DNA from: Gonapodya prolifera JEL478 | Taxonomy: Eukaryota; Monoblepharomycota; Monoblepharidomycetes; Monoblepharidales; Gonapodyaceae | Direction of reading: 5' to 3' | NCBI GenBank assembly: GCA_001574975.1 | Contig: KQ965738.1 | Location: forward strand, 364,277 to 428,276 | Length of the DNA stretch: 64,000 nucleotides | Shown: positions 1-64,000 of the stretch, piece by piece | Layout of the letters: the number at the start of each line of letters is the position of its first letter | Numbering within the stretch: position 1 is the first letter of the stretch | The notes under the pieces: model-generated | Database searches by the model: none | What the model saw: only the letters and a program-made list of their open reading frames with translations | What the model was told of the DNA's origin: nothing | Position numbers and translations under genes: made by a program

Positions 1-1708
1 GTTCATGCACGTGTCCCGAAGCTCTTGGTCGTCGGGTGTGCCGCCGTTAAAGTTTTCAGTCCTCATGAAATAGTCTTGATCACCCTCGAAGTCAGTCTTG
101 ACGTCGGCACCTCACCCCACGCCCGCAGCAGACCCACCAAGCATATCTGCACGCCTACCCTCGGAGCTTCTTCCCTCCTCGTCGACGCTCTCTCCCGCCG
201 CCATGCGGCGTCGCTTCTCGGAGATGACGTTGTCGGCAAAGCTGAACATGACGCGTTGCGCGGCGCGGATCTTGGCGGTGGTGCCATCGAGCCTCTCTTC
301 GAGTTGCCAGAAGAAGCGGAATGCGCGGATGGCGACCATGAGCTGGCGTGAGCGGGGTGTGATAAACAAGTTTCCCAAGTTCAGGTGGAGCACGGGGGTG
401 ACAGAGGAAAGACATGAGAGATGATGAATTGGGAGTGGTGGAGTGGAAGGGGGTTGTGTACCGTGCGTAGTGAGACGGGATCAAAGTGCAGCGCATTGGG
501 GTACGTGCTTACATTGACGTAATCGAAAGCCTCCATAAACTCGACCTTCTCAAGCTCGTACCGCCCGTCTTTGACGCGTGCCGGCTGGCCAATGCATCCA
601 AAGTCGCTTCCCATAGCGAGGCGGCCTTCCCACCCAAAATCACGTCAAAACTCTGGATTCCACGGCACCTCATTCCCGCCCTCGCCACACCCACCGAACG
701 AGTCCAGGGTGCATCGGAGAAGAAGGTCCTGCAAGTCGACGACAGCGCTGGCGTCTCGCGCGGCGTCCAAGTGTTCCGCGAGCTGGCCGACCTCGTGCAG
801 AAAGTCGGAGGAAAAGGCGCGGAAGTTTTTAACGTTGAAGACGTGGGATGCTGTTTTGCGCTGTGCGTGCCAGCGCTCTGGGTTTCGGCGGAGTCAGTTT
901 GGGAAGAGAGGAGCCCAAGAATGTAGCGGTGCGCTTACCTCCATCTACGAAGGAGGAAGAATGTAACGCATTAGCTGCTATTTTGCACAAACGATTATGA
1001 CCAAAACACCCCACTACGCACCAGAGTTGAATATCCCTTGGCCGAGGAAATCAGACAATGTGGAAGCAAAGAGTTCGCCCTTGACGAATGTGTATGGGCT
1101 GGAAAGAGGATATCAGGTCTGCGATGTAGCACGCGGAGATCGGTGGTGGCTTACTCCTTGAGAATAGTCTCGACGTCTGGAGTGGTGCGAACCGAGATGA
1201 GGGTGAGGTGAAGACCCAGCGAACCCACACTCCCACACTCCCCACACACCTTTCACGTGGCTCGTCACGATTATATCCAGAGGTCCCGTGGCAGGGTTGT
1301 ACACGGTCTGGCGGTAGGCCTTGTCCTCTGCGCGTGACGAGACATTTGCAAGGATTTTTAGCCATTCCACACCATTGCATTCGGTAAAGTACCAACCGCC
1401 GACTTTCCGCGTTTCCCGCAGCTGGTCTTCGAGTCTGTACGAGACAGTTTTTCCGAAATAGAGTAGATGTCCGAGGACGGGCAACACCCCTGTGCCGGTT
1501 GTGATTTCGGGCCGGTACCGTGTTCCAAAGGCTGAAAGATGTAAGCGCGCGTTTACTTCTGCAGCCGAACGCGAACGTGCGTTGGCAGCTCACCTCGATC
1601 GGGGTAAACGATCACCAGCACTGTGATCAGAAATACAAGCGCGAGCAGGATTGTCGCTGGCCACGAGAGGGAAAAAATGGACTGCGCGATGGAAGCTGTA
1701 AGCGCCAT
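1..1708 (-). CDS. Cytochrome P450, paralogue A (3' part outside the window)
   Basis: Membrane-anchored P450 of the CYP4/CYP52/CYP86-like fatty-acid hydroxylase type, expected at the ER with NADPH-P450 reductase; the substrate cannot be read. Exons, high to low: 1708-1594, 1531-1397, 1327-1250, 1176-1155, 1098-1022, 944-939, 877-695, 625-513, 342-138 and 74 to the edge. All junctions are GT-AG and phases agree. ATG 1708 starts a hydrophobic anchor (about residues 10-38). The C-helix motif GIFNSDGERWHAQRK is complete only if the 6-nt exon 939-944 is included. I-helix, ExxR and haem-Cys segments lie beyond the edge. It is a close paralogue of 32894-35608 and shares most intron positions with it, but has extra introns at 1177-1249 and 626-694. 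No disabling change seen. Confidence 0.9.
939..944 (-). other. 6-nt microexon of P450 paralogue A
   Basis: Six bases (ATGGAG on the minus strand) sit between an AG acceptor and a GTAAGC donor. Joined to the flanking exons they supply Asp-Gly in GIFNS-DG-ERWHAQRK, the expected C-helix sequence. The paralogue has the equivalent exon at 33752-33757. Confidence 0.85.
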
Positions 1709-2320
1709 TCTCGATGGATACGGCGAAGCGAACTGGCAGTTCCGAAGTTGAGCTGGAATTTCAAAAGCTTTCGGCGGGCCGGGGATTAGCCTGTTGCCGG
1801 GGGACAGGCAAGAAGGCAACCATGAAAAAATGGCGGCCTCAGTGTCGGCCAGGTTGAAGGTCGAAAGTACATGGCGGGCGTGCGAGATTGCAAAGATCAC
1901 GATGGGGTTGATACGACGCCGCGAGCTGAACTGTGAAGTTGTTGATTTAGCCGTTGCCGCCGCATCCCGGACACGTCACCACATTCATCCCCCACTTCGC
2001 AGGCGCTAATGGTAGGGATGAATTTGTGAAAGCACACATCTATCTGACGTTGAGGTTGCAGTCCGCAGATTGTGTTTTGTTCGCACCGTAACTACTCGAG
2101 TTGCTAGCGGGCAACTCCTTCTGCTTCTTTGCGTCCCATCTCGCTAGGTTTCCCCCGTTGCAGTCCCAATTTTGGTGTGCAGCAATCTAACGCATTCGCT
2201 CTTCTGCCACTGGGTGCTGAATTGCAGGCTTTGCTCGGTTGAGTCGGCAGGGTTGTAATTTGTGATGTGTGCGAGAATTCTCTGAATAAGAGGTTAGTCT
2301 TTCGCAGGGTTCTCCTTGTG

Positions 2321-2329
2321 TATAAAAAG
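2321..2329 (+). promoter_or_regulatory. TATA box of the small secreted-peptide gene
   Basis: TATAAAAAG lies about 50 bp before ATG 2372, at a normal spacing for a fungal core promoter with a very short leader. Confidence 0.6.
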
Positions 2330-2371
2330 CACTGCATTCTAACAAGCAGTGCACCCCCTGAAACGTTAGCA

Positions 2372-2666
2372 ATGCGTCTTCTTACGTTCCTTCTTCTCGC
2401 ACTCTGCGCGTCTCTTGCCTCGGCGGTTGGATGCCTGAAGAAAAGTGGTGGATGTTCTGGTGTGAGTGATGAGTGAGTCTGAGGAGTTCGAGACCAGATC
2501 AGCATGGGACTGACAAAAATCACTTGTTCAGACATGTTACACCACACGAAGCGAATTATCGCAATATAATGCAGTGGCTGGAACACGTGCAAGGCTTTTG
2601 GCGACGCGGATTACCTACCTCGAGGCTTCCTTGGTAGCTCCCGCAGCTCTCAGATCCGCGAAGTGA
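2372..2666 (+). CDS. Small secreted cysteine-containing peptide (putative)
   Basis: Two exons, 2372-2461 and 2532-2666, joined by a GT-AG intron (GTGAGT donor) in phase 0, give a 74-aa protein. It begins with a clear signal peptide (MRLLTFLLLALCASLASA) and the mature part has a short cysteine cluster (GCLKKSGGC, then TCY after the splice). A TATA box stands 50 bp upstream. Reading through the intron would stop at once (about 34 aa). No family recognised; size and signal peptide fit a small secreted protein. It lies between the P450 on the other strand and the LPMO-like gene on the same strand. The second exon carries no recognisable motif, so its extent is less certain than the first. Confidence 0.5.
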
Positions 2667-2997
2667 TAGAGACCGTAATAATAAGAAACAAATACAAAAG
2701 CCTTACATCGGTGTCAATGAAGGCCAGCACTGCCAGTGCCCGTTCTCACCACATGGCACTATCTGCACCCCTTGCGACCACCAAGAATAACTATTATTCA
2801 ATCACTCGAAATAAAAATCATAATGAAAAGAGGAAGGAAAACAGCGCCAGCTTTGCTTCCTGCCAAGCCTGCTTACCGCTGGTTACCTTGATCTTTAGAT
2901 CACGATATTGTCCGAAAGGGAACGAACGGCACTTCAATCTTACACCACCGATTCTCCACACATCACCACTCCACGCGAACATCGCCAGACACGAACG
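2667..2997. other. Intergenic, 331 bp
   Basis: AT-richer spacer before the LPMO-like gene; a leader is expected here. No gene, repeat or clear TATA box seen. Confidence 0.5.
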
Positions 2998-5228
2998 ATG
3001 GCGCGCGGATTCGGAAAGTGGACTGTCGCTCTGGCTGTTGTGGCCCTGGCCAGCGTCGCTTTGAGAGCCGACTCGCATGCCATCTTGACTGGCCCCAAGC
3101 CACGAGGCAAGTCTGGTGCATTCCACGCACGTTAACTCTGCTTGTGATGGCTAACAATGCTCTATCCTTGCATCGCTCGCCTTCCTACTTCCTCTGCGGC
3201 GCACCACACGACCTGACCAACCACTCTAGACGGCGAGGAAATCCAACCCGGCGTCAAAATCCCAAACTTTCCCGTAACGGCTGCGCAGATGCAAGCATGC
3301 CACGTCACCACACCCTCGGCCATCCGTGCGACATACACCGCCGGACAGACCATTCCCGTCTCGTGGATTATCACCATCCCGCACGTCAGCAACCCCGGCG
3401 TGACAATATCCCTTTCGCTTGGTGACGGCCAGCCCTTCAACACCCTCGTCCAGGGCCTCGACGTCAACATCCTCACTACCAACGTCACCCTCCCCGCCGG
3501 AAAGACCTCAGACCACGCAGTCCTTATGTGGATGTGGGCGTCTCAGGCGGATAATGGATTTTACCAGGATTGCTCCGATATCATGATTGTGGCTCCTGGT
3601 ACGTTCGCGAGCGGTCCGACCGGAGGCGAATATCCTACGGAGCAGAATACACATTGCGGAGTTACGTGGTCCTGTTCAATTCTCGCCCATGTACTCACGA
3701 CACTGCATACTCTCCAGCTACGACACCCGCACCCGCACCAGCGCCCGTCCCCGCGACTCCAACCCCTCCTCCAGCCGCAGCACCATCTCCCAAACCCGCA
3801 CCATCACCCAAACCCGCGCCACCTCCAGCGGCCCCATCCCCAGTTCCGGCGCCGGCGCCAGTGCCCCCCCCTCCCGCGGCCGTCCCAGCGCCCCAAGCCG
3901 CACCGTCCCCAGCTCCAGTCGTGTACTGCCCCGCGCCCACTCCCACAGCGACGACTCCTGCGGCACCTGCACCTGCACCTGCTACGCCCTCTCCCGCTCC
4001 GGCTCCTGCGGGAGGCCAAGCAGCAGGCACTGGAGCCGCCCCCGTGTACGACTTCGCGTACGACATTTCGGCGTGTTATCCGTCCGGCCAGGGGTCCAAC
4101 ATCTTCCAGCTCAACATTGCAGCCACTGTCAACGGGGAGCAGCCTGCCGCAGATGCCAACGGGTGAGTGAGCCGCTCTTCATCGACTTGGTCGGCGTTTT
4201 TGGCACAGATGTTCACAAACTTGCGATTTGTCCGAACTCCCACCCAGCGGTCTCGCCGCCCTGACGATCACATTTAACGGCCTCGCCTCCATCGGGATCT
4301 CCAACACCTGGTCGTCCACCAACTCCAAAGCCGTGGGCAACCAGTGGATGTTTGAGACCATCGACGACGGACCCAACATTGGCGGGCAGTTCCTCCTTCC
4401 CGCCGGGATCGCTTGCAACGGGCAACAACCGGCAACGGTTCCCACTCTCAGCATGACGGGTCAGCTGCTCTCGGGTGGCGCGATTGTGGCTAATATTCAT
4501 CCAAAGGGACAAACGGCGGCGCAGGGTGAGTTTGGGAACGGGAATGGAGTTGGTGAGGGTTAAACTCAACGCAATACGGGTTTCTTGAATCACAGGCGCT
4601 ACGGTCCCTGTACCTGCACCTGCTCCCGCCGTCCCCGCTCCTACGACTGCACCCACGACTGCACCCGCAACAGCCCCTGCTCCAGCGTGAGTCATTGGCC
4701 CTGCACATAGTCTTTGTCGACCGCTCTATACTAACCCAACCTCTCGCTCACCAACAGAGCTGGAGGCGCTCCAAACTACGTCGTCACGGTCAACGCAGGT
4801 AGCTGCTGGGGCGCAGGCCCCGTGGCGTTTATTGTCAACTTGGGCATCTCGGTGAATGGAGAAATGCCCGCGAACGACGCCAACGGGTGAGTCGTTACTT
4901 ATCCCAACCAGCGCCCATGCACCGTCTTACTCACAAACATCTTCCGCACCTCCCCTCCCCTTCGCACACCCCCAGCGGCCTCGCCGCCCTCCGCTTGACC
5001 TTCAACGGCGCGCAAGACATCACGGCCTCCTCGACATGGAACGCCGGCAACCCGACCACGCTCGGCAACGTGTTCTCGTTCGAGACGCGCGACGACCAGC
5101 CCAACGTCGGTGGAATCTTCACCAGCACCAGCATCACGTGCACAAACGGAGTCATCACCCCGCCCCTGCAGTTTGCCCTTGCCGGGCAACTGCTGTCGGG
5201 AGGCGCTATCAACGCCCAGGTCGCTTAG
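2998..5228 (+). CDS. Secreted LPMO-like protein with two tandem CBM-like domains
   Basis: Seven exons: 2998-3106 (or 3115), 3230-3598, 3718-4162, 4248-4525, 4596-4686, 4758-4886, 4976-5228; phases agree to TAG 5228. A signal peptide ends at ...RADS, leaving a mature N-terminal His (HAILTGPKPRG), as required for the copper histidine brace of lytic polysaccharide monooxygenases. Later DHAVLMWMW offers a second His and NGFYQDCSDI resembles the conserved Cys/aromatic end of LPMO cores. A long Pro/Ala-rich linker (about 110 aa) leads to two homologous domains of about 90 aa sharing VNGExPAxDANG, GLAAL, W and GQLLSGGAI, joined by a second Pro/Ala/Thr linker. They look like beta-sandwich carbohydrate-binding modules. 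Probable role: oxidative attack on, or binding of, plant or chitin polysaccharide. Exact AA family not assigned. Confidence 0.8.
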
Positions 5229-5758
5229 GGATCGCGTGTTTGCGCGGCTGGGAGACGGTTCTGCGCGGGTTCGTGGGACCGTCACCGTCGGCACTGATGG
5301 TAACGGAGTATGGCGTAATGAGATGTTATTTATGCAATTTGTATGCATATATGAATTTTTTGCCTAATTTTCCTGTCAAAAAAAGTACTGACATGTGACA
5401 GAGTGGTGGTCGTGATAGTTGGCAAAAAGTTGGTTGAATTTGCACGACTGATAACGTTTTGTGATTCTCCCCCGCCTTCGGCACGCTTACAACGCAAAAC
5501 TAGTTATCTGATGACAAAACACCCTGAAACTGTTGACCAAACGCCTTCTCCAATGCAAGCCAATTAAGGTTTGGGTTTGTCTTCTCAAGGTACCCTATCA
5601 TGACGCAAAATGAAATTTTGAGTTTTGCGATGTCTGAGGATCCGACGCAAAACAAGAACACCGGGCTTTATAAACAGACGGATTCATCTGCTGCTATCGA
5701 ACCATCGAATCGAAACATCTTCTGACTCCTTCTCTTACTTCCGAGAATCTCAACAAGG
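5229..5758. other. Intergenic, 530 bp with TATA box
   Basis: A+T-rich 3' region of the LPMO-like gene, then a likely promoter for the next small gene: TATAAA at 5669-5674, about 90 bp before ATG 5759, and a CCAAT pentamer near 5560. No other coding signal. Confidence 0.45.
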
Positions 5759-6133
5759 ATGCCTAACTCCAGCCAACCAGAGGTACGCGAGTCTGTTCGA
5801 TGTTGTAGTGGTCGCTTCTTACACATCCTTTCGCTATTCTTTTGCCCTTCCCCTCTCTTCCATGTCGTTTCACCATCATTACCCACCGTCTCCACCTGGC
5901 TCATCGCACAATCCGATCGTCCCTTCATCGCTGTCACACATCGCCCGTGCCTTCCCTCTCTGTTCTTCCGTCGGTACCTTGCACTCGAGCAGAAGAAGAT
6001 CCCCACCTGGAAGAAGGTTCTTGAGGGTCTCGTGAGTACTGTGCTTCGACTACACCACGATGTCTTTGATCCAGACTGACATATCGGTTTCCCTGCTTTT
6101 ACACAGACTCTCGGCATCTACACCCCCAAGTAA
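5759..6133 (+). CDS. Micropeptide gene candidate (30 aa, spliced)
   Basis: Three short exons fit in phase: 5759-5782, 5990-6031, 6107-6133 (TAA). Donors are GTACGC and GTGAGT; acceptors are CTCGAG and ACACAG. The product is basic and amphipathic, ending KKVLEGLTLGIYTPK. A TATA box (5669) and AT-rich 3' flank support a transcription unit. Without the first splice the same frame stays open to about 6079 and gives a 106-aa low-complexity protein, so splicing is not forced by stops. I do not recognise the family. The size resembles tiny subunits of mitochondrial complexes, but that is only an analogy. Confidence 0.35.
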
Positions 6134-6382
6134 ACGTTTTCCGGAGAGACTTCGAGATCATCTTCTGCTGACGGATGTGTGGAGACAGGGGTTGGTGTGG
6201 GAGAACGACCATCTATGGACTTGAATCATCGGACATTAGGCCCATTTGGTCGATGATGGTAGCGGGCGCTACTTGTATTTAATCTGTGATTATTATATTC
6301 GAATTGATTTATTGCAAATCTCCAAACTGAAGCGACCACTTCACGTTTCCTCCGTCCGTCAACATCATCTCCCCCCGATCCG

Positions 6383-7999
6383 ATGAATGGGAGGCCAAAA
6401 CTTCGACAAATCCGTAACGCCTTCATCCCGTCTCTCTCGGATGAATCGGGCTCCCTCGTGACCATTTCAATTGACGAGCTCGGCTACATCGCCTCCATTT
6501 CCCCCTCATCTCCCGGCGATCCGTCTCCGACACTCCCCCCGGACACCATCTACGACGCCAAAGGGCATCTCGTGGTCCCGTCCTTCGCGGAGCCCCACCT
6601 GCATCTCGACAAGGCCCTAATTCTATCACGGACCCCGACACGATCGGGAACATTTGCAGAAGCACTCGAGCGGACCGCGGAGGCCCGTGCCAATTTTACG
6701 GTCGAGGATACTCTAGCCAGAGCTCGAAGGGCCTTGAAGAGGGCTGTCGTTTGTGGCGTAACCCACGCCAGGTCGTTTGTCGAAGTGGACACGAAAGTTG
6801 GTCTGAGGTACGTTTATGAAGCGAAGAAGTGGAAGTACTCGAACAATGACATTGGAGGGAAGACAATTTGATAACCGCGACGACCTGAGCTGTCGATGGC
6901 TTTCATTGACTCACAATTTTCGCTCAAGTCTCCTCACTGCCCTCCACCAGCTCTACACCGAAGTCCACCCGCATACCGTGGACCTCCAGCTCGCCGCCTT
7001 TGCTCAAGATGGCATCACGAACCTGCCTGGCACCGAGACCCTCCTTCGTAACGCCGTTGACCGCAACAACCCCACACGGGCGCACCTTGTCGCGAGTGCG
7101 CCATACACGGACCCTGACCCGATCCGCAACGCAGATATCGTGCTCGATATCGCGCAGGAAGTCGGTTGTGACGTGGACTTCCACTTGGACTTTCTAGACC
7201 GGGGGAAACCATGGGCCAGCGATGGCGACACACCAGGAAACACCCTCATGCTCCCCTATATTGCCCGCTCCACCATTGCTCGGTCACTCCAGCACCGCGT
7301 CACTGTCGGCCACTGCGCCGCCCTGTCTGACCTTGCACCTCACGACTTAGCTGAAGTGGCTCGACTTGTCTCGGAGGCAGGTGTCAACGTAGTGGCCCTT
7401 CCGGGGACGGATATGTACATGTGGGGCAGACGGGACTTAGAGGTGGCGGGGGGTACAAGGAGGGGTGTCGCGCCGTTGGATAGAATGGCCGGGCAAGGTT
7501 GCGGATGCGCGGTGTCAAGCAACAACTTGCAGAACCTGTTCTCGCCGTTGACTGATTTTGACCCACTCAAGGTACGTTTGGGCCAGCGTTTCTTCTATGC
7601 TCTTGCAACAGAATGTCCGCCCACATTGATTGTCCTCCCTTCCAGACCGCTTCCCTTACCTGCACGGCCCTCCATCTTACGAGCCCCTCCGCCAGTCACC
7701 TCGCCCTTGAATTCACCACCACCCGCGCGCGCCAATGCATGGGCCTCCGCCCACCAGGCCCTGAACTTGCCTCTGTCGCGTCCGCGTTCCAACCTGGTGA
7801 ACCGGCCGATTTCGTGGTTCTCATGGGACCGCTTTCTGATGGCGAGGCCGAGGCCGAGACCGGGGAAGAAGGTGAGGTGATACAAGGGCGACACTTGAGG
7901 TCTTTGCATGAGGCCATGTGTTATGCAGACGTGGAACGGATGGTGATAAAGGCGGGTAAGTTGGTGGTGGAGACGAGGAAGCAGAGGCTGTGGTCCTAG
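6383..7999 (+). CDS. Cytosine-deaminase-like amidohydrolase
   Basis: Three exons, 6383-6807, 6929-7571, 7646-7999, phases 2 and 0, giving 473 aa. It is a cyclic amidohydrolase of the CodA-like group: first metal motif EPHLHLDK (about residues 72-79), GVTHARSFVEVD on the next strand, HLDFLDRG where CodA has its metal His, and VTVGHCAALSDL for the following metal His. The usual late metal Asp (GHDD in CodA) is replaced by VSSNNLQNLFSP, so the native substrate may not be cytosine. Proteins of this kind hydrolyse C-N bonds of pyrimidines, triazines or related rings in the cytosol. The last exon has a broken relative at 15469-15573. ATG 6383 is the first in frame. Confidence 0.82.
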
Positions 8000-8404
8000 A
8001 GTGGGGAGGAGGTCGGTGTGTGTGAAGGAGTTTGAGGTGTGAGGGTTGGGTAGGGTGACCTTGAAACATTTTTCGTTTCGTGGCCCCGACCGCCCCTCGA
8101 ATCATTGGATTCGAAATTACGTCACTTTTTCAAACCCGGAAGTGTTCCTGGTCAGGAATTATATAAAACACTTTATATATTCATTACAAAACAGATTTAA
8201 TACCAAGTTCCGCATCTAAGTTGTGCGAGATTACGTTTGTTACAATCGGACATTCGCATCCAAAGCGAAACATCGCGCTGCACCGCGCCTCCACTGTGTA
8301 ACTGCCCAGATCCCATCACGCGGAAGCCCCTATTCCCGGACAAGGAGTTCAGCTTTGGCCCGGTGTGGCGCGTCTCGGGCGGAGGTGCGCCATTTCCGGT
8401 TCCA
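8000..8404. other. Intergenic, 405 bp, convergent gene ends
   Basis: Space between the tail of the amidohydrolase (plus) and the stop of the metalloprotease-like gene (minus). AT-rich around 8155-8210 (for example TATATAAAACAC), likely 3' end signals for both strands. No gene seen. Confidence 0.45.
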
Positions 8405-9816
8405 TCAGCCCTCTTCCACCAACGGCGCTTTATGATGAGAAGAGCTGACGCAGTGAGCAACAGGGAAAAGTACAGAGCTGGCGATCATCACGATAGCAAA
8501 TTGCTGAACGGAGAGAGATTCAATCATTGGGGGTTTTGGGATTGATGCCGATGCAGCTGCAGAAATCAGTGGATTTGAGGTCGAAACGTTCGGATTTGGC
8601 GACCCCAGGAATCCGTCCCTTGCAGTTGCTTGTTCGAGAGAATCGTTCGATGACAGCACTGTCGTGTTGATTCCCTTGGTAAATGTGGCCATGACAGACG
8701 CTTTGATCGGCCACCCTGTCGTTCCCAAAATAGCAGTGAGGGAGGGCGCCAAAGCTCCATGCGGCCATATGTCCCCCTGCGCCCGTAGAAAAGATAACCT
8801 CTGATCCAAGGTAATGCCAGGAGTCGAAGCATACGTCATGAGAAAGTCTGCGGTGTGACTGTAATTCCCAGTGACGTGACGCAGGGAAGATCCAGGAACA
8901 ATTTTTCCGTTTATTTGCGTTTGGAGGTAGATCGGACCAGTGGAATTAAACGCTGGATGTGTATCAAAATAGAATTCTGATGGAGACGCCATTGCCAGAG
9001 CATAAAGCTTTGCTCCCTCCGCAATGCCTGCTGTTGCGTAAAGAAGCTCCGTTTCCGAGTTGTCGCGCTCGCTCCATATCAATTGAGCAAGTTCAAATAT
9101 ATCGGCGAGGGAGCTCCTTGTGATCCTATCGTATGTGTATTTTTGAAACAGCGTCGCTGGCAAAAAAACCCCAGGGGAAACCTTCCATTTGATCATTAGG
9201 TGCCGGTATCAAAATCTCATATTCAGACATTAAAAAGAAGTCAAGTTATGATGTGTTAACGTTAATTGCTCATCCTGTTTCACACTTTCCAAGCGGGTAC
9301 AATGATGACATGAATCCAAGTCCATGAAGAAGTTCGTGCATTAAAACATACTCAAAATCGTTTTGGTCTTTCAGGATATTGTCACTGTCACCAGGAATCC
9401 ATACGTCATAATCCCCGTTGAGATTCAGCTCAATATCATATTTGTCACTTTTGTACGACGTGAACGATGATCCAAAGTTCGTGTTGCGTATTAAGGACTT
9501 TTTGGCGTGGAGGAGCCTGTGAAATGAAGAATGACCCGCCTTCGACGGGATGACTCACCTGCGGTATTAAGAATCCACGATCGCCTTCTAGGACATGAAG
9601 ATAGGAAACGGGAAATGCCCCACCAAGTAAGCCACTAGTGCACAAGTCTTGTTTTTCTCGACAAAACGAAATAAAAGATGCATTGACAGTGATAGTACGC
9701 GTGATATCCAAAACCGAAGCGATTGTGTTGCCAGCCCTCTTCAGAGTTGCAGGAGCTGCGGTCGCAAGTGTCTTGAGTGATTTTTCCACCAGTGTGGCAC
9801 GTCCAAGAGAATGCAA
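8405..9816 (-). pseudogene. HExxH metalloprotease-like secreted or membrane protein, probably damaged
   Basis: Three coding segments read leftwards: up to 9816 to 9559 (5' exon or exons not found), 9497 to about 9284, and about 9156 to 8405. The middle segment carries YVLMHELLHGLGFMSS, an HELLH zinc motif followed by GLGF, as in a family of uncharacterised fungal and oomycete secreted HExxH proteins. The last segment continues FLPATLFQKYTYDRI and ends in a hydrophobic stretch (VQQFAIVMIASSVLF) near the C-terminus, a likely membrane anchor. The 9498-9558 intron (GTGAGT, AAG acceptor) keeps frame. The middle and last segments do not join cleanly: either a weak-donor intron (about 9157-9283) or a one-base length change in the T7 run 9162-9168 is needed. 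No signal peptide was found upstream. A diverged or decaying host gene is likely. Confidence 0.5.
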
Positions 9817-11315
9817 AGGGCTCTGTAGTTGCTCTAGAATGAATGGAAGTATCCGCTTTCGTCATGTACCAGGAGACGTTCCGCTGCTTTAACCTCAGGT
9901 GATTGGGGACGTGTGAGGGATCATATCCGGGGAGGTCTTCCGCACAGACATGGGTGTGCACAGGGTGAGCCCCAAGCGATGGTGCGTGAAGGTCATAGCT
10001 TCGCCGCCGCAGTGAGTAATGTTTATTTTTCTCAGCCCGTACTCACCCATCCCCATGGTTTCGGAATTGAACTAAAATACGGAGGGGGCAACATAATCGA
10101 GGGCATTGAGCGCCATAATGCAAAGTTGGTTACAATCGACCAATGTCCCGGTAACGCCCGTCCCCCGCGCTGTCTCATCGGCATGTTCCTGTCCGGCGTC
10201 TGATGAACTTTGCATCATGCCGGAAGGAATGGTATCAACTGCTACAAAGAATATTTTTCAGCGAGGTATAAACAGGGCTTTTGCACGCTGACGTCCAGAA
10301 GGCCAAGCTACGGCAGGGACGCGAGCGCCTCTCGTACGTTGCTACAGAATAGGAACCTGAGATGAATGCAAATTTAATCTCTATATCAAAGTGCAACCAC
10401 GTCAGCCGGCTCGGATCGTACTGAGACTCCAACTCAGTCACAGGTCAATGATAGGCACGGCAGCATGTACTTGCCTTGCAAACAATTTGACCTACTACAC
10501 AGAGATCGTATATTTTAATTTCGGTGTGGATATTTTCAAAAGTGATGAGACTCGTAAAATGGAGAGATGGGGTGACATGAGATCTGCTGAGTTGGCAATC
10601 AAGACGTGTGCAAGCATTACAGCTCCACTGGAATAATTGAGTCATCATTATTAGCCGGGTCAACAGATCGGAAATTCGGAGTTTCTCAACCGCCCCGACT
10701 TCCGGACCGAGCCCGAGGTTGCGCGATGAGTCGCCGACAACCCAAATCGCGGTGTGCCCACCACAGCTGTACGAGGCGCTGCGAGTATAATAAAACGGAG
10801 TCTCGGCGCATTCGCAGCTCCACGGCGGGAATATTCGATGGGCCGGAAAGTCCGGAGATAATAAGGATAGCTGTGGCGCAGCGGTGTGTGGCGCGGATGG
10901 GCCGGCGTTGCGCAGGGACCGTGTGTCCGCAGCAAGTCACGAGGTGCTCGGCGCAGGAACAAGAAGCCAGGCGTGGGAACGGCGCGGATCAAGGTTTAAG
11001 CGGGGTGCGGCGCGGCTTATAAAGACCGCATCGAGAGGCTGCGAGTCGCGTGGCGCAGCGTGCGCGCGTGGACACACCCCGTGGGCGCGTGGCGGGCAGG
11101 CGGCCGGAGAAGTGACGCAGAGCGGCGATTCTCACGCGTGGTGGCAGTATAATAGGCACAGATCAGAGTATAGCAAGTCCCCGTCCACGTGAGTTCAAAT
11201 CCACGCGCGATTCCTCTTTTTTCTCTCCCTCACCTTCTGTCCACTCCCCGCACCCCACCCACTTCCTTCCCACCACCCACGCCGCGCACCAGCCTGACCT
11301 CCCCACACTCCCACA
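9817..11315. other. Intergenic, about 1.5 kb, promoter region of the SWI1-like gene
   Basis: The left part may hold an unseen 5' exon of the metalloprotease-like gene on the minus strand. From about 10680 composition becomes very GC-rich, with TATAAA at 11018-11023 and AGTATAATA twice (about 10785 and 11145). A long leader to ATG 11316 is likely. No RNA gene recognised. Confidence 0.4.
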
Positions 11316-14300
11316 ATGAACCCCTCCTACATCGCCGCGCAGCACCTGCGCAACCAGCTTATGCAGCACGTCGCAGACCCAACCTCCCAACTCGGGTCCT
11401 CCGCCTCCTCCTCCTCCTCCTCCGACGCGCTCGCCAACGCCACACCGCAACAGCGCCAGTTCGACCATCCTCTCACTCAACACCAAGCGCAGGCGCAGGC
11501 GCAGGCGCAGGGGCAAGGGCAGCAGTCCATCCTGACAGCCCAACAACACCACATGCTGCTCAACCAGCTCAAGCAGCTCCGCACGCTCCAAGCCTCGGGA
11601 CAGGCCCAATCGCTTCCCCAATCCACACCTGGCATCCCCACATCCGCCGCGGGGGGGTTTTCAACCGCGACCCAATTCTTCCCTCACCAACAACAACAAT
11701 ACCAACCATACCAACAACAACCCCAACTCCCTCCCACATCCTCCACCTCGTCCACCTCCTCCTCAGCCTCCGCATCCACATCCGCCTCAGCCCTGCAAGC
11801 CCAAATCCAGCGCCTTCTCGTCGCACAACAAAACTCGGCCCTCGCCGCCGCCGCCTCTGCCAACGCCACCGCGTCGCCCTTCTCCTCGTTCGCGTCCGTC
11901 CACGCAGGCGCGCGCCCCGCGGCGTCCACACCGCTCCAGTCCATGGCCATGTCGGCGCTTTCGGCGACCCCCGTGCAGTCGATGGCCGTGGCGGCGCTGG
12001 GGGGTGTGAATGGCCAGAACGGCGGCGGTGGCGCTGGGGGTGGTGGTGAGGGGGGGGGAGTGGGTGTCGGTGTGGGTGGGACGGCTGGGAGTCCTGGAAG
12101 TATGCAGATTGGCACGGGTATGGGCATGGGCTTGGGCTCGAACGGCGGTCCTGGCAGTGCTGGAATCGGAATCGGAGTCGGCGTTGGAGCGGGTGTCGGC
12201 GTCGGCGTCGGGTTGGGTCAGACACCCGGAGGCGGCGGCGGCGTGTCCATGGCGGGTCAAACACCCGGCGGTGGTGGTATGCAGACCCAACAAAGCCTAC
12301 AAGCGCCGAACCAAGGCCAACCAGGCCAACAGAACCAACCCCAATCCCAAACCGGCAGCAAAGTCCCCGCCAACCTCCTCCAATCCATCCAGCGCCTCGC
12401 CGCCGCCGCATCGTCCACAAACGCCCTGGCCGCCGTGCACTCCACAAACCGCCCGCCCCCCGCCCTGCCCTACCGCGGGTCGGATCCCGCCGGCCCGACA
12501 CCGTTCGCGACTTGGGGCGCTCCCGGGGGGCAGCCCGTGATCCCCATCCCCCCGGGAGGCGGCGTGGCAGGGGCCGGTGTGGCACTGGGCGGCGGCGCCG
12601 GGAGCTTGAGTGCCCCCGCGGTCGGGGTGCAAGGTGGGGGGCCCGTGGCGGCGCCCCCACCTGTAGACCCGGCACGGCTCGCGGCGCTGCCGACGCAGCA
12701 GTTTGGGCAGGTGTATATGGACTTTATGGCCCGGCGCGGGTGTACCCTGACGGCGGCGAGGACCGTCGTGGGTGGGAAGGTGTTGGAGATTAGGGATGTG
12801 TTTGTAGCGGTGGTGGGTGCGGGGGGAGGCGTGAATGTGAGTTTTTTGTGTGGCGGGGGGGGGNGGGGGGAAGTCGTGGTGGTGGAGGGTCGTGACTTGG
12901 GTTGAGTTGGGTTGGGGCCTGCGCCCTCTCGCTGTTTCACGTGTCTCACGCTCGCTTCCCCTCCAAACCCAACCTACACCGTCGCCCACCCGCTCCCCAT
13001 CACCCAGGTCACCAACGCCAAAAAATGGAAGAACATCTCCATAACCCTCGGCTTCACCCCAGCCTCGTCCGTCTCGGCGGCGCTGCGCAAGGCGTACGCG
13101 CTCCTGCTGCAGCCGTTCGAGGACTGGGCGCTCAAGAGCGTCCCGGCCGAGCAGATGAGCGCAAAGGATGTCGCGGCCGCGCAGGGGCTGGTCGGGGGCA
13201 GGCTTGGTGGCGCGATGGGTGGACCGATGGGTGTGGGAGTGGGAGTGGGAGTGGGCGTTGGGCCGGGGCAGATGCAGATGCAGATGCAGGGGCAGGTGGT
13301 ACGTGCGCGACCCGTTTTACTGCTTTCACCCGCACCCAACCCTGACGGCTCATTGACGTCGTACAGCAACAGCCGCTCCGCCCCATGAACCCCTCAACAG
13401 ACCCGCCCTCACTCATGGCCGCGTCGCCATTCACCTCGTCGCCATTCATGTCCGCCGCGTCCGCTCCAAAACTCAAACTTCCTCCTCAACCCGTAACGCC
13501 CGACATTAAGCCCCCGCCCATCCCGCTTCCGGTCTCCGTTGCCCCCATGTCCGCGGCTGCGGTGGGAGCAGGAATAGGAATAGGGGTGGGGGCACTGGCA
13601 GGAGTAGGAGGTCCTGGGGCCATCGCATCTCCACGACCTGTAAAACAGCCCGTGCCGCGGCTACCTTCGGGCTCGCTTCCGATCCCCTCTTTTCCCACCA
13701 TCCCTTCCATCGCCTCCACCGCCACCGCCGCCGCCAAGTCCGCACCAACCCCGACCTCCACACGGCCCCAAAAGCCCAGCAAACCCTTCTACACGCCCAC
13801 GCGGCTCGACGTTTCTCCTCACGGGGGGCTTGACCTTCCCTCGCTGTTCGCGTCCGTTGTGGAGCCGTTACCGCGTACAAAGGAGGACCTAACCTTTCCC
13901 GTCGATATGCGGCGGATCGAAATGGCTCTCCTGAGCGGAATCGACAGCGAGGTGGATTGGGCGTTGGAGACCATGGCCGTTGTCTCGGCGGCGCAGGAGG
14001 GTGTGCCCAAGATGCCGCTGTTTGCAGGTGTTGTGGCGGCGGTGTTTGGAGTGTGGAGGGAGTGTCTGGATGCGCTCCTTGGAAGTGGTCAGGAGGATGG
14101 CCGCGGTGGTAAGGTGGAGGTCGGAGAGGGAAGGAAGAGGAAGCGGGATGACGAGGCGTTTGGCGGTTTGCGAGGCCACGCGGAAGAGAAGGATAGTGGT
14201 TTGCCCGCCTCACGCTTTGCCCTCCCTGACCCCCGAACTTACCTTGTGACTTACTCGTACGCCTCCCTCCTCGAACGTTCCTACGAGGACATCTGCGCCC

Positions 14301-15298
14301 CTCCTCTTTTGGCTCCCGCGTTGCACACAACGGGGACGAAAACGCGACTCGAACTCGTCATGGCACGGCTGGACGCCGTGGTACTGGTACTGCGGAACTT
14401 GTCGTTTTCGAGTGAGAATGCGGCGCTGTTTGGACGTACCAAGGGGGTGGTCGAGGCAGTGGTGCGAGCGGGCAGGGTCGGTGTTGGTGGGAAGGAGAAC
14501 ACCGTTCCACAACTTCCGCCACTTCCGAGCCAGCGCCCGCGCCCGCCACGACTCCCGGCGAGCTTTGTCTTGGATTTGAGAAAGCATCTTGTTGTTCTGC
14601 TTTCCCACATGTCATCCTTCATCGTCGTGCGGGACCCCTCCACGTCGGCCGAGCTGCTGCTCCTCCTGGCCTCATTCGTCGACAAGCACAACCAGGCCTA
14701 CACCTTCCCTGCGCTGGAATCCCTCGCTAAGTTCACGACGCTGGTTGAGAATGCCGACGCGCTGGAACAGCTCGCCGCGTCGGGCTCTGGTGTCGTCCAT
14801 GCTATTCTGGACGTGCTCATGGAATCCCTCCCCGATGAAGTCGACGAGTACACACCAGCCGATACCTGTGCGGCCGCCGAGCTTGCGCTCATGGCTGTGC
14901 ACAACCTAGCAGCGTTGGGAGACGCACCGCGAGCGCACCTTGCACGCACCCCGGGCCTGCTAAGACGGATGCTCAGCACGGTGACGTTCCCACCCACAAT
15001 GGACACCGCGCTGGCGGAGTACCACGCCTCCCAGCTTCGGATCAAGATGGCTGGCCGAGCGGGTTCGCAGGTCCAGCTCGCGCCGTGGGTGAACTCTCAG
15101 CTGCACAAGCTTGCCGAGATCCTACCGGTCTGTCAGCGCGCCACAAAGGTCCTGCTTGAAGTCAGCAAGTCGCGTGTGGGGAGGGACGCGATGCGAGATA
15201 TCGAGGATGAGGTCGTGTACGTGTTGCTTGAAGGGAAGGGGTTGGATAACGAGGTCGTGAGGGTTTTGGGGGATGTGGTAGCGGCATTGGCGGGGTGA
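11316..15298 (+). CDS. SWI1/ARID1-type subunit of a SWI/SNF chromatin remodeller
   Basis: Three exons, 11316-12836, 13008-13298, 13367-15298, all phase 0, 1,247 aa. The N-terminal half is low complexity (Ser, Gln, Ala, then Gly/Val-rich), as in SWI1/ARID1 proteins. The ARID DNA-binding domain spans the first intron: FGQVYMDFMARRGCTL, then VTNAKKWKNISITLGF and LRKAYALLLQPFEDW. After a second Pro/Ala-rich stretch, a C-terminal helical region of about 450 aa (starting near TPTRLDVSPHGGLDLPSLF) matches the ARM-like ARID1/SWI1 C-terminal domain. Role: nuclear, non-specific AT-DNA binding and recruitment of the SWI/SNF ATPase. The first intron holds a G run with one ambiguous base (12864). Expression control is not visible. 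Confidence 0.85.
12864..12864. other. Ambiguous base in a poly-G tract
   Basis: A single N interrupts a G run inside intron 1 of the SWI1-like gene. It is an assembly or sequencing uncertainty, not a biological feature, and has no coding effect. Confidence 0.95.
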
Positions 15299-15468
15299 TG
15301 ATGGCACGGTTTGGTATTACGAAATCACTTCATTGTTTAAGCATGTATAGTCTTTGCAAAGTTCTTTGGAGTACATGTTGTTTTCTTTCGACCGAATTCT
15401 AAAACGGGTAAGCCCGACTTACCTTCATTTACTTTCCGAGGGGTTTGTAGAATGCATCGACTCCCCTC

Positions 15469-15573
15469 CGAGATCTCTCACTCACCTCCACGGCTCTCCT
15501 TCTCACCAGACCCCCGGCCACCCACCTCGAGCTTGAAGCAGCAACCACCCTCGCGCGCAAATGCATGGGCTTG
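15469..15573 (+). pseudogene. Fragment of the last exon of a cytosine-deaminase-like gene
   Basis: In one frame this stretch reads DLSLTSTALLLTRPPATHL then ELEAATTLARKCMGLYPH before a stop. It aligns with the start of exon 3 of the amidohydrolase at 6383-7999 (TASLTCTALHLTSPSASHL, ALEFTTTRARQCMGL). About two thirds of residues match. No HLHLDK region, no other exon and no frame extension exist here, so it is a stranded remnant of a second gene copy 7.5 kb from the intact one. Confidence 0.65.
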
Positions 15574-15825
15574 TATCCACACTGACAGGTTCCTGGATCA
15601 AGAGGGGGTCAGGAGGATATGCATATCGGAGGAGGAACTTCTGACACCCCTAGCAATAGCGAAGACACGAGTGTGCTGTACGACGTCATTTGGCTGCCTC
15701 AGCTCAAAGCTACTGTGATCATAACCAGACTTTCGTTCGGTTCCCCCAGTTAAATATATCAATACAGTAATAACAATTGCTCAAATTCCAAAACTTTTAC
15801 TTGTAATTTTACTTTTACGCACAAA
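15574..15825. other. Intergenic, AT-rich
   Basis: AT-rich spacer between the fragment and the stop of the receptor gene on the minus strand; likely holds the receptor's 3' end. Nothing else seen. Confidence 0.4.
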
Positions 15826-17225
15826 TCAAACTCTGGCAGCCCGCTTGAGAAGTCCCTTCATGCTCCTCGCTACTTTCACACCCCAGTACGCATCCTGCAC
15901 ACGACGCCTCTCCCACTCGAGTTCTATCTCCTCTTTCCTGTTCCCCGCGTACCTCGGATCCATTGTGTGGTGGTACATATCCGGTGGTGGCGCAAACGCC
16001 GTCTCGAGGCTGTTCACCTCCTCGAGGAGTGCTTTTGCGACGGAACGGAAGGTGGGGTCAAACGCGAAGAAGCCGATGGAGTTGATGAAGCCAGTTCCCA
16101 TGAGCAATTGCTCTGCATGTAAGGGAGCGACGGTAAGTTGGCGTTACATGAATGAGTGAAGGAAAGGTTTGTTTCTCACCTCCGACGACCATACCCCACT
16201 TTCCGCCAGCGACGTCAACAAGAGCACCACCGCCAACACAAATGAGTGTCGTTATCGGGTACTAAAAGTAACCATTCAAAAACAGGAATCGGACAACAAG
16301 TTCTTTCTCTATTACTCACCCACACCAGCCGCTTTGTGATGACGTTAGTGTCTTCCCTCATGGTGTTCCCAACACTGAGCATCCCACTCTGAGGCACCCT
16401 CAGAGTATCTGCCAGTGGCAATCGGGGGACAAGACTGCGGATGATAAATACTCCCATGATCATTGTTGATACGGCGAAGAAAGCTGAAGCGGTGTAGGTC
16501 ACAATGGCACGCCAGCCCAGCATGTCGCGCACCCAGCAGGCACCGTCGCGATCCATGGGACCAGTTCTGGCGAGATAAGTAAAAAGAAGATTAACCCAGA
16601 GGGTTTCGCACGAGCGAATGTCGCACTTGGATTGTACTCACCCTCCGATGGTAAGGAATGCAAAAACAAGAGCGCTTCCGATCGGGAAGGAAAGAATTGC
16701 GTTTTCCATAAACTGCGACCTCCGCGCGTGAAGTACGAGTGAATGGAACAGCAAGAAATAGATGGCAAACGAGGTGCAATAGTCCCCGGTGATGCCAGCC
16801 GTTACAACAAACACGCCGGTACTGTTAGTCGAGGGTGTGGTGTGGGTTGTCATCATTCCGCGGAGCAAGATGCACAACCTTCTCACTGGCAAGCAGGACT
16901 GTTTGGATCCACGAAGCCAATTCCGTAGAGAATGAGGCCTGAAGTCACGTTAAAACTGAACATGAATATGATCAACTTGTGTAAGGGATGTTTGAGTATT
17001 GGTAATCGCGCACTGAGTGGGGAGGGGGGAGGCAGCGAGGTTTTGTGAGTTCGACCCCACATAGAGGGACAGAGAATAGTCGTACCCGAACGCGATTGCG
17101 TAAAAGATGAGCACACTAAGGCCTCCTATTGTGGTTAAAGCGGTGACCGGAATGATCCAAATGGCACGTTGTCCCCGCGTGAAGTTTCCGTTCCGGATTG
17201 CAACTGCATCACCCCAATCGTCCAT
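15826..17225 (-). CDS. Seven-transmembrane receptor, cAMP-receptor-like GPCR
   Basis: Six exons, high to low: 17225-17086, 17012-16887, 16821-16642, 16566-16320, 16261-16180, 16112-15826; all GT-AG, phases consistent, 353 aa. Seven hydrophobic segments are readable: AIWIIPVTALTTIGGLSVLI, LIIFMFSFNVTSGLILYGIG, GVFVVTAGITGDYCTSFAIY, ILSFPIGSALVFAFLTIG, IVTYTASAFFAVSTMIMGVF, VWYPITTLICVGGGALVDVA and MGTGFINSIGFFAF. The N-terminus has an NFT glycosylation site; the Cys after the second segment and the Cys of segment four-five (DGACW) could form the usual extracellular bridge. The C-terminal tail is charged. The order and short loops fit the Dictyostelium cAMP-receptor/fungal GprC-like class that signals through G-alpha at the plasma membrane. 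The ligand is unknown. Confidence 0.75.
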
Positions 17226-18302
17226 CGTGTCGAGCGAGCAATCGAAAGCGTGGCGGAGCGGTACGAGGTAGGAAGAGAGAACAAGTCAAGTTGTGGCACA
17301 AATGCGTGGGTGACATGTCTGTAACGGAAAAGGCGAGAATTGTTAGCGCCTCCTAGTACCTCAACCTCCTGAGGCCTCTTCCTTGGTCGACATTCCCCTC
17401 AAAGCGTGGATCTTTATCCCTTACGAATTATTCCACAAACCCCGCGGAAAGCGGATGGGTGGATCGCGCCGTTGTGACGACGCACTTGAATTTAACTACA
17501 TGTAGTTCGACATGAGGAACCCAACCTTGCAATCCCTTGCAAAGGAAACCGTTTAGTCAAAAGCGCGTCAACTGTCTCGCATGAGCATCTTCATTGAAAT
17601 AAATAAACGTAGGAGTTCAATGGATCAGCTCTTACTCTCACAAGGCTCCCCTCGCCCGGCCGCGTTCGCATCAATATGGAAGAAAGCTGCTTCGTGAAGC
17701 GGCGCCACAATGACTCGGAGTCTCTCCTCATAGAAGAAGTGACCTCTCTGTCTCCCCTCTTCACCCATGAATGGGTGCGATCACCCTCCCCCCAGTCAAC
17801 CCGAACTCATCTCTTTCGACCATGACAGGCGTGCGTGATTGCCCAACGTGACCGTCACTCCAGCATCCCATCGGCACACGAAGAGATTAGAGGGAGGGAC
17901 TCTCGGTCATCTTCGTTTCTTTTTTCTTGGAGATGAATGCGGGGAAGAAGATTCGTAGTGCAACTCAACGCAACCAGGACGGAGCTTCGCCTGCAGTCGA
18001 CTAAGGATCACAATCACTCGTTATTTCCACGCATTCCACAAAGGAGAGGTCAATTAGACAAGGGGGCGAAACTGAGCTTTCTAAGATTTCTTGGCGAGCT
18101 GCTTCGGCCATGGAAATTTTCACCATCCGCAGCATTCACTCCATTCGCCAACACAGAGCTCGACGAGCTGTACGCGGTAGGGAACCATTGCTATTCGTAA
18201 ACTCTACGCTTTTTGCCCCCTTCGAAAGACGCCTACAGGACAAGGAAACTATACAAGTCAACCCGCTGAGACACCCTGTGATCCACGCGTCGCAATCGAC
18301 CA
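17226..18302. other. Divergent intergenic region, 1.1 kb
   Basis: Shared upstream space of the receptor (minus) and the acidic protein (plus). It contains a 14-nt perfect palindrome at 17494-17507 (AACTACATGTAGTT), a possible dimeric regulator site. No gene supported. Confidence 0.4.
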
Positions 18303-20277
18303 ATGTCTGCCCTCGCATCACTCCCTACTCCGACGACTACCTCCCTCAACCTGACAGGTCCATCCGCAGTCCATTCTGATTCCCACTCCGCACCCCTGCC
18401 AGACGACGAACCTGCGGACCCCGTCGAACACGGGGATGCGGAGGAGTCATACGTGGACTTGGACGACGTTGAAGAAGAGGTTGAGGAGGCCGTGTGGGAT
18501 GACGCGGAGGTGGATGCCGAGGGTGCGGTGGACGGCGAGTACGAGTACGGGCGGCCCCACGCGACAGACGCTGAGTGGGTCGACGGGAATGACACCCTCG
18601 ACGCCGAGGAATTGGATGGAGGAGGCGTGCTTGATCTTCCTACTGAGAACACCGGCCGTGACCCACCATCCAACTTCTCGCCCGCCCCGTGCGTCATGCT
18701 CAACCTCGACTCGTCGTGGCACTCCATGTTCTCCCTTCCACCCGCTGTGCCGCCATTCCTTCCGCTTCTGTCAATCCCACCCCTGTTCTCCAAGAACCCC
18801 ACCGCCGCGTCCCGTTTTTTCTGGAGGGCGTCAGTCGGCGACCTTGTGCGAGAAATCAAACGAGGTCTCAGGGTCGAGTGCGATATCACCCTCGAGGCGC
18901 CCGCGCTGGGCCTCTCATTCGGTGCCGCGTCCGAGTACCTGGACCGCCCGCTGCGTCGCCTGGTGGAGTTCCATGCGGCAATGCATGCCAAGAAGACCGC
19001 GCAGGCGAGGAGGGCTGCGAGGCGCGGGGGTGGCAGCGGAAGACCTGCGAACGGGGAAGCGGGGGTGCCTCCACTGAAGCTGGTGGCGATGAGACATAGA
19101 GTGAACTTCGAGGAGCGGTGGGAGTACCTGGAGGAGGTAACGAGAGACGGTGAGTCAAGAGTCGGTGCTTGGGCCCCGTGGACCTTCTGATATTAATCAT
19201 TCGTTTACCCGAACACCACCAGCTGCCGCCCCCACTGATCCCATTGTTCTCTCCGATTCTGACTCTGACGCAGCAGCAGCACCCACCAGTCGCCCCTTCC
19301 CCAACGGTCGCGGTGGCAAGGCGAAGCGCACGGGTAGTAGTACTGCCACTGCGCGGGACGTCGGTGAGGTTGAGGTTGTGGACGTTGATGCGATGGAGGA
19401 CTACGAGTACGAAGATGCTGACGAAGGGCCTGCCGATGGGGAGGTTGATGAGTTGGGGCCCGACGCTGACGTGGGAGGCAACGAAGAGGAAGATGATGGA
19501 GACGATGCTGACGGGGGCGAGATTGTGCGTGAGGGCCTTGTAGAACGTGTTCCTGGTAGTGGTGGATGGGATCTTGAAGGGGGGTGGGATGGCGGAGAGA
19601 TTGTGGATGTTGATGCGGATGGGGATGGCGATGGGGATGGCGAGGGTGCCAAGGCCGGCGAGGACGTGGAAGTGGAGGTGTTTGTCGTTGGGGACGAGGA
19701 CAAAGAGGCGGAGGCACCCGAGTTGGAGTGGGACGGGGCCGAGCGGAAGGAAGCGACCGACGATCTCGCGACGCCGGGAAAGGAGCAAGTGGGGTCGAGG
19801 GTGTCGGGCGCGGTGGAAGTGCCATCCTCACCAGACAAGAGGGGCGACCGAGAGGAGGGAAATCAAGTGGATGGAGGACGGGAAGTTGGGCTGGGAGGAG
19901 TGCACCAAGATGGTGAGTGCACTGATGGTATTGACCTCGCGTCGTACCTCGGAACACTCCCCCTCACCCGCCTCATCCTCCCATTCTCCTTAGCCTCGCT
20001 GACCTCGCCCGAATCTGCCCTGCCTTCTTCGCCCAAGCACCTCACGGCCGCCGCCGCGACATACGCGTCACCACCACCGTCGGTGGGCGCGCTGAGCGGG
20101 GAGCCACCGATACCTGATGCAAGTGCAAGTGGAGGAGCGGGCAAGCGCAAGTCGCCTGGGGCTGGGTTGGATGAACAACAGGAGGAACCGACTGCGGGAG
20201 AACCTGGGAACCAGGGAGAACATGCGGAGGAGCGTGAAGTGCCGAGAGAAGAAAAGCGGAGGAGGGTTGAAGAATGA
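18303..20277 (+). CDS. Highly acidic, probably nuclear protein with a SUMO-interacting-type motif
   Basis: Exons 18303-19149 and 19223-20277 (GTGAGT donor, phase 1) give 633 aa. An optional third intron (19913-19993, 81 nt, good GTGAGT and pyrimidine-rich TTAG end) would remove 27 codons without changing frame. The N-terminal part has an acidic tract, then a folded-looking segment (NLDSSWHSMFSLPPAVPPFL to LRRLVEFHAAMHAKKTAQAR) and a basic stretch. Exon 2 opens with DPIVLSDSDSD, a hydrophobic core followed by acidic/Ser residues typical of SUMO-interacting motifs, then long Asp/Glu/Gly runs and a basic C-terminus (KRRRVEE, possible nuclear localisation signal). Family not recognised. A chromatin or SUMO-pathway role is a guess from composition. 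Confidence 0.6.
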
Positions 20278-20439
20278 TGGGGTGAGGAGGCGGTTTGCAT
20301 TGGATGGAGTTTGCAAGGGGGAGTGTAAGTTTTGCAAGGAGATAGGGGTCGTGGGAGAATCTTGTTTTTCATTTGATCTTAGTGGGATAATACATGTGAT
20401 TGATGGATGTGAAGGTCCGCTGGTTTGGGGTTCGGCCCC

Positions 20440-21582
20440 ATGAAGTGCAAGATCAAGACTGCAAAACCCATCCGCGGCCCTTACGCGCCCTCTTCCGGAC
20501 GAACACCCGCGGACGATGCTGCAATGGCAACCGCATCGCCAACAGAACTTCTCTTCGCCGCTTTCGTGGCGGGCGACGCTGTGGCCGCATCCCAGTCTCT
20601 ACGCAGAGGAGGAGCCGCTAAGGCTCGAAAAATAGATGCAAGGTCTTCGAGAGACTGGAGCCGCAACAAGACGGATATGTCGACCGCGGGGCCTTGGAGT
20701 TTCTGGAGGATACTCTTGTTGCAGAGTCTGCGCTTTGCGTGGCCATTATGCGTGGCCATATCGACATCGTGCGCATCCTTCTAGACTGGGGTGCAGACGT
20801 CAACGAACCGATCGAGTGGAAAATTATTAACTGGGGTAAACAATGGGGTGAAGCAAATCTGGAACACGCAGCGATGGTTCGTCACCGTAAACTTCCCCTC
20901 GGCCTTGGCGTTCGCCTTGGGGAAATTGGGGACCATAAAACTCTTCAACGGAAACCTGGACAGAGAGTGGCAAAAGCGCCGCCGAGCGAGGAATCCTTCC
21001 CATGAACGCACCTGGTGCGCAATTCTTGACCCCGCGAGGAGCCACCAAACATATACCCAATCGACCATTGTCCTGGATTTGAGCATGATAAAGCTCCTAT
21101 TATCCCGGGGCGCTGTCGTCACAAACCAACTGGTTCAGGCTTGCGAGGACCTGGAAGACGAACGCATCGCCCTCATCGTAAGGCACCACTGGCGTGAACG
21201 ACAATGGGATGCTAAGCGGTATAGCAAAATCACACCACCCTTCACACCCGGTGCTGTTGCGCGTCAGACCGAGACTCGTGGGAAGACGAGCTGCGGTCAA
21301 ACGAACATTCCCCTTTAAATCTTGTTGCTAACAAAAGCCGCTTATCGGAGACCGCGTTCCTCGAAATCTCCGTCCGCATTTTAGACGCAGAGACGAGAAA
21401 CGAGCGATTGCTCACTGAAAACGCCCAGCTTCGTGAAAAGGGGCGCAACCTCCAGTCCCAGATCGACGACCGGCCCCACCTGCTATTTCCCCGAATCACT
21501 CTTCCCACTCCAACACACCTCCAGCCCCGATTCATCGACCGATCTCGTGGATATCTCTGCAAGTTCGTGCAAACACGGTAGC
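20440..21582 (+). pseudogene. Ankyrin-repeat gene, decayed
   Basis: Ankyrin-type sequence is spread over three frames: PTELLFAAFVAGDAVAASQS (about 20545), ALEFLEDTLVAESALCVAIM followed by RGHIDIVRILLDWGADVNEP (about 20690-20815), then FPSALAFALGKLGTIKLF and LSMIKLLLSRGAVVTNQL (about 20885-21140), and finally a Leu-rich coiled coil with RILDAETRNERLLTENAQL (about 21375-21430). The first frame change is explained by the A5 run near 20630 being one base short; the second lies near 20870; the third lies between 21170 and 21270. A 36-nt gap with GT/AG ends at the second break does not restore frame. Neighbouring genes splice cleanly, so sequence error at three places is less likely than decay. Confidence 0.55.
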
Positions 21583-21691
21583 AAAACCGCTCTGGGCCGG
21601 TAATTCTCGTGTGTCTTGTGTTTACCACATGTGGTCACATACTTAAATGTGGACCTGTCTGCGCAAAACAAGACACTGCCCAATACCCGAC

Positions 21692-23597
21692 ATGGACATG
21701 GGCGGAAAAGCATGCAAATTGTGCGGACTGGCAAAGGGCCCGTGGAGGCGAGGGTGAGTGATTTGATTGCATTGACCAATCTTGGTCACATGGTTGGTTC
21801 AACCCGGTAACCTCTCCTCCGACCCGCCACTGACAAACTTTGCAACAAGTGTGGAGTTTGGTATAGTCGCTTTGGTGGTAAGGAGCAATCTGCATGGACA
21901 GGTGGGCACTTCACTTGTGCCGTGTGTAACTGCCTGTGGGTAATACTCGTCGACGCGCGCTGCAGGTGTTCAACACGGTTGCTCAAAGTGTAAAACAGAA
22001 GAGTCTCGCGCGTTTGAAGGGGAGTTCAGTAGCCGGTGAGGAATTTATAAATGCGGCGTTCAGCGGGCTGAAGATGCAGATGCATATCGGACTGTCCCTT
22101 TGGACGTCTTGTTTCAGGTGCCAAGACATGAAGGCATGCAACACATGCGCTGCAAAAGCTATCACGAAAAGACGTCGGAAAATCCTGGCAGGGTGAGCAC
22201 TCCCTTTTGAACTGTGATTGTGCTGATGACGGCTCACGAATCACAAAGGGCTCAATCCAACTCGAACACGCGTTCCAGGGCCACCAATAACATACCCTTG
22301 CAGATCCACTCGTCCCAGACTACACACTCGGACATCCACGAACATCAATTATATCCGACACTCACACTCAACTCCGGGGGCGGGAGTTCATCATCAACCG
22401 CATCGTGGCCACAAATCAGCGCGCGCCAAGCCGAGGCTGTCGTCCATCCGACCCCACGATATCAGGGGTTGTTTGGAGGAAGGTCTTCCGCTGGTGATCA
22501 TGAACATGAGCAGAGCGTGCGAATGGTTGATGAGGCGCCGCTTGATCGATGGACCTTCGCACTAGAGGTGAGACATGACGGTGATGGTGAGTTGATGACT
22601 GACGCTTTTGAGCCAATACCCAGTACCCTTTTTTTGTGTCGTGACCTTTGTTTTCTTGTCTGGCCCCACCCGCCGGGCGCACAGATGTATCCATGTTCCA
22701 CGATGCTGCCGAACATATCGGTGTTCCTCGAGTTGTGGATTCTGGCGGTTCGTCTGCTGTAGTGTCTTTGGCGCTTGGGTTTCCTACGTTTCCTGCTACA
22801 GTGGCTGAGTCTGGAGCCCAAGGAGGTGCCGAGCATGAACGCAAGTTTATCCCACATGAGGAGACGCGATCATGCTCTGGTGGAAATGGCATGAACGAGC
22901 CGAGGATTTCTGCTGCAGGTGTCCCTTGATGTTTGTATGGAGGAGGGAACTTGCGGATACATAACGTTTGTGCCAAAAAGCCACCACCCGAAGCTCAAAG
23001 GTTTCCTGACGACAGCCTTCCCGGCACTGCAGACTTTGAAAGGGCGTCTGCAACGTTCGAAAAGTACGTTTGATTCATTTTTCGGGCAGGGGCACCATTT
23101 GACTCAGTGAGCTCTCAGATGCATGTCATGCCGCCTGCCCTGTGGGCTGTGGCTTTTCAACGCTCCATAGCTCCACTCAACCTCGACCTCGACCTCGGAC
23201 TCAACCTCACCACGTTTCCGTAAAATCAGTACTCGTCCACCCACCGTGTGCTGCAAACGGCACCCGCCCAGGGCCCCACCGTGTCGCCGTTTCCACCGAA
23301 ACAACGTGGAAGGTCGTTCTGAAGTACGTCCTGGTTGATTTGTTCGGCATGAAATCGGTCAAAGGGTTCGTGGTCCAGGAGTGTACTCAGCCAGGGACCC
23401 GAGGGGACCCGAGGGAGTTCCCGCTGGATGAGCGTGTGAATGCGTTTGGGTTCGATACAGAACTGCCGGAGATTGAAGTGTGCAAAGTGGGAGCGCTGTT
23501 TTCGGAGCAATCAGTGAGTCCCTTTCAGAAGTGCAAGTATTATTTGCCACCCATTCCCCCCACCCACCCCCAGTGTCATGCTTCAACGCTGGATTGA
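21692..23597 (+). CDS. GATA-like transcription factor with two zinc fingers
   Basis: Nine exons fit with uninterrupted phase (431 aa): 21692-21753, 21822-21877, 21966-22035, 22118-22192, 22249-22586, 22685-22918, 23033-23063, 23108-23513, 23574-23597. The first finger is CKLCGLAKGPWRRG joined to PATDKLCNKCGVWYSRFGG, the GATA pattern (Cys-x2-Cys, WRRGP, LCNxCG). The second, CSKCKTEESRAF ... ACNTCAAKAITKRRRK, keeps the four Cys and basic tail but has Phe for Trp and a longer loop. The rest is Ser/Gln-rich then a C-terminal segment with YVLVDLFGMKSVKGFVVQEC, not recognised. Intron 1 (21754-21821) starts GTGAGT but ends CG instead of AG. Expected to bind GATA-type DNA in the nucleus. Confidence 0.65.
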
Positions 23598-24622
23598 AGG
23601 ATTTGACACAAAATTATTACCTGGTATTTATCGACCCATAAACACTTCTTCAACCTAAAGGGTTTCAATTGAGATATATCATGTAAATGAAACTGAGTAC
23701 TCGGGGTGGGTTTGGGTGCGAAAATGAAGCACACTTTGCATTAGGAGATGCTAAGCCAGAGGCAACATCGTGTTCCCTCCTCATAACCCTCGAAAGCCTT
23801 AAGCCTCTGTCGACCAGAGCAACGTTTCGATGGCGCGATGCTATATGAGAAAACGCTGGATCGTGGTGTGTGCAATCCCCGTCACCTTTCCTTACGAGGA
23901 TTTCAGCTTATCACCATGTCATGAGGTGCACAAGAAATTAGGCTTCTTATACACGCATATTTTTTGAATAGTCGCCCGCCGCGAACGACAACCTTGCATC
24001 CTTGGTATTTACGATGAGCTCACCAACCATCCAGTGAGCATGCAAACAGTTGGTGGTGAAAAAACAGTACTGGATCATGTCGTTCCCACACCACTCCGTC
24101 GCACCTCCTGTCCTGCCTTCCGTGCCACTGTCACCCGCAGACAAGCCTCAACAACGTAGTCCGGGTATCTTTGGTGGAAGCTCGGGCGGCGGGCAGGCTG
24201 CTGTCAGTGTATTTCCAAACCACAAGTTATGGCGCTTCTCGGCAGCGTTCGTATGTTCCTCAAACGTCTCAGTGCCCAAAGTGGCTTCGTTTAATATCTG
24301 TACCACGCTCGTCGTCTATTGCCCATCTCCATTTCCCTCGTAACACGTGTCCGTCACAATAAGTTTGAACTCGTGACATGTTCTACTCCGGTCATAACGC
24401 CCTTTGGCTTGTCCTTCCTCTCTCGAATTCTTTCCTGTGTTTCGAAGTGACATGGCCCTAACTCGCGTGGGCGTGCCTTGCATGAGCGACTATTTATCAA
24501 AAAGGAAGTAAATTGGATTCCAGTCAGGCAGGCAAGGTTAAAAACGGAATCGGTCCATTTCTGCCCGACGGCACACAGTATAAAGTCGCCCCGAGGCTTC
24601 CTCCCTTCTCCTCCCATCACAC
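23598..24622. other. Intergenic, 1.0 kb
   Basis: No convincing exon on either strand. The right end is the promoter of the Baeyer-Villiger monooxygenase. Confidence 0.45.
24579..24584 (+). promoter_or_regulatory. TATA box of the Baeyer-Villiger monooxygenase gene
   Basis: TATAAA lies about 40 bp before ATG 24623, implying a very short leader. No other TATA-like hexamer is nearer to the gene. Confidence 0.6.
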
Positions 24623-27600
24623 ATGTCGTCCATCCTCGACGCGTCGCAAGCCCTGGGCCTCGAGCTGCCCCCACGCGCCCGGGCAATCCCACGCGCACCG
24701 GGAGTCGGAGGCGACGTGCGAGTGATTACGCCCGTGGGCCCGCCGGAGCGAATCGTGCGGCCGGAGACGGTGAGCGGCGTGCAGTTATTTGCGTGGTGGC
24801 ATGGGCGTGTGGGGGAATCGGATGGTCACGAGGACGCCCAGCGAGTTTGGGAGACATCGTCGATCGGCTCACACCTACTGACACATTTGCTTCCGTGTTT
24901 TGTTTCCGACATGCAGGATCCAGACCCAAGTGGGAGGAATGATTTGCATTCGATGCGGCGTGTGTGCCAACTGCTAACTGCCATGTCCAACGACCGTTGT
25001 GCTCGTGCCCGCCCCAGTGGACAACGCAGAGGACAGGAAAATCTTCCACCTGTCCCCGCCGCCCGTTTACCGCACGCCCAATCCACGCGAACTCGACGTC
25101 GTGTTTGTCGGGTCGGGCATCTCGGGCATGACGTTTGGCATTATGAGTCAGTGGAGGCTCAAGAATGGTGCGTGGTGCTTGGAGACAAGTTTTGAGCAAT
25201 CCATGGTTTTAAAATACATTGTTTTCTATCAAGTTAACGTTGTCATCTACGAGAAAAACGCATCATTCGGAGGTGAGTGCTACTGAACACTTGACCACCA
25301 GTATCGACTTCTCACAGTCCCTGCTTTCCACCTCCCAGGAACATGGTTCGAAAAGTATGTCACTCCTGCTCCTGCTCGCACCCCTCGCCACCGTCCCGCT
25401 CCACAATCTCTGACCTTATTTTCTTCCCTCTTTCACCTTCCAAGCCGGTACCCGGGCTGCAGATGCGACGTGCAATCCCACATCTACCAGTTCAGATTCG
25501 AGACGTTCGACTGGAGCGAGGCGTACGCACAGTGGGACGAAATCGTAAGCTTTCTCTCTTCCTTACTTCCTTCCTTCGTTCCTCCACCGTACCACGCCTC
25601 CCCCAAGTTCCACTACCACTCTTATGTGTTCGCCAAATACGGTCTGTCCCGGCTCGTGCAGTTCCGGCACGCGGTCGTGGGTGCCGACTACGACGAAGAA
25701 AGGGCAAAGTGGCGCGTGACGGTCGAGAAGACGGATGAGGTAACGGGGAAGAAGGAGAGGTTCGAGCGGGAGTGCGATGTGCTTGTTAATGGGACGGGGG
25801 TGCTTAAGTGAGTACCTTTTTTTGGGGGATGGGGATGGGGGGAGTGGGCGTGGGCGTGGGGTTGACAGAGGTGGTGAAACAACTTGTGCATATGCACTTG
25901 ATGGCAACTAACATTGTCATGCGCATTGTACCATATCCACAGCCGCCCCAAATGGCCCGACACACCCGGTGCGGAACTCTTCAAGGGCGAGCTCGTGCAC
26001 ACCGCGCAATGGGACGAAAGCAAAGAGTGAGTGCCGTCGTTGTGTGCCCCTTGTTTCCCTCCTGCTGCGCCTCACCTCACCTGCTCGCCACTCCCATTGC
26101 CCACACCCCCCACACCTCCAGTTCAGTCGACGGCAAAGTCGTCGGCGTGATCGGCAACGGCTCCACGGGCATCCAAGTAGTGCAATCGATCGGGTCCCGT
26201 GTGAAGCACATGGACCACTACGTGCGCACCCCGACCTACATGCAAGCCTACTTGGAGGGCGGGGTCAAGCTGTCCCCGCAGCGGCGAGGGCAGTTCAGGG
26301 ACCCCGCGTTCACACGGCAGTTCATGAGGGACACGTACATGAATAGGGAGAAGTACTGGGTCATGTTCACGAGCGCGGAGCATAAGTTGAATAAGCTGGT
26401 CGTGAAGGTATGTGGGTTGATGGATGGGGATTCTCCACCCATCCTCGCTTTTCCTTTTTTTTTTTTATGGTCGTGAAGTGACGATATTTTTTTTTTCTCG
26501 TGCAGAGAGCCCTCGAGTACCTCGAGAAGTCGGTAAAAGACCCTGAATTGCGCGCAAAGCTCACACCACACTTTGCATATGGATGTGAGTGGTCCTTCTC
26601 CTTCCCCTTTCCAACGTCCACCGCCACACGCTCCATCTCCTCACGCCACTTCCACCACCAACCCACCCACCCAGGCCGCCGCCCCATCTTCAGCGACGAC
26701 TACTACCCCACCATCCAGCGCCCCAATGTCTCCCTCCGTCGCGAGCCTATCAAGCGGTTCTGGGAAAAAGGTCTTGTGCTGGACCTCGGCGACGGGCGGG
26801 AAGAGATGCGCGAGCTCGACATGATCATCTGCGCGACGGGATTTGCGGCCAACTGGGTGTCAAAGTTCATGCCCGTTCGGGGAAGGGAACGACGGTTGCT
26901 CGCGGATGATTGGGCGTCACATCCGGAGGCGTATAGGACGTGTGGGTGTCGTGATTGTGTTTGAAAGGTTTTTGTGGGGTTTCTGATTAGGAATTTGGCG
27001 GCTTGGCGGGTTGTGCAGTGACGGTCAATGGGTTCCCGAATTATGTAAGTTGGCACATGGACCACTCATCACGCTCGGCGGGCTCTGACACACCATGCAA
27101 CCAGTTTATGATTCTAGGACCAAACACTCCCCCTACGCACAACAGCCTCATCATAAGCTGTGAACAGCAGGTGAGGACCTTACCGGTTCCCAACCAACCG
27201 GCGCCCCGATCTCATTCACTCCTCTCCTCCATCTCAGTGCAACTACGTGATGCAAATGATTCACGCCCTGCAGCACAACCCCCTGATCAAGTCCATCGAG
27301 GTGAGGTCCGGGCTCCGTCGGAATGGCTCAAGGACAATTTCTCTGACAAGTGGGGCATATAGGTGAAACTCGAAGCACAACGCGCCTTCGCCAAGGAGGC
27401 GCAGGACTGGCTGAAGACAAATTCGGTGTGGAATGTCGACTGCGGGGGGTGGTACAGGTGAGGGGAACGGAAGATGGTTCTGGTCGTTCGCGCGACGCCA
27501 ATTGCAACGTGTCGGTGCTCCACGCATAGATACAAGAACGGATACACGGTGCAATGGCCTGGTCCAGCACTTCACATGATAGATAGTATCCATTCCGTGG

Positions 27601-27807
27601 ATTGGCGACACTACAGCGTCGAGATGTGGAATGACCCATCAAGCTACTCCGTGAGTGCAATGCTCAATGTTCCGTGGGTAGGGTAGTGTGACGTTTATTT
27701 CTCTCGCACCGTCACACCCACAGATGCATACACCGTGGACCTTCAAGGCGCTGGATAAGCGGGAGCTGCGGGACGACGAGCTGACCATACAGGCTGCGAA
27801 GTTGTAA
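24623..27807 (+). CDS. Flavin monooxygenase of Baeyer-Villiger type
   Basis: About 17 exons: 24623-24769, 24917-24959, 25018-25167, 25234-25272, 25339-25354 (16 nt), 25445-25544, 25608-25807, 25943-26026, 26122-26407, 26506-26584, 26675 to about 26950, about 27000-27044, 27105-27170, 27238-27300, 27363-27457, 27530-27650, 27724-27807. The 26950-27020 junction is unresolved. Motifs in order: VVFVGSGISG (FAD GxGxxG), GGTWFENRYPGCRCDV (complete only after splicing the 16-nt exon), FKGELVHTAQWD (the FxGxxxHxxxW/D fingerprint of type I BVMOs), GVIGNGSTG (NADPH site) and ICATGF. It inserts one oxygen into a ketone to give an ester or lactone, using NADPH and O2, in the cytosol or ER. P450 B and a carboxylesterase lie within 11 kb. 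Confidence 0.9.
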
Positions 27808-27810
27808 ATA

Positions 27811-28049
27811 GCGTAGTTTTGCGATGGAAGAAATACGTGAATGTGCTGTTCCTCGTCTAATATCTGCGAAGCCCGTAGCGAGGGGTTGCGAGGGTAATAT
27901 TTTTGAACGGTCGCACGACTCTTCCCTTCACCCGCGAGGTTGGGCGAGGTTTGAGCTGACACTCCGTCCACTCGTTCACTACGGGCGAGCAATACCGTAG
28001 TTTGGTGGTGGAAGGAACAACATAGATGTGTTGTTCCACGTCTAATATT
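27811..28049. repeat. Imperfect direct repeat, two copies of about 53 bp
   Basis: 27811-27863 and 27995-28047 share CGTAGTTT, GGAAG, GTTCC and CGTCTAATAT in the same order and spacing, roughly 70-75% identical. The first copy overlaps the 3' UTR of the monooxygenase just after its stop. This looks like a local duplication of a gene 3' end. The segment between copies (about 130 bp) is unrelated. Confidence 0.6.
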
Positions 28050-28161
28050 ATATTCTATTAGCATCATCGCACACGGCCATAAAAATCATATTCTCGCCGT
28101 TTGGTTGCTTTGAACAGAACAATGTTAAGATCGCGCCGCTATTGAACAAACCCAAAACAAA

Positions 28162-30485
28162 TCAAAACTCACCATCCCTCAGCACACCATACGCCTCGCT
28201 GATCGCTTGGAATCGTCGAGTTGCGGCCTCTTTCTCCGCGGGTTCCGTGAAGCGGTCTGGGTGGTGTTTCATTGCAAGGCCGCGGAAGGCGGATTGGATG
28301 TCTGGTGGAAAGGAGTTTGATTTGCACGCCTTCTTCGTGAAATAGCACCGTGAGGGCCCAAAGCCCGCAGCCCACCCACCTTCCTTGGTCGCATTCTTCG
28401 ACACTCCCAAAGCCTGATCGGGGCCCCAAACTCATGAGTACGAACAATACAGCGGCCCCCCACCACGCCACCAAAACGTCACCTTATAGAACCCCCTCGG
28501 ATCCCCAGCACTACCCTGCGCTGCCTCGGCTTGCGCCCCTCTAGATCCAGATCCGCTTCTTGAACCCGTGCGGGCACCAGCGCCGGCGCCTCCACCATGC
28601 GTCCATCCGTCCCCTTCGGCTCGCCACTCCCACCCACTCCCCCGATGTGTCTCCTCCCACATCTGCTCTGCGCGCTGCTCGTAGCGATGCAGGATGCCCT
28701 GGATAAACAAGATCACGCGAGGGATGAATCTTGTGGTGGTGGTGTGCGATGTGGCATTTGGAAGCCGGCAAGACAGCAGGGACATGGTTAGAAAACACGT
28801 GACAACACTCAGCCGCCGCCAACACTGCACCCCCATTCACCCGCTACACTCACCTCGCCGCCCACCCAGCTACGACCGCCAGGCCCGCAGCCCACATCGC
28901 TGCAACTCCCCCTGCCGCACCCGTGACGGCGCCGAACAGCATGACGATCGCGGCTGTGGTTCCCGCGACTCTCTCCGCGGCATAAAACCGGGCCCCCGCC
29001 GCGCGGCCCGACAGGCCCGACACGAGCGTTGGGAATGCGCGGCCAAGGTAGCGTACCCGGAACGCGTAGGCGGGGAGGTACACCGGCGCGATCCGGAACG
29101 AACGCAGCCCGATGCGAAGACGGACGAAGCGTGTGTTGTCGGCGTTGAAGAGTCTGGTGGTGATGTGGGCGGGGGGGGGCGTGAGGTCACGGAGACACTA
29201 GGTGGGACGAGGCCATTTACCGCCGGATATCCATGTCAGCCTCGTAGCGCTCTCGCGCCTCGATGGCCACTTTCATCTCAGTGGAAGCGCGGTCGGGGCG
29301 GACGGTGAAAGGTTCCACGCGGGGAGGCGGCCTTGTGGGTGGGTGGACGATGGGCGAAAATGGTTTCGAGGTGTTTGACGTTGGAGAAGGACGGGCACTC
29401 CGCTCTCGGTTATGTTCCACGCTGCTGTGTGAGCACAACATGGTAGAGCGGGAGAGCTTTCCACGTTGTCCTGAGCCCATGTGCGGCACCGAAAGAATCC
29501 TTCCACAATCTAACTCCCAACCTTCTTACGCCGAAATTCCTCCCTCAAGCAAGCCAAAACTCACCCCTCCCCACCCTCCATCATCGCCCCTCCGAACTCT
29601 TCCGCCACCTGAACTGCCTCCGGATCGGCAACGGCGTCAGCCATGCCTCTGGGCCGGACCGAGGAGGCGTACCGCCGCAGAAAGGTGTAGTCGGGGTCTG
29701 AGGCGTCGTAGGTGCGGATCCAGTGGATGGGAAGGTCGATGGGGCGCTAGAAGGGGAAGGATATGGAAAGGATGTGTGCGAGAGAGGAATTGCACGAAGA
29801 GTTAGGGTGAAGATGCAGCCAACGTCGCCCGGCAGCTCGAGGCCGGCTTACTGACCCAATGCGTGACCTGCCCGTTGATGCAATTTAACAACGTGTTTAC
29901 AAAATGTCGCGATGGCGCCAGACTCACCCGCTCGGTCTCCCATCGCCTCGTCTGGAAATTGAAGCGACTCTCGTTCGCCTCGAACCCGACCTCGCCTCCG
30001 ACGACCTCCACGTCCACCTCGGCCCTTCCCGTCCAGAACGGCAAGTAAACGCGCTCTAGTTCCTCGAGTTCCGCGAAGGAAGAGTGGGTGAAGAATGTAT
30101 CGTGATAAGCGCTGAAGGCAGACTGCGCTTGGGTCGGGGAGAGCCGGAAGGGCACGCCGCGGGGTCGCGATGGGCCAGGTGGTGACCGGGGAGGGACGAA
30201 TTTCTCGCGTTGCTGTTGCAATAGGTTCGAGCTGTTGTGGAATGCCGCGCCTCGGGGTCGCGATGTACCAGATGGCGACCAGGGAGAGATATAATTCTGG
30301 CGCTGTTGTTGCGAGTAGTTAGAGGACGAGTGGAAGGGCGATCGGTGAGGAATGGTGTGTCGGGACAGTGAGGTGATGGTTGTCGGAGCGATTCGAAGGA
30401 TGATGGAGATGAATTTCGTGGAGGGTGGGACGGGGATGCAGAAGACTCCCAGAGAGAGGACATGGACGGGGGTGAGCGGGGCCAT
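28162..30485 (-). CDS. J-domain (DnaJ-type) membrane protein, probably mitochondrial
   Basis: Eight exons, high to low: 30485-29928, 29867-29856 (12 nt), 29746-29565, 29421-29221, 29153-28854, 28729-28483, 28413-28380, 28301-28162; phases agree, 557 aa. The N-terminus is basic and Ser/Arg-rich, like an import presequence; ATG 30545 is an alternative start. Then come WTGRAEVDVE and PIDLPIHWIRTYDASDPDY segments, a hydrophobic region VMLFGAVTGAAGGVAAMWAA (likely membrane span), and a C-terminal J domain GFYKALGVSKNATK ... MKHHPDRFTEPAEKEAATRR with the HPD tripeptide that triggers Hsp70 ATPase. The stop (TGA 28162) follows LRDGEF, so helix IV of the J domain is short. Skipping that stop by a splice at 28172 is possible but the next exon is not clear. 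Confidence 0.72.
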
Positions 30486-32893
30486 TGCGGCCGAAAAGAA
30501 GGTGGGGTGGGAAGGGTTGTTCGTCAGTTGCTGGCACCCACTCAAAACATCTCATGAAGTGGCAAACTTCACTACTGAAGAACTGCTCGAATAATATTTT
30601 GCCCTGCCTACTACAAAGCTACGAAGACAATGCGTTACGTCAATATAGACACACCTCGGTGTGCAGGGCAGATGTGCTCAGCAGACAGTTCTTCTTTCCT
30701 GTCTTGTCTCACCCTTTCGTTGGACATTCATTCCTAGAAGCGCTCTCCACCGGCCGCAGATCCAATTGTCTATCGTAATGGTACGACTTCGAACTAGAAA
30801 GTGAGTTCCTTAATTTGAATGTTCTTTCGAGTCACAGAGGTTCAGTTCGGGCTTAATCAATTCGAGAAAGAGAGGGCAGCGCATCCTTCTCTCCAGTCTC
30901 CTTGTGTGAATCGATCCCGTCGCATTAATATCCTCATCGATTGAACAAGGCAATACGCTCGTTCCCAAAACCGGTCACTCGAAATTTCGGACCCTTGGAT
31001 TTTCGTTCGTTTGGTTATTTGACGCTCGCGATGGGTTACCTCAAACCAATCATGCGAAATTTTCTGGCCATACCGCTTTCAACTCGACCTCGGCTACAAA
31101 TACAAAGCACGTAGGGAATCTCTCATCCAAGACGCGTATGGAAGCGACTCGCGATCATGCCCATCCCAGAAGCGCTCACAAGGGCGGCGCGTCATGGTTA
31201 CGAAAGTTCAATCAACTTTCCCCACAGGGGGGAAGGCAAAGTCGCGCTTTAAGGGTGCTCCGACGGCCGAGTTGGCATTTGGTGGAAACTTTCGAAATTG
31301 AGCCGGGCGGCAGTTTTATGAGCACCTGGCGCGGGCACACAAATTTCTTTGTCAGATTCAATTATTCTATTCCTTCCTTCTTTCATTCCAGTCTTTTCTC
31401 TCATCATGCATCTCATCTGCATTTTTTTCTCTGTTTTTCTGGGGGAGTTTCATGTTCGAATATCGTACCCACGTTTTCTTTCGCCCTTTGTAAGCTTTTG
31501 GGCCCGATCAATAAATGCACGTGAAGTTGTGTGTGCGTTGCAGGAGTCTGTTCAGATGTTTCGGGATTCAGAGTGGGACACGCTGAAGGCCACAGAGGCG
31601 ACAAAAGAAGTACGGAATTCGGTAATGCAAACGTGTGCTGCCCATCTTTGTGTGTCTTCTATGTCACTCTCGCTGTCCTGCAACGGGAAGAACCAACGAC
31701 GGGGGCGGGGGCCGTCCTGGTGTTCCAAACCGTCGCCGCACCTTCGGCAAGTACGGCAGCGTCAGCGAACCGCCACATCTGGTTGTAGCGGACGTTGAGC
31801 CGTCGCAGGCGAGGAAGTGGTGTAAAAGAGAAGCTTCTCAGATGAACGTGCAAGTCGTGACAATATGAAAGGTATTGGACGAAGTTCCTTCCATCACGCG
31901 CTCGTAATTCGCATTGACCGACCAAATACGGCTGTTCTCGGGATTTGGACCAATAATATAATATGACACAACTGCAACTCCAGCTCAGTGAGAAAACGCC
32001 ACGAGAACGTGCGGCGAGTGTCCACCAAAGTGAGCCGGATCTCTGGTCTGGCCCTGGGATTCTCGATTCTCGTTTACGATAGCTCGTTAAAGAAGGTGAA
32101 GGGAATATAAACATTATGATGAGGTTTCCCATTTTATGCAACCTGTGGTCGCAACCTCAGCCGCCTTCATTTTCCATTGGACGACGTCTCCCTGTTCTAT
32201 TTCAACACTACAGCTCTATAATTCACATCTTGAATAGCCATCTGCATTATGCACCTCTCTCGAGTGCCATCGATTGAGCGCGTGGCCAATCAGGGCCAAG
32301 GCTAGCCACTGTTTCAGTTGAAGCCTTTCACCTTCAGTCGAAACCTCTCACCACTTGTGACCCCTCGAACTTCCTATGTGGCTGTGTAGGAGAGTCGAGA
32401 CACGGCAGTGTCCCCCAATCGAGTTCATCCGTGGCTAAAACGGGTAAAAAATGAGTCACGTGGCAAGGGTGCAATCCACATTTCTGTCAAGAGTCCTACA
32501 CTGTCTCCGCTGTGAGAAAGTGCTCTGATCTGCAGTTTTCGAGCACTACGTTAGAGACCTGAATATTGAACACTATTATGTACCAAAAGACCTTCACGTC
32601 GTGAAAATCACGTGTCGGTGCCGCCAGTTGGTGCAGCATGGAAACAGCGCAACCTTGGCCACATCAACGCCCCGAGCGCCCGTCTGCGTGAACACGAACA
32701 CGCAATCTTCACGTGACTGTATTTCTGGAGGCGGAGGCCGAAACCTGATTAAACCGCCTTTTGTTTACCCGGAAAGTTTAACCTGCGAGCACCCCTTCGC
32801 TGCGCTATTTTATAAGACGCAACTGCTCTTCTTGACATCAGCAATACTGTTCGCATATCACTGTCTATCACTCAATCAGTCCACCCACCGTCA
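30486..32893. other. Gene-poor stretch, 2.4 kb
   Basis: No reliable exon chain on either strand. A 160-codon minus frame (31659-32141) contains LPRLRRLNVRYNQMWRFAD, faintly like a leucine-rich repeat of an F-box protein, but no partner exon was found. AT content is higher than around genes. No long repeat or transposon domain seen. Confidence 0.4.
32809..32816 (+). promoter_or_regulatory. TATA box of P450 paralogue B
   Basis: TTTATAAG lies about 80 bp before ATG 32894, in the expected promoter position. Confidence 0.5.
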
Positions 32894-35608
32894 ATGGCTG
32901 CACTCTTCGAATCGCTCCTCGCTCTGCCATGGCCTGTCACCGCCATCTTGGCTGCCCTCTTCTTTGTAGCAACATTGATTCTGCTCTACCCAGACCGAGG
33001 TACTATCTCTTTTGCTCGCCATCTCCTCCACCACCAACTCACGCATCACTCCCGCAGCCTATGGAACTCGCTCGCGGTCCGACATTCCCCTCGCGCAAGA
33101 GAACAAACCCCTCATTGGCGCAATGGCTGCGATGGCACAGGGGATCGATTTTAGGTTGGAAAGGTTGCTCGAGCAAGTCAGGAGACAGGGCGGTGCGTAG
33201 GGGATTGCGAATCTTTGGCTTGAGGCTTTGGGTGTCACTGAGGCTCCTCCCTTCCCGACTGCCGAATGCCGATATACAACGCCGTGTATATCCAGAGGGA
33301 AAACCATACAGAATGACCCTATACAACCCCATGTTTGGCCCCATGGACATGATTGTTATCAGCGACGTGCAAGACGTGGAAACTGTTTTGAGAGAGTGAG
33401 TGCCTGTCACGTGTCGTCGGCACATTTTGAAACCTCTAAAATATGGCTACCTATCAGCCCCTACACTTTTGTCAAGGGCGGCTTGCTCACGTCGCTTCTC
33501 ACGGACTTTCTCGGTAAGTCCGCTCCTGCTCCTCGAGGCTGCTCTCTGCACATGCAACATGCAACGACTAACCCAAATTGTGCTCACCGCGAATTTGTGT
33601 TTTTTTTTTTTTTTTTTTGCACTTTGCAGGCCAGGGAATTTTCACCTCTGGTGCGTACCCGAGTCCCGTTCCACCGTACAAGCTCTTCTCCCATCTCACG
33701 CCCCCCGCCTCTTTTACACCTTCCCATCACAACCACTCCAACCCCCCTTAGACGGCGGTAAGTCCACCTCCATTTTCCCCCCTCTCTCTCCCCTCACCCC
33801 CTTCCACCACTCTTAGAACGCTGGCACGCGCAGCGCAAAACGGCCTCGCACGTGTTCAACGTCAAGAACTTCCGTAACTTCAACGGCGACTTTTTGCACG
33901 AAGTCGGGTACCTCATCAAGCACCTCGAGGCCGCGCGGGACGCGGGCGCGGTTGTGGACTTGCAGGATTTGCTGCTCAGGTGTACCTTGGACTCGTTTGG
34001 CCGCCTTGCGATGGGATCCGACTTTGGGTGCATTACCCAGCCTGGCTCTGTCAAGGAGGGGCGCTACGCCCTCCCCACGGTGGAGTTCATGGAGGCCTTT
34101 GACTACGTCAACGTAAGCAACTTTTCGTTATTCAACGGGCGACCTCACTCTATCGCTCACTCTGCACCCTGCACGTGCACTGTCATCCAGGGTACGGTCG
34201 CCGTGCGCGCCATGCAGCCGTTCTGGCAGCTCCAGGAGCGGCTCAACGGTACTACCAACAAGATCAAGGCGTGCCAGAAGATTATGTCTGAGTTCGCAGA
34301 CAAGGTCATCACGGACAAACGCCGCAAGATGGAAAAGGGTGAGACTATCGGCGAGGACGGCAAGAGCACCGACGGAAGGCACGCGGATATGCTCGGTACG
34401 TCAGCGATTGGGTATATTGCACGTTCCTTTGGTGCTCATGTCTTGCGCCCCGACTCCGGCCAAAAACAGACTACTTCATGCGCACAACAAACTTTGACGG
34501 AGGAGTTCCCGACGACCACGAACTTCGTGACGTTTGCATGAATCTCATCATCGCGGGCCGTGACACCACCGCCCAAACGTGAGTCCCCCTTCATCCCATT
34601 GTGGCCCAAGTTGCAATCACTAATTGGGACCGCTGCACGCACTCGCCTTATCAGTCTCACATGGGTCTTCTACATGCTCTCGTCTCACCCCGAGGTGGAG
34701 GCCAAGTGCCGCGAGGAAATCAACCGGGTGTTTGGGAAGGATGGGCAGCCAACTTACGAGAAGATCAAGGAGCTGAAGTACCTCACGGCGACGTTTAACG
34801 AGACGTTGCGTCTGCACGCCAACGTGAGTGCTTGAATTTCTCTTGCTATCGATCGTGAAGTCTCAAGTTTCTTGTATGTTCCAGGTGCCGTTCAATACCC
34901 CTACATGCACCAAACAGACCACTCTGGCCGGCACCGGAACTACGGTCTACCCTGGTGACATCATACAGTACTCGGTAAGTTGCTGTACGCGCGGCGCAGG
35001 GTAGCCACTTGAAACATCCCCTCTCATCACGGGCTTTGCTTCCTTTCGGCCAGCCTTGGGTCATGGGACGGCTCCAAAGCATCTGGGGCCCCGATGCCGA
35101 GGAGTTCCGCCCAGAGAGGTGGCTGGACGACGGGGGGAGTGTGAAGAAGGAAAACACGTTCAAGTGGCCTGTGTTCAAAGCTGGTCCACGAATTTGTTTG
35201 GGAATGGTGAGTGATCCTGACATGACGGTTTCGCTCCCGACATGTACCTCACCCGACTCGCAAACCTCACCAAGAACATGGCCACACAAGAAGCTGTCAC
35301 GTTTATGGCCCAGATCTTGCGAACGTACCGCCTGGTGAGTGGCCAACGCGGGACTTGGAGAAGGTTCGCCCACTGACGCCGCCAATACAAAATAGGAACT
35401 CGTCAACGAGGATGATCCGAGCAAGTGGGGCAAGTACGATGTTGACCCGGCCAAGAGACAGGGACGATGTGAGTCTCGAAGTTCCTCTTCAAAGCGAGTA
35501 AGACATTGACTAACGCAATCGTTCATCTTGTTCGCATAACCAGATTCTTCGGCGCTTACACTCGGTTTGAAAGGAACGGTGGACTTCAAGGTCCACTTGG
35601 TGCAATGA
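32894..35608 (+). CDS. Cytochrome P450, paralogue B (complete)
   Basis: Fifteen exons, 547 aa: 32894-32999, 33058-33192, 33296-33395, 33458-33513, 33630-33650, 33752-33757 (6 nt), 33817-34112, 34191-34395, 34470-34578, 34655-34823, 34885-34974, 35054-35206, 35275-35334, 35396-35468, 35544-35608. Every junction is GT-AG and in phase. Order of motifs: N-terminal membrane anchor, GIFTSDGERWHAQRK (C-helix, across the 6-nt exon), AGRDTTAQT (I-helix oxygen site), NETLRLH (ExxR), and FKAGPRICLG (haem-binding Cys). It belongs to the CYP4/CYP52/CYP86-like clan, typically omega-hydroxylating fatty acids or alkanes at the ER. Compared with paralogue A it has one extra intron (33514-33629, with a 19-T run near its end) and lacks two. 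The upstream BVMO and downstream esterase suggest shared lipid or ketone metabolism. Confidence 0.93.
33752..33757 (+). other. 6-nt microexon of P450 paralogue B
   Basis: ACGGCG between a TTAG acceptor and a GTAAGT donor; after splicing it gives Asp-Gly in GIFTS-DG-ERWHAQRK. Same place, length and phase as 939-944 in paralogue A. Confidence 0.85.
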
Positions 35609-36063
35609 GTGAGGATGGGAAGGAGGGGCTGTAGCGAGATTTTTCGGTATCATTTTGCATTGATGAGCGAATATATTTGATTTTGGCATGTTTTGATCCG
35701 TTCGTTTGATCCGTGTGTACGTCCCTGATATTTATCGCGCGAGGTAACAAGGGAGCGTGTACACACATATGCGGAGAATGTCTCCCACGTCTCTCGCTTC
35801 ACAAATCGGGCAACATACACGTGTCTTCACAGATTCGACTGTGCGTCAGCTCTGCGTACAGCGAATCAATCGTAGGAGCGAGTTGCTCCGAAGCAAAATA
35901 CACGTCAGGCGTCGCCCGACCATCCTAAAGTGAATGCGACTTTCGTCACGCGTCGCCGGCAAGTTCGAGGCCGACAAAGGACCCAAGGGCCCTAGGGTTC
36001 TCCGTCGGTATCATTTTCTGCGGTGCATATGTAATCGTTGGTCAACATTCACATCCTGCGCCA
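35609..36063. other. Intergenic, 455 bp
   Basis: 3' end of P450 B and promoter of the esterase, same strand. No gene, clear TATA box or repeat seen. Confidence 0.45.
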
Positions 36064-38166
<2,103 letters not shown>

Positions 38167-38274
38167 GATGTTTTGGGATTCGTCGCTGAATCATCTGCAA
38201 ATAAGACGAGCTATACACAATATACAACCAATAAATAAAGTCAAGATAATAATAATTGCAACTTCTCCCCCCTA

Positions 38275-41200
38275 TCAACGGAAGGCGTTTTCTTCCTTAC
38301 CCTTAAGGAAACCTTTCAGATACGACCCTTTAATCGCTCCACCGGGTCCGACTAAAACTCCACCACTCGCGACGACGTTTCCTTTTCCGACCGACTGAGT
38401 CAATCCCCGGGACGATAAGGAAGGTTGGAGGGCAAGGGCGAGCTGAGACGCCGACTCCTCGTTGATAGGCGGAAGGATGTAGGGCATTTGGGATTGATGA
38501 AATGCTTGGATGGGAGGTAGTTGCTGGATGATATCAGGTCGTGCGAGTTGCTGCTGGGAGTGTGTCGGTGCGATGAATGACGTGGTCTGTTGCATAGCCA
38601 TGGGATTGATCATCGTGGCCCCTGGCCACACGGGACTACTCTGAGCGCCAGAAATCTGGGCAGCTCCGAGTAGCGAAGCCATCGGCGTATCCGGCAGTCC
38701 CGGCATCCCCAACTGTAACATCATACCCATCCCTGGTATGAACGTGGGAACGCCGAAGTTTGTCCCGCCATATCCCATGGCGCCCGGAGGAGCAATCATG
38801 TATACGGGTTGAACCGGCTGCTGGTGCACAACGAGCGAGGTCTGCGAGTTTGTTGAGGAAGGAGGTGTTGACAGACCAACCAGGTCCTGCCCCGAGGAGC
38901 CCTTTGATCCCGGCAAAGATCTTCGTGATTTCAGTCGACTACCGCGTTTTGCGTCTCCGCCTTGTCGACGGCCCCTGACCACTTGCTCTTCGGCGTCTGC
39001 GTCATCACCCGAGCTCCCAGGGTCTGACTCGACAAGCGCCAACGCCATTGATCTCTGTGATCCCAGAGCGTCAACAAACGACGATCCTCCGCTACGTGTA
39101 TCTTGAAACCGCTTCGTGGACTGGCGGGCTGGTTCTCGCGTGCCCACGTCGGATGCCCGCGCCCTGCCCTTCCTAGGGGGATCATCATCTAGGTCCCCCT
39201 TTCTGTTTGGAGCATGGACCCGCTGTTTGATATTTTCCATCGAAGATGGTCCAAAACTCCTCCGCGGATGAGGTCGCAGTTCCGGCGGTGGCAGTCGGGG
39301 AGGTCTGCGGGATGCTTCGTCGGGGCCAGATTCATCTGAGGAAGATCTACCGGGGGAAGAGTCGCGATCGCTAGCTTCTGAAGGATCAGAACCCCGGTTT
39401 CTTTGGTGGGTTTTTGGACTACCCCGTGGACCCCGCCGTTTCGTATGTCGTCGCTTTTCAGTCCAAGTGTCCTCCCTACCACTTTCGTCGGAGCTTCTCT
39501 CGCCTGATTGCGACTCACTGTCGCTACTCCGCTGCGCCCGCGACGTTGGAGGTGTATTGGCGCGGGGCGCGGATGTTTGCGTTTGAGACGCCATACTTCG
39601 GGTTTGAGGTTGGTGAGGCAGCGGAGGGAGACGCTTTGGGATTGCGTGCACGGTATTACTCAAAATTTAGACCAGAAAGATCAGAGGCAACACCATTAAT
39701 TCACTCACAGATTGCTTGCCACCATCTTGCACGGCTGTTGCTTTCCCCGTCGCTTTTCTCCTACCGACTTCCTCTGCGCTCGCCAAACTCTTCCCCAACC
39801 TCCCGCCAACTCGTTTTCTGGCTTCCGCCTGTGTTCCTAACCATCCTTCCGCCCCATCCATGGGCTTCTTTGCTCCTCCTTTATCGGTTCCTATGTCCAC
39901 GGCCTTCACACCCTCCCTCGCCCTCTTCCTCCTCTCTGCTTCCGCTCTCTTCTTCTCCTCTTCTTCCCCTTTCCGCTTCAGCGAGGCATCCCACCCCGGT
40001 CTCTCCTCTCCTTTGCCATGTCCGTCGTCACCCCTCGCCTTGCTCGTCCTCCTGGCCCTGGCTAGCTCCTTCATGACGCCTTCAGGTCTCGGCGCCCGTA
40101 TGTACTCATACGTTGGTGTCAGACCGCGTCGATGACGGGGCACGGGTGCCGAGGTATGCACAAGAAGCGTCGGAGTAGGAGTTGATGATGAGGACGTGGC
40201 TGGTTTGGCCCTTGGGACGCGCGAGGGAACTCGAGGGGTACGTAAAGCGGGTGGTGGGGAGCGAGATGGGGGCGGAGAGGATGGCGGGTTTGGTGGGGGA
40301 GCGGAATCTGCACTGGAGAGGCTGCTTGAAGAGAGTTCTTGCGACGTATCCGAGACTATTCCTTCGGACGACCCCGAGGAGGATTCAGACAGCTTGGAGT
40401 TGGCACGCGCCAGCTCCGCCCGCTTAAATGCCTTCACCGAGTCGCGGTCCACGTCGGCCGGTCGTGTGCTCGGAAGAGGCGGAGGCGGGTTTGGGATCGT
40501 GAGTCGCTGTGCCAGATTGTCTTCTGTGGACGTGGAGACTGAAAGGAGACCCGGATGCGCGGTGGGAGAGGGAATGGAGGGCGGCAAGCGTTGAGTGCGG
40601 GCTTGTGCTTCTGCTTTTGGTGCGGGTTGGTCAACGATTGATTTGGGAGGAGTCGGGTGAGCGCGAACCGTGGGAGGAGATGGAGAGTGGAGCGACGGTG
40701 CCGAGGAGCTTAAAGGAAGGCGGGGATGAGGCGGTGGCGGTGGAGTTGATGCGGGTGCTGGAGGAAGTTTGGCGACTGCATTCTGTGGTGTTGCAACATC
40801 CGCATCTCTCCGTGGCATCTCGCGAGATCCCTGTCCACTATCTACAGTCGTCTCCTCCACCTTTTTTGTCCAATTTCCACTTTGGTCTGCATCTGCATCT
40901 CCTCGTTGCACCTCGCCCTCGCCCAACCCCACCACCTTGCCCTCCCAGCTTCCCTCCCTCTTTCCCCAGGCGCTTTCCTTCGCCAACGCGCCGCTTCCAA
41001 CGCCACCGCCCCAGCCGCCCTTTTTTGTTACCCAGGCGGCGAACAGGTACACGTGTGGCCGCCCGTGCACCGTGTGCGTGTCCAGCGCGGTCCGGAACGC
41101 AGAGGGGGAGGAGAGAGCGAGACGGTCACCTCGGGCATCGAGGTAAGACAGAAGAAGTGATTTCGGGGGAGGGGAGGTCGGGGAAGTGCGTGAGGACTCC

Positions 41201-42545
41201 CCAGATGGTGACGATACGGAAGTCGACATGGAGGGTGCGCGCGCAGGCTCGAGAGATCCGCCCGCGTCGGCATCGGCGGCGTCTACGAGCTCTGCGACGC
41301 GTGCCTTGAGCAGGCGGAACGTAAGTTGCGCCGAGGGGACGGATGCGAGGAATGTGCGCCGGGCGTAGATGAGTTTGAACGGGATGCTCGTGGGAGGGGG
41401 AGGGGGAGTGAACGGGGCCGATGACGGCGGCGATGTCAGCGTGCGTGAGCCAGTGATGAGGTGCGGGTTGAGTGGGGGCCGGCGGTCTGGGTAGGGGGGG
41501 GAGGAATGTGAGGTCCATGAAGTGGCATGGATGGTGTTAACAGCCCATCCTGTGTTCACACAACCATCATACAAATGCGAGTCAATTCCAGTTAACTTCA
41601 AATCGCCGTACTTTGTACGATATCCACTCAGTGCTGTTTCCTTCTCGCCGCTAACTTTCTCCCAGCCGACCTTGTGCGACGCCACTCACCTCCCTCACCA
41701 ATTTCCTCTTCGTCCTGGTGCCACACGCCGTTAGGAATCTCAGGCAGCATCGCGACAAAGGGGTCTTGCCCCTCTGACGGGGAAGGAGGGGAGCCGTCGA
41801 GTGCTTCCGAGGAGGGTGGATCATGAACGGGGCCGCTTTTCGATGTTTCGGGAGGATCTGTAGGGGACGTGGGAGATGCGGGTGCGTTGCCGTTCGCGAT
41901 TGGGGTGTCTTGTTCCACGTTACGAGACAATGCCGGGGTTGGAACGCGATCCGGGTCTGGGAGGGTTGGGGATATTGCCACTTCAGCTGCGGCACTTCCT
42001 TCGTCGGAATCCCCATTCATTCGCACATCCCCCCGGAGAGGGTTTAAGACCTCGGATTGGGTGGGATCTGCCCCGTGGGGGGAGCTTTCCGACTTAGTGG
42101 TTTCTTCAGTGGACGTTCCATCAGCTGCAGGTTTCGTGGAATAAGACGAGGAGCCGTCATCGTGCACCTCCTTGGCAAAATTTCCGAGAGATTGCTGAGG
42201 CGTTCCGGCGGTAGCTATTGGTGGCTTGAGGGGAGGCTCTGCAGGTGTCCCGTTTGTGGTGTCACCGGTGGCACCCTCGGCCGGGTCGGCAGCTTGAACG
42301 ACGTCGCTGGATGCAAATCCTTCCGCGCCGACAGTGTCGATCGTTCCGTCCTCTCTTCTTGACGGGCCAACCTCTCTCCCGCCCTCGTTCTCCCCTTGTA
42401 CGTCGAGACCCCCTCGGTCCTCTTCTCCATCAATCCCCTGCTGAGAATGACCGTTATCGCTTCGCTCAACATTGCCTCCGTCTCCATTTCGTGTCGATCC
42501 GCCCGCCTCGCCAACCCCAGGTTCCTCATCGTCGCCGTCGCCCAT
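38275..42545 (-). CDS. Large disordered scaffold with a PB1-like domain
   Basis: Three exons, 42545-41690, 41486-39709, 39633-38275 (introns 41487-41689 and 39634-39708), in phase, 1,330 aa. Exon 1 is acidic, Gly/Ser/Thr-rich and disordered. Exon 2 begins with a segment resembling a PB1 domain: IPFKLIYARRTFLASVPSAQ, then after a Ser-rich insert LLLSYLDARGDRLALSSPSA, whose YxDxxGDxxxL pattern is the acidic OPCA motif. Long Pro/Ser regions and a charged helix (RKGEEEEKKRAEAERRKRA) follow; exon 3 is Arg/Ser- then Pro/Met/Gln-rich. PB1 domains pair end to end in polarity and NADPH-oxidase complexes (Cdc24, Bem1, NoxR). A scaffold in signalling or polarity is an inference. The first splice was chosen for phase and pyrimidine-rich acceptor. 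Confidence 0.62.
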
Positions 42546-43069
42546 CCAGAATGTAAAACCACCGATCCGGTCTGTCGTGCGATTGGCAAGAGGAGTAAAC
42601 GATTCCGGCAGCTAGCGTTCCGCCCACCGTGTGTGATTATGCGAGAATGAATGTCAGCTTCACCTTCCCTCCCCATCCAGACTCGATCAGGCACATCTTC
42701 GCAAGGCGTAAACGCAGAATCTTATGCATTGCTACGCTCTCCACAAAAGGGCGCAAAAGACACTCAACCAACCAAACAAGGCGGTGAGAATCGGTGTGTC
42801 CCGGATTGTAAGTAATTGCGAGGACGGCTGTGGTCGAGTCCTCGCTCGAGACCGACAGAGGACAAGCGATCTATTTGCGATAAATGTACGGCATTTTTCG
42901 GTGAAGTGCAAGTCGCAAAGGGCGCCTTCATCCAATTCGTGACAACAATGTCGCCTCCCTCTCCCCACGTCGGAAATACAAAAAAGACACAAATACATGA
43001 TGCACAGTTCAAGCTTGAGACTAGAATGTTCCGACGGATGCTGAATCTCCGTGGCAGTTGCCAAGAAAT
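42546..43069. other. Intergenic, 524 bp
   Basis: Upstream of the scaffold gene and downstream of the kinase, both minus strand. No coding signal or repeat seen. Confidence 0.4.
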
Positions 43070-44491
43070 TCACAGTTGTTCTGCCATTCCAGCCGCAAAT
43101 CTTCCATCACCTCCTTTCATTAAAAAAGGGTGCTCCAGCAGTTCCTGCACTCTCGCCCTCTCTTTCGGCTCCTTCTTCAAACAGCGCGCGACAAAGTTCT
43201 CAAACGCTTCTGTGAGCCCTGCACCAGTCGGAACAGCAGGTGGATCTTCGTTCACGATCCTCGTGATCACCTCGATGATGCCTTGGGGCGAGGACTCAGC
43301 TGGTGGAAAAAGTGGGTGTCTTCCCGTGGCCATTTCCAAGCACAGAACGCCCAGTCCCCAGATGGCGCTCTGCAGCGACGGCGTGACTCCCCGGATGCAT
43401 TCAGGCTGAAGTTGTGAAGGGAGAGGTTCAGGCGTTTCTTCGCTCCACTAAAGGACGGCACACTCACACTCATGTAATAATGCTGTCCGAGCGATCCGTC
43501 CCCTCCCTCTTTGAGCACATGCTGGTGGTCGTCGGCAGGACCAAAACCACAAAGCTTCACACTGCCATCACCTCAGATGAGAATCTTTGTGGGTCCCAGG
43601 GGAGCTAAGTAGCAGGGCACGTAAATGTAAGCAACCACACAGAGAGATCTCTCGGGATACAAGGCACGTACATCTGTAAATAAGCCGTGCTTCACGCCTC
43701 AGATACAACAGACCCCTCAGCGTTGCAATGCAGATCGTCGCAATGGAATCCTCGGGGAACACTCTTCGACGGTGCATCACCGTCCCCAGAGATGAGCCTG
43801 CGACAAACTCCTACGGTCTACGTGAAATGACCGATTGCGCCGTTATACCAACCACTCTACTCACCATGTACAGTCCCACGCTGTGCTTACTGCTCGAGAC
43901 ACCCATGAATTGCACCACATTTGTGTGCTTCAGCGTGGTGCACTGGATTGCTGCCGCAGCGGCCTGTCCCCACTTTTTGTCCTTGTTGTGGAACTCCTAG
44001 TGTAGGAAAGGAATGTTAAAACTGTGATCACGTTGGCAACTCTGACGCTAAAGGCTTAACCCAGCTTAACCCACCTTCCGCGCCAAGACGTCGCCTGTGT
44101 CTTTTTTCATCACCTTCCAAACACTTCCCGCCACGTGAGAAATTACCTCATAGTCATCGTCATGAATAAATGTCACGTCCACTGCACTTTTGAGGGACCC
44201 CGCTCCGGCCGCCGCAAGGTTCAAACCAGAAAGATGGAGACGTGGAGGCTTCCTCTGCCGCTTCATTGAATGCGAGAGCGAGCGCGCGGCTTGGTCCGGC
44301 GAGACGGCTCCATGTGATTCGCTCGAAATCGGGAATGATCCGATGGCCGCGTTGACTTCGGAAACCCCAGCGGACATCGATTCTGGAAACAGGCGGGGAA
44401 AAGACTCCGGGGCGTTCAAAGTGGAAATGCAAAAGGGAGAAACTCGTTTGGACTCGAGTTCTTTTCTTAGGAGACCTTTTGCCGAGCGCAC
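43070..44491 (-). pseudogene. MAP2K-like protein kinase, catalytically degenerate with an internal stop
   Basis: Five exons, high to low: 44491-44075, 43996-43865, 43810-43672, 43604-43468, 43405-43070, phases consistent. A Ser-rich N-terminus leads to a kinase fold: N-lobe YEVISHVAGSVWKV with GDVLARK (Gly loop weak), LKHTNVVQFMGVSS, EFVAGSSLGTV, YMSPECIRGV (APE-like), WGLGVLCLEMATGRHPLF and a normal C-lobe. Key catalytic residues are gone: the HRD Asp is not present (Tyr-Arg then Ser-Pro), the KPxN step reads GPTK, and DFG is GFG (VKLCGFG). An in-frame TGA lies at 43573-43575 between ILI and GDGSVKLCGFG, where CGA or similar would be expected. The stop makes a full-length product unlikely unless read through. 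No upstream gene overlap. Similar to MEK-type kinases; no upstream activation sites were assigned. Confidence 0.6.
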
Positions 44492-44581
44492 AGGGACAGA
44501 TCGATTCAGGTTTTGGGGGAATGTCCGAATTCGGACTCTTCAAAACCCCTCCACTTCCCGTCTTCCTGGCCTGCAGCCTTC

Positions 44582-45607
44582 ATGCATCCTCCGAAATCCG
44601 CCCATACGCAGCCCAAAGCTGTCGTCGTGGAGTTCATGGCCAACATTTTCCGCAACACGGACGCATCGCTGGCGCTTCTCGATAGCAAGGCTCTTTCCTT
44701 TGAATTCCTCCCCAAATCTATACGTGAGACACACCTCGCTTCGCGAGATGTCGACGTGGGTCCTCTCTGAATGACAGCGCCCTTTTTCTGACACGTCATC
44801 GCGGCGATGTGGATGTGCGCTGGGTTCGATAGGAACCCCGACGATGTCGTACCGCCAGTTCGCAATTTTTCTGAAGAACGAGCTCCTCCCGGTCTTTGCT
44901 GACTACCGCTGGAAGCCCCTCGCGTTCACGTGCGATGGGGGACGAGTTGCCGTGGAAGTGCGGTGAAACATTTGCGTGGTATCACTCATCTGTGCTCACT
45001 CGTGCGTTCTTCGCTACTTCTGTCTTCGATCGCCTCGATAACTAAGGCGGAGACCATTGGTCGGGCAAAGGACGGACGAGAATACCAACAACAGCATCGT
45101 AAGGGCGTTCTTCAATTTCACTGGAAAGCATTCGCTGGATTGATCTCCCCCTCGTGCTCACAGACATACTCTTTGTCGTGAAACGTGGCAAAATCGTGTC
45201 GGTGAGTCGAGTCGTCCAGGGTGCTTTGCCTAGGACAGACGAAACATCATCACGGTGTACCTTTCTCCCCTCACGCAATTCCGTTCCCACTCGCTCGGAT
45301 TCAGGTCCGCGACTACCTCGACACGTGAGTTCTCCTTGCTTTCCTTCCTCCACCACCAAGCATTGCTGGACCTTGCCGCCCAAATCAACACCATGTTGTT
45401 CATCACCCCACCATACCCCAACCTACCTCTGACCTCTCACACCCGGCTTTCAGCCTCTATTCGGCCCGTTTCTTCGCCACGTCCATTCCACCCAAGGACC
45501 GCCTTACAAATTCCGAGGCCGAGCTGCAGAACGACAAATCGGCACACGGCAACGGAAACGGGAGCGACACGGGGCACGATGGTGAAACAGCGAAGATGAA
45601 ATTGTAG
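44582..45607 (+). CDS. Small NTF2/SnoaL-like protein (putative, one frame problem)
   Basis: Readable exons: 44582 (or ATG 44513) to 44723, 44833-44962, about 45050-45140, about 45140-45201, 45305-45324 (20 nt) and 45454-45607. First part VVVEFMANIFRNTDASLALL; second ELLPVFADYRWKPLAFTCDG then GRVAVEVR; third NSIVRAFFNFTGKHSLD; fourth IDLPLVLTDILFVVKRGKIV; then VRDYLDT and an Asn/Gly-rich tail. The helix-helix-strand order with VKRGKIVSVRDYLD near the end resembles the NTF2-like (SnoaL) cone fold. Between the third and fourth parts the frame shifts near 45140 without a usable intron, so this is either damaged or mis-modelled there. Head-to-head with the kinase, whose start lies 22-91 bp away. 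Function unknown. Confidence 0.42.
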
Positions 45608-45894
45608 AGCGCGGAAGGGGGGGGAGCGCATCGAACGAGTGTGATATCCGACAATGTAGGCATAACAGCGATAGAGTAAAGGGGGCGCAGGGGGCGCGTG
45701 AGTTCGTAGGTCGGAAAAAGACACGTGCAATCAGTTTATACATGAGGAATATCGCACCAATCAGTTTGCAACACTTGTAATCCATTTCATACCCATCATC
45801 GTTCAAAGTGCGTTCTGCTCCGCTCCGTCACGTTTACCAATTAGAGGTCCCGCCCTCCAACGTCGACACTCCCTCTTATTTTCCGACACCCCTC

Positions 45895-47455
45895 CTATCG
45901 CACTTTCCCATCCCCGTCACCTGTTCCCGCCCCTACCACCTCCCCCACCAACGTCGCCTGCTGCTCGTGCTCTTCCGGCTCGTCATAACCCTCCTCCACA
46001 GCAAGTGTCGCCTCCACGTCCACTGCCGCCACTGCGACGCGTCCTTTGCCTTTCGCGCCCTCCGCATCCCCCTCGTTCACCCCGTCCGCCTCATCGCCCG
46101 CGCCATCCGGTTCCGCGCCGGGGGACGCCGCCTCGGCTGGCGGTGGCGGGAAGTACAGCGGGGCGAGCCGACGGTAGATCTCCCAGTCGACTTGGAGAAA
46201 CACGCAGAAAATGATGCGGTCGATCTGGCGGCGCGGCACGGGGGGGGGAGGCGAGGTTTGTTTTCGGGTGCGGCACAGGCACGGTGAGCGTCGGTACGCT
46301 CTCACCCTCGATGAACCGGTTTGAAGGAGGGAGCACGAACACATACCTCGTCCATTCCCTCCCCCTCGATCCACTCCCTGGCCGTCTGGAGCGCGATGTG
46401 CGCGGCGGGCTCGTTGGGGAAGCCGTAGATGCCCGTGGAGATGCAGGGGAAGGCCTGGTGCGGCGGGTGGGAGGTTGTAGGACTCGATCGACTGAAGCGG
46501 CATGGGCACGCCCATCACTCACCACGGATCGCGCTCCGGCCTCCTTGGCCCTCCTGAGCGACGTCGCGTAGCACGACCGGAGCCGCTCGGAACCCTGACC
46601 GATGGGGCCGACAGTGTGGATGACGAAGCGGCTGGGGAGGCGGTGTGCTGACGACAGTCGTTGGGGGGGGGAAAGGCGGTTTGTGTTTGGAGGGCGTGGG
46701 TCGAGGTGCGTGTGCGTGTAAGAGACAGGGAAGGAACAAGGCGTGGGACGGGGGAGGGAGTGCTCACCGCCAGTGACTTTTGCGTCGCCCGTCTCGCACC
46801 CATTCAGTTTTGCGCACTCCTTGCGGAGCCCGGGACCGGCGGCGCGGTGGATTGCGCCGTCGACTGTGAATTTTATCGGCATGTGGGGAGGTTCCATCAA
46901 TGTGGAAGCACGTGGAGAAACCACGATGAAAGGAGCCCGGGCAACGCACCTCCCCCGCCCCCGAGGAGGGAGCTGTTCGCAGCGTTGACGATGGCGCCGA
47001 CGTCGAGCGTGGTGATGTCGCCACGCCTGGTTTGTGTGGTGTGTGGCCAAGAGCGGGTTTGGTTTTTGCGGGGACAAGAAAGGTGGGGCAAGGGGGCTGT
47101 TTGGCACCAGCAGTGACAGCAGGAGATGAACCCGAATGACGCACCACAACGATATCCTTTTGTTCAGCTCTTGGCTATATGAAACCTCGTCCTCCTCGAA
47201 CGCGCCCACGTCTTTACGCCCAGCCTCCCGCTCCTCCTCCGGCAACGAGCCCCGTTCAAACTCGTCCGCGAGCGTGGCAATCCGCGGCCAGCGACGGTTC
47301 TGTCCGGCGGCGTCGCCTTGTCCGTGGGGGCCTGGCGAGGGTGAGGGTGACGATCGGGAGTTTGGTGACCGAGGGGAGTAGGTTGGAGAGGAAAACCCGC
47401 GAGAGGAGGTCGATGCGTTCGAGGGCGACCTTGGGGTTTCGGCGCGGCGTTTCAT
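45895..47455 (-). CDS. Macro-domain (ADP-ribose-binding) protein, MacroD type
   Basis: Six exons, high to low: 47455-47145, 47026-46950, 46863-46768, 46647-46523, 46454-46347, 46224-45895, phases consistent, 348 aa (ATG 47665 would add 70 aa). The N-terminus is basic, Ser-rich and disordered. The macro domain reads [20 protein letters not shown] then [14 protein letters not shown] (ADP-ribose loop and catalytic Asn/Asp), [12 protein letters not shown], and [20 protein letters not shown], which is the MacroD-type second loop. Such enzymes remove ADP-ribose from acidic residues or hydrolyse O-acetyl-ADP-ribose. The tail is long and acidic ([20 protein letters not shown]). Start 47455 chosen because the domain is complete and upstream sequence looks like leader. 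Divergent from UPF0643 at 48397. Confidence 0.85.
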
Positions 47456-48396
47456 TTTGGGATCGGCGCGAGTGTGTGGGTAGGATGAAGTGATGGAGGT
47501 TTGGGCGAGGGCGGTTGACGCACGGCAGCCAGCAGACCCGGGCAGGGAAAAATGAGTAGAAAGGTGATGAAAGGGTTTGGATGGAAAATGATGCAAGGTG
47601 CGGAGAGCCAGCGCTGGTCGTGGGAATGTAGCTTGTTTGATAAAAGATTGGTTATGTTTCGGCAATCGATGACTACTCTTTGACTACTCGGTCTCCCAAA
47701 CTACGAGCCAAGGAAATCAAGGAGTGAGCCCCAACGAAACATTCCAGAGAATGGAACATGTAGGTAGAGCGGTACACTCGGTGGAATAGCGAATTGTAGA
47801 CTAAGACTTTCTCGTAGGAGCGCGCTGACAGGCTGAGACGGCACAACCGTAAATCCGTGATACGAGAAGAAGCCTTTCGTCTTTCCTGGTTGGTATTTTT
47901 GGGGGCGTTGGAGATGGGTGATTGTTCCCCACACAGCTCAGTGGGGAATTGAGCAGGAACTGAGCCCACTCTCAATGTCCCCTTCAGTTCTCAATGTGTA
48001 TGAGTAGAAATCATGAGCTCCGCACTGCTGGGCGTGTCTTACTAAGCAAGTCACGACAGAGCATTACTCACACGGCAATCCACCACCACTATGTTCTGAT
48101 TGACGGACAACCCAGTCTCGACGCAATAAAGACACACTCGCACTATTCTATCACCTAGTCGAAAGTTGTGGTATTGATTTCCCGTTTTTGGAAGCCGTGC
48201 ATCTCAGGGAGGCGAATAGAGTTTTCAGGGTTTGGACCCTGCGGTACTGAGGTGAGAAAGATGGCGACATATATTGCACCATTCCGGCGATGAACACTGA
48301 AGATAATTGCGCCCATTTGCACCATATTAGCGCCAAAAAGGAATTCCAGGATATGAAAGACGCGCCCGTCTCCCCTTTCGCCAACCATCTCTCGCA
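47456..48396. other. Divergent intergenic region, 0.94 kb
   Basis: Between the macro-domain gene (minus) and UPF0643 (plus); must contain both promoters. A short minus frame (47701-47934) has no partner exon and no recognisable motif. Confidence 0.4.
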
Positions 48397-49182
48397 ATGG
48401 CAACCGTCGCACTTCGACCGACCCCACTGAACCTGCTGGACGCGTACCGAGCAGCTCCTGGCTCACCGTCGCTACCACCTCCGAGCTCACCGAGCGTAGC
48501 GGGCTCGGGAACATCCGGCTCAGACCACGGCGCGCTTCCTCTTTCCGACATCGACATCACCGCCTCCCACCTCATCGCCTCGCCATACCCAGACATCGCC
48601 AACCAGCTCCGTCTGGACGACCTGACGCTCCCCCTTCGCCTATTCGCCTTCGCCCTCACACACCTCCAACCCACCCGCCCCGACTACGCCACCGCTCCCT
48701 ACCTCGAATCGTTCAACTGGCCAACCGTGTTCCGCTCCTTGCGCGCCATCTGCGCTCGCGTGGGGTTCCGATGGGAACGGAGGGAATTCTACCTGGTTGT
48801 GTTCAGATCGCAGCTGAAACAGGATTGCGACTCGGACGTCCTGGGTAACTTGGACCAGCGATCGCATGAAGAAGCGTGCGCCAGTGGAGGCCTGCTCAAA
48901 TACTGGTTCGGCAGCACGAACGCCGAAATGCGGAACCTCGCAACCTGTGAGTTCTACCTCCCGCGTTTCTCTTCCGCCGCATCTCATTTCATCTCACTCC
49001 TCCCTTCCACAGGCATCTGGCGCAACCGTCAAGACGCCGCTGCGGGCGGTCGTGGGCCATGGCACGCCAAAGCGCGTGCATTTGCCCGACAAGCGTACGA
49101 GAAGATCGACTTCCAGACGTTTTGGTTCACGGTCGACGAGGGGGCGACGAGCTGGTACCTGGAGGAGTATGCGGAGCGCTAG
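48397..49182 (+). CDS. UPF0643-family protein
   Basis: Two exons, 48397-48946 and 49013-49182 (GTGAGT, CACAG; phase 1), 239 aa. Family hallmarks in order: LTLPLRLFAFALTHLQPTRP then DYATAPYLESFNW, FYLVVFRSQLK, ASGGLLKYWFGSTNAEMRNL then ATCIWRNRQDAAAGGRGPWH, and WYLEEYAER near the end. UPF0643 is a conserved fungal family without known function. The last part of the gene (from about 48886) is duplicated at 50853 in broken form. ATG 48397 is the first in frame after an apparent stop-rich leader. Confidence 0.8.
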   Translation: MATVALRPTPLNLLDAYRAAPGSPSLPPPSSPSVAGSGTSGSDHGALPLSDIDITASHLIASPYPDIANQLRLDDLTLPLRLFAFALTHLQPTRPDYATAPYLESFNWPTVFRSLRAICARVGFRWERREFYLVVFRSQLKQDCDSDVLGNLDQRSHEEACASGGLLKYWFGSTNAEMRNLATCEFYLPRFSSAASHFISLLPSTGIWRNRQDAAAGGRGPWHAKARAFARQAYEKIDFQTFWFTVDEGATSWYLEEYAER

Positions 49183-49326
49183 AACCTGTCGGACTGCGAT
49201 CTCTGCGTTCCGTTGCCTATGCATTCGGTCGACGTATTGTGCATTGTTTAGAACTTGCAAAATTTTCTACACTTAGATCGTATCATTCGATTGTTTTTTC
49301 GTGGCGATTAACATAGTGCCATTCAG

Positions 49327-49833
49327 TCAGTGAGGGGGTTGCCGTGCCCAATCAAATTTGTATTGCAAAATTTTAAATATTATGAGCCATGTATCTACAG
49401 CATCAGAAGGCACGGTGCCGGTCCTGCTCGTCACAGCTGCAGTGGTAGCCATGTTGTCCGCAAGTTGCTTTTGCAAAACTCTTGCTCGCTCCGCCTCGGC
49501 TTCCAGCATGACTTGCACGTGGTGGTTCGCGACCAAGACGCGCCTTGCAAGCAGCTGCGTTTGGACGGACGACGCGCACTCGATGGCCGAAGCGTCCTTG
49601 GTGAACTCGAATCTGTACTCGGATCCAATATTGTCCACAATGGTATATATCTTGGATTGCTTTAGGCGACTGAGGAACCTGGCTTTGGGTTCGGAGCTTC
49701 TGCCGACGGAAATGCGGAAGGACGCAAAGCTGCGCTTGTAGTCTGCGTTTGAGGGTCCTTGTGAATCGTATGGTGGTGGTGGGGGCATGTGGCTGTATAA
49801 AGACCGGTGATATGAAGGTAAAATGATATTCAT
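49327..49833 (-). CDS. Hypothetical protein, duplicated in block B
   Basis: An open frame of 168 codons from ATG 49833 to the stop at 49327. Contents: Pro-rich start, DYKRSFASFRISVGRSSEPK, a strand-rich part SKIYTIVDNIGSEYRFEFTK, then a helical part ASSVQTQLLARRVLVANHHV. A beta-rich fold followed by a helix is plausible, but no family is recognised. Copy B (51395-51643) conserves the middle and shows codon-like substitutions such as IVDNIGSEY to VIDNVGSEY, which suggests past selection on protein. Upstream (50119-50313) lies a protein-kinase N-lobe frame on the same strand, so this could be the last exon of a former kinase gene; no splice chain proves that. Confidence 0.35.
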   Translation of the reverse strand: MNIILPSYHRSLYSHMPPPPPYDSQGPSNADYKRSFASFRISVGRSSEPKARFLSRLKQSKIYTIVDNIGSEYRFEFTKDASAIECASSVQTQLLARRVLVANHHVQVMLEAEAERARVLQKQLADNMATTAAVTSRTGTVPSDAVDTWLIIFKILQYKFDWARQPPH

Positions 49834-50118
49834 TCATGGCAAAACGTTCCCCGACTCACGTTGACGTTTCGAGCGCCGGTACAAAGCGATCCATAATTTC
49901 TCTGCGTGGAAGTGCGTCCGACAGAGAAGAGCACGCGATAAGCTCGACTCGCGAGAGTTCCAAGTGGTTACCTGATTGAGGCAGTTTGCTCCGGCTCTCC
50001 TCAGTTCCGAAGGCGAGTCTTGCCTTGGCGGCCAATCCGAGCTCGCACCTGCTCCCACTCAGGCTGCCCGGCCATATATCCTCACACACCCCAACAGTGG
50101 AATCGCATCGAACGGCGT

Positions 50119-50313
50119 TCACGGGGCTCGAATGTGCCTTTTCTCGTCGTTGGGGTCAGAGTAAGGCACCAGCACGGTCGACTTGAGCACCGCACGCACG
50201 TCACACCCGCAGCTGGGGATGTTTGTCGTGGCTTCGGAAACGGAGGCAAAGGCGCCTTGGCCGAGGGTTTTGCCGACAATCCACTGGAGCGTCGGAGGGA
50301 AATGGTCCGTCAA
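50119..50313 (-). pseudogene. Protein kinase N-lobe fragment
   Basis: ATG 50313 opens a 64-codon frame: WIVGKTLGQGAFASVSEATT (Gly-rich loop GxGxFxxV), then CDVRAVLKSTVLVP (VAxK-type Lys). It stops at 50119 after HIRAP. No helix C, HRD or DFG segment follows on this strand before 49833, so only the ATP-binding lobe remains. Block B lacks the Gly-rich loop altogether and keeps only a scrap near VRAVLK (about 52170). Confidence 0.55.
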
Positions 50314-50330
50314 TCCGGGATGCCACAGAC

Positions 50331-50852
50331 AAATGGAAGTGCTTTTTATACGAAATGAAAAAATATATGTATCGACGATAAACCTCTCGCATGTAGTTAT
50401 CTGGATAAACTTTTACATGTATTCGTGATAACGGTGTGTGGTTCATGAGGGTACATGTCTCAAGATGATGCAGGGCGGCAAGCAGACACACCGCCACAAG
50501 TGAAAAAACGCTGGTAACAACCTTTTTGGGAAATTTTTGTTGATGTCACGTACAGGCGGAAAGGGTACGTGACATCATATATGGAAACCCCAAATCCCCT
50601 CCCCTCCCCGAACGAACACACTCAGATCCACCATCGCCCATTACCAACTGCCCCGCCAACGCACCCATCCGTCGCGGAGCTGGAACCGGAAGACCACACC
50701 CTCCCGGAGCACTCATGGTGGTAAGGAGGCACGTCGTCGCACACGCGTGGTGGTGTGAGGTAGTTTGCGACGGAAGGGGTGAGAGTGAGATGGTCGACCG
50801 ATAGGGACATGTATTCATTCGCTTGTTTGTTCGTCAAACACCGTACACCAAA
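50331..50852. other. Spacer between duplicated blocks
   Basis: No coding sequence supported. Ends at GCTTGTTTGTTCGTCAAAC (50821-50839), a motif repeated at 51255 and 52266. Confidence 0.4.
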
Positions 50853-51148
50853 GGAGGCCTGCTCAAGTACTGGTTCGGCAGCATGAACGCCGAAATGCGG
50901 AACCTCGCAACCTGTGCGTTCTACCTCCCGCGTTTCTCTACGCCCCGTCTCATCTCAACTCACACCTCCCCTGTTCCCGGCATCTGGCGCAACCGCCAAG
51001 ACGCCGCTGCGGGCGGGCGCGGACCATGGCACGCCAAGGCGCATCGTTTCCCCGGCAAGCGTACGAAAGGATCGACTTCCAGACGTTTTGGTTCACGGTC
51101 GACGAGGGGGCGATGAGCTGGTACCTGGAGGAGTACGCGGAGCGCTAG
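50853..51148 (+). pseudogene. Broken copy of the UPF0643 3' end (block B)
   Basis: Begins abruptly at GGAGGCCTGCTCAA, matching codon ~163 of UPF0643, with no N-terminal part. The splice donor is altered (GTGAGT to GTGCGT) and the acceptor CACAG is gone (TTCCCGGC), so the two halves cannot be joined. The tail retains FQTFWFTVDEGAMSWYLEEY in frame to a TAG at 51146. A truncated, non-functional duplicate. Confidence 0.75.
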
Positions 51149-51394
51149 AACCTGTCGGACTGCGATCTCTGCGTTCCGTTGCATATGCATTCGGTCGACG
51201 TATTGTGCATTGTTTAGAACTTGCAAAATTGTATACACTTAGATTGCATCATTCGATTGTTTGTTCGTCAAACTACCGTGACATTATACGGTCGTGGCGA
51301 TTAATAAAATGCCAAGCAGTCAGTGAGGGCATTGCCGACCCAGTCACATGTGTATTGCAAGAATGGTGTCATGATATGTGTATACAATTTTGCG

Positions 51395-51643
51395 TCAGTA
51401 AGGCACCGTGCCGGTCCTGCTCGTCACAGTTGCACTGGAAGCCATGCTCTCCCCAAGTTGTTTGTGCAAGACTCTTGCTCGCTCCGCCTCGGCTTCCAGC
51501 ATTACTTGCACATGGTGGTTCGTGACGAAGACGCGCCTTGCAAGCAACTGCGTTTGGACGGACGACGCGCACTCGAGGGCCGGCGCATCCTTGGCGAACT
51601 CGAACGTGTACTCGGATCCAACATTGTCGATAACGGTGTACAC
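51395..51643 (-). pseudogene. Block B copy of the 49327-49833 frame
   Basis: 82 codons from ATG 51643: MYTVIDNVGSEYTFEFAK, ALECASSVQTQLLARRVFVT, then a stop after TGTVPY, earlier than in block A. The N-terminal part exists upstream in another frame (51650-51745), so the copy is broken. Confidence 0.5.
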
Positions 51644-52250
51644 CTTGGATTGTTTTTGGCGACTCAGGAAACTGGTTTTGGGTTCGAGCTTCGGGCGACA
51701 GAGATGCGAAAGGACGCGAAGGTGCGCTTAAAGTCTGAGTAAGGATTCGTAAGGTGGGGGTGGAGGCATATCGCTACATCAAGGCCGATATGTAGGTATT
51801 ATTATAGCACATTCATTCGGCGAAATGTTTCCCAACTCACCTTGACGGTTCGAACGCCGGTGCTACAAAGCGATCCATACTTTCACGAATTTAAGGATGT
51901 TCCACAGGTACGAGCACACGATCAGCTCGCTGTTTATGTGAGAGGGATGCAAGTTGTTACCTGGGTGCTCCTCTCCTTCCTCAGTTCCGCGCCTTTGGCG
52001 ACTGATCTTTGCACTCGGGCTGCCCGGGCATATATGTATCCCAACAGTGATATTGCATCGAATTGCGTTCGTGCACTCGAGTGTGCCTTATCTCGTCCGT
52101 CGTTGACGTTGAGCGCCGAGTAAGACACCACATTGGACGGCGGATTTGAGCACCGCGCGCACGTCACGTCACACCCGCAGCTGGAAATGCTCGTCGTGTT
52201 TGGGAAACTGAGGTGGGCGGGGAAATGGTCGACCTAAAAGGGACGTTTTT

Positions 52251-52780
52251 AGATATCCATCATGGGATTGTTTGTTCGTCAAATTCCGTTGTCATTACAT
52301 GTCATCGGTATGGCACCCACTCCTCTCCGTCAGGCGCAAACGCCAGCCGGCAGCAATTCGAGTGTTTGGAAGATATCGACGCAGGCTGCAGTGGCGCAGG
52401 GGAAGCGAAGGAGGAACCGGTTTGGATTGAGTGGAGAATTGTTGACCCTGAAACTGACCGCGGTCGCCGAAAAAAAAAGAACATCACCTCTCAAAATGTG
52501 AGTTAATCCAGCAATTATGTTACAAGTAGAGCTGGCTCTTACTGATTTTCTACATAAATGTTCGTTTGTGCCCCAATCCGACTTCTTCTACTGAAACTGC
52601 GCGCAAATCGCTCCACGAACGTTAGTAAATGCAACGCGACAACATGACGTGAGGGTTTCAGGGAGACGGGCTCCGGGTAAGGACGGCTAAAATCCGTCCC
52701 AAATTCGGCACGCCTCTTGCCGTTGATATCTCACTTACAATCCGAAAGCTCTCACATCGCCCCGCACCAGCCCACCTGCC
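52251..52780. other. Intergenic, 530 bp
   Basis: Starts with a third GATTGTTTGTTCGTCAAA motif (about 52266). Promoter of the enoyl-CoA hydratase gene is expected at the right end. No gene seen. Confidence 0.4.
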
Positions 52781-54692
52781 ATGGCACCTTCCGTGATCGC
52801 GCGCCCGTTCCGCTACGACGACTTCACGCACATCAAGGTCGACTTCCTCACCGACGACCCTCGGATCGCAGTGTTGACGCTCAAGTGAGTTCCGTCCCGC
52901 GTTACGCCTGGTATTTTCTTGCTATTCATTCCGCCTGCTCTTTGCTCCTGCTCAATCGCGCGTCAACGGCCGCCTCGTAACCCCCGCTCCACTCACCTAG
53001 CCGCCCCGAAAAGTGAGACACCCCCCGTCACCTCCCCCTCGCGTCCCCTTAACTCATGTCCCCCTCCCCCAAGGCTCAATGCTTGGACGGACGTGAATGG
53101 CATGAGCCAGAGTATCGTCAGGGCGTTCAATCAGTTCGACAAGGATGACACCGTCAAGGGTTGGTTGTTGCCGGGGGTGCCTGGTCCTTGCGCGTTCTGT
53201 TAACCGTTATTTTGTTAGTCATCGTCGTAACTGGCGCCGGGCGGGCTTTCTGCGCTGGTGTAAGTGTTCCCCTCCTAAGCTCACACCCTTTTTTGGTACG
53301 ACCACCAAACGACAACGTCACTAACAATCCCCATCCCATCCCCGATCCAGGCCGACCTCTCCGCCGGCGGAGCCACATTCGGCGACGCCAACGCGACCGA
53401 GAACCCGGGTAGCGCGCGCAACATCCGCAACGCGAGGGACGGCGGCGGGCAGGCAGCGTTGGCGATTTCGAGGTGTAGGAAGGTCGTGATTGGCGCGAGT
53501 GAGTTTGAGTTGAGGGGAGTGGGGCGTGCGAACCACGGAAGACCAAGCTGTCCGAGCGCAAGCGAGGATACCAGGCCTAAGCGATGACCGAGGCTTTCTG
53601 CCGGAGGCGGATGATCGACGTGGAGATGTGGAGGGGAATACTCTCATGGGAAGGGTAGGGGGAGGGTACAGATGCGGGTGACAATAGAGGCAAGATAGCA
53701 ATAGCACCGGGAGGATCATCGTCTTGCGTTGAAACACTCGCACCAGCCACCCAACTGACGCTTCTCTCGCCCCACCTCCAGTCAACGGTCCGGCGGTCGG
53801 GATCGGCATCACCTTCACCCTCCCGATGGACTTCCGCATCGCGTACAAGGGCGCAAAGATCGGATTCGTGTTTGTCCGGAGAGGAATCGTGCCAGAGGCA
53901 ACGTCCACATAGTGAGTGCAGTGGATCGAGTGCGTCGTGGTCGTGCGAAAGAATCCTGACCTCGCTTACTTTTTCGGTTCCGGGGAAAAAGCCATCTTCC
54001 ACGTCTCATTGGGCACTCAAGGACGCTGTCGCTCATGCTGACCGTACGTGGCACTGCTCACTCCGTTCACTACTCCCATCTAACCCTTCATGTTCCGCCA
54101 ACCCCTCCCAGGGCGAAGTCTTCCCCGCCTCGCACCCCCTGCTCTCGCTGCTCTTCTACCAGCTCACCGACACGCCCGAGGCGTGCGTCGCGGCGGCTTT
54201 GGACCTAGCGCGCAATTTGGCCAAGAAGAACAGCACGGTCAGTATGGCGCTGGCCAAGCATTTGGTCTGGAAGGGCACCGCGACACCGGAGGAGCAGCAT
54301 TTGTTGGATTCCAAGGCCATGTATACGTGAGTCGGAGTCGGGGGATGGAGAGTGGTGGTTGTGGGTTGCACGGTGGATCTGACATGGGTGCTTTTGGGCA
54401 TGGCTAGAACGGGCAACAGCGTGGACTCGGCTGAAGGTGTCCAGTCGTTCTTGGAGAAGCGCGAGGTATGTAATTTGTTTTTCCCACCGCCTTTGTGGCG
54501 GTGCAATCACTCATGCACCTCCACGGACCACCCGCCCCACTTCGCCCCCACACGAAAACATAGGTCAACTTCAAGGGCGGTGTCGTCAAGGATATCGACA
54601 ACAACCCGGTCTACTCCGGATGGTACCCCTGGTGGGGCCGCGTCAGCACCGAGGGCGTGCCAAACTTGACTGAGCCCTTGCATAAATTGTAG
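52781..54692 (+). CDS. Enoyl-CoA hydratase/isomerase family protein
   Basis: Ten exons, 324 aa: 52781-52884, 53001-53012 (12 nt), 53074-53159, 53219-53259, 53351-53498, 53782-53911, 53992-54043, 54112-54326, 54408-54465, 54564-54692; all phases agree. The 12-nt exon completes the family motif LNRPEKLNAW. Other crotonase features: [20 protein letters not shown] (oxyanion hole), [20 protein letters not shown] (second oxyanion Gly), [15 protein letters not shown] (Glu-type catalytic region) and [20 protein letters not shown]. Acts on acyl-CoA thioesters, hydrating or isomerising the double bond in beta-oxidation or related pathways. No clear PTS1 (ends HKL) or presequence: C-terminal HKL is a weak PTS1-like tripeptide, so peroxisomal location is possible. 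Confidence 0.92.
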
Positions 54693-54885
54693 TTATGCGC
54701 TATTGCGTAAATAGTAAAACGGCCCCGCACTATTTGGATTGATCCGTGGCTGTGGGCGGGTCCAAGCAGTGCGGTGCCTCCTACAACTGCTTCCGTCAAC
54801 CTGCTGGGCGAGGCAAGCCGTCCCCCTCACTTTTTAAACCTCTTTCTCCGCTTTTTTTCCTACTCGCATTCCACCCCCCACACCC

Positions 54886-56129
54886 ATGACTCGAATCACG
54901 TCTCTTCTCATGGCCATCGCGGCCGCCGCGCTCTACGGATCCGGATCGGCACACCCGGTTGCCAGGGCGAACGTAGAGCACGCACATCCCAACTGCCTCG
55001 CATCCACGATCATGGGCCGCGACGAGCTGCTGCGCGTGAGGAAGCGGGCGGTAGATGTGAGTGGCCAGTCATGGGGATCGCAGGCACGTGAAGGAGGGTG
55101 CGAGCTGACTTTTGTTCCTTGGCGTTACAAAGTGGGGATACGAGGGGGCGAAAGGCCCGTTCTATTGGAGCACGATCAATCCGAACTACACATCTTGCTC
55201 GACGGGACGGTTCCAGAGGTGAGGGGCGTTTGCAACGTTCCGTGTTTGGGAAACATCGGTGACCCCGATTCCTTAGTCCTGTCGACATCGATTCGACCAT
55301 TCCTGCGACCTACGACACTCCTGTCGAGTTCTACTACCCTGACAACTTCACCAATGTCCAGGTGGAAAACCTGGGCTTCACGGTAGAGCTGTTTGCTCCT
55401 GCAAAAACGTAAGTAATTTTTAAGTGGAACCGGAGTGGATGCAAACTCAGTCGCGACCGATTGCAAAGCGCTTACATTGTGCGTGACGGTGTCAAATACT
55501 ACCTCGCCAACTTCCACTTCCACGCGCCAGCCGAGGTAAGTCCGTCGCTCTTACGATGAACCACCTTCTGGCTGCGAAAGCTCACCCTCGGCTTCAGCAC
55601 CACGTTGAGGGCAAGGCGCATCCCGCTGAGCTCCACATGGTGCACCGCAGCGACAACGGGTCAATAACAGTGCTTGCACTGTACGTCGAGAACTACAACT
55701 ATGAGCCGCAGTACTGGCTCGACTTGTTCCTCAAGCATGTGAGTTTGCCCTCTGCTGCGTTGTTGCAAGTCCGACGGCAAACGGATCGTGGCAATCACCA
55801 GGTCCCACGGAACGAGACGGCTCCTGCCCTCACTGTACCCGTGTACCCCATCGAGACTCTCGTGGGGTACTTCAAGAACTCTGAGCTGTACTGGTACTAC
55901 GACGGATCCTTGACAGCACCTCCTTGCACCGAAGGCGTTCACTGGATTATTGGTGCGTTCGCCCTTCCTCACGTTTCCGTTGATGGCGCCTGAACCCAAA
56001 CATTTTCCGCATCCAGCATCCCGGCCCATCCCCGCTACCAAGAAAGAACTGGAGTGGCTCGGGTTCTTGATGGATTTCAACGCGCGCCCGTCGCAGAAGA
56101 ACGATAACGTGCCTTCGTCGCTTCATTGA
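54886..56129 (+). CDS. Secreted alpha-type carbonic anhydrase
   Basis: Seven exons, 54886-55056, 55133-55218, 55277-55408, 55469-55535, 55598-55738, 55802-55952, 56017-56129, phases consistent, 286 aa. A signal peptide precedes the alpha-CA fold: WGYEGAKGPFYW, QSPVDID, then zinc ligands FHFHAPAEHH (two His) and AELHMVH (third His), NYNYEPQYWLDLF, and SLTAPPCTEGVHWI (Thr/Cys region that closes the active site). The family interconverts CO2 and bicarbonate; alpha forms in fungi are secreted or periplasmic. Cys residues at TSCSTG and PPCTEG may form the usual disulfide. Single-domain length is normal. Confidence 0.92.
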
Positions 56130-56441
56130 ACGGGGCGTGCTTTGGTTGTATAGAGTGCTGCGTCGACTTTAATTGTATTGAGGAAAATTGCTTAGATGTT
56201 GATTGCCTGAAAATGCAGAGCGGATTTGACTTGGATGCGCAATATGATGGTTCATGTCACTTCAGAACTGACCATCACAGAACAACGGCGTCCTCGTACT
56301 CACTTGCGGACATGGGCACTGGCCCTCTGGAAATGCTCCGCCGTGTGTCTGGTCGCCGAACCCGTGGAGCTGCCTCACTTCGATGGTGGCTGTGGCCTTC
56401 CAGTTCTCCAGCCTGCATAAGCCACGAGTCCCAACCGTGCA
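56130..56441. other. Intergenic, 312 bp
   Basis: 3' end of the carbonic anhydrase gene and upstream region of the F-box gene, same strand. No additional feature seen. Confidence 0.4.
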
Positions 56442-57875
56442 ATGGCCTCTACCGCCGATCCGGTTGGCATCCATGACCTCCCCAGGGACCTCCTGCTTCC
56501 CATCCTTTCTTACCTTTCCCCGCGTCACTTCTACGGCACTGCCACGCTCGTGTGTCGCGAATGGCGGTCTGTCGTGCACGCCGCATTCGGAGGCCGTGTG
56601 CGAGTCGCCGTGGCGTGCGCGTTTCAAATCGAGAAGCATCCTGCTGACGTCGACGACCGAATCCCGCCCGAGACCAAGTGGGAGGCCCTCTTGATGGACA
56701 GAATCGACCCGTTGGGGCTCCGCAGGACGCCGAATCGAGTGTACGTGCTCCCGCGGTTTGCCCCGCTGCGGCGTGGATCGGAAGATAGGGTGGTCGGGTG
56801 GGTTGCGGGGACGGCAAAGGTGGTGTTCTCGCTCAGTGAGGTCGGGGATCTGATTAGGGACGGGTTCGCGGCCACTGCGCGACGCAGGCTGGAAGCGAGT
56901 AACCGTTCCGCGACGGGCTTCGAGCCCCTATGCGCCGCCGCGTGGCTGAACTCCCTGCTGTCCGATCACGTGCTTGAGTTCCGGAACATTGCGAGCTTCC
57001 TCCGTGCAGACGCGTGCCCGTCGCTCATCGTGACGAGCGCTGACAACGCCGCAGAGTTCTGGGAGCTCCTGAAGCTGGAACGGCAGCCCTCTGTGCGCGT
57101 GTTGCGGCTGCACGCTGTGTCGCGGTGGTCGGGGCAGCCGCAGTCTGTTCCGCTCAGCGGGGAAGAACTTGCCCGGCTGCGCGCGAGCTTTCCCAACGCC
57201 CGAACGGTGGTCATTTACCCGTCGGAGAAGAGTGCGACGATCGAATTCGAAGAGCCCTTCCCCACAGCGGACGCCGAATCGTTCGACCATTTGGAAATCC
57301 GCACGTCGCTACTCTGGCCCGCTCCTCAGGACCTTCTCTCCACATCGCACGTGCTCCCGTTTCTCTCTGAGATTGGGACCTACCAAATATCTGCCGAACC
57401 AGCGTTGGTCCCCACGAGCCATTCGCATGATGGAGTCCCGCAAGGGCTTCCACAGCCCGCCTTGTCCATCAAGGTGCTCCACTGCTGGCTCGACACGCGA
57501 TCCATGGGCTACAAGGCTCCCAACCCCTACGGGACATGGATCGCGCACTGCTTCCCCAACCTCGTTCGGGTGCACATTGCGTTGTCGCTCGATGGGAGGG
57601 ACAACTCGGACACGCTGATCAGGGCGGATACAGCTGAGAGGTTCCGACAGCTGCTCGAGCGGCTTCCCAGAGGGGTGCGAACGGTGGCGGTGAGGCCGTC
57701 TGGTCATTTAACGGGGTTGGTTGAGGCGGGTTGGAGCGGCTACGCTGCTCTGGGAAGAGAAGCTGGAGTGAATGGAACGGAGCGGAGCCTTAGGAGAGTG
57801 CTTGCGAGATTGTGTGCAAAGGAAGGGCGGACACTCCTTGTTGAGGAGGAGGAAATCTTCGAGCATTTGAGCTAG
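56442..57875 (+). CDS. F-box protein
   Basis: Single exon, 477 aa, the only long intronless gene of this side of the window. The F-box lies at residues about 10-50: IHDLPRDLLLPILSYLSPRH then FYGTATLVCREWRSVV, with the conserved LPxxLLxxIL and CRxW pattern that binds Skp1 in SCF ubiquitin ligases. The remainder (about 420 aa) is a regular alternation of short strands and helices without clear leucine-rich repeats, as in many fungal F-box proteins of unknown target. An upstream ATG in frame was not seen. The neighbour at 58150 also has an F-box-like segment; no sequence kinship beyond that is evident. Confidence 0.85.
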   Translation: MASTADPVGIHDLPRDLLLPILSYLSPRHFYGTATLVCREWRSVVHAAFGGRVRVAVACAFQIEKHPADVDDRIPPETKWEALLMDRIDPLGLRRTPNRVYVLPRFAPLRRGSEDRVVGWVAGTAKVVFSLSEVGDLIRDGFAATARRRLEASNRSATGFEPLCAAAWLNSLLSDHVLEFRNIASFLRADACPSLIVTSADNAAEFWELLKLERQPSVRVLRLHAVSRWSGQPQSVPLSGEELARLRASFPNARTVVIYPSEKSATIEFEEPFPTADAESFDHLEIRTSLLWPAPQDLLSTSHVLPFLSEIGTYQISAEPALVPTSHSHDGVPQGLPQPALSIKVLHCWLDTRSMGYKAPNPYGTWIAHCFPNLVRVHIALSLDGRDNSDTLIRADTAERFRQLLERLPRGVRTVAVRPSGHLTGLVEAGWSGYAALGREAGVNGTERSLRRVLARLCAKEGRTLLVEEEEIFEHLS

Positions 57876-58149
57876 GACTCTCGTCGTTGAAGAGGAGGGT
57901 ATTTTTGAACATTTTACATGAATCAGGACTCTTGAGGTGGAAGAATATCTGAACATTTGAGTTTTAGCGCCTTGACTGGCACAAGCAAATAAATTTAATT
58001 GAACCAGAGCGGAATAATAGAGGCAAGATGGGGGACGACGAGACGAGGCGAGACATGAGTCATGTGGACCGTGCACATGCCGCAAATTTTGTGCGCCTCA
58101 CGTTGGAGGAGGGTCCCTGCAACTCACGAACGAAGGACAACGGAAGGCC

Positions 58150-61032
58150 ATGTTCCGCCAACTCCCGTTTGGTATGGGCGGGCGCACGCCTGGAACGGCA
58201 GCTGCGGTGGCGATGGCAGTGGGGGCGACGGAGAAGGGCGACAGGACAGAGAAGGCACACGACCGGGACACGGACTCCGTGGCATCGGGCGACGGCAGCA
58301 ACCCGCGCACTCCCCTGGCGTCGGTGGCAAAGCCGCCAGGCTCGCCCGCGTCCCAGGTCTCGTCGCTTCCCGCGCCACACTCACCAGCAACACCCACATC
58401 CCCGCTATCCCCACTTCTCGCAGGGCGCTCGCCCTCCCCGCCTAGCACACCGCACGCGTTTCCCCTCCCCTCCCTGGCCTCCGCTGCACTTGCGCCCCAC
58501 GGGTACTTGGCCGTGGGTCCCCACGCGGCACCATCTGCACTCGCGACATCGCACTCGTCCGCCTTGGCCCACGCGCTCCTCAACTCGCCAAAACGCCAGC
58601 GTCCGTCGGCGGCAATCCAGGCTGCGAGAAACCGCAGGTGGCGCAGGTCACGTCTCATTCCCGTTTCGCTGCCACTTCCGCCAGCAGATGCTCCATCACA
58701 CCACCACGCAGACCTCCAGCGTCTTCCCGTTCGGCCCCTTTCTACTATCCTCGCTCTTCTTGGACCTCGCTACGCTCTTCGCCTTGCTCAGTGCTCCAAA
58801 ACCCTCCGAAACCGCGTTCTCACCGATCCCGACCTCGGGGTATGGACCCACATTGAATTCTTCCCTGACCCGCGCGCAAAGCACGACCGCCGCGGGCGCA
58901 CCCGTCAGATCGACCTTGTGGACGACGACCTCGTATTCGACCTCTTTGACCCCTTGCCCGTGGACCCCAACAACGCCCAGCAATCCAGCGACCTGGATGA
59001 CGACGATGACTTGTCGGAGGCGCCTCAACGCGTGGAACCCGCTGCCGTGCGTCGCGCCAAGGAGCGCCAGGCTGCCGCGCGCGGGATCTGGGACGGCGAC
59101 GGCATCGACGAGTCCGCGCCTAGCAGTGGGGGAAGCAGACCCTCCCCGGCCTCCACACCCATGCCGGGGGCCTCCCCGCCCATGCCCACTGCGAGCGAGC
59201 CGGCGTACCAGCGCCTGTTCCAGCAGGGCGGGCCCTTCATGGGCGTCGGGCTGTCCGCCTTGAACCGGCAGAATACGGGAGCGTCCACCGCGACGGCTGG
59301 AAGTTCCTCCACCGTGCGACCGACCTCGCCTGCGGGTGGGGGGCTCAACAACAGCGGGAACTGGAGCTCGGGGGTTTCGATCGCTTCGACAGCCCTTCCA
59401 ACACCCATCACCCACCACGCCCCGCTCGGCATGGTCCCCTTTGCTCATGTTCCCGCGCCGCTCCCACTAACCCTGGGCTTGACCCTTGCGGTGCTTGCGT
59501 CGGTAGTGCGCATAGACCTGCAGTTCTCGACAGTGACAAGAGAAGGGCTGTGGTGCGTCGTGGAGAAGTGCGTCGCGTTGAGGGAGCTGTGGTGTACAGG
59601 AGTCGATACTGTGTGTCTAAGCAAGGTGAGTTTTTGAAGTGAACGGGACCTGCGAAAAGCCCATCCCAATGATTGTGGTCCAACTCTGATCCTCGTTCCC
59701 CGTTGTGTCGATCCCATACATAAGACGGACCTCCACTACATCCTCTCCCACATGCACCGCCAGCAGAAAGCACGTCTTGCCGAAGAGCGTCGCGCGCAGG
59801 CTCGAGCCGCCCGAATCGCCATCAGAGCACCCTCGGGTCCAGTAGCTGTTTCTCCTGGAGGAGCCTCAGAGATCGAGCACGAAGGGACGCTGCTGGACGC
59901 CCCCGATTACCCGGAAGACGGGCGCAAGACACCCACCGTGGAGAACATTTACGGCGATGAGCGACGTGGGTCTGCAAGCGAGAGAGCTGACACGCCAACG
60001 GGAGTTCCTGCCTATTCGGCCACCATCGTTCCGTTGGATGATCCGGGTCTGGCTTTGATGGGACTGGGCCCCGAGGATCTTCACGACGGAGGCGATATCG
60101 ACGGGGTGGCTGAAGAGGATGAGGATTCGTCCGAGTCGTTGGCGGAGTCGGACAATGGCGAGTTGCGGATCCCGGAGGACCCTTTTCCAAGCGCGGGACC
60201 CGTGCGACCGGGAGCTAAAGTGGGGATCGCGGATCCGGGCCCGTTGGAGCGCAAGCTGTCCGGATCTGTCTCGTCGCGGTCCAGGCGATCTCGCTCCAGG
60301 CCCAGGACGGGTTCGCGGTCCCTCAGCCGAGCGTCGTCGCGGGCGAGACGAAGGGACTCCTCCGCTGCTCCTTCTGCCTCGGGAGCACCCGGCGTTGGAC
60401 CTCGTGGGCGGAGATCCAACCGGCGCCGGATGGGAACTGCAAGGCCGGGCAGCCCAACGCCCTCTGCGGGCACAGAGTTTACGACGGAAGAAGACACGCG
60501 GGCGTCTGCGTCGTCATTTGGGGACTCGGAGCCGGACGATATGAGTGAGCTGCACGATGAGGACCCGCACCCGCTGCCGCCGGTGTCCAAGAACCTGCGC
60601 GTGTTTGGGTGCGTGGGGATTAAGATCCGCGGCGCGGCAAACTTGACCCCGGCCTCGGTGAAGCCGAAGTACCGGCCGTACCTGGGCCTGGAGCGGCGGC
60701 GGCACGACCCGTCGCTGACGGTCGCTGCATTCGTAGAGTCGGTGCGCCGCGTGGAAGAGTTCCGGTGCCCGCACTGCGACTGCGTCGACTGGGTCGCGGC
60801 AAAGGAGCAGTGTCGTGGGTGCGGTGTGCGTAAGGCGTGCATGGCGTGCTGGAGGACTCTCGAGGCCACGGGACAGGGGACACGGTATGGCGAGACGTGT
60901 GCGGGTTGTAAGGGATTTTGGTGCGAAGGGTGTGGGCCGTCGGTGTGGGGGCAGGCAAAGAAGGACAAGAAGAAGAAGGGGAGACGGTCGGTTAGGAAGT
61001 GTAGGGAGTGCGCGGGGATGGGGGTGGATTGA
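58150..61032 (+). CDS. F-box-like/LRR protein with a C-terminal cysteine-rich domain
   Basis: Exons 58150-59625 and 59725-61032 (phase 0), 927 aa. N-terminal 180 residues are Pro/Ser-rich. LQRLPVRPLSTILALLGPRY then ALRLAQCSKTLRNRVL is an F-box-like segment, followed by DPDLGVWTHIEFF. After an acidic and Ser-rich insert, a short leucine-repeat-like part follows: LAVLASVVRIDLQFSTVTRE then GLWCVVEKCVALRELWCTG. Exon 2 is charged and Arg/Ser-rich, then a compact Cys-rich end: FRCPHCDCVDWVAAKEQCRG, CGVRKACMACWRTL, ETCAGCKGFWCEGC and KCRECAG, eight or more CxxC-type pairs expected to bind zinc. A substrate receptor of an SCF complex is likely; the Cys-rich tail may add a second binding surface. Confidence 0.75.
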
Positions 61033-62249
61033 GAACCGTTGTGTGCGTTGGGGCGTAGCTGTGAACTTTATCATTTTGCAAAATCGATTTTAAATGGTTC
61101 GCTGGAGGTGCTACGTCAATGACGTCAACGTTCGTAGTATAAGAATTGATGAAAGCTCGAACGAGAATGTTTAAACCGCACTTTTTTAAGCATTTACCTG
61201 GAATTTGTCCTGACTGCAAGGCCTTGATCGTTGCGAACAAGTTGTTGAATATCAGTCGCTCCCTATTTACGTACGTATAAGTCAAGGAAGTTCCTACTGC
61301 CACATGAGACGACTCGCGTCTTTTTGCGTGTACTTTTACGTTCCGCTCTTCAACTTCCCCGGCTTCGACCGTACACGGTCTTTGGAAAATGGGCGAACAC
61401 GTGATAGTGCATTGTAATTGAGTAACAGACAGCAAGTTTATCAGCTAGAGGGCCAATAATAAAGCTGGAATCGTGAAGTTGGCATTTCACTGATGAGCAA
61501 TTGGCTCCCTTCCCTTCCGTTTCTCCCCCCCCCCCCCCCCACGCCCCCTATCTCATCCCAATTCATGACCCGGAAAACATGATTCGCGGAGTCCACCCAC
61601 TCTTAACGCCCACAGGGTACCTGTACCGGGCGGCGAGCACGAGTCTTCTCGTTAAACTGGTCACGATGATACGTCCCGGAACTCCAGGTTGCGCAATTAC
61701 GGCGTTCATGTCATGGTCGCCGATGCGACTTCGCAGATTGATATTGGCACACGGTGTAGTTGCAGAGCGGGTGAGTTCGACCCTGGTGCACCACACAAAC
61801 CACCCTCCATGTTCCCACATGCACATGAATTAATTTTGACCGGCTTTGAGGAGAGTCGCACGTTGATCTACGTAGAATGCTTCTCCGGTGAAGAGAAAGA
61901 GCTCATCGGGTCACCTTTTGCAGCAACTTCCGCGACCAGGCATGCAGTTGGACGGTCGACAAATAACAGTTCGGAATGATGTTGCAGAATGTGTCACCAG
62001 TTTCTAATTTGACAACTTCACCAAAAGTTCACACACGCTTCAGAGAGCATTCTCGGATACACAAACACAAGATTGGGGGGCACTAAACCTGCCGACTACT
62101 AAGACTGTGAGAGCTCGTTCTTTTAAGACCTGTGGAGCAATCTGTAGGAAAAGTATATCGTGGATATGTCGGACTCGGTGAGGCGACACGAATATACAAA
62201 GAATATATCTGGTCTTCACCAACACCTCTCCTTCACCGACAGACACACG
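61033..62249. other. Intergenic, 1.2 kb with a C16 run
   Basis: Contains C16 at 61525-61540. Frames crossing the region lack partner exons; one plus frame (61579 to about 61771) ends in a good GTGAGT but no exon follows in phase. Confidence 0.4.
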
Positions 62250-63345
62250 ATGCCAGATCAATCCTCCTTGCTTGCGCGCCTATCCAGTTTTCTTCCCCAG
62301 ACTCCGATTGGTGTCTTGAAACCCCTCGCCGCTCTCCTCCTCGCCGCCAACTTCCGGAATCTTCCCCTCGTGTGGCACCTCTACACCGCCCGAGTTACCG
62401 TCGCTGGCGCAATCTGGAGACGGGCTAGAGATACGACATATCAGACACTTGACAAAGACGCGAGGGGCGAAGCGATTGCGCAAGATTTTTTCGCCCCTCG
62501 TGTGTTAAAGTGGAGAGTTACACCGGGAGATTGCGACGTGAGCTGAACGACGAGTTGCGTGGGGACTTAATGTGTCGTGTTCATAGGCCTTTATTGGTGT
62601 CCATTTAGGCGAACATGCACCTGTGAGGCACCATCTCTCGATTTCATCTTTCAATAAGCGGGCTGACGTGCATTACTCATCATCACCAGGAATAACGCCA
62701 CCTACTACATCTTCGCCAACTTTAGCCGTGACGACCTCCTCTGTCGTTCCGGTATCGGCTACTTTAACGCGGACCCACGCTCACAGGGAAGGTTGATTCT
62801 TGGTGGCACCGAACTCGCGTTCTTGAAGGAGATTCCGCTGGGTAGATTGTTCGTGGTGAAGAGTAGGTGCGTAGTTGTGTTATTTGGGTGTGCGATGGTG
62901 TCGTGGTATTGACTGTGCTGTGCTGGCGGCAATTCAGATGGGTTACATTCAACGAAAAGTGGTTCATTGTTGAAACAAGGTTTGAGGATCCGTCCGGTTC
63001 CATCTTGTACACTATCGGGTACGTATCATCCTAAGGAACGCTCGAAACAGTGACATGCTTGAACTCGAACCATTGCACCCGCTGGTAGTCACGCCAAAAT
63101 GATTGTCAAGCGTGGGGGCAGAACGGTGTCTCCTGACCAGGCACTCAAAGACATGGGAGTGCCAGATCGATATTGGAAACGAGTGAGTGTATTACTTTCG
63201 TCGTGTGGTGAAATTGAATTGCATGCATGTCTTCTTATCTCATGTAACTTCCTAGCCCGTCCCCTCGTGCTGTCAAGCAATCATGGAAAGCAACAAGACG
63301 CCCGAGTTCCATCGAGATATCGACGCTTTCGTGTCCCGTCTGTGA
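62250..63345 (+). CDS. THEM6-like thioesterase-fold (4HBT) protein
   Basis: Six exons, 62250-62537, 62609-62622 (14 nt), 62690-62866, 62938-63018, 63089-63182, 63256-63345, phases consistent, 247 aa. The N-terminus carries a hydrophobic anchor-like part (GVLKPLAALLLAANFRNLPL). The hot-dog core appears after splicing the 14-nt exon: TPGDCDANMHLNNATYYIFA (the DxNxHMNNAxY signature), then FSRDDLLCRSGIGYF, GTELAFLKEIPLG, WVTFNEKWFIVETRF and HAKMIVKRGGRTVSP. This is the THEM6/acyl-CoA thioesterase-like group found in fungi and animals, probably ER- or membrane-associated; the catalytic residue of true thioesterases is not certain here, so it may bind rather than hydrolyse acyl groups. Confidence 0.85.
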
Positions 63346-64000
63346 AATTAGTTGGCATTTAATGCTTTGAGCATTGGTGCGGACCCCATTCCTCATCCCT
63401 CTCAACAAGAGGTCAGGAGATTCAGTGTTCGAGTTGAGGGCCCTCCTTGAGCTCTTTGTGACATAATGAATCACATTTTGAATATCAAGGCATAGCGACG
63501 TATATTTTGGAAATTTATCGCAACCTTCCATTTGTGTCCCTTGGAAGACAACACCGAGCACTGATTTTTGACACTTTCCCGGTTGCCAATCGAACGAGAC
63601 GTCCCCACGGGATTCGGTAAAGAATTCGATGGGCAAACAGCATGCGGCCGATACATTTAAGAGTGCTAGAAGCTCAAGAGACGGCTTTAGCTGGTGCTTG
63701 TAACCAACACGGGCCCAAATTTGATGTTTTCACCGATTATTGTTTCAGGCAGGAGTTTCCAGGTAGTGCGACTGAGACTCTTACTATAAAGTCATACATA
63801 CTGCGTGCAATCTTCGAGCTAAGAGGTGAGCGGACGGCTGGAACGTGAGCTTGCCACCCAAAATGGCCGAATTTCGGTTTGGGCAGGTTTTTTGGCACGT
63901 TGAGTGGAGGAGAAGTCCGCGAGACCTGAAATCAAAATTCTGACAATAAACCCATATATAGATTGTGCATTGACGTTGTTAAAACCCGGAATCGAAGACG
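63346..64000. other. Right end, 655 bp without a supported gene
   Basis: A minus frame (63235-63636) overlaps the tail of the THEM6-like gene and has no recognisable motif. A plus frame near 63642-63848 is short. Nothing supported. Confidence 0.4.

Follow-up and report, generated by a model that had tools for sequence, protein, structure and literature searches.

The question raised by this locus is whether the tiny exons predicted in several unrelated genes within 64,000 nt of the genome of Gonapodya prolifera JEL478 (contig KQ965738.1, positions 364,277 to 428,276; hereafter the window) are real parts of their coding sequences, and what they would then require of the splicing machinery. A sequence-only reading had proposed six such exons, together with a pair in a P450 gene, and had taken them as a sign of a machinery tolerant of tiny exons throughout this genome. 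All six listed segments are found at the coordinates given, each flanked by AG and GT. Four of them (in the BVMO, ECH, NTF2-like and THEM6-like genes) and the P450 pair are upheld by the analysis described below, and those in a J-protein gene and a GATA gene lack support; tiny exons do recur in the gene families that were sampled, but the special machinery does not follow from them. It is very probable, in our judgment, that the supported segments are genuine coding microexons, required for intact enzymes, which arose in an intron-dense fungal genome through ordinary evolution and are handled by ordinary intron-definition splicing. The genes and exons concerned are as follows.

About 25017-27807, plus strand: BVMO (flavin monooxygenase) gene, 5' end not fixed, identified by Pfam and bacterial references
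BVMO exons 1-8 (approximate bounds): about 25017-25167, 25234-25272, 25339-25354, 25445-25544, 25608-25807, 25943-26026, 26122-26407, 26506-26584
BVMO exons 9-15 (approximate bounds): about 26675-26941, 27019-27044, 27105-27170, 27238-27300, 27363-27457, 27530-27650, 27724-27807
25339-25354, plus strand: BVMO 16-nt microexon, encoding G|TWFE|N of GGTWFENRYPG
27019-27044, plus strand: BVMO 26-nt exon (TVNGFPNY), absent from the earlier list
52781-54692, plus strand: enoyl-CoA hydratase/isomerase (ECH) gene, 10 exons
53001-53012, plus strand: ECH 12-nt microexon, encoding N|RPE|K of LNRPEKLNAW
33274-35605, plus strand: P450 gene, modelled with 13 exons and incomplete towards its 5' end
33630-33650, plus strand: P450 21-nt exon (G|QGIFTS|D)
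33752-33757, plus strand: P450 6-nt microexon ACGGCG, core of D-G in GIFTSDGERW
1-1337, minus strand: second P450 gene, extending past the window start, not in the earlier list
1155-1176, minus strand: 22-nt exon of the second P450 gene
939-944, minus strand: 6-nt microexon ATGGAG of the second P450 gene, equivalent in position to 33752-33757
44582-45607, plus strand: NTF2/SnoaL-like gene, 6 exons
45305-45324, plus strand: NTF2-like 20-nt microexon, encoding VRDYLDT
62250-63345, plus strand: THEM6-like thioesterase-superfamily (hotdog) gene, 6 exons
62609-62622, plus strand: THEM6-like 14-nt microexon, encoding ANMHL of DANMHLNN

The exons were examined with a home-made splice-aware aligner whose splice scores were set by hand, so that the introns it infers are biased towards consensus sites. 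When proteins from intronless bacterial genes served as references, the 16-nt BVMO and 12-nt ECH exons were recovered exactly in all nine cases (five BVMO and four ECH references), and the 26-nt BVMO exon was likewise found with five of five. The bacterial BVMO sequences had been fetched by patterns that include FGGTWFEN of the spliced query, which makes the BVMO test partly circular; the ECH test is cleaner, its references being neighbors of the fetched BVMO genes. The real alignment score of each exon was also compared with the scores obtained from 400 dinucleotide shuffles of the surrounding intron, the references being the bacterial proteins for BVMO and ECH, a segment of 3fgy_A for the NTF2-like gene, 2hlj_A for the THEM6-like gene and, for the P450 pair, the spliced model of paralogue C8_262, which is contiguous across the DG motif. 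None of the 400 shuffles reached the real score for five of the six exons tested (BVMO, ECH, NTF2-like and the 6- and 21-nt P450 exons). The test is weak for the THEM6-like exon, where 5 of 400 did so with a remote reference (E 0.077) and where the aligner begins the exon 3 nt further in than claimed.

Family assignments of the host genes are of unequal strength: Pfam scores exceed the cut-off for the BVMO gene (NAD_binding_8, 36.4 bits; FMO-like, 32.3 bits), the ECH gene (ECH_1, 134.6 bits), the P450 gene (p450, 236.8 bits) and the THEM6-like gene (4HBT_2, 58.2 bits), and the NTF2-like gene matches 3fgy_A (NTF2-like) at E 3e-4 and SnoaL_2 at 24.0 bits, under the cut-off of 27. Omission of the 12 nt lowers the ECH_1 score to 120.1 bits (a difference of 14.5), and omission of the 6 nt lowers the p450 score to 226.6 bits (a difference of 10.2). 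The BVMO, ECH, THEM6-like, NTF2-like and P450 microexons are all 30 nt or shorter, have canonical AG/GT borders and code for residues that their homologues possess, and they are predicted to be present in the mature mRNA. They encode residues of GGTWFENRYPG in BVMO, LNRPEKLNAW in ECH and DG in P450. Tiny exons appear linked to textbook motifs partly because a conserved motif alone betrays an exon of 6-20 nt.

Inheritance of the exons can be followed among paralogues in the same genome. The 14-, 20- and 6-nt exons recur there with mainly synonymous or conservative changes, the exon being kept and the introns around it differing in length and sequence. A 14-nt exon lies at the matching position in THEM6-like paralogues C99 and C76 (three genes in all, with the window gene), and the exon is 23 nt long in C9; the 20-nt exon has a counterpart of equal length in NTF2 paralogue C91. 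The paralogue rows were aligned to window proteins that already held the microexon residues, and the THEM6-like and NTF2-like lines of evidence are thus not fully independent. Homologous 6-nt exons occur in three P450 genes (ACGGCG, ATGGAG and ATGGAA), all encoding D-G, and the 21-nt exon has counterparts in C55 and C15. In the P450 tree a four-gene clade has support of 98/100; the intron at 69.1 is confined to this clade, and that at 67.1 is found additionally in C100_24. Among the ECH genes, the intron at 39.2 is common to the window gene and two paralogues, and that at 35.2 is present in the window gene only.

The frequency of small exons was estimated in four families picked through the window microexons, and the numbers apply to those families and not genome-wide. 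From 36 aligned gene rows, 32 genes were counted (6 in the window and 26 elsewhere), after removal of three rows that scored 250 or less (BVMO C174, ECH C13_538 and ECH C93) and of the overlapping BVMO row C55b; eight low-scoring P450 loci (L001-L008) lie outside the counts. At least one internal exon of 30 nt or less was found in 13 of the 26 non-window paralogues, and such exons make up 28 of their 202 internal exons. The exons counted include two weak ones, of 19 nt in BVMO C16 and 14 nt in ECH C36. Tiny exons are thus widespread in the sampled families, which is the part of the genome-wide claim that these data can carry. The exon-length distribution that had been proposed as a check was compiled for 31 genes of these families (leaving out the degenerate P450 C15 and the NTF2 paralogues C91 and C90) and compared with uniform random placement of introns. 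There were 15 exons of 10-19 nt versus 19.6 under random placement and 18 of 20-30 nt versus 19.8, so that exons of 10-30 nt are at the random-placement level and no commoner, and depletion is seen only below 10 nt (3 exons of 9 nt or less, versus 19.3). The pattern persists in 22 non-window genes after removal of close copies. In simulations built from well-aligned exons, the aligner recovered 84% of exons of 3-9 nt (662 trials).

The length spectrum and the ordinary introns fit intron-definition splicing with recurrent intron gain. Introns of ~70 nt might have been gained (rather than lost elsewhere) at many scattered sites, and two introns inserted a few codons apart would leave a microexon between them. 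If recognition works across each short intron, taken as one unit, exon length could fall to ~10 nt at no cost; around still shorter exons the splice sites on the two sides would probably crowd one another, making such exons rare, yet still possible. The introns beside the 6-nt P450 exon are presumably spliced sequentially; introns of this gene (33274-35605) span 59-116 nt. Intron definition has been inferred in basidiomycetes (PMC2397502), and in C. elegans very short flanking introns are reported to release microexons from dependence on PRP-40 (PMC8378409).

A rival that might explain some of the exons, though we find it doubtful, is that motifs like GGTWxxNRYPG are hotspots which draw intron gain, with repeated origins of microexons. 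Eleven distinct intron positions fall within BVMO codons 63-78 across eight genes, and the motif is cut into microexons in four different ways (16; 15+27; 20; and 17 nt), the 15-nt exon lying at the equivalent motif in paralogue C55 and the 17-nt exon, that of C16, at a locus edge. The support depends on the scan width and on the genes that are kept. For distinct positions, a 16-codon scan gives p 0.001 with eight genes, 0.006 without the window gene and 0.034 when C16 is also left out, but the corresponding values are 0.006, 0.10 and 0.74 for a 10-codon scan and 0.005, 0.018 and 0.24 for a 24-codon scan, and p ranges from 0.02 to 0.66 when all introns are counted. The clustering at codons 63-78 in some scans argues against pure randomness in BVMO. 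Scans of P450 and ECH show no intron cluster, by which general clustering in these families was rejected. A bolder combination, to which we would give little weight, is that exon length is nearly neutral down to ~10 nt and then meets a sharp floor, so that the spectra of intron-rich fungi could gauge the crowding limit of intron definition, and that the BVMO motif is an insertion hotspot with several independent microexon origins and different boundaries.

Far less probable is that this genome includes tiny exons by means of a dedicated microexon-splicing programme, or of an expanded repertoire of exon-definition factors, like that of animal neurons. Neural microexons in animals are frequently cassette exons under regulation, with a length of 3n, activated by SRRM4 with its eMIC domain. 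The occurrence of microexons in unrelated genes is what such a programme might produce, but no special machinery is implied because the flanking introns are ordinary, exons of 10-30 nt are not in excess, and SRRM_C (the eMIC, or animal microexon activator domain) reached at best 16.1 bits against a cut-off of 27, in a search run without a eukaryotic positive control; cwf21 was found at 64.3 bits. Introns beside exons of 30 nt or less have a median length of 72.5 nt (n=66) versus 71 nt elsewhere (n=214; p 0.84) and similar splice-site composition, and the idea that microexons sit next to atypical sites or introns of atypical length was rejected. The 16-, 14- and 20-nt exons do not have a skippable 3n length (4 of the 9 window exons of 30 nt or less are multiples of three); skipping them would shift the frame, and skipping the 12- and 6-nt exons would delete motif residues.

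It is also very unlikely, for the supported genes, that the microexons are artefacts of modelling, such that neighboring exons extend to include them or one longer intron is correct. This alternative has in its favor the THEM6-like shuffle test when taken alone and the J-protein candidate, for which it is a real possibility, and it may also apply to the GATA candidate. These two remaining entries of the earlier list are:

29856-29867, minus strand: candidate 12-nt J-protein exon
23033-23063, plus strand: candidate 31-nt GATA-gene exon

An in-frame alternative at least as good as the J-protein candidate arose in 26 of 500 shuffles, its omission preserves the frame, and its donor GTCAGT is outscored by one 4 nt further on, which would break the frame; a Pfam search with this gene gave no hit, and a search of its own genome returned only itself. 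The splice sites of the GATA candidate score well, and at 31 nt it exceeds the microexon limit of 30 nt. For BVMO and ECH, however, masking either splice site costs score with every bacterial reference. Of 31 small exons tested in this way, all but three drop by 8.6 score units or more whichever site is masked (28 exons), the other three being those of 19 nt in BVMO C16, 14 nt in ECH C36 (the donor of which can be masked without cost) and 16 nt in NTF2 C91. For the supported genes, bacterial references, shuffles and the retention of exons between diverged introns together reject the artefact. Least probable of all is an origin from introner-like mobile introns: one 67-nt match of 84% links an intron of BVMO C55 with one of the unrelated gene P450 C8_627, but neither flanks a window microexon, the remaining listed matches pair introns within a family, mostly at homologous sites, and near-identical introns at unrelated sites were not found among the 280 introns of the aligned genes.

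Genuine coding microexons under ordinary splicing therefore remain our preferred reading, and it offers a simple, testable view in which exons above ~10 nt reflect chance proximity of short introns and those below it a splicing limit, a new splicing system being unnecessary. Automatic annotation of such fungi can disrupt enzymes at key motifs. The window exons differ from animal neural microexons in carrying motifs, in that several are not 3n and in their short flanking introns; the likeness is one of size class (PMC8378409). They resemble the conserved microexons of plants, 1-15 nt long (Yu et al. 2022, PMC8831610), which also code for protein, keep their position and phase within a family and often escape annotation, although those are from plants and were found with RNA-seq. 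Within P450 genes, Nelson and Syed (2026, PMC12940212) describe a one-nucleotide exon with transcript reads in Fusarium CYP621A and, for CYP5141A1 of P. chrysosporium, an 8-nt exon that falls in the I-helix motif; these too are tiny exons within a conserved P450 motif, detected by homology and phase, but the motif is a different one, and the CYP621A exon is known from reads as well, the window exons from sequence alone. Fungal P450 microexons down to 6 bp have in fact been known since 2005, when exons of 2-10 aa, the shortest of 6 bp, were described in Phanerochaete chrysosporium (Doddapaneni et al. 2005, PMC1184071), and the 6- and 21-nt exons of the window, between short introns, conform to that basidiomycete pattern. 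Both systems combine tiny exons with frequent small introns, there across many P450 genes; in the window, BVMO, ECH, hotdog and NTF2-like genes have microexons as well, and the introns sampled in this genome have a median of 71 nt versus the frequent 45-55 bp reported for Phanerochaete.

Six exons of 12-31 nt had been proposed from the sequence alone beside a P450 pair, and all six segments carry AG/GT borders at the positions proposed. Alignment, shuffles and paralogues uphold the four in the BVMO, ECH, NTF2-like and THEM6-like genes, but leave those in the J-protein and GATA genes unsupported. The window corresponds to G000:C8:364277-428276, and its short GT-AG introns and kinds of gene have a fungal, basidiomycete-like look. 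The genes that bear on the argument are the following.

1-1337, minus strand: second P450 gene, running off the window start, with exons of 22 nt and 6 nt
25017-27807, plus strand: flavin monooxygenase gene (BVMO)
33274-35605, plus strand: P450 gene
44582-45607, plus strand: NTF2-like gene
52781-54692, plus strand: enoyl-CoA hydratase gene (ECH)
62250-63345, plus strand: THEM6-like hotdog gene

When intronless bacterial proteins were aligned to the DNA by a purpose-written aligner that allows for splicing and weighs splice sites by hand-set values, the 16-nt BVMO exon was returned to the base by all five references and the 12-nt ECH exon by all four. Masking either splice site lowered the scores against these references, by 18-40 units (BLOSUM62 half-bits) in BVMO and by 9-24 in ECH. 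Randomisation of the composite intron with dinucleotides kept (400 trials per exon) never matched the real score for the BVMO, ECH or NTF2-like exon, nor for the 21-nt and 6-nt exons of the P450 pair, which stand as well; the P450 reference was the spliced model of paralogue C8_262, contiguous across the motif. The 14-nt THEM6-like exon was compared with a remote outside reference; in its case 5 of 400 shuffles reached the real score, and the aligner set the exon start 3 nt late. Removal of the 12-nt exon costs Pfam ECH_1 14.5 bits, and removal of the 6-nt exon costs Pfam p450 10.2 bits. The 12-nt J-protein exon is dispensable for frame, its donor is outscored by a neighbouring donor that breaks the frame, and equally good candidates arose in 26 of 500 shuffles; neither a Pfam match for this protein nor a paralogue in its own assembly was found. 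The candidate 31-nt GATA exon has good splice sites by score.

Several of the upheld exons reappear in paralogues from across the assembly (47.6 Mb, 207 contigs). The alignments were queried with the window proteins and so depend in part on the window models, although the matching DNA does not. Contigs C99 and C76 have the 14-nt THEM6-like exon at an identical codon and phase, on C9 it measures 23 nt, and the 20-nt NTF2-like exon is present again on C91 (IREYVD(S) vs VRDYLD(T)). The 6-nt P450 exon occurs also in the second window gene (939-944, minus strand; 73% identity to the first over 252 columns) and on C55; the three forms, ACGGCG, ATGGAG and ATGGAA, each encode D-G and show third-position changes. 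Such substitution patterns are what selection at the protein level would leave. A degenerate P450 copy (G000:C15:147000-149400) keeps the 21-nt exon and lacks the 6-nt exon, a single 133-nt intron standing there. Two very similar P450 genes on C100 and C31, modelled with 19 and 20 exons, have exons of 10, 18, 23, 27 and 29 nt in common. Separately, a gene fragment (GGLLKYWFGS...NAEMRNLATC) and its downstream stretch appear, by eye, in two copies ~2 kb apart, at 48860-49180 and 50850-51160, the latter seemingly truncated.

In ECH, two paralogues also have the intron that follows the microexon (39.2), and the window gene alone has the preceding intron (35.2); P450 intron 69.1 is limited to a four-gene clade (98/100), and intron 67.1 is found additionally in C100_24. 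For both families this points to a newer intron that probably landed close to an older one; for ECH and BVMO losses might serve as well, because the trees are too open. The BVMO motif is cut differently by paralogue, into 15 + 27 nt in the nearest (C55), 20 nt at C2:906k and 17 nt on C16, and codons 63-78 around GGTWxxNRYPG (window 25270-25480; paralogues L039, L047, L050, L056, L042 and L045) hold 11 distinct intron positions in eight genes. This clustering is only suggestive, since its significance varies with scan width: without the window gene, and then also without C16, p was 0.006 and 0.034 for 16 codons, 0.10 and 0.74 for 10, and 0.018 and 0.24 for 24. A 67-nt stretch, perhaps a mobile-element remnant, is common (84% identity) to a 266-nt intron of the C55 BVMO gene and a 300-nt intron of P450 gene C8_627.

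Internal exons of <=30 nt number 28 of 202, spread over 13 of 26 non-window paralogues (four families, above the score cut), and 9 of 46 in six window genes; these are not genome-wide rates, the families having been picked through a window microexon, and a few counted exons are weak. When the same number of introns was placed randomly in the same coding lengths, the expected numbers in the size classes <=9, 10-19 and 20-30 nt were 19.3, 19.6 and 19.8, against 3, 15 and 18 observed; with one gene per close cluster the values were 14.8, 15.2 and 15.2 against 1, 12 and 13, and with non-window genes alone 12.8, 13.0 and 13.2 against 1, 9 and 11. In none of 2000 random sets was the shortest class as small as observed, under all three gene selections. 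Since the aligner recovered 84% of 662 simulated 3-9 nt exons, placed in well-aligned exons, the deficit below 10 nt is not just aligner blindness. Dense, scattered introns thus suffice to yield microexons of 10-30 nt. The sequence-only reading had proposed that the splicing machinery tolerates tiny exons, and small exons do recur in the sampled families; their introns are ordinary, however, there is no excess at 10-30 nt, and the spectrum shows a splicing limit near 10 nt instead of unusual tolerance.

Introns beside small exons have a median length of 72.5 nt (n=66) vs 71 nt elsewhere (n=214; p 0.84), and splice-site composition is alike in both groups, the aligner's splice scores drawing both to consensus. 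The metazoan eMIC domain gave nothing above cut-off in the assembly, in a search run without a eukaryotic positive control. The cwf21 domain gave a match above cut-off. Because the introns are short, the default route, recognition by intron definition, would suffice with nothing extra required, and the introns flanking the 6-nt exon might be removed one after another. Patterns of splice variants have been taken to indicate intron definition in basidiomycetes (PMC2397502), worm microexons are described as needing PRP-40 unless very short introns flank them (PMC8378409), and intron definition with successive removal has been proposed for a one-nucleotide exon in Arabidopsis (PMC4674806).

The microexons are real and mostly as first described; the exon-length spectrum is modestly new, as is the finding that the BVMO motif has been cut repeatedly. 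Microexons in BVMO, ECH, hotdog or NTF2-like genes may have been reported before. Those described here are additional members of an already known class, reported in 2005 for P450 genes of P. chrysosporium with microexons of 2-10 amino acids, a shortest exon of 6 bp and exons of 29 bp or less in 41 genes (PMC1184071), and represented also by an 8-nt exon within a P450 motif of that fungus and a 1-nt exon in Fusarium (both PMC12940212), and by a switch-like microexon in Trichoderma (PMC11121469).
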